Assembly (NCBI GenBank): GCA_963575645.1
Contig: OY754466.1
Coordinates: 41,820,001-41,884,000, forward strand
Direction: 5' to 3'
From: Xanthostigma xanthostigma
Lineage: Eukaryota > Arthropoda > Insecta > Raphidioptera > Raphidiidae
DNA length: 64,000 nucleotides
Shown here: one piece after another, positions 1 to 64,000 of the stretch
Numbering within the stretch: position 1 is the first letter of the stretch
Layout of the letters: every line of letters begins with the position of its first letter
Program-made: the position numbers and the translations under genes
Notes under the pieces: model-generated
Databases searched by the model: none
What the model saw: only the letters and a program-made list of their open reading frames with translations
What the model was told of the DNA's origin: nothing

Positions 1-1816
1 AAAATACTACGAATTATTTTCAACTAAATGGGAATCTCAATTTAGTTGAGCTCATTCATAAATCTATATTTAAAGCTGAAAGTCGTATCAGAAACCTAGT
101 AGTATGCTAATTTGAAGTATCGCTAGAAATTTTAAAACAGAGGGTAATAAAAGCAATTTATTTACATTAATTATTTAAATCACACCTTCTTACTTGAATT
201 GCTATGAATTTTATCATCCGAATATTTACCAATAAGTAAATCAACCGCTTGAAGCGCTAGTGGTCTATTTTCTCTACCCTATACTGTCTAATAGAAAAAA
301 TAATACATGCGTAGTAGGTACGCTGAATTTTACAGTCAGTATCATCTACCGAGTGATTACCTATACTAATTTCTAATTTTTCACGATCATTTTATACATC
401 CAGTGACGAATTAACTTTAATTGAGGCCCGGGGCAACTTTTCAGTTCCATGTATTCAAACACTGGCATCCCCGGAGGCCCTTATACTACATAAACAGTGT
501 TACCACTTATATTTACTTGCAAAAATAGTCAATATTTTTTTTAAGTTTTATTAATATCACACAAGGATACTCACTATTTTATTTTTAGCCAGGTATTCGT
601 AATATTTTCCATTTTTTTTTTATTATTATGATCGGGAAGGGGGTAATTAATCCCTTTACCCCCCCCATATATATGCCCTTGCCTTCCCTTTAGCCTGGTC
701 TTAAGTATTTATTGATTAAACCAAGAGCAATTATAGCCCTTGCTCTTCTATCATAACGACCCGTTCTTCCACCATATATACCCGTTATACCACTGTCCAC
801 CACTAAATTGATTAATTCAAAAGAAATCACTGAATGAACAAATTGGACGTTTAGTTTGAAAATGGTGATGAATTGTTCAAAAACTAATGATTATTCTTTA
901 CCGGTTACAAAAAAAACTTCATTATCGACCCAGAAGAAGAAATAATATACTTCTAAAAAAAGTTAATTGTTTAAATTTTTTTCTTAATAATCATGAATTA
1001 TTATGACAGGTATGCCCGGTTAAATAAAGTATTCTCAGAAAATCTGATTTGACAATAACCTTAGATGGTGATCAAACATATTTCTCCATAAGAAAATCAT
1101 TGTAGAATTTTAAATCGATCCTGCTGGAAAAAAACAATTGATCTTTTGAATCGACATTTTTTTAAACTGTGTATATCTATATTTAGCATGGTTGTTGTAC
1201 AATTTCTAACAACATTTTTCTACGTGTTTTGATCAAAATTTAGTTACAAAAGCGAACTTTTTCCATACAGATCAGTCATTTGTTTTCCTGTGAGTACAAT
1301 GTAGGTAATTACGATGAAGGAAGGTTTTGGTTGAGGATCATAAATAAGCTTTACCAATGTTACGCTAGTGGCCAACGTTTCGAAAAATACCTAAATAAAT
1401 AAATAAATTTTTCGAAAAGTTGGCCATTAGCGTAACATTGGTAAAGCTTATTTATGATCTTCAACTAAAACCTTCCTTCATCGTAACAATTTGTATTGGA
1501 TCAACACTATTTTATAATGTAGGTATAATGTTCTACATGACACGCATTTGACTTGCTTCTGCATATCTAAAAACTGTAATTATGTTATGATCACAATCTA
1601 GGCTCATTATCCTATAATTTTCTAACAATGCTTTGTAACAATGTTGCATTTGTGTCTCGTCAAAATCGTTTCCTGAATTCTTCACCTAAACTCATTGAAC
1701 TCCTGTAGTCTGTATAAATAACCTGATAAATTTCAAGGCCACCGATTTAAAATTAAGTAATTGCACTAAAAGTAGGCTAATACGCTTTTGTTGTGTGCTT
1801 TGTCTATTTCATGTAG
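1..1816 (+). other. Upstream intron (I-II linker), partial
   Basis: AT-rich sequence ending at the acceptor of the AID exon. It holds a fold-back element at 1309-1486. A short stretch at 400-490 (cagtgacgaattaa, then aggcccggggc) looks like a decayed relic of the hAT-like family at 13364. Nothing coding was seen, and no second copy of the AID exon. Confidence 0.7.
1309..1486. repeat. Fold-back element with about 75-bp arms
   Basis: The sequence from ttacgatgaaggaaggtttt to the aaataaat centre is repeated in reverse complement with few changes, ending in ccttccttcatcgtaa. The arms contain the unit gtggccaacgtttcgaaaaat, which also occurs at 18440 and 46150, where it is part of a hammerhead-like motif. 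It is probably a non-autonomous Penelope-type derivative. Confidence 0.8.
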
Positions 1817-1932
1817 AGAGTTTGCTAAGGAGAGAGAGAAAGTAGAAAATCGGCAGACATTTCTGAAGCTGAGACGGCAACAGCAGCTGGAAAGAGAGCT
1901 CAATGGCTATGTAGAATGGATCTGTAAAGCAG
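1817..1932 (+). CDS. cac: Exon: I-II linker with the beta-subunit binding motif (AID)
   Basis: This 116-nt exon is preceded by an acceptor (ttcatgtag) and followed by gtacga. It encodes [20 protein letters not shown] and then [17 protein letters not shown]. The QQ-ER-L-GY--WI pattern is the alpha-interaction domain, which binds the Cav beta subunit just after IS6; QQLER also fits the QxxER box associated with G-beta-gamma binding. The first base completes a glycine codon (GG|A) and the last G begins a glutamate codon finished by the next exon, so phases are 2 in and 1 out. Drosophila cac carries two mutually exclusive versions of this exon. The cysteine in WICKA recalls one of them, but I cannot compare directly, and no second version was seen between 1 and 3689. 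A start codon in this frame at 1788 is intronic and irrelevant. Confidence 0.93.
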
Positions 1933-2239
1933 GTACGAAAATTGTTTTCCATTCGAAATCAAGAATTATGCAGTTTTCTTACAATAGTTTTGTTTAATTA
2001 TTTCTTAGGTGATTTAAGACAGAAAATTAATATCGTTGGCTTAGTTTACAAACCAGTTAACTCCACTTTTGGCCGATCTTTAGATTTTGAAGTCATCTGT
2101 TAAAAAACAATCCTTCCAGCTCCAAAACATTTAAGATTTTCCTTAAATGTCTGTTAGCCTGCCAGGTTTACAAATAAAATAAAATAAAATAAATCGTGCC
2201 ACACGTAAACCTGGTAATATGCTATTTATATTGAAGACT

Positions 2240-2752
2240 GGTGCGCCCCGGTTTCACCCGGGCGCAAAACTGTTCTGGGAATATTATATTAACCTTTCCA
2301 TCTACACAGCAGAACTATCAAAGTACATTGGTTTGATGTATCTCCAAAGATTTGGCCAGCGTTAGCCACGTAAGCGTACGAATTTTTTTTTTTTATTTGA
2401 GAAAACACCGTCATAGTTCAGTCATTTTGTACAATTTTTTTATAAATTATATACAGAAACCTTCCTCGTTTGTCGCTCTTTCTATTAGTGAAAAGCGTAT
2501 GAAAATCCGTTTGGTAGTTTTTGAGTTTATCGCGTTCCGACAGACAGACGAAGAGACATTGTTTTATATAATATTTGCAACATTTTTTATTGATGCTCCG
2601 CTTCTATTGGTTGTCGCGTGACATTATATAGCCTATAGCCTTCTATCCAACACAAAAATAATTTTTCAATTCAAACCAGTAGTTTCTGAGATTAGCTCGT
2701 TCGATCAAACAAACGAACAAATTCTTCAGCTTTAATATTAGTATATAAGATA
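2240..2752 (+). mobile_element. Retroposon-like repeat (class uncertain)
   Basis: It begins with gcgccccggtttcacccggg and ends with cttcagctttaatattagta. The last 165 bases recur in reverse orientation at 17445-17626, and the head recurs at 61327. Motifs such as ctgagattagctcgt and runs of aaacaaacga are typical of small LINE- or SINE-like insertions in insects. The 89-residue frame inside it has no recognisable product. Confidence 0.55.
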
Positions 2753-2855
2753 TTATGTCAATTTTAAAGTCTTCTATAAAATTTGTAGTTCTGGAGTACT
2801 CTGGTTTATAATCTAAGCGAACTATATATTATAACATAAATATACAAGATTACAT

Positions 2856-3520
2856 AAATAAAATTGTCGACCAATTTTTCTCAGACCTTATATTGACAAA
2901 AAATAATAAAAATACAAATCAATAAAACACAAGATGACGTTTCGATCCGGATTTGGATCTTCTTCAGAAATATAAAAATTAATTAGTATTAAGTTATTTA
3001 TTATCTAATAGAATTCACGAAAGATTGAAAGTTTGAATAATTCAAAAAATTAATGAAAAATTAATAACAAACAAATTTTATAATACGTAGTCATGGATAT
3101 CAAAGTACCCATAAAGAAAAAATTATTTGAAAAAACAAAATATTATTTCAAAATAATATCATAAATATTACTTAAATTTTTCGGTTCTATAATAATTGAG
3201 CATTAAGAGAGTTTTTATTAGATTTTATATATAACATTTCTGAAATACTTCTTCTAAAATAATTAGTTTCATTATCTAAAATTTTAACACTATCCCAATT
3301 AATTTTATGTCGTATTCAATTTTATGCTTAGTTACGACATTATGTTTATCAGGGAGTAGTTTATGATTGCTTTGATGTTCTTTAATTCGTGTTTTAAGTG
3401 CTCTTTTTGTTTGCCCAATATTATTATTTTTTTTGTCAATATATGGTCTGAGAAAAATTGGTCGACAATTTTATTTATTTGAAGAGTTCTGAAACGAGCT
3501 CTATTCTATCAAAGATTTGA
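2856..3520 (-). mobile_element. Penelope-like retroelement, internally deleted, 14-bp target duplication
   Basis: A 665-bp insertion flanked by atacaagattacat at 2842-2855 and 3521-3534. The ends carry inverted copies of ataaaattgtcgaccaattt. On the minus strand, roughly 3420-3190 translates, with frame breaks, to KRALKTRIKEHQ, then NVVTKHKIEY, matching the C-terminal part of Penelope-like proteins after the GIY-YIG endonuclease core. A hammerhead-like motif lies at 2935-2967. The reading frame is broken, so the copy is dead. Its right end lies only about 170 bases from the acceptor at 3690. Confidence 0.8.
2935..2967 (-). ncRNA. Hammerhead-ribozyme-like motif in a Penelope-like element
   Basis: On the minus strand: CUGAAGA, one A, a GAUCC/GGAUC hairpin, GAAAC and GUCA. 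Box order and stem II fit a hammerhead with a two-base-pair stem III. Flanking bases give no convincing stem I in this copy. Confidence 0.4.
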
Positions 3521-3689
3521 ATACAAGATTACATCTTCCACACTTTGTGATGTAGTTCCCCAAATCTGCTGCTCTCTAAAATTTGCCGCTCTAGTATATT
3601 CTGTCTATTACTAAATCTGTCACTGGCCGGCAAATCTAATAAAAATGCATTATGTTCGATCATTATTAATTCGTTATTTATTATATCAG

Positions 3690-3854
3690 AGGAAGTGATA
3701 TTAGCGGAAGAAAGAACGACTGAGGAAGAGAAAATGCACATAATGGAGGCAAGAAGAAGGGCCGCGGCCAAACGGAAGAAGTTAAAGAACCTTGGCAAGA
3801 GTAAAAGCACCGACACTGAGGAGGAAGAGCAAGAAGAAGAGCTCGGAGATGACG
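3690..3854 (+). CDS. cac: Exon: distal I-II linker, charged segment
   Basis: The acceptor ttatatcag precedes base 3690 and the donor gtaagt follows 3854. Joined to the previous exon the reading is EEVILAEERTTEEEKMHIME, then ARRRAAAKRKKLKNLGKSKS, then TDTEEEEQEEELGDD and a final G of the next codon. This alternation of an acidic start, a basic RRRAAAKRKK centre and an acidic tail is typical of the insect Cav2 I-II loop. The length is 165 nt, phase 1 on both sides. It is cytoplasmic and has no membrane segment. The minus-strand open frame over the same bases is only a shadow of this exon. Confidence 0.93.
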
Positions 3855-4164
3855 GTAAGTGATGTCGGTCTGAAACGTTTACATTCTCTACGACCACACG
3901 TACATACATACAAACACAAAATACACGTGTACACTTTTTAGACAACTTGTTTTTATTATCGTTATCATAAAGTGAATGAACAGAAACAAAAACGAGTGCG
4001 TTATAGTGGGTAGAATTTATGTTTCAAATTTGTTTGTTTTTTATATAATAGTTAACTCTGCACCGTTACAAACAGTTTTTTTAATATGTGATTTATGGAG
4101 ACATATTTTTAGAGTTTCTTTGTTTTTGAGAAATACTATTTGTATTTTAAACATGCGTTATTAC

Positions 4165-4682
4165 TAGTGATGTGCCGGATATCCGTATCCGCGGATATCC
4201 GAGGGAGAAGAAAGATCCGTATCCGTATCCGTTAGTTTTTGGAGAATCTTTTACCTTATTAATTTTCAATTCATAGATGAAATTTTATATATATGATTAG
4301 GTAATAATGAAAAACTGTTAAATTCCACCTAGATTATTTTTTATTTTTTAAAACCGTATTTGGCACCTTTATATTGCAAACATTTATCGTAGTGAGTCCC
4401 ATGCCAATAGTACATAACTCAAAGGTACTAAAAAACTATCTTTTTAATGAGATATTGCACATCGATCTTTGGAAAAAGACAATCTGTTACGAGAGTTAAC
4501 TCTTAAAGAGGCCAATAACTTTTTCCCGTAACAGATAGTCTCTTTCCAAAGGTCGATGTGCAATATTTACCGCCGCGTACTCTAAGAAAGTTAAGATCCG
4601 TATCCGCGGAACTTGAAACCAAATATCCGTATTCAGATCCGTATCCGCGGATATACATTTTTAACGATCCGGCACATCACTA
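4165..4682. mobile_element. hAT-like non-autonomous element, 8-bp target duplication GTTATTAC
   Basis: Terminal inverted repeats TAGTGATGTGCCGGAT and its complement are flanked by GTTATTAC at 4157-4164 and 4683-4690. An 8-bp duplication and TAGTG-type ends are hAT characteristics. The interior is a second inverted repeat (atattgcacatcga and ggtcgatgtgcaatat, about 4450-4567). It has repeated tatccgtatccgcgg units near both ends. No transposase is encoded. Confidence 0.85.
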
Positions 4683-5672
4683 GTTATTACTAAATAATGC
4701 ATTTTTCATTAATTAAAAGACACAATATCAGATACCACGTGATACAATATCAAATATTTGAGCATTCAATTAGTATTTACCGTGAAACTGAAATGGCCAA
4801 ACCTAAGAGAAATTACGGTATAAGTGTAGTTTTTTTGGAATTTTTTGGAACTTTTTTTCGGTTACAGACATCACACGATCAGTTCTTACAATATTTTATT
4901 AAAGAACCCCGCACAAACTTTATGGGATTTGGTTCTCGATTAAATTGATGAAAAATGGTATTATGTTACAGTTTAAAGGTCACAAAAGAAAAAGTTTCCA
5001 TGGGCGCATAGCGTTGATAAAATATTTTGAGGGAGCTACGATATTTGACATGTTCAACCTTTTGCCAGACGGAAGTTGTCTTGGGTACGAATGACAGACT
5101 TGAGTTTTTGGGCTCAAGGGCACCTGAACTTATCGTTCAGGAAATTTCAAACATGATAAAATATGTATTAAGTGGCACTTCCAGTTTGACATCTTTGACC
5201 GGGTCTACCCACGCATTGTCCCCAGTCTCAGCTGCCAGACTGCGGTGTTCAGGGTAGTTCCCTTAATGAAAAAACTCAGGTTTAAAATCGTCACTAGCTC
5301 CCCTAACTATAAGAACGTCTTAGAATAACCCCGAAATTTCGAAAATGTAATTAGGGAATAAGGAAAATGAAAAACTGCGAACAGATTGCAGTTTTTCTTC
5401 ATTAGTTTTAGTTATGCGAACATGTAATATCGGAAAAAATCATTTAAAAGATTGTTTGTAACTATGCAGGTTAAAGTTAGCGTTTCTTAAATTCTACAGT
5501 AGTGATTTTTAATTACATTTAGAGTACCATTTTCAAGAATTAATGTTTTAAAAATTATATTAATAGCGATTTTATTTAGTGAGAAGTATTTTAAAGGATT
5601 TTTTAAAAATATTTTGTTAATCTGCACTTTAGAGTGTTCCTGTTTTTTTAATGAATCTGATGTTTATTTCAG

Positions 5673-5693
5673 TGCCTAAGAAAAAACTGAAAG
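5673..5693 (+). CDS. cac: Candidate 21-nt microexon in the I-II linker
   Basis: Twenty-one bases are bounded by an acceptor (tttatttcag) and a donor (gtatga). Phase is 1 on both sides, exactly what is needed between the exons at 3854 and 12711. Included, it would insert PKKKLK with flanking V and G codons into the linker, giving [18 protein letters not shown]; skipped, the flanking exons join directly as [11 protein letters not shown]. The basic peptide suits its setting. With so few bases, chance occurrence of splice-like ends in an 8.8-kb intron is possible, so this remains a candidate optional exon. Confidence 0.4.
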
Positions 5694-6009
5694 GTATGAA
5701 AATAAGATGGTTGCGGTGTCCCCTCCTCTCTACTGATATGATGTAAACCTATTGCACTTATTTATATTTTTAATCTATTTTATATTATGTCTTATCAACA
5801 AGGCCAGTTGACTTATATCAGATTTTTGGTAAAATCAAATTTGTACCGGTTGTTCATTTCTCGTTACAATATAAAGAGACGGTACTGACGACCACTTGAC
5901 TTGAGACGCTTTCGTGCTGCATAACTATCGTGAACGAATCGAACTTTTAAACAAAAACGTAAAAGTGAAATGTAAATAAACTCGATATTTATTTTTTAGA
6001 TTTTAAATG

Positions 6010-7195
6010 TAATTAATAAGAAAAATCGCAGGATTGTGGACAATAAGTTAGATTTATTAATGTATTTCGTCTATAGATTTAGACTTTTTCAAGTACAAAG
6101 ATTTAATCAGTTTAATGAGAAGATCCAATTCATTATGGAGAAGAAAGTTGATGAATCAATCCCATTTTTAGACACATTAGTAACACGTTTAGCTTCAAGA
6201 GAATTAAGAAGCCATCTTATTCAGGCAGGCTTCTGAATTATCGCTCAAACCATTCAGTACAGCAGAAAATTAGTGTTATAAAAAGGTTGTTACACAGGGT
6301 AACAAAATTAAGTCACCAAGACTACCATGATGACAATTTTAAGAAAGCTGAAAATATCTTTAAAGCTAATAATTACCCTGTCAACTTTATACATCAATAA
6401 GTTTATAGAGGACCAAAATCACCCGAATAACACGTTGGATACTGTGGCTGAAAGAACTAAGTCTACCAAGTTGTATGTTAGATTTCCATTTGTCAAGAAC
6501 TTGTCCTACAAGATCAACAGACTATTTTCTAACACAAATATCAAGTTAGTGTTTTATAACTTAAATAAATTAGACAGGTTATTCACAAGTCTTAAAGATA
6601 AAACACCTATTTTACATCAATCTAATATCATTTATAAAATACCTTGTGAATGTAGTAAGTGATATGTGGGGCAAACAAAACACTTACTAAAACATAGAAT
6701 TTACCAAAACAGAATGGACTATAGAAACATAAATTTATTAAGTGATAATAAGACCGCGTTGTCATCTCATCATTTCGACACTGGACATACATTATTTTGT
6801 ATTTAATGAAGTTCAATATTTAGATGAAAAGTCAAATTGGAAGAAACGCAATATCAGTGAAATGTGTTTTAAAAGAAAAAACAATTCTATTAATTATAAA
6901 ACAGACACTCAAAATTTAAGTAGTCAGTACAACTATGTTATGAAATTGAACTAACTTTCGGATTTTTATTTATTATTTTTATGTTTAAAAATTTATATAA
7001 AACTTGTTGCCATGCTTTTGTCTTATGTACCTTAACTTTTGTTAACTGCTATGGCTAGTAATTAATGTTTATTTTCAAATTATTGTTTTGAATTTTCATA
7101 TTGTACTTGAAAAAGTCTAAATCTATAAACGAAACGTCGTACATTCTATCTAACTTTTTGTCCACAATCCTGCGATTTTTCTTATTAATTGTTCA
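6010..7195 (+). mobile_element. Penelope-like retroelement relic with RT tail and GIY-YIG endonuclease remnants
   Basis: In three frames with several stops, 6100-6950 reads QFNEKIQFIMEKKVDESIPF and LDTLVTR, then RFPFVKNLSYKINRLF, then IIYKIPCECSK, a stop, YVGQTK. This is the end of the Penelope reverse transcriptase and its GIY-YIG domain (IYKIPC...YVGQT). The ends are inverted copies: ataagaaaaatcgcaggatt near 6020 and its complement near 7180, and gatttagactttttcaagta and its complement near 7110. The stops and frameshifts show the copy is inactive. Confidence 0.82.
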
Positions 7196-7539
7196 TTGAC
7201 CTTAGCGAATAAATATCATCGGCTATCCTTCCGTTGCAGCGATAAATTAAGTACCGGGTAACCCATGCGACTATTAATAGGACATTTTATACATTTTAAG
7301 TCACTATTTTTTTCTTTAGAACTATTTGTGTGTAGATAAAATATTGTTGCATAAAATAGACCAAAAAAAAATTTTTTTCTATATGAAAATATGAAATACA
7401 AAAATTCGATATAAAGAATTTGGCTTTGCAGCGACAATTATTTTTAGATTTTACTAATTTTCTTTTTATTATCCCACATAACAAACAGCATAGTTGTCAA
7501 AATAGTGTCCTAAAAAATGTCAGATAATAAAACAATAGA

Positions 7540-7730
7540 GCTCTTTATATTTTTATATCAAACATTCTCCCAAAATTTGGATTCAATCCGCTCATCCGTT
7601 TGGGGCCGGTATCGCATTCACAGACTAACAGACCGCGCAGACTTTTTTCAAAAATATTTTTTTTGGATTCGGGTATCACAAAACGAAAAAAATATTGTAA
7701 TATCTTAAAAAGTCAGATTTTAGTTAGATT
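7540..7730 (+). repeat. Dispersed repeat, copy 1
   Basis: The block from cccaaaatttggattcaatc through gattcgggtatcacaaaacg recurs with about 75 percent similarity by eye at 10558-10710, and its left part recurs in both orientations at 39540-39600 and 40010-40075. It resembles a retroposon tail; class unknown. Confidence 0.5.
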
Positions 7731-8457
7731 AGTACTATTCCCCACTTGATATTAATATGTGTAGTCCTAATCTCAGGCAGATCTTTCTGCAACTCCGTAT
7801 TGGTTAATTAATGGACGGTTTTTGTTATGTGGGATTTTAACTTTGAGTAGCGGGGCAAATGATGAGCTGTAAATTAGCAACCTAGCTAAATTGAGTAATT
7901 TTAATAACAACGCTTTTGGCTGCTTTAATTTTTTGTTAATTTTTTAAGTATGTAGATTTCAGATATTAATTATTGATTACTACATATTATGCTATACAGT
8001 AGGTTTATAGAATGAATCACGATTTTATGTGGGTTTATTTCACAGCTTCTGAGGAATAAACTTTTTGAACATTCTGTAATAATTATGCTACACAAACATT
8101 TTATTTGTAGGATTTGACACTTACTGACACCAACACATACCAAATCACTTATAAATAATTTTTAATCTTATATATAATTAAATGCTTTCACTGTCAGTAT
8201 TTTAAATATTCGTGTTTAAATCTTAAATTGAAAAAGTGTTCACTGAATCGACTTGAGTTGGTCAGGAACTGTACGGAACAATAAAATCTTTCAGAATCCA
8301 TGAAATCCCGCGATCAAAGTCGGATCGATTCGGTCGCACACAGCATCGGATTTTGGTTAATGTATGAGGCATACGCAGTCGCATCCAAAATGATGTTCAT
8401 AATCGCAAAATTTTACGAAAAATTCTATTTCGGTACAATTTGTTAGACAGTAAGTGT

Positions 8458-8995
8458 ATACAGAATGATTTTTATGTTGAATCTTCATTTTTAACAGCGT
8501 TGTAGAAATCAAATAGACGAACAAATATTTCAAATAACTTTTTTATCAAAACTCTAAAATAAGAGAGAAACAGTCGTTCAAAGTTTAATTAAATTTTTAA
8601 ACTTTTATTTAATTAATTCAAAAGCCTGGTTAACACACGCGAGGAAATGATAGCACGAATCGGAAATGCATTTCAAATAATTCGCAGAATGCTCTTGTCG
8701 CTACTACAGGCATGTTCAGAAGCATGGCTACTACGCACGCATCTTTGTGCTCAACAAAACGGGGACAACTTCGAACAATTTCTACAGTGGGTATAATGAC
8801 ATAACATATTTCCATAGTGACATAACATAACGCCAAAACCGACTTCAAAATTTGCTGAAATTTAATATAACTTTGAAAACTCGTTCCTCTTTCATTTTTG
8901 AGTTTTGAGAAAAAAGTTACTTGAAATATTTGTTTGTCTATTGGATTTCTACACGCTGTTAAAAAAAGGAATCAACTTAAAAATCATTCTGTGTA
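8458..8995. repeat. Imperfect inverted repeat of about 540 bp
   Basis: The left arm, from tacagaatgatttttatgtt through atatttcaaataactttttt, matches in reverse complement the stretch ending aaaaatcattctgtgta. The centre is unique. It is likely a decayed fold-back transposon. Confidence 0.65.
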
Positions 8996-10549
8996 TGAGT
9001 GAGTAACAAGCACCATTTTTAACTTCATTGGAGTTTATATCTCGAGAAATATTCACCTAAGAGAAAAAATCACTTAAGAACCGTTAATGCATTTTTAAAG
9101 ACCTGTTCAACGAAAATACAAATTTTCCTTGTTCAGTTCTATTTATGGAAAGCTACCCCAAAATTATTTTTTTGCTATTTTATTATAGTTAAAGGACGGT
9201 GACAGAAATGGTCAAGGAGAACTTGGTGGCAGAAATGCTCTCTTTCGAGTAGTCTGAGTCCCCCTTTACAAATCCGTTTAGTGGAGTACGGACCAAGCGC
9301 GATGCGATACGACGCTCGGGCACATTAAAAAAAAACGGCAAATTACTAAATTCCTCTACTAAATGTCAGAAAATGACTGAAAGGCATCTTGGGGACCTCC
9401 TAATTGCAGAAAACTTAAATTTTTGACTATAGGTTATGAAAAAAGCAGTCAGACCTAATTTTGATAGAAATTAGGAATTTTTAATATTCAAAATACTGAT
9501 ATTAAGACATTTTAATTTTTAAATTAATGAATCATGCAATAAACTTAGGTTTAGCATTAATATAATACATTTTTTGAAAATTAATATATCAATTTTTATT
9601 TATACCTAAGCAGTAATAATATTATTTTGTACATTATTTTTGTGTAGGATTTTTTAAAATGCTTTTTCTAGGATTAATAATGTAGGAAACAGCCGAAATA
9701 CATGACATATTATTATGTATATACTTAACCCCTGTACAGATTTCATTAATTGACATGTTTTGCAGTGGATTTTCAGCATTGACTTCAGAGTTAATCCATT
9801 GACTAGAGACAAGCAAAGGATCAAATTGATGACATGAACCACCAATTTGATAAAAAAAAGCACTGAAGTACATAGTCTTTATGTAACTGTTTTTTTTTTT
9901 CATTTTGCTGAGACTACATTTTATTTTGAAATATTATTGCTTCTGAAATTGCTGAATTAGGAAAATTTTAAACAATTATTTTTAACGTTTTGAATAAATT
10001 TTAAAGTTATTTTTATGATCTTGTAAATTGGTTTATTATGTTCGATAAATTGATTTTTTCAAAGTATTTTTTTCTGAAGGATGAAGTCAAATGTCCATAA
10101 ATGTTAAGGCGATACTCTGAAAATATGTTCCTGTAGTTTCCCAACTTTGCTGTTTGAAAATATTTTTCAGAATTTTCTATTCAAACATGTCAGTTTTTGA
10201 TAAAAATATGGCTTTCTAATTAATAACAAAAAGGTAAAATACAATTAAATGTATTTGCAAAATTTTGTGATTTTTTAAATTCGAAAATAATATTTCTTTT
10301 CAACATATTTAATTATTAAAAAAGAAAACAAAGCAAACTTAAATTAGTTTTTAAATTTTGCAAATATATTTAAAAAAATTGAACAGTTCAACGTATTACG
10401 TAACAGCTCTCTACTAAAACGGAAATATAGTAATCAAATACCAATTGGGCGACGGAACCATTCCAACTTCAAAATGTTGACATTTGACAGAGTATAATAA
10501 AGAAAATCAATTTTCTAATATTGCGTGAGGTGACGCAGGAAATGGCTAG

Positions 10550-10720
10550 TATAACATCCTCCCAAAATTTGGTTTCAATCTGCTCATCTGTTTGACCTGT
10601 ATCGTGCTCACAGGCTAACAGACGCAAAGGGTTTTTCCAAAAATATTGTTTTTTGGATTCGGGGGAGCTCAAAACGAAATTTTGAAAAGTGATTTTAGAC
10701 CTAAACTAGTACCATTCCTT
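10550..10720 (+). repeat. Dispersed repeat, copy 2
   Basis: It shares cccaaaatttggtttcaatc, cgtgctcacaggctaacaga and ttttttggattcggggg with the repeat at 7540. Confidence 0.5.
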
Positions 10721-12710
10721 GCTTGTGGGTTGAAATGGTAAAAAAAAACAGTTAAGATATGGAGACTTCAACGGTAGATAAGAAAGGGAACCTTTGAATA
10801 ATAGCTATATTTGCCTCATTAATATTTTCAACGCTTATCTGCATTCAACATTTTGATAAATATTTTTATTTATATATAACACTGGACTGTTTTAATTGGA
10901 ATTCCTGAAATATTTTTGAAAGTTTTTTTTTTGGATCTTTTTTACAAGTTCGAAAGCAAATGATGTATTCCAGATATGCTTGTATTTTTTACATTTTTTT
11001 AAATAGCACGCAAGGTTTAAGTTAAAACATAATTTAGTTTTCAAATTCCTGCCAAATACCAAAAAATGGAAAGTTGAAATTTTTGTTCAAGCCAGCCAAT
11101 TTTTTTTTTGTTTTTCTAACAATAGCCTTTTTTCAGAAAAAAAATATGTTAATACTATTGACCACTTACCTACCTTCACGTAATGTACATAGGCATGAAC
11201 AAGTAAAAAATAATAAAGTTTCTCAAAAATGGCTGCTATTAATGCTCTAGGTATAATTTATAAAATAGATGATGACGTAAAGGAACAAAACTGTACTATG
11301 AATGAGAACATTTCAGAAATCATTTTAAATTTATTACATTTTTCACAAATTTTTATAAAGTAAAAATGATTCAAATACCTTTCAACAAATTGTGATTTAA
11401 TTTTAAAATTAGACGAAAAATATTAATGTTGAAAAACGTTCGTTTTTATTAATTAGCTTACAAATTAAGTATGGAAACTGTTTCAATTTTAACAGATTTC
11501 TAAAAAATGAAAAACTTTGGACGTTTTATTGAAGCTGTGCTATTTAAGCAGCTTGACACTCAAGAAAACAAATCATTCTTCACGACAGCGCGACCAAGTG
11601 ACATCGCATGTCGTTATTGCGTTTCAACATCATTCGATGTGTCCCAGTTTTTGGAGTTTGTTTCAAATTAACGTAATAGTCGTTCTGTGTAATAAAAATA
11701 TGACAACTGTGAACATTTGAGTTTTATTATATAATTAACAGCTTATTGTCGATCACCTTTAGGTCTTTTAATTGAAAATTGGTTCATTGAATTCACCTTA
11801 CAATTTATTCTGTGTCGAAATTTTAGATTCTTTATTCGTATTGTATTTCCGGTCATCGGGTTACCGTAATACGTTTAACTGTGCCATCATTATTTCAATT
11901 TTCTATCGATAATGTTATTACACTATCTTTGAAATTTTCTCTCGTTTATTTTTGAAAATGGATGTGGCTTAACTCTTCTTTTTGTAAACTTAACTGACCC
12001 TCAGTCCTAATTTTTTTTAGAAATTGTTTTTCATCTTCGCAATTTTTATTAAAGATTAAAGACGCTCGACAGCTCGAGGTTTTCAAATTTTGATTGATAT
12101 AATTGTAATTTGTATTTAGATATATGTTAAAATTAATTCTTACAAAAATTTTATTTTACCCTTTCCCGGCTAGAAGCCACGAATCGTATCGACGTGAACT
12201 TTGATCTGGGGGAACCAGTTGAATCGTATTTTAACAAAGTATCTCTGGGATTTGTGAGTACTAGTGTGTACATGAAATTTTCACTGCGCCCACTGCCATA
12301 TACTTCACGCAGTGTCATATGAATAAACTCCGTAACTGTAACAGTAACCTAATTCGTTAATAATGTAGTTTGTGTAGCTCATCTAATAATTAAAAAAAAA
12401 ATGTTTATAATACAATTGTTTCAACCATACGCTTTATTCTAATTACTATAGTTGTTTACGTCACGGGCTCACGTGCTTACCACTCACACTCCCGTTTCGT
12501 AGTGTTCCACCTAACTGAAAAGTAGGGGTTCTAAGTCAACCAATTGAAATTAAATTCGAAAGCATAGTTTGAAACTGTATGTGATGTTGCTATACCAACC
12601 CCATTTTCGTTTTTCTAATTAAACTGAGAGAAAATTCAGTGAAGTATCGGTAATTTTATCGATTAAAATATCGTAACAAAAATATTAATCGGCAACAATG
12701 TTGTTTGTAG

Positions 12711-12923
12711 GATTTTCTCGAGCCGGATACTTGAAGTCACGTGTAAAGAGCAAAGGCGCCTGCGCGGATTTTTGGCGAGCTGAGAAACGGTTCAGATTCT
12801 GGATTCGGCACACCGTCAAAACGCAGTGGTTCTACTGGTTCGTCATTATGCTTGTCTTCTTCAATACGGTTTGTGTAGCCGTCGAACACTACAGGCAACC
12901 GAAATGGTTATCCGACTTTTTAT
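12711..12923 (+). CDS. cac: Exon: end of I-II linker and segment IIS1
   Basis: The acceptor ttgtttgtag precedes 12711 and gtaagt follows 12923. The 213-nt exon, phase 1 in and 1 out, encodes [38 protein letters not shown], then the hydrophobic IIS1 helix [20 protein letters not shown] and the extracellular [12 protein letters not shown]. The last base T plus AT of the next exon make tyrosine. [16 protein letters not shown] is close to invariant in insect Cav2. An upstream in-frame ATG at 12698 belongs to the intron. Confidence 0.95.
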
Positions 12924-13050
12924 GTAAGTAATTCCAACTTGAGATATTTGGAAATGTTATAAATCAATAGCGAATGATATTTATAACTAGTCGAAACATG
13001 TCCACGTAGGACTATGTCTATATTCTCAGATGTGTGCCACTTAGTTCGAC

Positions 13051-13126
13051 TAAGGCCTATATGAGAGGCGTTCAACGCGCGTTGGGCCAACGCGCGTTGA
13101 ACGCTCTTCATGTGTGCTAGGCCTTA
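13051..13126. repeat. Small palindromic element
   Basis: A near-perfect palindrome, ggcgttcaacgcgcgttggg with its complement, is centred at 13086 and bracketed by taaggcctatatgagag and its degenerate complement. It is probably a miniature inverted-repeat element. Confidence 0.7.
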
Positions 13127-13363
13127 CTCGTGTACATAATGCTTTTTATTTTTATGATCCTGAATGCACTATGAGATATTGTTGAATATAGATGTTTGAC
13201 AACTGAGATCATTAGCGTCTGCAGGTTGTGATGTATTCAGACGGATCGCAATCAGTGACACACTCTCGTGTGCTAACTTGAGGCCAAACGCCATTATCTA
13301 TATTATCTACGCTAAATAATACGATTAGTACCCTAAAAGTCCCTACTAAATATAACCTACATC

Positions 13364-13884
13364 CAGGGCCGGATTAACCCTGTCCGGGCCCCTAGGCAAT
13401 GCAATCAGGTCTTTTCAAGTTGATGAAGGGATGTGAGTAACTTCCAGATGATCGCTTCCAGGCATCCTGTTACTTCAATGTCTTATGTGATATTGTAACA
13501 ACATAATCATGTTGCTACACCATCTAGTCAAAGTAATCACTTTGACTAGATGCTGTAGCATCGCCTTACCTGACTCGTTAGCTTTATTGAAATGGTCCTA
13601 ATGAATAAGTTATAATATTTAATTGATGATCTAGGTTTTTTGATGGGTCAGGAAAGAGAAATGAGACGTGACGTAGTTATTTTAAATGTTATCTTGTTAA
13701 ATGCAATAAATTACAATAAACAACGAAAGAAAGTAATATTGTTGTTGGGAAATTTCATACAAATATTCAAATAAAATTTTCGTTCAATGAAAAGTTTTTT
13801 TTTTCTTGGTGCGTGCACGGGCCCCTAGTCGATGCGGGGCCCCTAGGCAGCTGCCTACTCTGCCTAATGATTAATCCGTCACTG
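13364..13884. mobile_element. hAT-like non-autonomous element, 8-bp target duplication CCTACATC
   Basis: It starts CAGGGCCGGATTAACCC and ends GGATTAATCCGTCACTG in inverted form, flanked by CCTACATC at 13356-13363 and 13885-13892. GC-rich ggcccctagg blocks lie near both ends. A small palindrome (acatctagtcaaagtgatta type) sits near 13520-13560. No open transposase frame. Confidence 0.85.
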
Positions 13885-14015
13885 CCTACATCCAAATATG
13901 AAAGAAAAGGGCTTCGCTGATGCTACTTCGCCCACGTCTAGATTAATCCACGCTACGCCACTGATGGCAATATAATTTTTGTAAAAACTAATGGGAAAAA
14001 TAAAATTCCTTCTAG

Positions 14016-14230
14016 ATTGGACCGAGTTCGTGTTCCTCGGCCTGTTTATGTTTGAGATGTTGATCAAAGTGTACGCTCTCGGACCTCGTATTTATTTCGA
14101 ATCATCGTTCAACCGGTTCGACTGTGTCGTCATTTCCGGTTCGATATTCGAGGTCATTTGGTCGCAAGTCAAAGGAGGATCGTTCGGTCTATCTGTGCTA
14201 AGAGCGTTACGTTTGCTCAGGATATTCAAG
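14016..14230 (+). CDS. cac: Exon: segments IIS2, IIS3 and start of IIS4
   Basis: The acceptor tccttctag precedes 14016; the donor gtacgt follows 14230. The 215-nt exon (2 + 71 codons, phase 0 out) reads [20 protein letters not shown] (IIS2, with the acidic E and K of the gating-charge transfer region), [20 protein letters not shown] (into IIS3), [20 protein letters not shown], and [11 protein letters not shown], the arginine ladder that starts voltage-sensor helix IIS4. It adjoins a short 392-nt intron. Confidence 0.95.
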
Positions 14231-14622
14231 GTACGTACTTTCTGTTACAGTAAATACAGTCGAACCTAAATAAGCAAGAGCTCAAGGGACCGCGATCTCT
14301 TTTTCACTTTAAGTAGCGTAAGTGCTACAAGGCTATAATGATGGCTGTACACTTCACACGTCTGCGGTTGGGGATGCTCCGTACCCACTAATTATTTTCA
14401 GTGGGTGCTAGAGACTCCGAAGCTGGCATTACTTACCTTGTTAAACAAAATTTTTTAACTTCAAATTTTATTTTTAATGGCTACTGTTACAATTAAGTTA
14501 AAAACAAAATAGTGTGCAATATAATTTTAAAAAAATCACCCAACGAAATTTTGGAATTTGTTTACAAGAACGGTAAAAAGCGTAATCATTGTTCGCGCAA
14601 TAAGAACGTTTTTAATTGGTAG
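14231..14622 (+). other. Short intron within IIS4
   Basis: 392 bases, AT-rich; no repeat or coding signal noticed. Confidence 0.8.
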
Positions 14623-14835
14623 GTGACAAAATACTGGTCGTCACTGCGGAACTTGGTGATATCGCTGCTGAATTCGATGCGGTCGATCATTTCACTGTTG
14701 TTCCTGCTCTTCTTGTTCATCCTGATCTTCGCGTTGCTCGGCATGCAACTGTTCGGTGGACAATTCAACTTCCCCGATGAGACGCCGCCGACCAACTTTA
14801 ACACGTTTCCGATTGCGTTGCTCACAGTATTTCAG
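14623..14835 (+). CDS. cac: Exon: IIS4-S5 linker, IIS5 and outer pore of domain II
   Basis: Preceded by ttggtag and followed by gtcagt; 213 nt, phase 0 on both sides. It encodes [20 protein letters not shown] (S4-S5 linker), [20 protein letters not shown] (IIS5), then [20 protein letters not shown] and [11 protein letters not shown] leading into the pore loop. The selectivity residue is on the next exon. [12 protein letters not shown] and [15 protein letters not shown] are hallmark calcium-channel sequences. Confidence 0.96.
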
Positions 14836-15317
14836 GTCAGTAATTATGAATTATTTTTCAGAGAATTAAAAGTCACTTTTCGATTCCCTACAATTTTTTT
14901 TCGTTTTAATCGTTTCATATTCGAGTCGTTTTATTGATTTGTTAAAAAATGGAGGAGCTACAAAAAATATCTAGCTTGCATTATTAGCAATTAGGCAAAA
15001 TTAATTAACTCTTGTTTTTTTTCCATTTATGATTGATTTATTACAGTTTTTATTTTTAATTAATATTTAAGTAAAGAATATATTCATTACTAGAGACTTT
15101 AAGAATAATGTTTACAGAATTCAAGATTCACTTTTATTTAATAAAATTATGAAAGAATTGCGGTCAACTGCAGTCTATTTTACACTTGAAAATTGATTTC
15201 CAAAACACTTTTATCAATGTAAACCAGAATTGCATTGGATACAAAGAACTGACACTTAAAGCAAATTGTTGGAAAATACATTCTTCATTGAAACTTTGAT
15301 TATTTCCATTTGCGCAG
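14836..15317 (+). other. Short intron in the domain II pore loop
   Basis: 482 bases of AT-rich sequence; nothing recognisable. Confidence 0.8.
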
Positions 15318-15733
15318 ATTTTGACAGGTGAAGATTGGAACGAAGTAATGTATTACGGTATCGAATCACAAGGTGGCTACAAGAAAGGCATGATATATTC
15401 GTTGTATTTCATCATTCTCATGTTATTCGGTAACTACACTCTGCTGAACGTGTTCTTGGCTATCGCCGTCGACAACTTGGCCAACGCGCAAGAACTGACA
15501 GCCGCCGAAGAGGAGCAAGTCGAGGAAGACAAAGAGAAACAATTGCAGGAGCTCGAGAAGGAGATGGAAGCGTTACAAATGGAAGGTTCGCCGTCTCGAG
15601 GAGATTTCGTTCCGTCGAGTCCGACCAAAGGCAAGAAGAAAAAAGATGGAAAAAAAGATGATGATGATGAAATCACTGGACCAAAACCAATGTTGCCGTA
15701 TTCAAGCATGTTTATATTTTCATCTAATAATCC
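15318..15733 (+). CDS. cac: Exon: domain II pore glutamate, IIS6 and II-III linker
   Basis: The acceptor tttgcgcag precedes 15318 and gtaagt follows 15733; 416 nt, phase 0 in, 2 out. [20 protein letters not shown] contains the domain II selectivity-filter glutamate (TGEDW). IIS6 is [31 protein letters not shown]. The linker follows: [20 protein letters not shown], a predicted coiled coil, then [20 protein letters not shown] and [15 protein letters not shown]. The linker is short, about 100 residues to IIIS1, as in insect Cav2, and lacks the long synaptic-protein interaction region of vertebrate Cav2. A 91-residue minus-strand frame over it is a shadow. Confidence 0.97.
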
Positions 15734-16216
15734 GTAAGTTATTGCGTCATGATGTTATTTAGTCGATGATCAAAAAGAATACTTTTCTGTTCAATTACAT
15801 TAAATGGTGGAGATGTTGAGCATCTTGTAATAATATCACAATTCACAAACATGATTCAAACAGAGATATGGCATTATTTTTTCCCGTCATTTGATTCTAT
15901 TTAATTCACATAACGTTCCATAATTAATTTGATAATGGCGCACATAGCCCCTTATTTAAGATGAACGGAGATTGTCATGCAATGGTTTTGTTCAAAATGC
16001 CATATTTAACGCATAGGACATCTAACTAACTGCAATCTAAGTGTGTAGGCTTTCACGGCCGGTTTTGATCCAAATCTTCTTGGTTTCTGGGCTTGTATGC
16101 CGTGGTCCATTGGTATTAATAATTAATTGGTAGTAATACCAAGGGACCACGGCATACAAGTCCGGAAACCAAGAAGATAACTGCAATCTGATTAATGTTC
16201 AATTGTTTTTTTGCAG
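15734..16216 (+). other. Intron between II-III linker and IIIS1 exons
   Basis: Its 3' half carries the fold-back insertion at 16039-16177; otherwise ordinary intron. Confidence 0.8.
16039..16177. mobile_element. Small fold-back retroelement derivative, 12-bp target duplication
   Basis: 139 bp flanked by TAACTGCAATCT at 16027-16038 and 16178-16189. It begins aagtgtgtaggctttcacgg, and its remaining part is an inverted repeat (atcttcttggtttctgggct and gtatgccgtggtcc with complements). The long variable-size target duplication and head-to-head structure fit a Penelope-type derivative. It ends 39 bases before the IIIS1 exon. Confidence 0.75.
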
Positions 16217-16519
16217 AATACGTAGAGCAGCTCATTGGGTGGTAAACTTGCGGTACTTTGATTTCTTCATAATGCTAGTGATAACCATGAGCTCAATAGC
16301 TCTGGCGGCGGAGGACCCCGTCGAGGAAGATTCAGACAGGAACCAGGTCCTCAACTACTTTGACTATGCCTTCACCGGAGTGTTCACCATCGAGATGTTG
16401 CTCAAGGTCCTTGATTTGGGCATCATTCTCCATCCGGGCTCGTATTTGCGCGAGTTCTGGAATATTATGGATGCTGTCGTCGTCATTTGTGCCGCTGTTT
16501 CGTTCGGATTCGATATCTC
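16217..16519 (+). CDS. cac: Exon: segments IIIS1 to IIIS3
   Basis: The acceptor tttttttgcag precedes 16217; the donor gtaagc follows 16519; 303 nt, phase 2 on both sides. It reads [20 protein letters not shown] and [19 protein letters not shown] (IIIS1 and loop), [20 protein letters not shown] (IIIS2, acidic E and K kept), [20 protein letters not shown] and [16 protein letters not shown] (IIIS3). The sequence agrees closely with remembered insect Cav2. A small fold-back insertion ends only 39 bases upstream of the acceptor (see 16039-16177). Confidence 0.97.
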
Positions 16520-16958
16520 GTAAGCTAATCCTATTCATTTACACACTATTTTGTCTATGTTTGTCGGCGTAAAGTTGATAATAATCTAAGAATCAAACCA
16601 TGGAGAGCCCAAGGAGAAGTCCGAACATTGATTATTATATATCATGGGTAAAGAGTCTGCCTCGCACACAGAAGGTAGCTGGTTCGATTTCGCTCAGCTC
16701 CATTAATATGTTGTTGTTTTTTTTTTTCAAACTATTCTGTATATGGATAAAATATTCGAATAAGAAATAGTCATATAACATTTTATGAGAACAAAATACG
16801 TATAAGCAATTACTACTATTTATAATAGGTACGGTAATAGACTAATAATCTTAAGGTCAATCTTGCATGTCAACCATCTAACCATCTGGATAGAAAATAA
16901 ATGAAGTAAAAATGCAAATCACGAAAAAAGCATGTCAGTGATTATTATGATTCATACC

Positions 16959-17392
16959 ACCGAGCGAGGTGGCGTAGCGGTGAGAGCACTAGACTCACAT
17001 TCAGGAAATACCGGGTTCGAATCCCGGCGGGGGCAGATTTGGCTGGGAGTTTTTCCCACTGCCTCTCGCCGAGAAACGGCAATTCCTGTACCGGCCATCT
17101 TGTTGAGGTTTTCCATGGTTTCCCTCAACAATTCCAGATAAATATCGAGATGGTTCCTTATTCAAGGCCATGGCCGATTACCTGTCAAACTCCTATGCTC
17201 AAAATTTGCCTACCTTATCCCACTTTCCTAAAAATTCCTCCATTCGCCCATTGCTATTAATTAAGTGGAAGTTTAAAAAATGTAGAAAATAACGGGAAGT
17301 GTGGCAGAAAAAAATAGTAATGGTGCGAATGGCGTCTGTTATGACATAAAGTCGAGAAACGGACGTTTAATTCATTGTTATTATTATTATTT
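16959..17392 (+). mobile_element. tRNA-derived SINE with 14-bp target duplication
   Basis: 434 bp flanked by TTATGATTCATACC at 16945-16958 and 17393-17406. The head carries Pol III boxes: gtggcgtagcggtgagagc (A box) and ggttcgaatcc (B box). The body is GC-rich, and the tail is a TTA microsatellite. The acceptor stem does not fold, so it is not a functional tRNA. Two short frames inside it are not genes. Confidence 0.88.
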
Positions 17393-17444
17393 TTATGATT
17401 CATACCCTATACACCGTCAGTCTGGACCGTCACAATATATTATA

Positions 17445-17626
17445 TATCTATACTAATATATAAAGCTGAAGAGTTTGTTTGTTTGTTTGTTTGAACGCGC
17501 TAATCTCAGGAACTACTAGATTCAAATTGAAAAAAATTTTTTTTGTTGGATAGCCCATTTATCGAGGAAGGCTATAGGCTATATAAAATCACGCTACGAC
17601 CATTAGAACCGGAGCATTATTGAAAA
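17445..17626 (-). mobile_element. Retroposon fragment, related to 2590-2752
   Basis: In reverse complement it matches the end of the repeat at 2240: the ends tatatctatactaatatata, aaagctgaagagtttg and ctatccaacaa with a gctataggctatataa block. Four to five GTTT units lie near 17477. Confidence 0.65.
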
Positions 17627-17798
17627 ATGTATATATATGGTTGACTGTGTATGACCCGCTTAAATAGCACGTAGAACAGAATAAATTACTTGTGAAATCT
17701 AGTTACAAATTCGTCGAAATTAAGCAGAGGAGAGTTATGTAATAGAACCATAACTATAAAAAATATACTTGATTTATTTGTTTCGTTCTGTGTTTCAG

Positions 17799-18059
17799 TG
17801 GAAGTTCAGCGGGGCAAGACTTGTCGACGATAAAGTCGTTAAGAGTGTTAAGAGTGCTAAGACCTTTAAAAACAATAAAGCGTGTGCCGAAACTTAAGGC
17901 AGTGTTTGACTGTGTAGTGAACTCTTTAAAAAATGTGATAAACATTCTCATTGTGTATATACTATTTCAGTTTATATTTGCCGTTATTGCCGTACAACTT
18001 TTTAATGGAAAATTTTTCTTCTGCAACGACCAAAGCAAACGTACGGAAGAAGAGTGCCA
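17799..18059 (+). CDS. cac: Exon: IIIS4, IIIS5 and start of domain III pore region
   Basis: The acceptor ctgtgtttcag precedes 17799 and gtaagt starts at 18060; 261 nt, phase 2 on both sides. It encodes [40 protein letters not shown] (the R/K-rich voltage sensor IIIS4 and S4-S5 linker), [20 protein letters not shown] and [20 protein letters not shown] (IIIS5 and turret), RTEEEC. The final CA joins the next exon to give glutamine. Confidence 0.97.
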
Positions 18060-18195
18060 GTAAGTCGTTTAATTATTTTAAAAAAATAGTTTTTTTCAGT
18101 TAACATGAAAGGCAATATTTAAAAATATATTAAAAAAAAAGAGTTCAAAAAAACTCTTTTATAGCAATGTGGACTAAAGTTTTTTTGAACTCTAA

Positions 18196-18360
18196 TTTTA
18201 ATAAATAAAATTATCGACCAATTTTTCAGACAAATATATTATCAAAAAATATAAAAATTAATACATTAACGTTTCGGTCCGGACTTGGATCTTCTTCAGA
18301 ACTGATCTAAAAAATATAAAAATTAATTCATAATTAGTTTCTAATTGGTTTTTGAAAAAA
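18196..18360 (-). mobile_element. Penelope-like terminal fragment
   Basis: It carries ataaaattatcgaccaattt at its left edge, like the complete copies at 2856, 24131 and 30725, followed by the motif taacgtttcggtccgg. A hammerhead-like motif on the minus strand spans 18267-18299: CUGAAGA, A, GAUCC...GGACC, GAAACGUU. The right boundary is unclear. Confidence 0.65.
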
Positions 18361-18445
18361 AAATCGCTCTAAGTTTTTATTGAAGGAGATTTATTTGGTT
18401 GAGGAACAATTGAAAATAAGCTTTACCAGACTATTGCTTGTGGCC

Positions 18446-18476
18446 AACGTTTCGAAAAATATATTTTCATCATCAG
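18446..18476 (-). ncRNA. Hammerhead-ribozyme-like motif, CUGAUGA core
   Basis: On the minus strand: CUGAUGA, U, GAAAA/UUUUUC hairpin, GAAACGUU. The following GGCC pairs with the preceding GGUC to make a four-pair stem I. It sits in a repeat unit shared with 1370 and 46157. This is the copy closest to the textbook core; cleavage is untested. Confidence 0.5.
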
Positions 18477-18759
18477 GACCTCAATGCAAGTTAAGATGGT
18501 AAATTGTGTCTAAGTTTTTAGTTTTTTTAGTTTTTAGTTATCAAATATTGAAAAAATAATATTTGACTTTAATACAGCTAATTGTTTTATTATGTAAAAT
18601 TTTTATTTGGATAATCAGCTACAATTTTGTAATTTTTGAATTTAATAATATTTTATTAATTAGATATTTGTCATTTTGTAAACATAATTAAACGTTTCGA
18701 TTAACATAATTATCACCCTAAAAACCAACACTCAAATGACTATATTTATGTAAATAATA

Positions 18760-20568
18760 TTTATACAGTATGTAAACGCGTAAGGTGCATAGGGAAATTA
18801 GCATTGGGAAAAAATACTTGGATCAGAGTTAGCCATGACTGCATTAATTGTTATTTCTATTGAATTATCGTGGTAATCTTGAGGATTTCCATTTTATTTT
18901 GATTTATTTTTATTTTACTTGACTTTTTTAATAATAAAAAGCTCTTATATATCATTATTTTAATTTTTTTGTACAAAAATAAAACAAAAAAACAACTCCA
19001 TCTGTTTGGAAACATTTCATTCAAAAATTGTCTGACTGGTAGTGACGTATGCGCGTTGGTAAATCAGTGACCCAATGTCTTTAGGTTTAACACGAATAGG
19101 CGGAGATATTTGATCTCGCACCATATTTAAGTATTTTTAGGAATTTAATGTCCTATTAATATAAAAAGTCCGATTATGTTGTAATCATTTGAGTATTTTC
19201 TTCGGTAGTTAGTTTAGTCAATGAGTGCTCATAAGGGGCATCTAGATGGAAAAGTCGAAAGCAGAACATTTGACTTAGGAACTTTGTTTGGACTAGTTAG
19301 GAGATAAACATACTAAAAGTCCTTGCCCCTCTGAGGTACGCCCGAAGGGGGGGAGCACAAAGAAGGTCCCGTTTTTTGGTTTTTTGCTTTCATCTCGAAA
19401 ACGGTACGTCGTACGAAATTTTGTTGTAATACATAATGAAAGCTGATAAAATTCTCTACAACTTTAGCTTTCACACTTTTTATCTATCTCTAATCTTTGC
19501 CTAGCTATGAGCTCCGAAAAATGGTCGATTTTCAAAAATGTGTTAAATTCTCTGTAGCACATTGTAACAATACGAATTTGTCAAAATCATTTCGTATCGC
19601 TCATCCAAACTATTAAAAACACCCACACACTATTAAAAAATAACATAAGCTTTAACCTATTGAAGGCCCTGGGCACATTAGGATTATGGGGCCCCTATGA
19701 CCTTAACAGAGCACTATTTTGTTAGAATAGACAAAGAAAATAGATAAACAAGGTTCTAGATTCTAAGTCGAGGAAAGTGATATAAAATGCATATATTTAA
19801 AAGGATCACGTTCCCAATTTTAACATGAAGGACACAAAAAAAATAAGTATATGAAAAATAGTTCACTGATGATTTTTGTTTAAAACAGTTTAGGTACTTA
19901 GTATACCATTAAACTAGGGGGTCCCTATCGATCGCGGGGCCCTGGGCACGTGCCAGAGTGCCCAGTGGGAAAGAGGGCCCTGTGTGGAGGTACTCCCAGC
20001 TTATGTTATTTTTTAATAGTGTGTGGGTGTTTTTAATAGTGTGGATGAGCGATACGAAATGATTTTGACAAATTCGTATTGTTACAATGTGCTACAGAGA
20101 ATTTAACACATTTTTGAAAATCGACCATTTTTCGGAGCTCATAGCTAGGCAAAGATTGGAGATAGATAAAAAGTGTGAAAACTAAAGTTGTAGAGAATTT
20201 TATCAGCTTTCATTATGTATTCCAACAAAATTTCGTACGACGTACCGTTTTCGAGATGAAAGCAAAATACCAAAAAACGGGACCTTCTTTGTGCTCCCCC
20301 CCTTCGGGCGTACCTCGGAGGGGTAAGGACTTTTAGTATGTTTATCTCCTAACTAGTCCAAACAAAGTTCCTAAGTCAAATGTTCTGCTTTCGACTTTTC
20401 CATCTAGAATTATTCGTTGCTTAAGCTAAGTATACACATTCATTTTGCAAAAGAATATTATCTGTCAAATTGAAAAACAAGATTTCAAGGCTCACTCTGA
20501 TACAGTCATTTTTTCCCAATGTTAATTTCCCTATGTGCACCTTACGTGTTTACATACTGTATATTTAT
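18760..20568. repeat. Nested fold-back of 1.8 kb
   Basis: An outer inverted repeat, acagtatgtaaacgcgtaag and ggtgcatagggaaatta, pairs with 20513-20568. Inside, a second pair of about 410-bp arms runs from tctagatggaaaagtcgaaa (19241) to its complement at 20408, with few mismatches. The 345-bp centre (19653-19997) contains ggccctgggcac at one side and gggccctgggcacgtgcc at the other, a third, smaller element. No coding region. Confidence 0.85.
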
Positions 20569-21146
20569 ATAAATTATTGTATTGTCTTGGGTTCAGAATT
20601 TCACATTATTTAGACGTCTGGATTCCATTAATATATATCTACATAGATAAGTACATAGAACACGTGAACTTAATAAAATAGCGTTAAAAACATGAAATGC
20701 ATAAAAATGAAATTAAACTAAAAAGAAGAGAACAAGTCAGAAAACCTCAACATGCAGCAGATGGAGAATCCATCCAAAAACAACAGAAAGGGATAAATAG
20801 GTCTCCACCTGCTGCGTATTGAGGTTTTCCGACTTTTTATTAGTTAGTAGTTTCATTTTTGTCCATTTTTTTAAATAATATTTTTTTAAATGTAATTAGT
20901 GCGTGGTCCTTCAAATATTCAATTAACTGTAGCCGTTTATGTAACACCTTGTAAATCATTAACTCCCCAAGTCGAAATTTAGCGTATCAATAGGACATCT
21001 AGGTACTCATTTCTTTTGTAATTCCTTAGGTGGAACAATCTTATTGTATCTGTAGCGTTTCAAAGGTCGCAACTGAAAGCTTATCTTTCTTCTTTTTAAT
21101 TAAAGCGATACACAATTTACTAATTAAACGTTAATCATGCTTACAG

Positions 21147-21290
21147 AGGCAGGTACTTCGTATACAGTTCAGAGAGTTTACTTCCGAAAGTGGAAGACAG
21201 AAAATGGGAGCCGCAGAGCTTTCATTACGACAACGTGATGGTCGCCATGCTAACACTGTTTGCCGTTCAAACTGGAGAGGGTTGGCCTCA
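21147..21290 (+). CDS. cac: Exon: domain III pore loop with selectivity glutamate
   Basis: The acceptor tgcttacag precedes 21147 and gtaagc follows 21290; 144 nt, phase 2 on both sides. It reads GRYFVYSSESLLPKVEDRKW, EPQSFHYDNVMVAMLTLFAV, QTGEGWP. TGEGW carries the domain III selectivity glutamate, and FHYDNV-AMLTLFAVQTGEGWP is strongly conserved. No open frame over 60 codons covers it because both sides close quickly; it was found by extending the protein alignment. Confidence 0.95.
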
Positions 21291-21366
21291 GTAAGCAAAA
21301 AATCATAATATTATAATTACTAATGTGAATTTTAATACGGTATAGTGCGTACTACTATATAATAAC

Positions 21367-21872
21367 TTTAAAGAATAGCTTCTGTTGCTACATTGTTGAA
21401 ACACCCATTGTTACATGTCTATATTAGAAAAATTAATTTCTCAAACAATGTCACCATCGGGATACGAACCACGAATCTTTCCACTATCGCGGCGGACATT
21501 ACTCCACAGTGACACAGTAAGGTCAATTCATCATTCCAATATATAGCCATTTGATTAATATAAGAAAACAACTTTCATCGTTGATTCACCCACAGCTCTC
21601 ACTTCTGTGAAGGTTCATATCTGACGTTATCTAAGATAAAAATTAGCTCTCGCATGATGTGGAATATACAGTTACAAATGGCTATACTATATTGGAATGA
21701 TGAATTGACCTTACTGTGTCACTGTGGAGTAATGTAACTCAGTCCGCCGCTATAGTGGAAAGATTCGGGGTTCGTATCCCGATGGTGACATTGTTTGAGA
21801 AATAAATTTTTCTAATATAGACATGTAACAATGGGTGTTTCAACAATGTAGCAACAGAAGCTATTCTTTAAA
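21367..21872. mobile_element. Palindromic pair of tRNA-headed SINE-like units
   Basis: Two nearly identical arms of about 200 bp face each other around a 120-bp centre. Each carries a Pol III B-box-like ggttcgtatcccgatgg (right arm) or its complement (left arm), plus gtggaaagattcg. The outer ends are tttaaagaatagcttctg and its complement. The tRNA-like part suggests a SINE inserted twice head to head or copied by fold-back. Confidence 0.7.
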
Positions 21873-22022
21873 ATTATAATTACTGTTGATTTTTTGAGTC
21901 CCTATTTCCACAAAGTATCTCCCTACACTGCTCAGCCAACATTACGTTAGACAACATTTAATCTCAGATACTGTTATTTCTTATTGATCTATGGCTCTAG
22001 AAATTATAATTAAAGTGTCTTT

Positions 22023-22437
22023 AGGCCGCTGCACACGAGGCTGGAAACATTGCTTGGACTTCTGCTGGCCGGCAGGCTGGGTGCGAGGCTGGAAATGACG
22101 TTACTGCGGACTCGCCTGCTAGCTCACAAGACAGATTTTAAAATTAAAACAGGGGCTATTTTTCTTGCTAGGTTCTCTGCTTGCTCTGAGCAAGAACCGA
22201 TCAGGAAACAGTATCTTGTCACGTGGGCGACGTGAACAAACGCCCACAAACCAACATGGCGTCATTCTGCTCTGTTTTGTTCTGTGCACCAGATCTATCC
22301 CCAAAACAAGCTTGAAAAGACGTCTCGTGTGAAGCGAGCACATGATAACAGTAGTCAAGAAAACCAGCGCTAGAAAACTAGTAGGCAAATCTAGCAAGGG
22401 ATCTAGCGGAAGATTCAGCCTCGTGTGGAGGGGCCTT
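22023..22437. mobile_element. Miniature inverted-repeat element, copy 1
   Basis: The ends aggccgctgcacacgaggct and agcctcgtgtggaggggcct are inverted copies. The interior is close to 52926-53333, sharing gaaacagtatcttgtcacg and ggggctatttttc. Flanks suggest a TTTA target duplication. No open transposase; the short frames inside are not genes. Confidence 0.75.
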
Positions 22438-22608
22438 TAATCTCAGGTCTAGCTTCTCCTTCTTTGCCAAACTAGTTAACGTTTCTTTTCGTTAATGTTA
22501 AAATCGTCAACGACTATTAAATCCAGCTGTTTCTTTTTTCTTCAGTAACCGACTTTTGTGTTTAGTATGCTGACGGGATATGTGAACTGGTTTCTGTTAT
22601 GATTACAG

Positions 22609-22810
22609 GGTGCTACAAAACTCAATGGCGGCCACGTACGAAGACCAGGGCCCCATACAAAATTTTAGGATAGAAATGTCTATATTTTATATCGTTTACT
22701 TCGTCGTCTTTCCGTTCTTCTTTGTAAATATCTTCGTTGCCTTGATTATCATCACGTTCCAGGAGCAGGGCGAAGCCGAGCTACAGGACGGAGAGATTGA
22801 TAAAAATCAG
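22609..22810 (+). CDS. cac: Exon: IIIS6 and start of III-IV linker
   Basis: The acceptor tgattacag precedes 22609; the donor gtaaaa follows 22810; 202 nt, phase 2 in and 0 out. It encodes [40 protein letters not shown] and [20 protein letters not shown] (IIIS6), then GEIDKNQ. The distal part begins the short cytoplasmic III-IV linker. The start Q codon is completed from the previous exon. Confidence 0.97.
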
Positions 22811-23304
22811 GTAAAATTTATTGTATCACATTTTAACTGTGTTTTCGTTTATATCTGTTTAAATATGCAAAGATTGAATTCAATTGAATAATGATTACAA
22901 TTTATGATGGTTTTCTAATCATTTTCTGCAACAAAATGTAAATCTGCATTTAGTTGAAAGCACGTTTTGACTCAGACTCTGGCCAAAACTTCTAGGAGGA
23001 AACATCGCTTCCTATTATGGAGTCTTCAGCTCCACCTTATTACAGTCTTGCCTCGCGGAGTTGGGCCATGTTCAACGCCGTACTGAAATTTGGTCTCGAT
23101 CCATTCAGTCGTTTGACTAACAAAAAGACGGACAGACTTTCTTTCTTTATTAAGCGATAATATAAAATTTCGAAACGCGAATTTTAGCCAAAATTGTAAA
23201 TCTGATAAAAAAAAATTAAAAATGATATTCGCATTTAAATGTCAAAATTAATTAGATATTCACAGTTCGGTGAATTTTTTAAATGGTCAAATATTTTGTT
23301 CTAG
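22811..23304 (+). other. Intron between IIIS6 and IVS1 exons
   Basis: 494 bases. A weakly repeat-like stretch at 23090-23200 (tttggtctcgatccattcag, then acaaaaagacggacag) resembles the repeat at 7540. Nothing coding. Confidence 0.7.
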
Positions 23305-23469
23305 AAATCGTGTATAGACTTTACAATTCAGGCGCGTCCATTGGAGCGATATATGCCAAGCAAGAGGAAAAGCGTCAAGTACAAAATATGGCAAGTCGTG
23401 GTCTCGACACCTTTCGAGTACTTCATCATGATGTTAATTGTGTTCAATACTATACTGCTGATGATGAAG
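23305..23469 (+). CDS. cac: Exon: III-IV linker and segment IVS1
   Basis: The acceptor ttttgttctag precedes 23305; the donor gtatga follows 23469; 165 nt, phase 0 on both sides. It reads KSCIDFTIQARPLERYMPSK, RKSVKYKIWQVVVSTPFEYF, IMMLIVFNTILLMMK. The first part completes the III-IV linker (KSCIDFTI-ARPLERYMP) and FEYFIMMLIVFNTILLMMK is helix IVS1. Longer open frames in this interval read another phase and are shadows. Confidence 0.96.
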
Positions 23470-24130
23470 GTATGACGAAACGTTCACATTATTATACTAA
23501 TCAACGACTGTATCTCTACTCCGCGCTGCCAATGCAATTGAGAACTATTATTTATTTTTTTTATAAACATTTGACAATTATTCATTTCTCAACGGCTGAT
23601 TTATATGATTCTACGTATGAAAAAACTGTTATTGGTTTTGATTCATAAACGATAAATGCGTTCAATAATCGTGTTTGTAATGGGACTTGGCCCGCTTTCT
23701 TAAAATTGAAGCTCTTACTTTATTTATGAGAAAATTTCCAGTTAAAATTTCTGTTAATGCGTACGATGACACGGGTAACGACTCACTTTTAATAATACTG
23801 ACCAATGAAATTGATGGATTTCATTGCAACTCGAATGTAACGTTGTCGCGATTTATTTTTTGTTCATATTCACTCATACTACGTGTAATAATATGTATCT
23901 TATATTGGTTTATACTGTACCAGAGTAGAAGTCTTGGTACAGTCGACGTTGCTGCTCTCTTATTGGATATATGTAGTAAGGAAAATACTTTTGTCTACAA
24001 TTGGATGCCTCCAATTGCATTCTGACCCCAGCCAATAGAGGTATTACGGTAGGACGCAGCTAAGACATATGCCAATGAACGAAGATAAAAAATGTGATCG
24101 TTCTTTTTGTTTAATATGGTTAAGATGTTC

Positions 24131-24404
24131 AAATCTTTGATTAACGTCTGATTAGAACTCTTCAATAAATAAAATTATCGACCAATTTTGTTTGTTATTA
24201 TTTTTTCAATATTTATATTTTAAAAATATCTATCACGAATTCCATTCAAAGTAAATAGAAACTAATTATTAATTATTTTTTTTATATTTTTAGATCCGTT
24301 CTGAAGAAGATCCAAATCCGGATCGAAACGTTAATGTATTAATTTTTTTTATATTGTTTGTTAATATATTGTCTGAAAAATTGGTCGATAATTTTATTTA
24401 TTGA
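24131..24404. mobile_element. Short Penelope-like copy, 15-bp target duplication
   Basis: 274 bp flanked by ATGGTTAAGATGTTC at 24116-24130 and 24405-24419. The left end, aaatctttgattaacgtctg, and the inverted ends ataaaattatcgaccaattt match the family at 2856 and 30725. The hammerhead-like motif at 24301-24333 is inside. No coding remains. Confidence 0.85.
24301..24333 (+). ncRNA. Hammerhead-ribozyme-like motif in the short Penelope-like copy
   Basis: CUGAAGA, A, GAUCC/GGAUC hairpin, GAAACGUU. The following AAUG can pair with the preceding CGUU (one G-U), giving stem I. The UH cleavage position would be the second U of GUU. Confidence 0.45.
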
Positions 24405-27400
24405 ATGGTTAAGATGTTCCTGAGTTACCAACAGATAACTCCCAATCAGAGTTAGCTTATTTTAGATTCCCATTTTCTAAGCTGTACAATGGACTGAAAA
24501 CTTAGCCGGAAGTTTTGAATTGCGATATTATTATTGACAACGACGTTTTCTCATAAAATAGGAATTCGGCGATAATATAACGTACATATTATATAAGCTA
24601 TTTGATGATGTAATAAAAAATTTTGTTTAAAAAAATAGTTTCTCTTTGCAATGGCCAGCATTAATTCGTAATAACAGAATTTTAAGAATAATTAAATGGT
24701 ACAATAATTTGATTTAATAATATATAAAATAATAATTATATCAGGTATAGGTACCAATTTCAACCGAGAAATAAGAAAGACAATTTTAAAAAAATGTTTT
24801 TCCATTTGATTTTTTTATTTTTAACTTAGTTCAGTATTTACGTTTAATTTTCAAATATTTTTTGTCATTATACTGCATGATTTTTTAGAAACTTTGGAGA
24901 TTTTTCTTTAAAAAATAACGGATTGTATAAAAAAAAGTTAGAACGAAAGTTGTTGGGTTTCGAGGGGAAAATCGCCACCACCTCCCCCCTTAGCAGGGGC
25001 GGTGACCTTTGATTTTTAAATGGGAACCCCCATTTTTTATAGTCTTTCTTATTTTCAGGTTCCAATTATAACGTAATAATATTATTATTCTACCTAATCA
25101 AATATTTCTTAATAATGACACACACGCCTAATACATACATACACACATACAAACAGTTATCTCTCTGTCTTTGTTGAATGTTGCGCTGCTTTAAACTATC
25201 TCTTTCTATCTATTTTCTCTCTTTATCTCTCTGATCACGTCTCTCTTTCAGTATAATGGAATGTGTAGCACTTTGCCGTGTTGATTTGTTCTTCTTTTTC
25301 TTTCTTCAGATATTATGAAGATAATGAATTTGTGTTTTTGTCACTCGCAACACAACATGAAAAAAGTCTATAAAAAGTGCATAAATTATCTTTTTTTAGA
25401 ACTGGTCGTCGATAAAAGAAGTTGCGATCAGAATGTGAATTTTATGTTTTAATTTTGTCCAGATGTTAGATATTACCTTCATAGAGAACAATCTGACTTT
25501 TTGTTTGAGACAAAATTTATATGTATACACGTACTTTTGATTTTGAAGATTTTTAACAATCGGTACGTTATATTATATAAATTTTGTCGTTTGTAATTGT
25601 ATTCCTTGAACAGGTTTTTTTTGTAGTAAGGATGTCAAGCATTTTTGAAGAAAATGTCCCTACTTTTTTGTAAAAACCATATTTTTTTTAATTAAAATTG
25701 CTCAATACTTTTCAAACGAAATAATGCATCTTATTTCTTAAGCATGCTGGAATAAATTACTGATCCAGATATCTTTGCATTTACGTATATCAAGTAAAAC
25801 AATTGCATGTAAGCTTTCTTACATAACCTCAATTCCAACTATCTATGTAGACGATGTGACATAACACACTCTGTACTGTAAACGTCGTTACAAACAACCT
25901 GAGAAGTCAGTATAGAAAGATTTAAAATCTAGCTGAACTTTTTAATAAATACGTAAATTATAATTAGTCGGAGCTCCTACCGTACAATAGTCTACTGGAC
26001 AACTCTACTAAAATTCCATTAATGAATTTAATACATAATACGACGGAAAACATTAAATTGATGGCAAATTTGTTTAATTTGTTTTATCATTTTTTATTGT
26101 CACTATCTCAAATACGACTCAACACTACCTACTTGATAAAATTTGTACAGATTATAGGAAAGTATCGGTTATTACCATTTATCTTTGTCTGCCTTCTATT
26201 TTTTTTGCGTAGATACCTAGCAGCCCTCGTTCTGTCAATTGATAAATTTTTAGTATGAGGTTTGCCAGATATGCAAAAAAAATGCAAGGCAAACAACGAA
26301 TATTGTAAATCATTAGTTCTCTATAATCTCTAAAAACTCCATCAAGTAGTGTGTACAGCCTTTTTTGAAAAAAATTTAATCAATCTGAAACCAATTTTGC
26401 GTTTTTCATCCTATTATTAAATTCAATAATAAAATTTCATCGTGTAGTAGACTTTTGTACAGTGTGATCTTGGACTAATTGCCAAGATTTTAAATCTAAG
26501 ACTCAACTTTTTGTGAATACAATAATAATATCCATCATTTTAGTGCACTTGCATGCTAGCATTCACGAATAGTATAAGCTTGGTTTTCAATTTTACAATA
26601 AAAAAAACTGATCGCACCCTTTTTTCTTTTTATATGCTTTATACAAATGCATTGTGCAAAAATATATGATTAAAAAACACACAGTTTGAAATTACTAAAT
26701 GAAATATGTAATATCGAAACACACCTCACGATTTTAAAAATAAAAAACGCATGCGTGTATGTTATGTATGTGTGAACCGTCATTTAATATATTAATCGTC
26801 CTTTATTTTTTGTGCAATTTCGTCTGCACCATTTGAAATGGTTACTAAATGTGAATGGTCTACGGTGTTTGTTTTTATTTTTTTTTTTAATGTTTGTATC
26901 AAATTTATCCAAGATTGTTCCTATTTAAACATTCATAATATAAATTATTACACCTGTTCGATTTTCATATTATGAAAAATCAATTTATTTATTTTTTATT
27001 AATTTTTTGTTGGAGAGTTATTTTGTTTACTTTACTACTGATATTTGATTGTTGTTTATTAATTTGATTTACTTGTCCCGCCGACTTTATTTTCAATTAT
27101 CATCTTAACGTTTGTTCAAATATAACATTAATTTGCGTTTCTAGATTAGATTAATGACGTCTTAATCATAAATAATAAATATTTTGTGCCTGAAGTACCT
27201 ATCTTTTTAATCTCGAATTGAAATATTTTGTTTTTTTCAACTATAAAAAATAATATAAAACCGGCTTACACGTTCATCTTTTATGAGATAATTCGTTTTA
27301 TAATTCGATTTTACGAGAAATTATAATTTTTGTATCGATTCTGCACAAAAATTGCTAAGGTAGTATATTCATTATAGATGCCAGAGAGCTAAATTTGAAA

Positions 27401-27450
27401 TCAACCTAAGAACAAAATATAGTTGTTATTTTAGGTTTGATAAAGGGTAT

Positions 27451-27767
27451 GTTCCGAAATATAACCCAGTATACTGGTCACTGCTGATGACGTCATAAAT
27501 CCGAGGCCATAATTGTACTGGTGAGACAGATGTGACGTATAATAAATATTTACCCGGACGTGTGCATCAGACTTTGCGGAATTTTTTATTTTATTATTTG
27601 TTATTTGCAATAATGTCTGCTCAACAAAGTGAACAATTACTTTTGGTGGACGAGGGAAATTATAATATGTCAATGCGTTGGCCAGTATATTCCGTAACGA
27701 ATCAACAGTATGGCGTCGATTCATGACGTCATTAGTACTGGCCAGCATACTGGGTTATAATTCGAAA
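27451..27767. mobile_element. Terminal-inverted-repeat element with small open frame
   Basis: The inverted ends cgaaatataacccagtatac and gcatactgggttataattcg enclose about 315 bp with gatgacgtcat-like subterminal motifs. A plus-strand frame from an ATG at 27613 encodes MSAQQSEQLLLVDEGNYNMS, followed by about 18 further residues and a stop. It might be a transposase fragment, but I recognise no domain. Confidence 0.6.
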
Positions 27768-28402
27768 CACAAATATTTTGACCTATGTTGCTTTGTTAAT
27801 ATTTTCTAGAAACGCAATTCAAGTAACAGTTACAAATAAATATTTTGCGCCAGATTTTCGAATAAACGTTTCAAGGCTTGTATAACATCCTGATTCCAAA
27901 CAATCCAAAGCTTTTATTTTTAATATACGTTTATTCGAAATAATGACATTTTGAATCATCTTTGGAAAATTTCTTTTACAGGCTTGCAACGATATTAAAA
28001 TGTGATTTTAAATATTTTTTTAATTATTTGCTATATAAGTGCATAATATATTTCACACATGTGGTCTTGAGATGGTCGTCACCACAAAATTTGACTGATG
28101 AGTCTTCCCGAAAAGGAAATTTGGCTGCATCACTGCTTTTATTTATTAATTATTTATTTGTAACTGATTTACATCAAATTAAAAAAAAACTATTTGAATT
28201 TTTCATAAATCAATTTTTCTGAAAACAGTAATAAGAAAGACTTGGCGTCAATCCGTACTCGAAGGTTTTCTATAAACGCAATTATTTTTCGGTAAACTGG
28301 TGTTCTAAGGTTTTACCGTAAACGCAGTTATCGAATAAGTGATTTATTGAAACTAAGGTTCTGACGGCGGGCCAAGTGTATACTGTATATGTCTGTTGAC
28401 AG

Positions 28403-28513
28403 TACCATGGGCAAGATCCTGTATATAAAGAAACGCTGAAGTACCTCAACATGGGCTTCACGGGAATGTTCACCATCGAGACGATACTCAAGATTATGGC
28501 GTTTGGAGTTAGG
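28403..28513 (+). CDS. cac: Alternative exon A: IVS1-S2 loop and segment IVS2
   Basis: Bounded by ctgttgacag and gtaagc; 111 nt, phase 0 on both sides. It encodes YHGQDPVYKETLKYLNMGFT then GMFTIETILKIMAFGVR, an extracellular loop followed by IVS2. The aromatic-x-x-acidic pattern of the charge-transfer centre (F-T-I-E) and the following lysine are present. This version resembles the Drosophila IVS2 sequence (LKYINMGFTGMFS-ET). A second 37-codon exon of the same phase and length occurs at 37770-37880. Including both would duplicate S2, so they should be used alternatively. Confidence 0.93.
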
Positions 28514-30361
28514 GTAAGCCTTTATAATATATACAATATCTATGTTTCAGTAACTCTTTACTACAACATTCTGTCAGTGTCGAGAATTTGTAGGTTTCTG
28601 GTAAAGGTTTGTAGATTCTATATGAAAACAACTTTTTGATTGTTTTATTTCAATTTAGTTAACTTAGTATAAGTAATAAATAAAAGAAAAATTCCAACAA
28701 ATTACATCTGTCTGGCAAGAAAGAAGACTATTGCGCATTCCGCTGCAGTGGATGTGCTCTATTATCATTTTGCGCGGTCACGCAAGAAGTTGTATCGAGG
28801 TTTAATTTAAATTGTACCTTTTTGAAAAGGCGAGATTCTGTTCTATAAAATGGAACTATTTTTAGACTGATTCGAGTTTATAATTGCTCTTAAAATTGTA
28901 ACTGAAAATGGCGAGCAAAAGTTGTCGGTTGGTCTATACGTACGTCCGAGCTCTACAGATCGCAATTTTGGTCGGATCGCCTTGGTTTATATTTTATTCA
29001 CTTTGTTTACTATCAGATTAGAGCCCTATTTATATTCACCGAAATGCGTCCAATACTTCAATTTTTATAAACATTTTTAAAATTTGTTTTTAAATTTTTA
29101 TCATACCGTGGAAAACTTAACGGGTTGTGCACTTTTGATTTGATTTTTTTTTAACTATATTAAATCAAAGAAAATTTTCAACAAGTTACATCGTTCTATA
29201 GGGAAAAATATTACTTTTAAAACGTTTTATAACTCAAACAATATTGTGCGTATTTTAAAAAAATCACAAAAAATAATAAGCTCTGCTTGTTACTTCAAAA
29301 ATTCAATATATTTAATATAGACACTCTAAAATTTAAGATCGCTTCTTTAGATTCTACTAAATCAACGCTCTATTTAAACGTCTGCTGTTTAAAAATAATT
29401 TCAATATATAAACTTTTGAAAGGTAATCATGCGGAAATAAAATGTTGAAAAACTAACGACCTTGTTTCACCGACCCGTCATGGCAACGCAACCCTTTGAG
29501 CTTCTAAGGTCTCTGTAGGTTGCCAATAAGCAACCACAAACACTAGAGAAGACGCAGTATCAAAAAATTTGTGGCAAACATCGATTTTATGTTGAACTTT
29601 GTTCAAAATTCACATATAAAACATCTATTTTATTAAAAGTTTTTTTTTTACTTCAAAAATTTAAAAAAATCGATAAAATTGCTTGTATATCGTTTAAAAT
29701 AATTACTTTGCAAAAAAATAGTGGTCTTAAAGTTCCATTGGCAGCTGAGGGAAGTAAACGCTGTGTATTTAACTGGAAGCTCAACCATCACAGTTGCAAC
29801 TGCCTGTAGTATATAATCGGCGTGGAGGTCGGGTGAGGTACGCTTCATATAACTACATACATTTTGCTGGAAGTTCAACCAGTCACTGCCAAGGCGAGTC
29901 GATTAGGCACGGTCTTGATTGTATGAAGGTTTCAATCTATTATATAAAGTCCCCTTTTCGTGTTTGTCTGTATGCTTTGACGGATCTACAGAGAATTGTA
30001 GGTAAATTGGTATGGACACCTATACAGGGTGTCCCATTTTAAACGGGCCGTCCTTATATTTCAGAATGTCGCAGGCGTGATAGAAAAAGTTCTGCGAATA
30101 AAAGCTGGTTACTATCGAGTGATCAACGTAATGTCGAACCGCAACGTGTCACAGGTGTCGCCACAGTCGAGATAGCAACTACAACTTTGTTTCTTTTTTT
30201 AATGAAGACCCACATTTTTTACTAGCTCATTAGAAAGAGGAGAGGAAATGCTATCAATGACGGTCGAACCATTTTTTGCTCTAGTCCATTTTTGTCAGTA
30301 ATGGTAATTTTTTTTAGCCTTGTTTGATCCTATATAAATTGTTCGAACTTACCTCTATTCT

Positions 30362-30523
30362 ACAATAAATAAAATTATCGACCAATTTTTCAAAAAATTA
30401 TATTGACAAAAAATATAACTAACTTCAATAAATTTTGTCAATATAATTGTCTGAAAAATTGGTCGATAATTTTATTTATTGACGAGTACTAATCAGACGT
30501 TAATCAAAGATTTGATTACCTCA
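30362..30523. mobile_element. Short Penelope-like fold-back copy
   Basis: A near-perfect palindrome of ataaaattatcgaccaattt and its complement, with loop aatataactaacttc, followed by the family end gacgttaatcaaagatttga. A weak target duplication starts ttacctc on both sides. Confidence 0.7.
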
Positions 30524-30724
30524 ATATCATTGTAAACAATGTGAAAAATGACCATTACAGAAAAAAATGGGCTGGAGAAAAAGCTATGGATCTGTGGATT
30601 TCCATTTCAAACAACAGTCGTGGTTGCTTCACGACTGTGGCGCCACATGTAATATGTTGTGTTCCTGAACTACATTGCCTCTTTGATAGTAGGCAACTTT
30701 CCATTTAAAGCTTTTTCCCCCATG

Positions 30725-31137
30725 AAGTAAATAAAATTGTCGACCAATTTTTCTCAGATCATACGATATATTGACAAAAATGATAAAAATACAAATCAAT
30801 ATAACACAAGATGACGTATCGATCCGGATTTGGATCTTCTTCAGAAATATCTAAAAAATATAAAAATTAATTAGTATTAAGTAATAGATTTAACGCAGGA
30901 TTGAAACTTTGAATGATTAAAAAATAATGAAAGTTTCAATCCTGCGTGAAATCTATTACTTAATACTAATTAATTTTTATATTTTCTAGATATTTCTGAA
31001 GAAGATCCAAATCCGGATCGAAACGTCATCTTGTGTTATATTGATTTGTATTTTTATCATTTTTGTCAATATATCGTATGGTGTGAGAAATTTTATTTAC
31101 TTGAAGAGTTCTATTCAGACGTTAATCAAAGATTTGA
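30725..31137. mobile_element. Penelope-like head-to-head copy, 13-bp target duplication
   Basis: 413 bp flanked by TTTTTCCCCCATG at 30712-30724 and 31138-31150. Two terminal blocks of about 170 bp face each other and are almost identical, each with the cgatccggatttggatcttc motif. The right end again reads cagacgttaatcaaagattt. No coding is left; it looks like two terminal repeats with the body lost. Confidence 0.85.
30996..31028 (+). ncRNA. Hammerhead-ribozyme-like motif (right arm of the head-to-head copy)
   Basis: CUGAAGA, A, GAUCC/GGAUC hairpin, GAAACGUCA. A mirror copy on the minus strand at 30812-30844 has one change in the GAAA box (gtatcg), which would kill it. Stem I is not convincing here. 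Confidence 0.4.
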
Positions 31138-31339
31138 TTTTTCCCCCATGCCTGGAAAATTCTGAGACATAAGGACAGCCCGTTTAAAATGGAATATGTG
31201 GGTCTAGTTAACTACTGCCAAATACGAGATTGGGACAGACGGCGCCGAATTTTGCAAATAACTGGAGGAAATTTTTGACAGAATACGTAGCAATAGGATC
31301 AATAAAAAGCAAAACTGAATTTAAAATGGAATTTATCAC

Positions 31340-31371
31340 TAACGTTTCGATACACTTTGTATCATCTTCAG
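31340..31371 (-). ncRNA. Hammerhead-ribozyme-like motif, independent family
   Basis: On the minus strand: CUGAAGA, U, GAUAC/GUAUC hairpin, GAAACGUU. The following AGUG pairs with the preceding CGCU to form stem I (one U-G). The stem sequences differ from the 2856 family while pairing is kept. Confidence 0.5.
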
Positions 31372-32712
31372 AGCGTTACGAAACATTATAGTCATAAATG
31401 CAATTTTAAATTCAGCATTGCTTTGATCATATTGCCACGGATTCTTCCAAAAACTTCCTTCAATAGTTTTCATGGATCACAATTGTTCTATTTGCTCAAT
31501 GAGTCAACGTCATATTTTGCAAATAATGTTTTACTTATAATTGACGGCAATATTTTGATTAATAGTGGACGATATTTTTATATGAACACATGCTAGTGAA
31601 ATTACATTTCTCTCGAGAGAAGGTTATTTAGTTACGTCACTAATCATAAGAATTCTGGAAACACCAATTGATAAGTAAGTATTTCTTCTCTGAAAACTTC
31701 GTATAAAAATGTGTTAAATTTAATATTATAATTTTTGTTCTCTTAACAGAAATGAAAACTGTTATAATTTGATGTAGATTTCGTTACCTTCATTTTATAA
31801 TTTTGAAATATTCATTTCATTTTTTAAACTTTTCTTTTGGTTTATACAAAACCATTTTAAGTATACAAATCCTTTTCATTTCCACAACTTTTCCTTAGTA
31901 TGACCTTGTGAAGTTTGAAATAGCATGAAGCATGTTTGCTTTCTGAAATGTCTTTTATGTTATTTGCATGGATTTAGTGCTTTGCTATGTATTTTTTACG
32001 TTGCATGTGACAGCATGCTGCGAGCTCTAGTTCTGTACTTGACATGCAATTTGCTAGTTATGTGTTTTTGGCTATTATTTAACTCAGATTTCAACATCTT
32101 TCGTAAACTTACAGAATATCTATTTATGTTTAAATTTCTTATATTCATAGTTTTCAAAACTGAATGGCTAATTCAGTAGTTTTGCATGTAAAAAATTAAA
32201 CTTAAAAAAAGATTAGTTTATTTATTTATTAGATGCGGCCATTATGTATTAATTCTGAGAATGAATTAGTCATTTTTTTTTTATTAATTATTACAATATA
32301 CATATTTTTACGCATATACAGTAATGCTCTGACATTTTTTGTGACGCTCGTCTTTAATCTTGAATAATTGGAAATGAAACTCGTTTTGTCGCCGTAAGAC
32401 TCAGATGACAAACTTTGCGATTATTAAAATCGTGGATCTAGACCAGTGATGTCGAAGATACGGCCCGCGACCGGAATCTATCCAGTGAGGATTTTAGACA
32501 CCTGGCATCAATGAGCTTATCAAAAACAATAGACTTCAGGTGTCTGGATCCTCAAGCTCATGATAATTTACCATTTTTATTACCTTTATATGAAAATTGA
32601 TTTAAACTAAATAAGTGAATAAAGATTTTAGTTTAGTATGTGTTTTAGTTTTTAACTTAGAGTCTAGCCCGCTAACACACCCTAATTCTTGTAGAAAAAT
32701 CAGTCTGATACC

Positions 32713-33640
32713 CTGGGTCTAGACAAAACATCTTTGTCGGCAAATTCTGAACTCGACCAAGGCTTCTGTCGATAATACAGAACTCTACAAACAAAGTTAC
32801 GTGTTTGTTGATTAAATTCTCGGATTCTTCTGACTGTTTGGATTTGGTTTTAATAGTGCTAGAACTCTAGAGCTGCTAGAACCAAGTTTAAATTGTGCAA
32901 AGCGTTCGAGAATTCTACTAAATAAAGTGTTCTGTAGGGATGTGACATTGAATGAAAAAAATCGATTAATTAATAATCGATTTTTTTAGTTTGAATATAA
33001 ATCGATTTTTAAAAAATCGATTTTAAAAGAAATAATCGATTTTTGTAAAAAAATCGATTTTTTCTATATAACAGAACTAAGAGAATAATATTAAAAATTT
33101 ATTAGAATGAAAATCATTTAAAATGGTAAAGTATAATAATAATAACCAAAATGCCAACCTTATGGTTATTGATACAGATTAGAATTGTTGAAACAATTTC
33201 TAGTACAAATTGACATTTTATTACAAATTGTAATTTACAAGAAAAATAAAACCAAACGATAAGAATCAAAAATAAACCGACAATTTTGGTATGAAAACTA
33301 AAATACAAAACAAATCATGCTTTAAACTTTGAATTTAAAGAATCAAAAACCTAAAAAGAATCGTCTGTCGCACAGATGGCACCATTTACAAAAATCGATT
33401 AAAATGTGTAATATTTATAATCGATTCATTAAAAATCGATTATTGTCATAAATAAAATCGATTACAAGAAATCGATTATAAGAAAAAAATAATCGATTAA
33501 AATAAAAATCGATTATTTTTTCACATCCCTAGTGTTCTGTATTTCCAACACGCACGCATTAGTTCAGAACAAGCTCAGAGCTTAACGACAAACACACCTA
33601 TATTATCAAACTGCCCACAATACAGCTTGAAAATAATTGC
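32713..33640. mobile_element. Degenerate element split by a hAT-like insertion
   Basis: The 32713-32934 part (gtcggcaaattctgaa, aatacagaactc, gctagaaccaag, gttcgagaattc) and the part after 33540 (attagttcagaacaagc, gacgaaacacac-like) correspond to the intact relative at 36533-36892. The interruption is the element at 32935-33531. Confidence 0.6.
32935..33531. mobile_element. hAT-like element with AATCGATT clusters, 8-bp target duplication
   Basis: The ends TAGGGATGTGA and TCACATCCCTA are flanked by GTGTTCTG at 32927-32934 and 33532-33539. Subterminal zones contain more than a dozen aatcgatt units, five or more on each side, which are palindromic and may be transposase binding sites. The interior is AT-rich without transposase. 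Confidence 0.85.
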
Positions 33641-34423
33641 AAGCGACTTAAGACTTATATTTCACAATTAAATATAAGCGGCACAGTTTTATGCATGGGA
33701 CGGGTATACAAATCTTTCCCATGTAATGCGACGGTGCCGCTCATTTTGTGAAGTATTAGCGTGACGTGACTGGCAGTTATTTTGGAACGTTAAACATGAG
33801 CGCGTCATCGCGGCGTTCAGATTAGGCGCGGCAACGGTTGTAATCTGAATGTAGTCTTACTGCGCCATTTTTTTTTCAGAACTTCATTTGTTTTCATTAT
33901 TCTGTTTGAGCATTAATGGAATGCCATAGTTGCGACTGGTATATTCGTAAAGTTGCAGTACAATAATTTGTTTGGTTTTTTCACTTAATTTCAAATCCCG
34001 AAATGGAAAATGTTTTTTTTTTTATCAAGACAGTTTATTTTTGTTTAACAGTAATTGTTAGAGAATTTTAAGTGTTTTAGACAGTAAAAGCAGTATCGAT
34101 GATGAATTTAAGTGACAAAACTGCATGGAAGAATTTAGGCAAAATCTTTTTATCTTAACTGTGAAAAATTGTTCTTTCTTTTCAATCTATTGGTATCTTT
34201 TTATATTTAGCACGTTTCTCTATGGTGATTCTTAACTAAAAATCTTTTTTTGAGGAAGATATTTTAAGTCAGGAATGTTGTATAGGTTTTTATTCGTTGG
34301 GTTATCGATTTAAAAATATTTGCATATTAAACAACAATTAAATATGTAAATTACTTTTTTTATAATGATGAATTTAAAAAATAGAAATTTTAATTACAGA
34401 TCCCTATTATTACATATCGAAAT

Positions 34424-34595
34424 ATATATGTTACGGTAAATGTAAACTCTTGGGAAATGTACACTTTTACCGTAAAATGTGCCGGGAAATGTGTACATTT
34501 GCTGCAATATCTACATTTAATGTACACATTCTCCGGCACATTTTACGGTAAAAGTGTACATTTCCCAAGAGTTTACATTTACCGTAACATATATA
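34424..34595. repeat. Fold-back element with about 75-bp arms
   Basis: The arms (atatgttacggtaaatgtaa, actcttgggaaatgtacact, tttaccgtaaaatgtgccgg) and their complements are nearly perfect, around a short loop. A miniature inverted-repeat element. Confidence 0.85.
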
Positions 34596-36532
34596 AATTA
34601 ACTTATTAAGCAGGAAAAGCTGATACTTAAATGGTAAATAACGTCAAGAGACTGCACTGCTGTCTATCCATAGCTAAATAATACATAATGCATCACTTCA
34701 TCAATGAAAATCTGTGATTATTATTAAGTTTATAAAAAGCCAGTAAGCTCAGTAACGTATTTATTTTGATAGGTAACTGCCTTCTTGTTACTTGTACGTA
34801 GACTGCAGACAAACACACCTTGTTCGATAGGTGGTCAGTTTTTTATTTACTATACCTAAACTTATTTATTGATATTTTTAAAAACAAAAAAATACGGAGA
34901 AATTATTTTTCCCCGTTAATATATTTTAATAATCAATGAAAAATGGCACGGTACCCAATTAACACAAGATAATATGAATCACATTCATACATCAGATGTT
35001 AATTGCCTCTCAAAAACCCCAACTCATTTTAAATGTGTTATGGTCATTCATTATAAAATGATCTATTAAATATAATTTTTAAATATTAAACATTAATGGT
35101 CAGATTAACTCGTGCATTTTTCCAACGCCTAAATGAATTTTATCTTTGCTATGAGACAATTTCATTCAAATTGAAATATTTAGAGAACTAGTTGCCTATG
35201 CAAAAAGCCGTTTTAGAAATTATTTCAGTTTTACCCTTACAAGATGAATTTTCAATCCTTTCTGAGTTCCACCCTACTATATGGACATGTCATCTCAAAG
35301 GGAAATATGGGGAAATAAAGAAAGGGCTGCAAAGAAAATTTAGATAGATTTTTGGTTATAGATGCTCGATAGCAAAGGCCATCAGCATCAATAGTTACAA
35401 AGGAAGCTATTTCTACCAAAACTTGACTCGTATTAAGCACATGCTATTTTTGTTAAGGTTTTCTGATTTAATCGAAGCAAATAGTATTTTTCTACCAAAA
35501 CTATTATTTTGATTGTTCAAAAAACTGCAACGGAAAACAGCAGCTAGAACTGGTCTCTGAAAAAAGAATTGCGTTTTCAGCACTAAAAAACAAGGGACTA
35601 TATAATTGTTTTATAAGTTGGATGGTTTTTATTGATTTAATTAAGGTAGTTTGGGAGCCGCAATCCCAAGTCAAATAAATGACTTTTTTTTTCCTCAAAT
35701 AATTACCCAAATCATGCTATAATAATTAATAGAAATTCACATAAAAATTTATTTGATTTAATTTAATGCGAATTATAATTAAATAATTATAGTAATGTAA
35801 TTAATAAAATATTAATTGATTAGTACTCTGCTGTCAACGTGTAAAATTCAGCAGACGTTCATTTCGTCTTTCAATATTCGCGAAGGTTAATTTAAAAGTT
35901 TTAAGGAAAATGCGTAAATTTTAATTCTAATGCAAATATAGTTAATCTTATATTCTAATGTCAGAATACAAAATTATAAGAGACCTAAACGAATAATTAA
36001 TCAGACACGACATTCTTTACTAAAGTAGATTGCACAAATGTAGTAAATTGATTGTAAATTACACATTCACCTTTAGAAACGTTTCTCGAAGAAAATATTT
36101 AGCCATGCAAAAATAAGTCACTTTATTATTTTTGTGCATTATAGTGTTTTGAATCACCAGCAAAATCTTGATTAAAATACATTTATAGCTCGTGAACGGA
36201 ACCGCCATTTTCAGTAATTTAGTTTCATGAGATAGGACAGTGCACACACATTTCTACACTATATACAAGGTTATATAAACTCTAAAAGTAGAAATACTAA
36301 ATCTGTAGTTCGTACCTCCATCTTCATATGGAATCGACTGTGTTTCAAAGGTTGGCAAAAAGAAGAGAGATGGTGCACGAAGAAAGTCAATCCCTATGTC
36401 TTTCACGTTTGGAAAGGACTGTCTTCGCTCTCTGTTTCTCTCATTTCTATGAACCATATTTGTATATAAATAATGCGCAGTCCATTCTATAAGTCGATTG
36501 TATCATCAATGGTTAGTTTTATTCGTAAAGCA

Positions 36533-36892
36533 CAGTGCTCACTAAAATCAACCGATAATAATTGACACAAGTCTGTTTGTTGGCAAGTTCTGGATATTTT
36601 TTCTGAACTGATAATAATTTGTCGGCAATACAGAACTCTTTTGACACAACTGCGAGTTTGTTGGTCAAATTCTCTAATTGTTTGAACTTGGTTCTAGCAG
36701 TTCTAGAAACCTAAAACAGCTTGAACTAAGTTGAAACAGTTCGAGAATTCGATTAACAAACATGAAGTTGTTTGACGACAAACGCTTTAGCAGTTAAGAA
36801 TCAGTTCAGAACTTGCCAACAAGCACAGCTAGTGTACGGAATCAATGTAGGTAAATGTAATTTATTCTATCGTTTGATTCTAGTGAGCACCG
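36533..36892. mobile_element. Terminal-inverted-repeat element of about 360 bp
   Basis: The ends agtgctcactaaaatcaa and ttgattctagtgagcac are inverted. The interior contains inverted aacttgccaacaa and ttgttggcaagttctg near the ends. It is related to the split element at 32713. Confidence 0.75.
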
Positions 36893-36942
36893 GCCTTTAT
36901 GAATAAAGCTTACAACGTTTGAAATAGATTGCGCATCATTTG

Positions 36943-37533
36943 CATAGATATATATATATTAATAGATAGCGGATGCCTATCCTTGAGCATTGTGCGGAAT
37001 GGTTTCAATTAGAAAGCAATTTGTACGTAGAAAACGCGGTAAAAAGCGCGCTAGATTCAAAAATATTAATTATTTTATAATATGATTTTATTGAGAAAAA
37101 CAACAAAACTCGCAGTAAACAGTGATATTTCGCTCCAAAACGTATTTTTATATTGAAACGTTTCAAAAATTACAAAACTGAGCATACCTAAATATAATAA
37201 TATAAAAGCTTAGAACATTAAGCATTGTCAGATTGGCATCAATGATTGTTAACATTGATGCCAAATTCACAATGTAAAATGTTCTAAGCTTTAACATTAT
37301 ATTTATGCTCAATTTTGTAATTTTTGAAACGTTTCAGTATAAAAATAGGTTTTGGAGCGAAATATCACTCTTTACTGTGAGTTTTGTTGTTTTTCTCAAT
37401 AAAATCATATTATAAAATAATTAGTATTTTTGAATCTCGCGCGCTTTTTACGGCGTTTTCCACGTACAAAATGGCTTCTAAAAGGTACAGGAGGCGCTAG
37501 TGTATCCGCAATCTATTAAATATATATCTATGA
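36943..37533. repeat. Fold-back element with about 280-bp arms
   Basis: Inverted arms share, for example, gaaacgtttcaaaaattaca, caaaactcgcagtaaacagt and cgcgctagattcaaaaata, with about 10 percent differences and indels. The centre is ttggcatcaatgattgttaa with tgatgccaa. It ends about 240 bases upstream of IVS2 exon B. Confidence 0.85.
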
Positions 37534-37769
37534 TCATTTGTAGAAAAGCTATGCACACGTCATACAACTGAACATGGCGGAATAAAAGCGCGTCCACACT
37601 ATAAATGTATTCTGGTCACTCTATTCTATTCTAAAGATGGATAACTTGAAAGTTGAAACTAACACATTACTAAAACCAACATACATAACATTGGCATAGG
37701 TTAAGTTTAGGCTATTAGTTAGGTTAGGTTTTGTATGTTGATCAATGGTTTGGCATTGATTATTGACAG

Positions 37770-37880
37770 TATCACGAGTCGCCTCCTTTGCTGGCCGACA
37801 TCCTGGCAGCTATGAACATTGTGTTCACCTTTCTGTTTCTCTTGGAGACGATACTGAAGCTGGTCGCATTCGGGTTCAAG
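37770..37880 (+). CDS. cac: Alternative exon B: IVS1-S2 loop and segment IVS2
   Basis: Bounded by tattgacag and gtaaaa; 111 nt, phase 0 on both sides. It encodes YHESPPLLADILAAMNIVFT then FLFLLETILKLVAFGFK. It aligns without gaps to exon A with 16 of 37 identical residues, including YH, N, FT, F-x-x-ETILK and AFG. The charge-transfer residues (F-L-L-E and K) are kept, while the loop and outer half of S2 differ greatly. The acceptor shares ttgacag|TA-CA with exon A. There is no frameshift or stop, so it looks functional. The alternatives are separated by a 9.3-kb intron. Confidence 0.92.
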
Positions 37881-39075
37881 GTAAAAACATCCACAATAAT
37901 AATTATACAGTAGATCACTTTTCAAGATAAAAGCGTCCGCCAATCATCATTGCACAATGTGTTCATTTGTCTACGATGAGGTACCAATACTAATTTTGTA
38001 TGTCTTTAAAAAAATTTCCTATAGAAAGGAAATCTGAATGAGACTTATTTTTTATTATTTTATACAGGTTGAGTTAGGATGGCAAACTTTTAAACACTAA
38101 AACCGTAATTACTTAAAATACCCGTACCGTAATATAGTGGCCGTAATATGACGGCGAATGACGTAACAAAAACCGTGTGCATAGAAGTAAATGGACGGGA
38201 TTTTTTGGGTAGCGGTGGCATAACAGTAACGTAAATAAGCGACATCCATTTATTTTTATGCACGCATTTTTTGTTGTCAGTCACTAGAGCTGTAAAAGTA
38301 ACGAGAAATTGTGTACCCGTATGTATTCGTTACCTAAAGAACCAGTACCCGTTACTTTCGTATCGTTACGTTACTCGTTACTTTTCATACGACATACAAT
38401 CGTGTACTAACAGCATCAAGCATGTACCATCGCATCGAGGCGCGTCGGATACGTGATACGGTATGACTTCGTTCGTATAACGTATAACCGCATCAAACGA
38501 GTCGAACTGACATGGATACGACAAATGCGAGTAACGAAATGAATTTGTAAGTAACGATTCGTTACTTCGAGTCAGACGATGTAACATTTTCTCGGGTACG
38601 GCTGAAATCACAATATGCGAGAGCAAATATTACTACAATATTTCTCAATTTACATTAGTTTAAAATTGACTTACTTTATTTTATAAACAGCAGCACGAAT
38701 AAAGCGGTTGAGAAAATGTACATTTAACGCAATGAGACTGTTTACAAAATTGACGTATTTTTTGTGAATATACAATAACCAATCCATTCATAAAAGTTTG
38801 TTGGCAACATCCTAAAACACCTTGTATTATAATTTTCAGTTTTTGTAGTATTTACAATTTAGAATATGTATTTTAACACAGCCTTTAACCAAATTCTTTA
38901 TTTTCAGTAGGTCAACATTTTCAAATTTTCTAGTTGACCGCTTCGTAAATCAATTTACAATTTTATTAACTTTCCACTAATACCAATTTTTGGTAGCGCT
39001 GGTATGTACCTGTGAGTTTTATACAGACGAGCTATGTGCAATATAAAAATACATAATAAATTACTTTATTCTATC

Positions 39076-40568
39076 TGTTACGGTCTATACCCGAATTCGG
39101 TCAATGACCGAAATAAAATTGCGCAAACCTAGTTTTGATCAACAAATATTGCCCAAACCCGAAATCTTACATGTAAACGGGTATTGAGTGTTATAAAATG
39201 AGCAAAACTAGTTTTGCACATTTTCAATTGGACAAAACTAGCTCTGTCTATTTCTGAACGGACAATACTAGTATGGCATCGGAATATTCTTTGCGTTTTT
39301 TAATTAACTTTTCCACATCAACGATACTTATTATATCAAAGTGGTTTATTCTTCTGTATTGTTTAGCAGACAGAGGGTTTAATTCAGCTTTCAATACATT
39401 TGCTTTTTTAACCTCATTTAGTGTAGTAAGGTAATTATGTTTCGTTATAAAATTATGTTTTATATAATCGAGAAATGAAAATGCCAGAACATTTTGTCGG
39501 TTATAAAGTAGGGGCAGAACCCCCCGAAGATATTTTATTAATATACGCAATGAGCACGATACAGGTCAAACGGATGAACGGATTGAAACCAAATTTTAGG
39601 AGGATGTTTGGTATGCAGATATGAAAAGCTCTATTGTTTTTGGGGAAAATCGGCGCATGCGCAAAAGAGATATATGCTATAACGTTGTTTTTTATATAAT
39701 AATGATATACTTTTCATAACAGTTTATTATTCTATTTATTTTTTCAAGAAAGTTTTGTGAAAAAAAATCTAAACTTAATAATTTCGGAAATATTTTGAAA
39801 ATAAGACAAGAACCAACTGCTGTTTTGTTTTGAAAATCTGCCAGAAAAAAATAGTTCACAAAACTTTCTTGAAAAAATAAATAGAATAATAAACTGTTAT
39901 GAAAAGTATATCATTATTATATAAGAAAACAACGTTATAACATATATCTCTTTTGCGCATGCGCCGATTTTCCCCAAAAACAATAGAGCTTTTCATATCT
40001 GCATACCAAACATCCACCCAAAATTTGGTTTCAATCCGTTCATCCGTTTGACCTGTATCGTGCTCATTGCGTATATTAATAAAATATCTTCGGGGGGTTC
40101 TGCCCCTACTTTATAACCGACAAAATGTTCTGGCATTTTCATTTCTCGATTATATAAATGCTGAACTCAAAGATTATAAAAGTTTCAAGTTGCTTAAAAC
40201 ATGTTTTTTGGGGATATTTTTTTGCAGATGTCATATGCTGCGCAGGCGCGAAATAACCGCAAATGCTCAGGCAGACTCACCATTCCAGATTCACCCATTG
40301 ATAAATTACTATTTTTTCATAATTTCAACCTGCCTAAAACACATACCCTAAATCGTGTCATCAGCTCTTGGGCTAGAAGTAGTATTGTCCGTTCAGAAAT
40401 AGACAGAACCTAGTTTTGTTCAACTGAAAATGCGCAAAACTAGTTTTGCTCATTTTATAACACTACCCATTTAAATGTAAGATTTCGGGTTTGGGCAATA
40501 TTCGTTGGTCAAAACTAGTTTGCGCATTTATTTCGGTCATTGACCAAATTCGGGTATAGACCGTAACA
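39076..40568. mobile_element. Nested fold-back of 1.5 kb with a duplicated open frame
   Basis: Outer arms of about 200 bp: tgttacggtctatacccgaa at 39076 and its complement at 40568. Inner arms (about 39460-39720 and 39890-40160) carry MRILIKYLRGVLPLLYNRQN and VLAFSFLDYI in opposite directions: minus strand 39550 downward (100 codons, ending 39248) and plus strand from 40067 (94 codons). After the shared 30 residues the two frames diverge. No recognised domain. Confidence 0.75.
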
Positions 40569-41145
40569 TTATCCATTTTGCAATTCCAAGGTTTGTCTTA
40601 TATTTCCCCGCCGCTGAATCACTTCCCCTTTAACGTTACAGAAAAATACAAACAGATGCGTCGTTAAAGAGGTTTCCCTTCAAAAATACATTTATTTGAT
40701 ATCGGCGCATAGTGTGCCGCTATATATAACGCCAAGGTACCTAAACTACCATCAAAAGGTCCTTATTTTACGACTTTGTTCTGTAAATTCAATGTTTGTT
40801 GTATTTGCGATGACAACTGAGTGTACAAACATTTTGATTATCAGTTCATCGGTTCTAAAATTTTCGCAAATAATTTATTTTACTTATAAGTACACATTTA
40901 TTTTACAAAATGAAGTCACAGATTTGTCTAATCCACGAGTTCATGCTCTGATTTTGAACATCTTCTTTTAATTTTCCTGTCTTGTCTCAAACTACTGCGA
41001 TTTTGTTTTGTGTAACTAAACACTATTTTATATTATTTTTTTACAACCAAAAATTTGGCATATAAGGGATTGAAAGTTAGACAATTAGTTACTTGTTTGG
41101 CACGGTTAGAGCTTTGGTTTCACTATGTGCTGTAATAGATTAATA

Positions 41146-42146
41146 TAGCCCAGGAGGCAGTGAATTTTTTTTGTACTTATTTTCCCAGTCGGTGAATATG
41201 AAATAATTTGTTCGGATGGTGACACAAAACGACAATTTGTGAGTCTGGCTGAAATTTTCGGATGTGTTCACTAGATAAAAAAAAGACAAGTCCACTTATT
41301 TTCCCAGTCTTAAATATCTGACATTTATTAAAGTGAATCATTTTATTAATGAAAATAACAGTCTGACATATCCCAAGTAGAGGAAAGTCAGTCTGGCTGA
41401 AAATTTGCGGATGCAAAAATTTGACCGATTTTTGAAATCCGTGACTCTTATTTTACCATGCTTGAAATTTAACGTATCATTTGATACTATCATAAACTAT
41501 AATCAAAAGTAAGTCTGGTTAATTTACGAAATTGGCAAATGAGTCCGGCGGCATCTTGAAAATCGTAAAAATTTTTGCTCGTATTTTCCCGGATTTTGAA
41601 AATTGTCACATGATAAATAATACTATAATTTCATAGAAAATACACGTCTGGCTGTGATTTACAATCACGAAAGCCCCGCTAGACCCACAAGTCAGATAGG
41701 TAGTTAAATGTATAATTGAACATGCCGAATTTAGCGCGTCTGACGAGCGTTGGACGAGTCTGGCAAGGGTTCCACGTTATCCAGACTATATTTGCAGCTG
41801 TAATTATAATATAAACTATCATCTGACTAATTTTTAGGACTGCGAAAATGGTTTTGAATATTTTTTTCCGATTTTTTACCTTCCAGACATATTACCCATA
41901 CTCACAGATTAGCAAGAATATTTTTTTTTCTTAACTTCACTATATATCTCATTAATAGAACTATTTTTATCACTAGAAAAAAAGTGCAGTTTATTTGTGC
42001 TTTCTAACGCATTTTCCGCCTCATCCCTTCGGAACTTTCCTCCTACCTATATATGATTTTTGCTTAGAATAACAAATCGAATAATTCGATCGGTGTTTGC
42101 TGACTGGGAAAATAAGTACCGAAAATCTTCACTGCCTCCTGGACTA
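41146..42146. mobile_element. Inverted-repeat DNA element with subterminal repeats, 3-bp ATA duplication
   Basis: The ends TAGCCCAGGAGGCAGTGAA and TTCACTGCCTCCTGGACTA differ at one position and are flanked by ATA. Just inside lie repeated acttattttcccagtc units (near 41175, 41295, 42105) and agtctggctgaaa units (near 41240, 41390, 41640) with roughly 100-bp spacing. A 3-bp duplication and subterminal repeats recall CACTA-type elements, but the ends are not CACTA. No transposase. Confidence 0.75.
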
Positions 42147-42903
42147 ATAGCATTCTAAAAACTCAGATTGGTATGTTATCACTTATAGTCTTATATAGCA
42201 TACGAGTGCAAAGCAGCTTTTTAGTTACTTAAAAAATGTTAGATCCGGTGTCGTAATTAAATAGTTTTATGCTTACTTCTAATTACTCTAGAAAGAAAGT
42301 TTATTGTCATCGTCAAAACTAGGACCCAAATACTCCAGTTATGCGCTTGATTTGTTAACCATTTAGGCTTGCCAACTTTGAAAATCAGTATTTAAAATTC
42401 TATGAAAAAAATAGTGACAGACAATGAAAATTCGAGACTACCAACAAAATAAATATATTTATAATCTTACTGTTTGATTTATAAACTCAATAATTTTTTC
42501 TTCTTAAAATCAATTTGCAAATACTTGTATTTTTTCGTAATATGTCAGAATAAAATGATCTAGAAAAACTAATCAACTAAATTAACGAGACCGAAAAATA
42601 TTATATTTTTCTAGAATTCTAATACCTAATTCTAAATTATTATATAACATTAAATAAATAACCACCTAAACAGAAATAACAGCTTCACAAATAAATTGCG
42701 TATCTCTATCTATAGCTAATATATACGTATTTACGTTGAAATTAAGAACATTATAATAAACCGTGCGAGTGGCAGCCAAAATAATAAAATTTGCTAGCGA
42801 GCAGACCTTTTAAATTTAAAATTGGTAGATGATGAAAAATTGTCGCACTTGCCCCTTCGTCGGGACACGGGACAAAGAGGTCTGAAATCGGGACAGTTGG
42901 CAA

Positions 42904-43997
42904 CAGTGGCGTAGCTACCGAGGGACTAGGCGGGGCAGTGCCCCGGGGCCCTCAAGCTCAGGGGGCCCTCGAATCCTTACCAGAAAATCTCGATCGAACT
43001 GAACTTTTGAAAATCTCTCCCATTTTCAAAATAAATATGGCAGGTTGCAACCCGACTTTAATCATGGCAACTCAGTTGAGAGAAATTCGAAAGTTATACC
43101 CAGGGAATTCCCCTAAATTCTTTCTGTGGGTTGGCAGTGTTGTCAATTTGACGGATAGCGATATGTGCGTTTTATTATTCATCGATATGCGTTTTATTGT
43201 GAATTCGAGTCAAGATTTTTTTTGAGAACGGTTAAAAAATTAATGCTGTATCATTAAGTATAAGCTAAATGCTAATGTCAATAAACTTTTTAGTACTGGT
43301 CAATATAGTGGTTCAATTTTATTTGATTTTACCACATTATTTGAGTCACTATCAATAGAAATATTTTATCCAGAAATACTTGCAGAAGGCTGACTAAAAA
43401 ACTTGTCAATTTTGGTCAATTTTTGTTTACTATCTTCTCTTTCTTGGCGTTGTTTGCGTTTAAATGCACCACTGGGTTTCTTCTTTTTGTCCATAATTTT
43501 AGTTTTCTAAATGTATAGATTTGACACGATTTATTGACGTGATGGACATCAATATGAGTGGTACTAAAAATTTTAGTACCACTTATATTGATGTCCGCAT
43601 CAAGCCTGATTTAACCGAAGTCATTGATACTTTTGCAAAAACTAAAACTAGAAAAGGATGTTAAATATAATTGTTATTTAGTCAGTTGGTAGGTCTGACC
43701 TTTATATAACAAACCCTTGAATCTCATCTATTTCGTTTTATTGCCCAAATCTACACCAAGTATTAATTGTAATTTATGTTGTTACTGTTTAATATTTTTA
43801 TTACCTGCCCTGCAGTGCACAAAAAAGAGCTGATCATATCAATAAGACCTTTATCATCGATGATAAAGTAACTTAGCATTTTTAAAGTATTTGTATATTT
43901 AATATTTTTACTTGATAAAACCTAACCAGTTTAGATAGCAGTGGGGCCCGATTTTTTTATTTGCCCCAGGGCCCTTGGTTACCTAGCTACGCCACTG
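42904..43997 (-). mobile_element. hAT-like element with transposase N-terminal remnant, target duplication GTTGGCAA
   Basis: The ends CAGTGGCGTAGCTACC and GGTTACCTAGCTACGCCACTG are inverted, flanked by GTTGGCAA at 42896-42903 and 43998-44005. GC-rich gccccggggccct and gccccagggccct blocks lie inside each end. A short coding remnant is at 43366-43494. A local palindrome is centred at 43572. A further 95-codon frame at 42938 starts in the terminal repeat and is probably chance. Confidence 0.88.
43366..43494 (-). pseudogene. Start of a hAT-family transposase, truncated
   Basis: The minus-strand frame begins MDKKKKPSGAFKRKQRQERE, continues DSKQKLTKIDKFFSQPSASI and stops after 42 codons. The MDK--KPSGA--RK--R-E opening is typical of the hAT transposases that resemble zinc-finger MYM-type proteins. 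The downstream catalytic domain is deleted from this element. Confidence 0.6.
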
Positions 43998-46109
43998 GTT
44001 GGCAACCCTATATCCATAGTTTTCGATAGCAGACAGGAATTTTGATGTAATGGATAACACTTTCAGAGCGAAACTGGAGGATTGGGATAAGAACTTGAAG
44101 ATGATGTGTGTACAAAACTATTGAATTGTATTATAACTAATTATAGTCACTTACCTTATTTGGGACTGTTTTTTAAACAAAAAAGAGAACATCTCAGAAC
44201 TATTTAAATGGACGTCCGTGTGTTTAAACGAAAGTTACCAAAATATATCCTGGCAAATTTTTTAATATTTTCCCACCGTTTGGGGGAAAATATTTGTTTG
44301 AAATTTAATAAGTTAATACATTTTTATGCATTTTTCGACAATTTTTTCAAGCATAAACAAGTCATATTATTATATAAAAAAAGTTGGGTTAAATATTATT
44401 TTTTTTTGTACCTATATATTAAATGATAAATAACAAGAAGATGCTAAAACAGTAAGCACATTTAATGATGAGTAAATAACCTGACAATTAGGGATCTTGA
44501 AACCGTAATTTTAAGATTATTCGAATCCTTCTGAAAATGAATTTCTGATCAATTGAAAAATCATTTGTATAAAATTAATTATAATTTAAAATATATATTT
44601 AGGGTTCTTGTGGCATCACAATAGTGTCACAATTTCGCAATACCTATAGTACTGTATTAAGCCGGTATGGCATAAAACAGTCGATAGTTTTAGAAACACA
44701 ATAATAACTGTGGTAGGATACATATCCGTGGGAGAATTCATCTCCCCCAAATGCAGCTCTGGTCATTAACGCACCCTGGATCGCTGCACAAGGGGGGTGG
44801 TAGCGCTCGTTTTGAGAATCACTGCTGTATACAAATATAAATTAATTAAAAAAACTTATTGAAAGAATTAAATACATTTTAATAGAGATGCTGGAAACAA
44901 AAAATAATATTATTTTTATTTGAAACATTATTTAATTGGCCTTATTTGTTTTTTATTGGGCCGAAAGTATTTAGTTACTGCATAAACAACTAGTATTCTT
45001 TTATAGTAACGTAACTGTTTCCTGTAGACTCCGAATACAGTTACTGAAAATTATTAAATTGCTTTTAATTTTAGATTAGTTGCACGATTATAACGAATTA
45101 ATAACATAGTCAGTAATTTATTTTTTCTAACCTGAAACCAATCCACAAATTGTTATGTAGTAATTCTTATTTTTTTGTTGATTAACAAGTGGAATGTTCT
45201 TGTGGGAAATTTTTTCACTAACAATGATCTTATCCTTTGATTTTTTTAAAAATAAATATTAAACATAATAACGAGATTCTGACTCGGCTACGTAAACTGT
45301 TTAACTCGACAACTGAGATAATTAGCGTTTATTATTACTAAAATCCTAATTGAAAATGAAGATACATATATTTTTGATGCAGTAAAACTCCAAAATTATT
45401 GCGCCTAAATCACTTCGTTCTGATTTAAAATAAGCTCAAAAATTATTTTTGAAGTCACTTGTTAAATAGCGTTTTCGCTAGTAATGTTAAACAAACCAAT
45501 ACCTACGTAATGCCAATTTTTTCTGTCAAAAATCAGTTAGTTTGTTGGTTAGTAAACAAGATTTTTAAATTTTGGCCTAACGTAAATGAAAGTGATTTTT
45601 TATTATAAAATTTAATTTCTGATAACTGATTTCAAAGTTATGGCAGAAATTTTATTTTTTTAATTTTATTTCCTCATAAAAACATCTCAATTGTTATGTA
45701 GTTAATTGCTAATTTTATATATTATATTTTTATTTTGGTCGATCTGGAATACACCTCTTTGATTTGCTGTTAAGGTAATAATGTTTCTTTCAACAGAAAA
45801 AATGTTTTTTTTTCGTTTTATTGTCTGACTATATTTTAAGGTAATCACGTACAAATATACCATTTTGAATAATAGATTATTACCTACACGTAAAATTAAT
45901 AAATTGACTAAATCTAAAATAAATTCCTGGCGATTTTTAAAAGTTTCGAAAATAAATATAGTTAACCGTTTATATAAAAGAAGATTATGATCGTTAAATT
46001 TTTAAAAATCTTAACCCACTCATTTATAAGAAAATCATCTTGTATATTTTAATATTTTAGGTTTAAATTAAAATATTCACTTCACAAATGTACCATTAAA
46101 AATAATTGA

Positions 46110-46440
46110 AGGAGATTTATTTCGTTCAGGTACAATTGAAAAATAAGCTTGTGGCCAACGTTTCGAAAAATATATTTTCATCATCAGGACCTCAATGCAA
46201 GTTGAGATGGTAAATTGTGCAAATTATAATAATTTATTTATTATGAATTTCAACAGTTTTTATTTTTAAAAATATTACATTTTTTTAAAATTGTTTTGTC
46301 CAATGTGAAAATAAATATTGTACTGATGATGAAAATATATTTTTCAAAAAGTTTGCCACAAGCGATACTCTGGTAAAGATTATTTTTAAATTGTTTAAAT
46401 AACCAAATAAATCTCCTTCAATACATATTTTTGGAACAAA
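46110..46440. mobile_element. Fold-back retroelement fragment, related to 18384-18500
   Basis: ttgaaggagatttatt at 46108 and its complement aaataaatctccttcaa at 46408-46424 face each other. The left arm contains gtggccaacgtttcgaaaaa and the hammerhead-like motif at 46157-46187 (minus strand, CUGAUGA core). The right arm carries a decayed copy (gatgatgaaaatatatttttca). Confidence 0.65.
46157..46187 (-). ncRNA. Hammerhead-ribozyme-like motif, CUGAUGA core
   Basis: Essentially the same as 18446-18476: CUGAUGA, U, GAAAA/UUUUUC hairpin, GAAACGUU, with GGCC/GGUC stem I. Confidence 0.5.
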
Positions 46441-47636
46441 ACTTCTACTAACAATAAAACTAATATTTGCACATTGTGTCACCAATTTTAAAGTATAGGA
46501 TTTTAAAATAATACGCACATTTAGTATATATATTTTTGATAAACTGATATACTGGGTGTGCGCGCTAGAACTTTTCACATATTTCATTGTTTTTCCTTTT
46601 GAGTTTGAACATTTTTAGGGGGTATTTCAGAGAACATTTATTTTAGTCTGGTATTTAATGTGCAAAAAATCCTCAAAATCTTTTTTCTGAATCCGACGGA
46701 AAAAATACAGGTTTTAACTTAAAATAACAAAATTGAGTGTGCTTGGATTGGTTTCTTCTATCGATTAATTATTATCAACACCCTCAAGATTTTCAATTTC
46801 AAACTCAAAAGGCAAAACAGTGATGTGTGGAAGGTTTTCGAATGGCAACCCAGCGTATGAAATAATTATAATAAATATGTAATATAACGATATTTTCAGA
46901 TAATCGTCGATCTCGTCGATCTCTATGGTAAAATTGTTCTAGTTGCATCATTTTCAAAAATGTAAAATTGTATAAAATAGTACGAATGCATTTTATGGTC
47001 TTTTCGAATGAAGAGTTCAAAATTTACTAAACAAATTCCGTACTATTTTCAATTGGGTAATAATAAAAAAGAAAGAATATCTTAAGTGTGAAAAATTCGT
47101 ACTTCTAACCAAATTAATTATGATGACCGAAAGTAATTTTATAGCCGAAACCGAATTTCGATTTCTGTTTCAGTTTTGGCCGAAACCGAAACTTACTTCT
47201 AGAGCAATTCTAGTGTATATTTGCTAAGCTTTTGTTCATTCTGGCTGTTGAGAATATTGTGTTCATAGAGGCAATTATTTGATAAATAGCGGACAGTTAG
47301 GACGGGCGCGAGGGGAAGTCGCCGGTGACAATGAATCTCTTTGCCGCCACTCCACTACGCCGATCGCTCCCGAACGCCACACGGAAGCTCACGAACCTAG
47401 TTTCGGTTTCGGTCCTGGTTTCACAAGATTTTCTGACGACAACGAAACAAAACCGTACCCAATTTAACGCCGAAACTCACCGAAACCGAAAGCTCGGTCA
47501 GACACTAATTACGTGTGAATTTGAAAAATACTGTCAAATTTTCTTAGACTTAACTGCTACTAGTTTTGACAGTATGTTTCAAATTCAAATGATCAACTAG
47601 AATTTGATTAATTTTTGAATTTGTTGTTTTTTCCAG

Positions 47637-47720
47637 AATTTTTTTAAGGATCCATGGAACACGTTCGATTTCATCACCGTAGTTGGAAGTATCGTTGATG
47701 CGATGGTCGTCGAATTTGGG
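47637..47720 (+). CDS. cac: Exon: segment IVS3
   Basis: The acceptor tgttttttccag precedes 47637; the donor gtcagt follows 47720; 84 nt, phase 0 on both sides. It reads [20 protein letters not shown] then DAMVVEFG, the conserved S2-S3 turn (NFFKDPWN) and helix IVS3 with its aspartate (FDFITV). It joins equally well to either IVS2 exon because both end in phase 0. Too short for routine open-frame detection; found from the protein alignment. Confidence 0.95.
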
Positions 47721-47904
47721 GTCAGTAGTAACTTATTTAATATATCTATTTACATAACAAAAATTAAATTTTACTATCACGAATTCACAAAATATTTTAT
47801 TTCAACATTGTACAAAAATATTTTATTTCTTTTATCTCTATTTTATCCTTGAGTACGTACATGCCTTAAATACTTTAAGAAAATGAACCAAAACTTAAAC
47901 GGAG

Positions 47905-48620
47905 AGCTGGCTACGGAGGGGTAGGGGTCACTCGGTCCAAAGCTGAAAATTTGCAGAATAATAAGAGATAGTACAAGTAAGTAGGGAAAAAATTTCCAGA
48001 AGGCTAGGCGGAAGACAAAGAGCCGCCAGAAGGCGCTAATGTTGCGAAAAATTTTGCTATAATTATGTGACTCAGTGCACTTCTGGCAATTTCTATACTT
48101 ATTCTGTAATTCAAAACTCGATTATATATTATATAATATATTATAGGTACATTATATAAAGAGCATACTGAAAATTCAAACATGATATAATTATTACATT
48201 CGATAAATATTCAAAATTATTAATGACATTTTGATAGAAATAAAATTAATCGTCATAAATATATTTATATTTTGTTATAACAACGTAATTTTATTAATGA
48301 AAATATAATATGACGATTAATTAATTGCCTTATAGTTTATAATAGGGTATGTATTTGTCTAAATATCTCTGTCATTCTTCCACTTAGCCTTCTGGCGTTT
48401 TGCGGTAATCTAGTTTTGAATTACAGAATAAGTATAGAAATTGCCAGAAGTGAACTAAGTCACAAAATTATTGCAAAATTTTTCGTAATATTAGCGTCTT
48501 CTGGCGACTCTTTATCTTCCGCCTAGCCTTCTGGCAATTTTTTTCCTACTTGTACTATCTCCTATTCTTCTGCAAATTTTCAGCTTTGCACCGAGTGACC
48601 CCTACCCCTCCGTAGCCAGC
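47905..48620. repeat. Fold-back element with about 230-bp arms
   Basis: Arms begin gctggctacggaggggtagg and end with the complement. Internal units cttctggcaatttctatact and ccagaaggctaggcggaaga are conserved in both arms. The AT-rich centre is unique. Confidence 0.85.
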
Positions 48621-50105
48621 AACTTGACTATTTTCACAATAGTAATAATAATTTTAAATCTATGTCCATTTTTGAATTCGGTATTTTACGTAAAATTCGA
48701 GTATTATACTCAGCATTTCAAATTGTAAATTTTAATCTAAACTTTAATCATGGACTACAATTGTTTCATTAAAGTATATTAAGGTAATTGTAAAACATGT
48801 ACGTTTTTAAAATATAATTTTCAGTTTTGTTTAACAGTTTATAAAAAAACAGAATCTTTGTCTAAGAAAAACGCGCTCAATCTGAACATAAACTTGCAGA
48901 TTCTTCATGCTGTGATACACTTCAGCCAATTGCTTACATGTTTATACTTAATACATTTTAAAAAATCATTCAATTATTGAATACAATTATTGTTCGTCAG
49001 ATTTTTAAATGTCCTGATCTTTATTTAATTGCCCGGATATGGTCATTTATGGACAAGACGCACTAAAAATATTCAGATCTTTGTTAATTAATACTTAGCT
49101 GTTTTCATAAAACACTGTCAACACTATCGAAACAGCTGCAAATATAATGCTGGGTTGCAGAAAGCTGTGTCAAAAAATCGATTTGGCAATGACCTTAGTT
49201 TGTGATTGCAGAGGCTAATGTCGTTGTGAAAATCATTGTTATGCAGAACTCTAGATTGTACTCACTCGAAAAGAAATTATTGATCTGCATAGGAGATCAC
49301 TTTTGTACAAAAAACAACGAGAAATACATGCGTTCACAGTTTAAAATAAATATTTTCTACTATGATTTTTTTATAGAGCTAAATTTAAGATTACTGTCAA
49401 ATCAGATTTTCTGACAATGTTTTCTGTAACTGTAGGTATTAGTGTTTAAAGCATAATGAATTTTATAGAACTTTTTTTTTTATCTAAGTACACAAATAGA
49501 AAAAAACAGTTCAATTTTTATCATTTGGATAAAAATTCTCACAGAATGTTTGGAAAATTCTATTTAATATTATGTACCTACCTACACTTTTTCGAAATTT
49601 TGCGAAAATACCACTCAAACAAAAATTTTAATTTTGGAAATTTTTAGTCGATTGGAATTTTTTCGACTATACTTGAAAACTGACAAATAATATGCTTTAA
49701 AATAAAGACAGTACTTACTTGTATATATTTTTTTGTTTTTTCGATATTATTGAATGATTTACATAATACCTCTACTCACATAATTAACACTAATCACATA
49801 TTTACACTTCAGGACACTGTGAAAAATATCAAAGAAAAGAAAGACATTCAGGTGAACACATTTGCTTCAAGCCGTTGCTTTTACCTCCTCTTTATTAGAA
49901 ATGTTTTGTTTTTTTTTACGTTTGACCCATTTACGTATTATACAAATGAAACTATTTCGTATAAAATAATGTGTGCCTTTTATAGATTCTTATCTTGCGA
50001 AACGCATTACAAAAATAAAGTGGAATATCGTATTTAAATGAGACAAAAATATAACAACCAAGTTTGATTTTTCATATACAATGAACTTCATTTTCAGCGC
50101 AATAT

Positions 50106-50992
50106 GTACATGAGTTTTGTTATTATTAATGCATTGCAGAAAACCATTCCGCATAAAACGCAACAGAGACCGGGCGCCCAGTAGAGGTTCGTATGCAGTT
50201 CTGAGATACGATTTTCTGTAATGCATTAATGATTACCATTGCTACCATATCAATAAAACAATTCACTGTAGATTAGTGATGTGTCCACATGACTCTTTAT
50301 TGGGAGCTGGCTCCTTTTGCTCCGTTCACTAAAAAGAGTCGCTCAGAACGAGTCGTTCAAAGGAGCGACACTAGACAGTACGCATTACACAAGAGTGCAG
50401 ACTGCATAGGTGTGAACTGTCATCATATACATGCTCATGAGTCACTTAGCATTGCACAGCACAATACACACACTCAGCTCTGAGCTCATTTTAATATGAT
50501 TCTGATCTTATATTATCCGCATTTCGGATAAACTATAAAGTAGATATAATACAATTTGAACAATAATAATGTTTATTGTTACAATATTATATCTTTGTCA
50601 ACGACGTCAATGTGAATGGTTTAAGTCACTGTAGGCTTAGTACTAATTCACTTACAGTGTCATTTAACATTAAATGACACAGCAAAGATAACTCCACACG
50701 TGCAAAATTCACTAGTACCTCTGCTGTGTGCGCTCTGTAAATGTGCGAATGCGACAGTACAGAACAGCTCAGCACAGAGCAATGGCTCTCAGGAGCGACA
50801 TATCACTACTGTAGATAAGTTTTGCTGATACGGTAGCTATAGGCATCACTAATGCATTACAGAAAATCGTTCCATATAAAATGCATTTGAACTTCCCTAG
50901 GACGCTCGGTCTATGTTGCATTTTATGTGAACCAATTTTCTGTAATGCATTAATGGATTCCATAGCTATCATATTAACAAAACTCATGTAGG
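50106..50992. mobile_element. Fold-back element split by a hAT-like insertion
   Basis: Outer arms tacatgagttttgttatta and complement; inside each arm is a smaller palindromic unit bounded by taatgcattacagaaaa (50127-50228 and 50850-50952). The two arms meet at the target duplication CTGTAGAT of the element 50274-50808, so the hAT insertion sits in the centre of the older palindrome. Confidence 0.75.
50274..50808. mobile_element. hAT-like element, 8-bp target duplication CTGTAGAT
   Basis: The ends TAGTGATGTGTCC and CGACATATCACTA are flanked by CTGTAGAT at 50266-50273 and 50809-50816. Internal ggagcgac, gagtcgctc and ctgctgtgtgcgctc segments are GC-richer than the surroundings. A palindrome (tgtcatttaacattaaatgaca) is near 50660. 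No transposase. Confidence 0.85.
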
Positions 50993-51233
50993 TATATATC
51001 GCGTCTTAAACGTGAAGCCATTAATATAAAATTAAATGTAAGAATACGAATTATGAAGGCACACATTAAAGATTATTCAGTTAACTAAGCTGCTGATTAA
51101 TTATTTCAATTGCTTTACGTATTTTTGCGCGCAATTAAGTATTAAAAAACACATAGGTACTCACCACTAAATTTTAAAATACGGCAGCTTAGGCAACTGA
51201 ATGCGGCCCATTTTAATTTCCATAAGCAATATA

Positions 51234-51809
51234 GCCAGAGTGCCCGTCGGCAAAAATTTTATTGATACATACTCTCCCCAAACTTTGTATATGGCTTCAT
51301 TAGGCCTAGTCTGACACCTATTTCCTTTATGACTTTTCTTGATTTTGGGGCGTTTTCCCTCTAAACTTTCCGAAAGATGTCGTTTTGACGACATTTAAAA
51401 ATTTAGAGATACTGTTTGTTTTTTTAATTGGATAGCTTAAAAGCTTCAACCAAAACGCTAAAATAATGTTCTCTGACAAATAACATGAACCATTTAAAAT
51501 GTCTGACACCTCGAAAATGGTCGACATATTCGAGGTGTTAGACATTTTAAATGGCTCATATTATTTGTCAGAGAACATTATTTTAGCGTTTTGGTTGAAG
51601 TTTCTAAGCTATCCAATTAAAAAAACAAATAGTATCTCTAAATTTTTACATGTCGTCAAAACGACATCTTTCGGAAAGTTTAGAGGGAAAACGCCCCAAA
51701 ATCAAGAAAAGTCATAGAGGAAATAGGTGTCAGACTAGGCCTAATGAAGCCATATACAAAGTTTGGGGAGACTATGTATCAATAAATTTTTTGCCGACGA
51801 GCACTCTGA
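51234..51809. mobile_element. Near-perfect palindrome coding for the same peptide in both arms
   Basis: Two arms of about 285 bp meet at the centre near 51520 (aatggtcgacatattcgagg). In both arms an outward-reading frame begins MSSKRHLSESLEGKRPKIKK and continues SHxGNRCQTRPNEAIYKVWG (minus strand from 51394, plus strand from 51650). A second pair, MSxTSxMxxIFEVxDILNGS, reads across the centre in both directions (51545 minus, 51499 plus). No domain recognised; probably remains of a transposon gene. Confidence 0.75.
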
Positions 51810-52192
51810 CTAATATGCTTACCTTTATAAAAATGCTGTGAATATTAACTCGCTTATTGCTATGAAAGTTGTTCAAAATATTAAAGAATTTTAAGCAGGA
51901 TTATTCTAATTCTATTTGTACAGATAGATTAATCAAGGGCGTAGATGGGGAGGTAAAGGGGGTAATTACCCCCCAGGATAATAAAAATAAAAAAATTAAA
52001 CTGAAAATAATACCAGGCTGAAAAAAAAACTTTAATACTTCTTGAAAAAAAATTTGTAAAATTGGTTTGAGAATATTGTTTTTCTTGACACTAAATGAAA
52101 TAGTTATATTCTAAAACTTTTTTTGTTTACATTTTTTTAACTGACCAATCATTTCAAAGTGTACAAACTACAAATGTTCATTTTTAAGTTGT

Positions 52193-52575
52193 AACACCAC
52201 ATCTTAAAAAGCCACGCCGCCACTGGTGTACTCTGGTGGTCATGTGAAGAAACAGTGGCAAAATGACAGCGGAGCGTATGAACTAGGAAGTAGCGTTCAT
52301 GTTAAAAAAACTTGAATTAATAAATGTGTTGAATTAAATAATATTCATTTTACAAACTTACGTTAATAAATATGTCGAATAAAATAATAATAATTGTTAC
52401 GTGGGGCGCCAGTTTGTAACAATTATTATTATTTTTTTCAACATATTAATAACGTAAATTTTTTAACATGAACACTACTTCCTAGTTCATACGCTCCGCT
52501 GCCATCTTGCCTCTGTTTCTCTACATGACCACCAGAGTACACCAAAGGCGGCGTGACTTTTTAAGACGTGGTGTT
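52193..52575. repeat. Fold-back element with about 180-bp arms
   Basis: The arms start aacaccacatcttaaaaagc and include gtgtactctggtggtcatgt and gagcgtatgaactaggaagt, repeated in reverse complement. The centre contains tgttacgtggggcgccagtt, an end-like sequence of unknown origin. Just upstream, 51940-52180 carries an a-rich region with no clear origin. Confidence 0.8.
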
Positions 52576-52925
52576 GCAAAGTGTGCCCAAAAATCGGTAT
52601 CCTATCTGAGATTTCGTTTTTAATAATAGAATAATTCTGCTTTCTATTTAATTATAAAATTTGGAAAGAAAACTGTAGTCGAAAACATTGCTCTTTTGAC
52701 TTTTGTAGTCGCCATATTGTAAATTTTATGTGTTTAACAATCTTTGGTAGAAATAAAATGATGTATTTTTGACTAACCTGACCTTGAGCTACTGAAAAAA
52801 GCTGAGTTTTATTAATCAGTCTTTGTTTACTTGCTCGAAAAAACAGTATTGTAGGTAATTAATAAGTAATTAAGTAATAGAGTTGTTTACTGCGTGATCA
52901 TATCAAAATACCCTAAGGTTACCTT

Positions 52926-53333
52926 AAGGTCGCTGTAACCGAGGTTGCTTTTTCCGCTGGAATCACTGCTAGGACTTCCGTGCTGGCGTGATTACAAGCT
53001 GGATTTCAAAATTAGAACTGGGGCTATTTTTCGTGCATGCTTCACTGCTGGCTCTGGTCAAGAACCAATCAGAAAACAGTATCTTGTCACGGGGACGCCA
53101 TGGGCAAACACCCACAAACTAACATGACGTCATAATGTGTGTTCTGTTCAGAGACAATAAACGTTCACTTGTGTTAACATTCGAATTGTTTTTTGGGCAC
53201 CAAACCCATCTGTAAAGCCAGCTTCAAAACACGCATTGTGTGAAGTGAACACAAAAATTGAAATCCAGCGCCAAAGCACGCTTGAAACCTAACAAGAAAC
53301 ACAGTGTCAAAATCAGCCTCTTGTGGAGCGACC
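52926..53333. mobile_element. Miniature inverted-repeat element, copy 2
   Basis: Same family as 22023-22437, with ends aggtcgctgtaaccgagg and cctcttgtggagcgacc. Diverged, and without a frame of its own. Confidence 0.75.
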
Positions 53334-53394
53334 GTTACGCTTGCTAGTCTAAAAATATATTTTAAGTAACTTTCTATATATCAAGCTTATTCCA

Positions 53395-53731
53395 GAATGA
53401 AAATAGGAAGAAATCTTTTTCAAAAAATTTGTTAATTTATATATTAAGCGCTTTCGGGAGATTTCAATCTATCTACAGAATAGTTTTTTTTTTAATTAAA
53501 ATTATCATAATAAATTAAAAGTAAAAGTTAACACTAAAAAGCACAATGCAGATTGGCTGCCCATAACAAACACAGCCAGTCTCTAATGTGTTAATTTTTC
53601 CTTTTAATTTATTATGATAATTTTAATTATTTAAAAAAATAAAAACTATTCTGAAGATGGACTTATATGTCCGAAAGCGCTTAATATATAAATTAACACA
53701 TTTTTTGGAAAGGATTTCTTTTTATTTTCAT
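53395..53731. mobile_element. Head-to-head retroelement derivative with a hammerhead-like motif
   Basis: The arms gaatgaaaataggaagaaat through ttaatttatatattaagcgc face each other around a centre with ttaaaagtaaaagtta. The right arm holds the motif at 53651-53680; the left-arm counterpart has decayed (gcgctttcgggagat). Confidence 0.7.
53651..53681 (+). ncRNA. Hammerhead-ribozyme-like motif, divergent family
   Basis: CUGAAGA, U, GGAC/GUCC hairpin, GAA then AGC/GCU (three-pair stem III) and U. The following AAUA pairs with the preceding UAUU to form stem I. All three helices differ in sequence from the other families but keep pairing, which argues for selection on structure. Confidence 0.5.
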
Positions 53732-54020
53732 CTGATATTTCCCAATTTATGGCGTATTTGAAAAGTTATTAAAAAATATTAAGTATCAAACTGATTTGTT
53801 CATACAAAATCTTACCTTACACATTTTGAGCTGATAATGTCAATATTTCTTTGACTTTTGTTAAATACAACAGCCCTTGCCTCGCAATCATTTGACAGAT
53901 CCGCCGGATGACGTCAACCCTCACCACTATCCAACGGACTCTCTACTCTACTAATCTTGCGTAAAACATAATTCCTCTTTTTTAGTTATATATACTACCG
54001 TATAGAAAATTTTAACGTTG

Positions 54021-54536
54021 GAAGATTAAAGGATGAATCCTAGTGGCATAGAATCGATGAACTAAGCAAATACTGAAGGTTTTTTTTATTGCATTTTATT
54101 GTCTGACGTTTCGGCAAACTTTATGTCATCTTCGGAGAATCAATGCAGTCTGTTTTCTCAGTATTGTTGTTATGTACAAAATAAATTAAAATAAAAAATG
54201 TCATCAACGGGTATTAAAATTACTATTTTTCTTGAAAAAACGACTGATTTTTACTGAAAATTGTATAACTGTATCAAGTGTAACTTGCTTTATACAATTT
54301 TCAGTAAAAATCAGTCGTTTTTTCAATAAAAATAGTAATTTTAATACCCGTTGATGACATTTTTTATTTTAATTTATTTTTTACATAACAACAATACTGA
54401 GAAAACAGACAGCATTGATTCTCCGAAGATGGCATAGAGTTTGCCGAAACGTCAGACAATAAAATGCATTAAAAAAACCTTCAATATTTGCTTAGTTCAT
54501 CGATCCTATGCCACCAGGATTCATCCTTTAATCTTC
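54021..54536. mobile_element. Large fold-back retroelement derivative of 516 bp
   Basis: The arms (gaagattaaaggatgaatcc, attttattgtctgacgtttc, ctcagtattgttgttatgta) match in reverse complement over about 240 bp with few differences. The centre is caagtgtaacttgc. Each arm contains a GAAACGUC-box motif; that at 54423-54454 has CCGAAGA in place of CUGAAGA. It ends about 290 bases upstream of the IVS4 exon. Confidence 0.85.
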
Positions 54537-54703
54537 TAGCATTTAAACAGGATCATCATCACTCTAAATTATTATAGTTATTTTTCACAAAAATTTTAAC
54601 ATTACGATATTGAAGAGATATGAAATTCTTTTAATGCATATAGACTCAAAACTGCACTTTTCGGTTGTCACTGCAGAAGTATCACGCTAAAATGTGTAAG
54701 TAA

Positions 54704-55093
<390 letters not shown>

Positions 55094-55751
55094 TGAATGA
55101 CAGATTGTGTGCGTGGTTACAAATAAATCTTAGTTTGAGGTTAGGAATTTAAAAGCAGAGTTTTATACACTTTATGCTTTTACTCGATTTATTTGAATAT
55201 TTCCACCCCAACTTAGATCGACAACGCGCTGCAACAAATCTTTTTTTTCGTCTGAGGAGCAACTCGATTGTGAATACAAATGTGTACCATAAAGTATATC
55301 TGTTCGAACAAAATAACTCGAATTTCAAGATGAATTCTTTCAAATAATGAAAAATAGTCAATAAGTACGATGTACCTACCTTTATGTAATTTAGGAAATG
55401 GTACATCTACCATCTGTATTTGGTAACTCGAAACGTAAATCTTTTTATACCTAGTTAATTTGAACTTTTTATCATTTTCGTAAGTGTTTTTAATCGCAGA
55501 ATTAAGATTTGAAATTATTTTACTAAAAATCACTTTCGAATTTTTTTTTTATTTACTATAAATACAAATTTATTTCGCTGATTATTAATTGTTTGTCAAA
55601 TATAATTGGAAAACATTGATAACACAATTTTCAAGAATAATTTGATGCTCTTAAAATGGTAATATTTTACTTAAACCGACCAGATATTAATTAGTATAAT
55701 AAAGCACGTCCCCCACCATCAAATACCCGTACTCACACCACATTATAATGT

Positions 55752-56000
55752 AGTAGCGATGTATTCGCGAATATTCGCATATTTTTTGACATTTGCATTC
55801 GCAAAATTGATGGAAATGTTAATATCAGAAAAAATCATATTCTTTAGACAAAAATTATTCGTTTCTTAGCATTTTTGTTAAAAAGGTTGTTTTTCTTACT
55901 CCTTTTTTTTAAATAACTTAAATTTTTTCGCCAAGGTAACCTTGCAATTGTATTTTTTATCAGTCTTTACATTAGCATTAGACTTAGTTTTAATAATAAT
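55752..56000. repeat. Diverged copy of the element at 60941
   Basis: tagcgatgtattcgcgaata begins it, and cttagcatttttgttaaaaa, caaggtaaccttgcaattgt and ttttatcagtctttacatta recur at 61020-61150 with changes. Its right end is not clear. Confidence 0.55.
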
Positions 56001-58667
56001 CAACCTATTTAACAACAAATATGTTTGCTATATTTGTTAAATTAACCATCAGACTAAGATTTATTTAATAATTTAAGATATTTTTATACCAATGATGTAA
56101 CTTAAAAATTTTCAAAGACGTGCTTTGTAAACTTATTTTCCAAATATGTCTTCCACGTTATTTTGAATTAATAAAATATAAATATTAAAAAAGAAAACAA
56201 TTAAATACAGTGATTAACTCAGCTGTTGTTCTCAAAAACCAATTCCTATAGTTTTGACATCATTGGTATATTTATTATATTTTTAATTTCAATAATTATT
56301 TTTTTACAAAATTCGACAAAAAAAGAAAAGAATAGAATTAATAATTAACAAATTTGCTGCATTTAGGTAATCCATATTGAAATTTATATTCGTTGATAAC
56401 TATATTCCGCCAAGTTAAAATTAGTTAGATATATTTGTGTTTTTCTAGTTAATAGATCAATATGAAAAGTAGATTGGTTTCAAAATTTTCTTTTCTTTCA
56501 TTTTTTATGATCAGATAGTGTTAAAACAAAATTTAATGTTCTAGGATAAAAATGATTACAAAAGATTATTGCTTAAATTTCAAGACATTAGATAGTCACT
56601 TAATTGAAATAATTTCTATTCCTAAAAGAATATTATTAAACTCTAAAAAATGTTAGAAGTTATTTCAATATTTATAAAAAAAAAACACTGTAATATCATT
56701 TTTTGTTTTGTTTTTTAAGGCCACCAAAACCACAAATTTTTAGGTCGTTATTTTTCATTAGTCTTTATCAATAATCTCAATTATTTTAAATATAAATTAA
56801 AAAAAAATACTAACATAAATACATTTTTTAAACGAACCATGATTTTAGAAAAAAACAAGCCCAGCAGACTTATTCCTTATGTTTGAATGCTTATAATATT
56901 TTAAACTAAAAATAATTCTTTTTCTACAGACTGAACCAATTAAAAAAAATTTTGTCTATTTTCAATTTTAATCAATTTTTTTAAAGTAAGAGCTTTTTAG
57001 TTTTCAAAAAAAAAACACGTATTTTATTTTATATCATTTTTTTTAAATATTATTTTCTATTTATTCATCAGCTAATCTTGATGGGTCTGCGTAAAACAAA
57101 TTAACCTTGAGATGGAATAAACTATTTGACTATTATTTTGTTTACATATCCACAATCTTAACCTCACTTTTTATTCTATATTTGTAATGAAAATCAGTAA
57201 CGACATTTTTCAGTGATTGTTACAGTGTTTTTTTTCTAGATTTCTAGTATCCGTATAGCTTAATATGACGTCATACATATCTAGTCTTTTAGTTATGATT
57301 TATTAGTGAGGTGTAATAGGTTAAATCTCTATTAATATTATATATTTCTAGTGTTAGAAATCGTTTAGCGATTATAGATCATAGCGATAATAGATAATAT
57401 AGGGTATAAGATAGTAGTGGACTGTTATATTTAAGGTTTTTGGCAACATGAGGTTTGACCCGGACACCGCCTTAAACCGTCACAACAACTTTCAGACGTT
57501 CTTCGGAGCTCTGTTACTTCTTTTTCGGTAAAAACCCTGCATAAATAACGTGTATAACGTAAAAAGTAACGTAAAAGACAAACAGTACACTTATAAACAT
57601 AACATGATAAATACACTCACATACACGTTCCTTGTTTCGCATCCTATCCGCTAACCTTTACTGTCATTGTGCCCGCGTCTTTACGTCATTTAAGAATATC
57701 CTTATTCTTTCTACATCCACGTTTATAGTATATAATCATTATGGCTGCATAACATCGGTCACATTTTCATTATGCCCGTGTCTTTATATTTTCTGCCAGT
57801 GTATACGTCGTTACCAATATTATTTCTTTACTGTTATTGTGAATCTATCTTTAGCTTCATTGCATCGTCATTATTCGTCTGTTTTACTAACGTTTCTGGT
57901 TATAAAATTTTAATTAATTCATAAACTATATTATAATAGCCTCATTTGTTCATACTGTTGTGTTGTCTTAAAGGTTTATAAAGCTTTCAAAAATTTTAAA
58001 ATAATTTATATATCATAATGCACCCAACAGTTGGCATTGTTAATTTCATTTCAATAATATTTTGAAATAAAACATGTTTTGATGACTCAATGAAAATAAA
58101 TTTTGCTTCTATTAATGAGACGAAGAGTATAGAAATACAAAAACATGTTTTTATTTGCATTTTTTATTAATTATAAGATAAATGATCTCGGTTGTAGTGC
58201 GTCTATAATCTATTATATTTATCCATTAAATTCATTATCTTACTGGAGCAATTTTCTGTCGTTAGTCATTTCTTACATATAAATTTTCACTGTCACGCAA
58301 TGTCAAATTTGTTCTGCTGTAGTTAAATTGCTAAAAGGATAATAAAAGACCACATTATCTATTGCTCTTGTGAAATCTATATTTTTGACTTCTTAAGTGT
58401 AATCTAAATTATAATTACTTTGTTATCTAAATTTTTGAATTACATTTTCTAATTTTCGAACTCAATTTACATACAAAATAATAATAAGCATTCGGCAATT
58501 AAATTTCTTCAAAGGAAGGAGACTCACTATAAAATTTATCTGAGAATCTATTGATATTTTCAATTTGCGATTAATTTTTATCATACACTGACAAGATATT
58601 TTTGATGTTTTCAAATTTTCTAACATGGAGGTTTTTAACATACGGTCATATCGACGTTTTTGTTATT

Positions 58668-59099
58668 CTTAAGAGTATTCGTCCCTGCAAACACTCCCTG
58701 CACCCTTCATCTCAAATCTTTTCCCCTCGCCTAAAAACGGTTCGCGCTCTCCCGACGCTATTTTTAAAGCTAGAGGGTTCTGGTAAACGCCAAATGAAAG
58801 ACAAAGAATCAGACTACAGATCCTTCAGGCGATTTTTTTGAAAAACTGTTTCGCCTACGTGTGAAATATTACGTAACTTATTACTTTTTTCAAAAGGTTG
58901 TAAGTTTTTTCAGGAATTTTTTTTTTCAAAAAATTCGCCTAAAGGATCTGTAGTCTGATTCTTTGTCTTTCATTTGGCGTTTACCAGAACCCTCTAGCTT
59001 TAAAAATAGGGTCGGGAGAGCGCGAACCGTTTTTAGGCGAGGGGAAAAGATTTGAGATGAAGGGTGCAGGGGGTATTTGTAGGGACGAATACTCTTAAG
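58668..59099. repeat. Fold-back element with about 175-bp arms
   Basis: The ends cttaagagtattcgtccctg and complement; the arms include tcttttcccctcgcctaaaa, ctagagggttctggtaaacg and agactacagatccttcaggcg. Very few mismatches between arms suggest a young insertion or gene conversion. Confidence 0.88.
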
Positions 59100-60940
59100 C
59101 CTTCTTCGAGTATTAATGTTATTTTACTATTCCAACATCACAATTCACTTTTGACAGTCACAATCATACAATTATTTATTATCACATCTTTTCATGTCAA
59201 CATCCTGCATTGTACCGCTGTATGCAACTTATGCAGGGCTGGACAAAAAAATCTCCATTCATTTATAATCCACACTATACCCAACCCTGCACGAGTTCAA
59301 AAGCGGAAAGCAATGTTCTGAACTGAATTTCAGCCGTAACGGGTGAATAACGGTTTGTTTCAGTATTCTGTGTATTTCGTCACTTTCCTAACAGCGCTTG
59401 CGCAGAAAGTAGAACGTGACGTTATTGGAACACGTGAACTCACCGCTGTTCCCCGCGAATTAATAAATCGGCATTTCCACTTTTCCTCACTCTCCAAAAA
59501 GGCCCTTTTAACCCTCAACGGTACAAAAACAATCTCTGACAGCGCAGACTTGTTGCTATTTAATCTTGTGTATAGAATCCGTAATATTGTAGGCATGTTA
59601 TATATTGGTTATATTTTATATTTATTTTGGAAACAGTTTTTAAAGTCACTCTATATATTATTATGTTTCCGTTTTAATAGTGATTATGTAATTATTTAGA
59701 TTGACTCATGACGTAATTTTTTAATAAACACCATAGCTACAGTATTTATTATTATGGGACAACAATTACTTCATTTTGTGTATCATTTTAAAATAGACCT
59801 CAATTTTGCCTGCTATCTTTCTATCTATCTATTTTATCTCTTTTTCTGTATTTTTTCTATTTACACTTGTATTTTTGATATATAGTTACTTTTTATTTTT
59901 ATACAGGGTTGAATATAATCGAGTTGTTGATTAATAGAAATTTTTTTAACTTTTAATATAAATATAAATGTCATGATAAGCAACAAAATTGAAACAGGTA
60001 TTTACTTATATCACTCAGTTGTCTGTAGATTTTGATTCACCCTGTATATACATAATATTATTTTAATTTTGCATTATCATATTTGTTAAGAGTTATCATA
60101 ATTAAATAGTTAAACTTTGTTAGTATTCTGTTAGAACGCAGTGAATATGGTTAGAAGTTGGTAGAGCGTTCACTTGTTTTTTATTGGTTAGTTCTCGAAC
60201 ACAGATAAACAAAACAGATACTTAGCTACCGATTACAGGTAATAAAAATGTAAGTCCTGTAGAACTAAGAGTGGTAATGTCGCCGATAATTGTAACTTTC
60301 TAAAATATAGTACTTAAGTCTGACATTTCAAAATGATTATTTTAGTTTGAATTTAATTTTGAAGAACCATGCTTTGCAAACTTCTGATTGGCTCTGGATA
60401 TTTGGTTTTAATGAAATGAAAAATTACTCTCAACTATAGACATGCAGATAACGGAAAGATTTTCGAAATTTGCACCATTTAAATTATATAATTTTTGACA
60501 TAGGTACATAGTATGTTTTGATCTAAGAATCACTCGATAATAATTAATCATCCTTGTAAATATATATCGTCATATAATTTTGAATTCAGTCATTTGCAGT
60601 TAAAAGTAAATGATAAAAAAATTTGCCGATTTAAACTGTTTGAATTGTGTCATTAATTGAGTATATTGAAAACATAACATTTCTATTATTATTAATCATG
60701 TTTGAAAAGCAGTCCGCTCATAAAAATATTGGAAATTATTTAAATTCAAGCAATATGTGACGTACCTGAAATTTTCACAATATAATTTCATTTGCTTTAT
60801 GCAATCTCTTTCAAAAAAGTGTATATAATTAATTTGTGTTTAAATATAGTTGACTAATGTAACCAATATGATGATTAGTTAATTATTATTGAATGTCTTA
60901 TACTTTCAAACAAGTCAACTAATCACTGAGTAAGCGTATT

Positions 60941-61905
60941 TAGTGATGTAACGAATTTTTTTAAAATTTTCTTTTTTTAAATGTGAAAATAATACCTATT
61001 AAATAAGAAAAAATATTAGTTTCTTGGCATTTTTAATAAAAAAGTTTTTATCTTAATCCTTTTTTAAAAAATAACTCAAGTTTTTTCACTTAGGTAACCT
61101 TGCAATTATATCTTTTATCAGCTTTTACTTTAACATTAGTTAATAAAGTTTCAAACTTATAATAGTAACTAGCGGTCCGGTTCGGCTTCGCTTTTATTTA
61201 AACGCCTGTATCCACCCTGAAGGTCCATTGTAAATATTGGTGAAAAAAATTTTGAAATCGGATGAGTAGTTTCGGAGACTGCTTTCTACATCCAAACTTA
61301 CAAACTTTACCTCTTTATAATATTATAGCGGTCCGTCCCGGTTTCACCCGGGTACGATAGGAATAATTCTGCAAAATGTATTTCCTTTGTGGCCCGGCGT
61401 CTCAACTAATAGCTTAGAGCAAATGGCAAGTTCTAACAGATGTCGCTATTTGCTACTAAACAGTGTTGTTTGTTTGCTTCTGAACTAATAGTTCAGAAGC
61501 AAACAAACAAAACTGACTTCTGATAGAACAGATGTCGTCATGTGTTAAAAAAGAAGGATTTTTTGAGAAAATACCGTATTTATGTACAAAATATTTAATG
61601 AAAACTATCCTATAGCGTAAATTGCACCAAGCAAGACACATTTACAAAATTTTATAAACATCTGTTCAGTGATTTCGGAAATTGTGACACGGGAATTTTA
61701 TATATATAGATAATCAACCTAGTACCCAGAACCACTGTAAAAAGAGTGCGTGCGAATTGCGCGACCAATCAACTGTCCTTTAACCTTGGACAAATGACGC
61801 CAGATTTTAAAATTGAATATTCACGTTCGCGAATATCGTCGAGAAATATTTTATTTCGCAATCGCATTCGCGAATGTCTAAAAGTTAGCGTTCGTTACAT
61901 CACTA
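60941..61905. mobile_element. hAT-like element interrupted by retroposon copies
   Basis: The ends TAGTGATGTAACGAA and TTCGTTACATCACTA are inverted; flanking 8-mers do not match, so the target duplication has decayed or one side is rearranged. The interior from about 61165 to 61700 is occupied by two partial copies of another repeat (agcggtccggttcggcttcg at 61172, agcggtccgtcccggtttca at 61326). A small palindrome (gtttgcttctgaactaatag with complement) lies at 61468-61508. Confidence 0.65.
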
Positions 61906-62029
61906 TGAGCGATATCTCAAAAACCTGGCCCTTTCAAACAGTTGAATTTTGAAACATTTTTTTATGTGAAAAATGAAGCTACACATTTATTTTAGGGCAA
62001 TACAAAATGATTAAAACCACGATTTTTGA

Positions 62030-62480
62030 AAAAAAAAGACGGGTTGCACTCCGGGAGTGCCGGCAGAAGTGAAAACATAAACACACACGAACATTCGCGC
62101 AAGCGCCCTGCGCCGCCTAAACGAAACAGCAGGCGCAGGCATACATTTTCGCCGCGCCGTAGAAAGAGAGGGGGATACCTTCTCTCCTACGCCGCACCGG
62201 CTGTCTAGTCTTCATCCGTCTTACGAATTTTAGATCAGGTCACGTGTCCTGACGCGAGTTTAACATTTTTTACCCATTACAAAAAATGTGTACAACGCCG
62301 CTAAAGAAGTTTTCACTTCAAAAATTATTTGGTGACGTTATCAGTAATTTATCGTATTGAACAGGACTTGCATTATAGTTAGCAGTATTCAGCTCGGAAA
62401 TGTGTAAAGAAAATAACACGTATAGTTACCATGGCAACCCCAACACCCTACCGCTTGCCGCTTGTTATTTATTACACGCT
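62030..62480. other. Locally GC-rich segment of unknown origin
   Basis: Bases 62040-62210 are clearly richer in G and C than the intron around them (cgccctgcgccgcctaaacg, acattttcgccgcgccgtag). A 60-codon frame there is Arg/Pro-rich and without similarity that I know. It may be a transposon or retroposon fragment; no ends were found. Confidence 0.4.
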
Positions 62481-63298
62481 CTAACTGAATACAACTAGAG
62501 TACGGGCTATGAAAGATGAAGCCTCCACAAAAGTCTTATTTTGTGTCATTCTAACATCAATACGCAAAGCTGTGTCTCGGAAAGTCATCTCCAAGATCAG
62601 ATTAAAGATCGCTGTTTCTTTTTTACTTCCATATTTGTTAAGGAACTCGAACTTTGTTGATAGGGTCGGAAAACCTTGTGCGATAATAAGTCCGTCTGTG
62701 TGTCGAACTTTTTTCGTTTACAATAATTTACCGATTTTTAAAAAAGGTTTTGTCTCAGGATTTAAGTTTTCGTGTCAAATTTTTTTTGCATACAATAGGG
62801 CCTGTAGAACTGCTCACAACGTCACTTCCGCGACACTTTTCCGTGACATTTCACTGAGTGAAAAGTGGGGGGGGGCAAAGCGTAAAAATATTATTGCATT
62901 CGTAGAGTTGACGGAAACCTGTCACGTTTATTGCACCACCAGCAAGTAAAATTTAATTAGTTCAGAATTAACAGACCACTTGATATATTAGGGGCGGTCA
63001 AAAAATAGATAATAATTTCAAAACGGTTTGTTATACAAAGTCTACATATTCTTTACTGCTGTAATGAAAATAATACATTGAAACATTAATTGAAAGCTTG
63101 TGGGGAAATGATTACGCCATAATTTAAAAGGGGTGATTCAACAGTTTAATTGAAGATTTCTGCTTATTTTTTAATAGCTGCATACATATAAAAATTGTAT
63201 ATGTATATCATATTTATATAAATGTTTAGTTATCAACATTAACTTTTTATTTTATCGGTCTCATTGTAATACTCGATTTAAAATAATGAGGGATATTT

Positions 63299-63533
63299 TT
63301 TTTTAAAGGTATATCCAATTGTATATATCCACATATATAGAGCATATGCACATATACAAGAGAATATCACTTGGGGGGGTGGCACTACCTCTTAGTATCT
63401 GGCCAGTATAATTAAATTTCAAAGCTGGGTCTAAACGACAATCACAAAATATCCATGAGCAGAGGTGGGATTCGAACCCACGACAGTGCGATCCAAAGGC
63501 CAGCACGCTGACCATTACACCACGCTGTCCCCT
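63299..63533 (-). mobile_element. tRNA-derived SINE with 10-bp target duplication
   Basis: 235 bp flanked by AGGGATATTT at 63289-63298 and 63534-63543. On the minus strand the head reads ggggacagcgtggtgtaatg (A-box region), then a B box gtgggttcgaatcccacc, with an anticodon-loop-like ctttgga. The 5' and 3' parts of the acceptor stem do not pair, so it is not a functional tRNA. The element continues to an A-rich tail at 63299. The 82-codon minus-strand frame is non-coding. Confidence 0.85.
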
Positions 63534-64000
63534 AGGGATATTTCCGTACAAACATTTTTAGGTTAGGTAAAGCATGGAAGATATATATCCTATAATCCAG
63601 ATTGAAAACATACTATTGAATAACTTTGTAAGAGTCAATTAAATGAAAAAAATGACGGATATTTACTTGCATATGTTCAAGATTGACAGATATTTTCCCG
63701 GGATTCACATTGGATACTTATATTAGTCAATTGAAAAAAAATGGCGATTTACAATATTTTAGGTTAGGTTACGTGTAGGAAAATACTTCTTTCAAATAAC
63801 AGACACAGCGATACGAATTGATCTTTCTGAATGAGATTATTAAGACACAAATAAGGTGGACTCTTTAATCAATATTAAAACAAATCTGTTTATGTTTTGC
63901 CTGTGCCAGTTATGTATAAAATTATATATATAGAGCAAATTAGGACAGCAGATTCACTCAGTAGTCGTCGAATAGCGACGTGTCGTATGATATCTATCTC

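Follow-up and report, generated by a model that had tools for sequence, protein, structure and literature searches.

Does the short structured motif that recurs along one stretch of the Xanthostigma xanthostigma (Raphidioptera) genome represent a hammerhead ribozyme, and what kind of element carries it? The window, by which we mean the whole stretch analysed, comprises 64,000 nt of the forward strand of contig OY754466.1 (GCA_963575645.1; 41,820,001-41,884,000). A preliminary description had listed nine sites with the core CUGA(A/U)GA, one additional base, a stem II hairpin and GAAA, and all nine were recovered at the same coordinates and on the same strands (Table 1). The core holds in eight of them, but the site at 54423-54454 reads CCGA for CUGA, as does its mirrored copy, so that U4 is changed to C in family 5. 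Seven sites match a strict pattern (CTGANGA, one base, a hairpin of at least four contiguous pairs, GAAA), against 0.04 expected from 150 first-order Markov simulations, and inserts of 0, 2 or 3 bases gave 0 window matches each. The two sites missed by this pattern are 18267 and 54423. The recurrence of the nine sites is confirmed to exceed chance. A near-match at 23458 on the plus strand was rejected as a chance occurrence because stem II is absent there. Mirrored or decayed copies exist beyond the nine, and seven of the nine motifs lie within, or at the centre of, a head-to-head inverted unit, the exceptions being 18267 and 18446.

Table 1. Motif copies, insertions and flanking repeats in the window.
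Feature	Position	Strand	Remark
Family 2 palindrome, each arm keeps only the motif 3' half	1309..1486	.	
Unit A flanking 14-bp repeat	2842-2855 and 3521-3534		
Family 1 PLE insertion, unit A: motif arm, GIY-YIG remnant, truncated opposite arm and tail	2856..3520	-	inverted arms 2854-2914/3419-3478
Hammerhead-like motif, subfamily 1a	2935..2967	-	strict match
Following endonuclease piece, other frame, INWDSVKILDNETNYFRRSISEMLYIK...	3190..3315	-	genome: 150 matches scored of 2082 candidates
PLE GIY-YIG endonuclease remnant, IGQTKRALKTRIKEHQ...	3276..3467	-	Pfam GIY-YIG 14.7 bits, below cut-off 22.6
Hammerhead-like motif, subfamily 1b	18267..18299	-	one stem II mismatch; no inverted partner found
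Hammerhead-like motif, family 2	18446..18476	-	strict match; nearby inverted partner not found
Unit B, head-to-head family 1b PLE insertion with left-arm tail	24131..24404	+	15-bp repeat 24116-24130 and 24405-24419
Hammerhead-like motif, subfamily 1b	24301..24333	+	strict match
Short head-to-head family 1 insertion, arms stop before motif, right tail	30363..30517	.	7-bp flank repeat not significant
Unit C 13-bp flanking repeat	30712-30724 and 31138-31150		
Unit C, family 1a PLE insertion: 94% palindromic, both arms with motif, right tail	30725..31137	+	
Mirrored motif, unit C left arm	30812..30844	-	GATA for GAAA
Hammerhead-like motif, subfamily 1a	30996..31028	+	strict match
Hammerhead-like motif, family 3	31340..31371	-	strict match; centre of palindrome 31263-31462
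Hammerhead-like motif, family 2	46157..46187	-	strict match; left arm of palindrome 46098-46432
Family 2 motif, mirrored and decayed	46323..46353	+	right arm of palindrome 46098-46432
Decayed mirrored motif, family 4	53447..53478	-	left arm of palindrome 53397-53731
Hammerhead-like motif, family 4	53651..53681	+	strict match; AGCGCU at stem III
Mirrored family 5 motif, left arm	54104..54135	-	also CCGA
Hammerhead-like motif, family 5 (U4 to C)	54423..54454	+	in palindrome 54010-54547

The motif is not confined to the window. A looser one-insert pattern, CTGAWGANGN{5,20}CGAAACG, returned 15,310 matches (7663+7647) from the species' own genome (623 Mb) compared with 8 (3+5) for the reversed control. 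This pattern prescribes the letters CUGAWGA and GAAACG, and their constancy is therefore no independent evidence. The pattern without an insert gave 198 genome matches; of the 100 listed, 39 suit one insert, 15 suit none (3 of these pair almost as well with an insert) and 46 suit neither, from which we estimate about 30 copies genome-wide without the inserted base (15% of 198). At all nine window sites one base intervenes between A9 and stem II, which nowhere follows directly. Both the strict window scan and the genome patterns thus bear out the single-base insertion as real and general, and it is nearly fixed in this genome's motif copies. Of 107 sampled sites, 65 have A as the extra base; window families 2-5 have U, and further families G. 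As a background we scanned IMG/VR and GTDB contigs with the one-insert pattern; among the matches listed (at least 239; at least 120 and at least 119, respectively), a stem of at least four pairs was present in 17 and 5. None of these 22 had an inverted partner nearby, and we take these viral and bacterial matches as random background.

Stem II varies across families and stays paired, as had been proposed, except for one mismatch at 18267-18299 (GATCC/GGACC). At least four contiguous pairs were present in 84 of the 107 sampled sites and fewer in the other 23, against 22 of 239 among the background matches listed. Sites preselected for a stem yielded 14 distinct arm pairs when the first and the last 4 nt were compared; a few differ only slightly, and the set includes GATC/GATC, GAAA/TTTC, GATA/TATC, GTCG/CGAC, GTTG/CAAC, GGAC/GTCC, GCTA/TAGC, GTGT/ACAC, GCTG/CAGC and GTCA/TGAC. 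Stem I, assessed over 53 contexts in sites without selection on that stem, paired at 0.722 of positions, a value reached by 0 of 2000 shuffles (shuffled mean 0.491). The proposed stem I is upheld across these contexts, but in subfamily 1a (2935, 30996), the commonest, it has a single pair in register. The supposed very short stem III proved to be something else: GAA is followed by a loopless palindrome (ACGU or AGCGCU), with no intramolecular stem. All seven strict window sites, where no letter after GAAA was fixed, are palindromic at this position (six ACGU, one AGCGCU). The wider sample has the palindrome in 105 of 107 sites (103 ACGU, two ACGAUCGU) with ACG fixed by the pattern; when no letters were fixed, 6 of the 98 stem-bearing sites from the own genome lacked it. 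Since the position is palindromic, stem III is possible solely between two copies. U16.1, which would pair with A15.1 in that stem, is present in 7/7 strict window sites, and H17 in the 105 palindrome-bearing sites is T in 71, C in 31, A in 3 and G in 0. A single strand of family 3 folds best into a competing hairpin. The covariance-model check suggested with the preliminary description was negative: no Rfam hammerhead model matched the window, at the gathering threshold or at E<=10, and none matched two short stretches and eight loci at E<=10. Stems I and II that vary yet pair, together with an H17 that is never G, support a hammerhead-like architecture at the sequence level.

The attribution to Penelope-like elements (PLEs) holds for family 1, which has GIY-YIG sequence beside the motif and a related frame bearing reverse transcriptase motifs, but in families 2-5 it derives from the motif and the architecture. 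GIY-YIG sequence adjoins the motif in unit A of the window and at loci L252 and L253, while L362 has a 685-aa frame in which reverse transcriptase motifs and GIY-YIG are read together (YVDD, IGQTKR). At L252, L253 and L362 the motif is preceded by PLE endonuclease sequence, and the family 1 motif is found ~185-190 nt past the upstream stop (~185 nt in L362). Nearly all listed relatives of the 685-aa frame carry RVT_1, some also GIY-YIG. Searches with the frame itself gave neither a reverse transcriptase nor a GIY-YIG domain in Pfam at E<=10, weak matches below cut-off to group II and retron reverse transcriptases in NCBIfam, and weak matches only in the PDB, with a phage neck protein best and reverse transcriptases next. 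Shorter pieces scored 20-21 bits against Pfam GIY-YIG (cut-off 22.6), a 139-aa piece had no match in the PDB, and a 63-aa piece from the window had a weak Pfam match and no homologue in a word search. We conclude that family 1 is an endonuclease-carrying PLE, and for this family only (unit A, L252, L253, L362) do we show the features of a minimal PLE hammerhead variant, located in a PLE pseudo-LTR (pLTR) and devoid of helix III. Coding sequence was not seen in families 2-5 with short signature patterns; motif and architecture suggest that these are PLEs too.

Close neighbours among the first 100 genome places point outward in 20 of 22 cases, with 2 direct and 0 inward. An inverted partner spanning the motif lies on the upstream side at 64 of 110 sites and on the downstream side at 1, and 28 have none. 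The inverted repeats of palindromic units are 65-94% identical. In family 1 the outer ends recur, the inner junctions vary and a tail of ~35 nt is found on one arm only. Three family 1 units (A-C) are flanked by target duplications of 13, 14 and 15 bp; these are the three of nine units tested with a significant flank repeat, the other six being not significant. Units A-C thus show PLE architecture, with inverted pLTRs, a one-sided tail and a variable target duplication. BLAST identified inverted mates for 73 of 99 sites, and the mate 5' end fell more than 60 nt before the predicted cut in 58, 6-60 nt before it in 2, within 5 nt in 1 and downstream in 12. The sample is biased, because sites were admitted only if one arm or both kept the motif intact, and arm ends were read from where the alignments stop. 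With 1 of 73 mates in this biased sample ending at the predicted cut, we reject cleavage as what defines the 5' end of insertions.

We consider it probable that the recurring sites represent minimal type I hammerhead motifs, borne by the pLTRs of GIY-YIG PLEs and having a single unpaired base that separates A9 from stem II, which can cleave as dimers and are mostly masked in head-to-head copies. Two such motifs in the element's RNA, on tandem direct copies or on separate molecules, would pair through the palindromic ACGU-type stem III and may then cleave after H17, slowly and perhaps solely with the element's protein. Many genomic copies, most window copies included, are head-to-head insertions; these would arise when both cut DNA strands are extended from the same kind of RNA, and in them the sense and antisense motif would mostly share one hairpin, masking the ribozyme. 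Cleavage, the dimer, help from the protein and an origin of the palindromes by bidirectional extension are what we infer.

The motif might instead be kept as a structured RNA landmark, for binding the PLE protein or placing reverse transcription, with a hammerhead-derived fold that lacks catalysis. Such a role would suit a motif with no stem III within one molecule, no in-register stem I in the commonest subfamily and a nearly fixed core insertion. It would also suit a predicted cut that marks the end of only one of 73 inverted mates, and insertion of an Anolis PLE in vitro is described as not needing cleavage (PMC11167929). We nevertheless find this reading unlikely, given that H17 is never G in 105 sites, that U16.1 is kept in 7/7 strict window sites and that a related PLE hammerhead is described as cleaving with protein (PMC11167929). 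Conservation as the start of PLE protein coding, with the extra base creating an AUG (A9-U-G), agrees with the U in window families 2-5 and with the description of an Anolis PLE frame that begins at stem II (PMC11167929). The extra base of family 1 is A, which contradicts this there, and the A found at 65 of 107 sites and the G of further families led us to reject it as a general cause; moreover, a peptide of the expected type occurs within the first 45 residues of only 3 of 63 related proteins of at least 800 aa (drawn from 139 relatives, with starts as predicted by their sources), making the idea very improbable.

Inverted repeats of 65-94% identity, several units in which no coding sequence was seen and the absence of a significant flank repeat in six of nine tested units could also indicate DNA transposons (foldback elements or MITEs) carrying the motif in their inverted repeats. 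Family 1, however, combines variable inner junctions with recurrent outer ends and a tail on a single arm, its target duplications (13, 14 and 15 bp) are not of one length, and PLE endonuclease sequence occurs both within unit A and, at L252, L253 and L362, ahead of the motif on its upstream side. We reject DNA transposons on the unit architecture and duplication lengths and hold them to be extremely improbable. The least probable reading is that the similarity reflects only the recent shared ancestry of a few repeat families, with no selection on the RNA fold: a single stem II (GATC/GATC) does account for 36 of the 100 sites in the arm-pair sample, but many different arm pairs occur in stem II, stem I also varies in sequence, both still pair, and there are several different stem III palindromes.

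The extra nucleotide of a viroid hammerhead reportedly sits after A9. That single ribozyme is a natural hammerhead whose core holds one nucleotide more than usual (De la Pena and Flores 2001; via PMC11014351), whereas here thousands of genomic copies in many families carry one. Minimal type I hammerheads without helix III are known from PLEs (Cervera and de la Pena 2014; Lunse, Weinberg and Breaker 2017; via PMC7761336, PMC6155905). As far as the citing articles describe them, they share with the present motifs a pseudo-LTR location, thousands of dispersed copies, the lack of an intramolecular helix III and dimer-suited palindromes; the unpaired base between A9 and stem II, nearly fixed in the families here, may set them apart. 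The recurring sequence is a stripped-down hammerhead motif of this already known PLE-borne kind, present here in thousands of copies with an extra base at the same core position.

In the account of the Anolis PLE PAc, the protein cuts and extends both strands and the hammerhead cleaves only with that protein (PMC11167929). The PAc protein frame runs from stem II, whereas family 1 has an extra A, no AUG and a motif ~185-190 nt after the upstream stop. The Penelope pLTRs described from Adineta vaga are, like those here, inverted head-to-head with palindromic junctions and an optional tail on one (31 bp there, ~35 nt here), and they too have target duplications (8-10 bp there, 13-15 bp here); many copies here are very short pairs (PMC3846280, where the word 'hammerhead' occurs 0 times). 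Metazoan non-LTR retrozymes, described as direct tandem repeats of ~150-300 bp with canonical hammerheads, also place type I hammerheads in non-coding animal retroelements (PMC7761336, PMC7229834). Here, close pairs among the first 100 genome places are inverted in 20 cases and direct in 2, and the core is non-canonical.

The in vivo activity and role of PLE hammerheads have been called a mystery (PMC7761336). This genome offers ~15,000 copies of a one-insert variant that the Rfam models tried miss, a set large enough to count variation in the core, in the stems and at natural insertion ends. In the biased sample studied, the copied RNA had rarely been cut at the motif, and many families either tolerate the additional core base or have been selected for it. 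Possibly, though we are doubtful, the inserted base is a fixed derived trait of a whole lineage of PLE hammerheads, giving a slow core that would stay uncut as a template and need dimerization or the PLE protein in order to cut. If so, its footprint would be that inserted copies practically never start at the cut site.

Nine stretches of the window, belonging to five families (family 1 comprising subfamilies 1a and 1b), had been claimed in a preliminary description to carry a hammerhead-like motif, CUGANGA followed by one extra base, a stem II hairpin and GAAA, and all nine are present at the places claimed. A strict pattern (CUGANGA, an insert, a hairpin with four or more contiguous pairs, then GAAA) gave seven window matches with exactly one inserted base, compared with 0.04 per simulated window (150 simulations), and none with inserts of 0, 2 or 3 bases. 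All nine window sites have one base between the core and stem II. The looser one-insert pattern CTGAWGANGN{5,20}CGAAACG has 15,310 matches in the 623-Mb genome, a mean of one per ~41 kb, against 8 for the reversed control; eight fall in the window, including the near-match at 23458. The no-insert pattern has 198 genome matches against 12 for its control. At 100 listed no-insert places, pairing was obtained without an insert at 15, with one insert (an extra G) at 39 and in neither way at 46, indicating that roughly 30 genome copies may lack the insert. In 107 distinct sites (the first 100 genome places, all from the initial 6 Mb of contig 1, plus the window, flanks included), A stands as the extra base 65 times and T 42 times; other families have G. 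Its presence is kept and its identity is not.

Stem II was said to vary yet stay paired, and the larger sample bears this out: at least four contiguous pairs form at 84 of the 107 sites, compared with 22 of 239 matches in the background set. A 100-site stem sample made up of sites chosen for stem II, extra-G sites and window families 4 and 5, with overlapping loci kept in, contains 14 different arm pairs, close variants among them. Over the first four positions of the proposed stem I in 53 distinct contexts, 72% are paired compared with 49% after shuffling (0 of 2000 shuffles as high), but subfamily 1a has a single pair in register. In family 5, C replaces U4, and family 3 alone folds into a competing hairpin. 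The base before the predicted cut (H17) is T in 71, C in 31 and A in 3 of 105 sites. A palindrome follows GAA at 105 of 107 sites (ACGU in 103, ACGAUCGU in 2), where the pattern had fixed ACG, and in 92 of 98 fetched own-genome loci, themselves chosen by pattern. The strict window scan, with nothing fixed there beyond the A, returned palindromes at 7 of 7 matches (6 ACGU, 1 AGCGCU). The occurrence of more than one palindrome at this position suggests that two motif copies may pair. In the covariance-model check, Rfam found no hammerhead in the window, two short stretches or eight test loci, permissive thresholds included.

Coordinates and readings of window features
Feature	Position	Observation	Reading
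Unit A	2856-3520	14-bp flanking direct repeats; matched in 0/300 random pairs of equally long stretches	Family 1 head-to-head insertion
Unit B	24131-24404	15-bp flanking direct repeats; 2/300	Family 1 head-to-head insertion
Unit C	30725-31137	13-bp flanking direct repeats; 0/300	Family 1 head-to-head insertion
Channel-like frames	15300-15737, 16137-16523, 54704-55096		Presumably resemble voltage-gated calcium channel exons (alpha-1 subunit)
Near-match	23458	CTGATGATGAAGGTATGACGAAACGTTC, without stem II, within a 121-aa frame	
Inverted repeat	19241-19651 and 19998-20408	411 bp, 98% identical	Perhaps a recent transposon pair
Palindrome	52189-52579	400 bp, 80% identical to own complement, without listed motif	
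microRNA-precursor matches	58798-58969, 1351-1444	Rfam, below cut-off, on inverted repeats; likewise on locus palindromes	Look like artefacts of palindromes
tRNA-like match	16969-17028	30.1 bits, covering only model positions 7-64	Possibly a pseudogene or part of a SINE

If the channel-like frames are read as exons, the window retroelements would lie in introns of that gene. From its coding sequence, the motif-bearing element of family 1 can be read as an endonuclease-carrying Penelope-like element (PLE). Two pieces of a GIY-YIG endonuclease lie between the arms of unit A, and open frames preceding the motif at two loci outside the window (L252 and L253) contain the same sequence; there Pfam scores GIY-YIG just below the cut-off. 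Relatives of this sequence include proteins of the wasp Polistes exclamans and the ant Cataglyphis niger, the latter with a YVDD reverse transcriptase motif preceding GIY-YIG. We take LPKIHK, TNIP and YVDD to be PLE-typical. In a further outside copy, L362, reverse transcriptase motifs and GIY-YIG share one frame of 685 aa, and the motif follows its stop by about 185 nt. Pfam returned nothing relevant on this frame, and NCBIfam gave weak reverse transcriptase matches. Matches to the frame at E <= 1e-10 number 621 proteins out of 7992 candidates scored; nearly all of the 120 listed carry RVT_1 and PF26215, and some GIY-YIG.

Minimal type I hammerheads without helix III are known from PLE pseudo-LTRs (pLTRs) as thousands of dispersed copies of unknown role, according to excerpts of PMC7761336 and PMC6155905, and the title of one paper reports that they cleave as dimers. 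For known alignments, an excerpt of PMC10085705 implies one- or two-base insertions between CUGAnGA and the stems, and an excerpt of PMC11014351 describes one viroid hammerhead in which an extra core nucleotide weakened cleavage. The core insertions in the available part of PMC3088659 are at places other than the one-base insertion here. No statement on a fixed core insertion in PLE hammerheads was found in the partial texts searched, a set outside which the primary minimal-hammerhead papers fall. We place the motif with the known minimal PLE hammerheads, the fixed one-base form being possibly a new variant.

The motifs lie mostly within head-to-head inverted pairs and point outward. Among the first 100 genome places, neighbours within 1.5 kb form 22 pairs, 20 outward, 2 direct and none inward. 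In a set of 110 sites, a few of them entered twice through overlap between loci, an inverted repeat covering the motif has its partner on the upstream side in 64 cases and downstream in 1; 8 sites are at a palindrome centre, 9 have only the flank repeated and 28 have none. Units A, B and C each carry an extra tail piece on one arm only, ending in AAAGATTTGA in A and C and within two letters of it in B. At the other six window palindromes tested, no flank repeats were significant. Units A-C match the Penelope pattern of inverted pLTRs, a palindromic junction and an optional 31-bp tail, as excerpted from PMC3846280, where self-priming is the preferred explanation. The architecture also matches the activity of an Anolis PLE protein, which in the available text of PMC11167929 cuts and extends both strands, two internal start sites defining the tail. 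We infer that bidirectional extension may have made the palindromes.

Four window palindromes, folded as sense-strand RNA, pair 32/33, 32/32, 30/31 and 22/31 motif nucleotides to the opposite arm; a fifth, centred on the motif, pairs 2/32. With the motif mostly paired in this way, the folds predict that read-through transcripts of inverted copies should mostly remain uncleaved. Motifs arranged directly, for instance the pair C1:2084809 and C1:2085183, could be capable of the predicted cleavage. In 73 inverted mates, a sample selected by presence of the motif, the end lies no more than 5 nt from the predicted cut in 1 and over 60 nt past it in 58, indicating that, in this sample, the copied RNA was rarely cut there. 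This agrees with the Anolis PLE, for which, in the same partial text (PMC11167929), unprocessed RNA is the main substrate in vitro and the hammerhead cleaves only with protein present.
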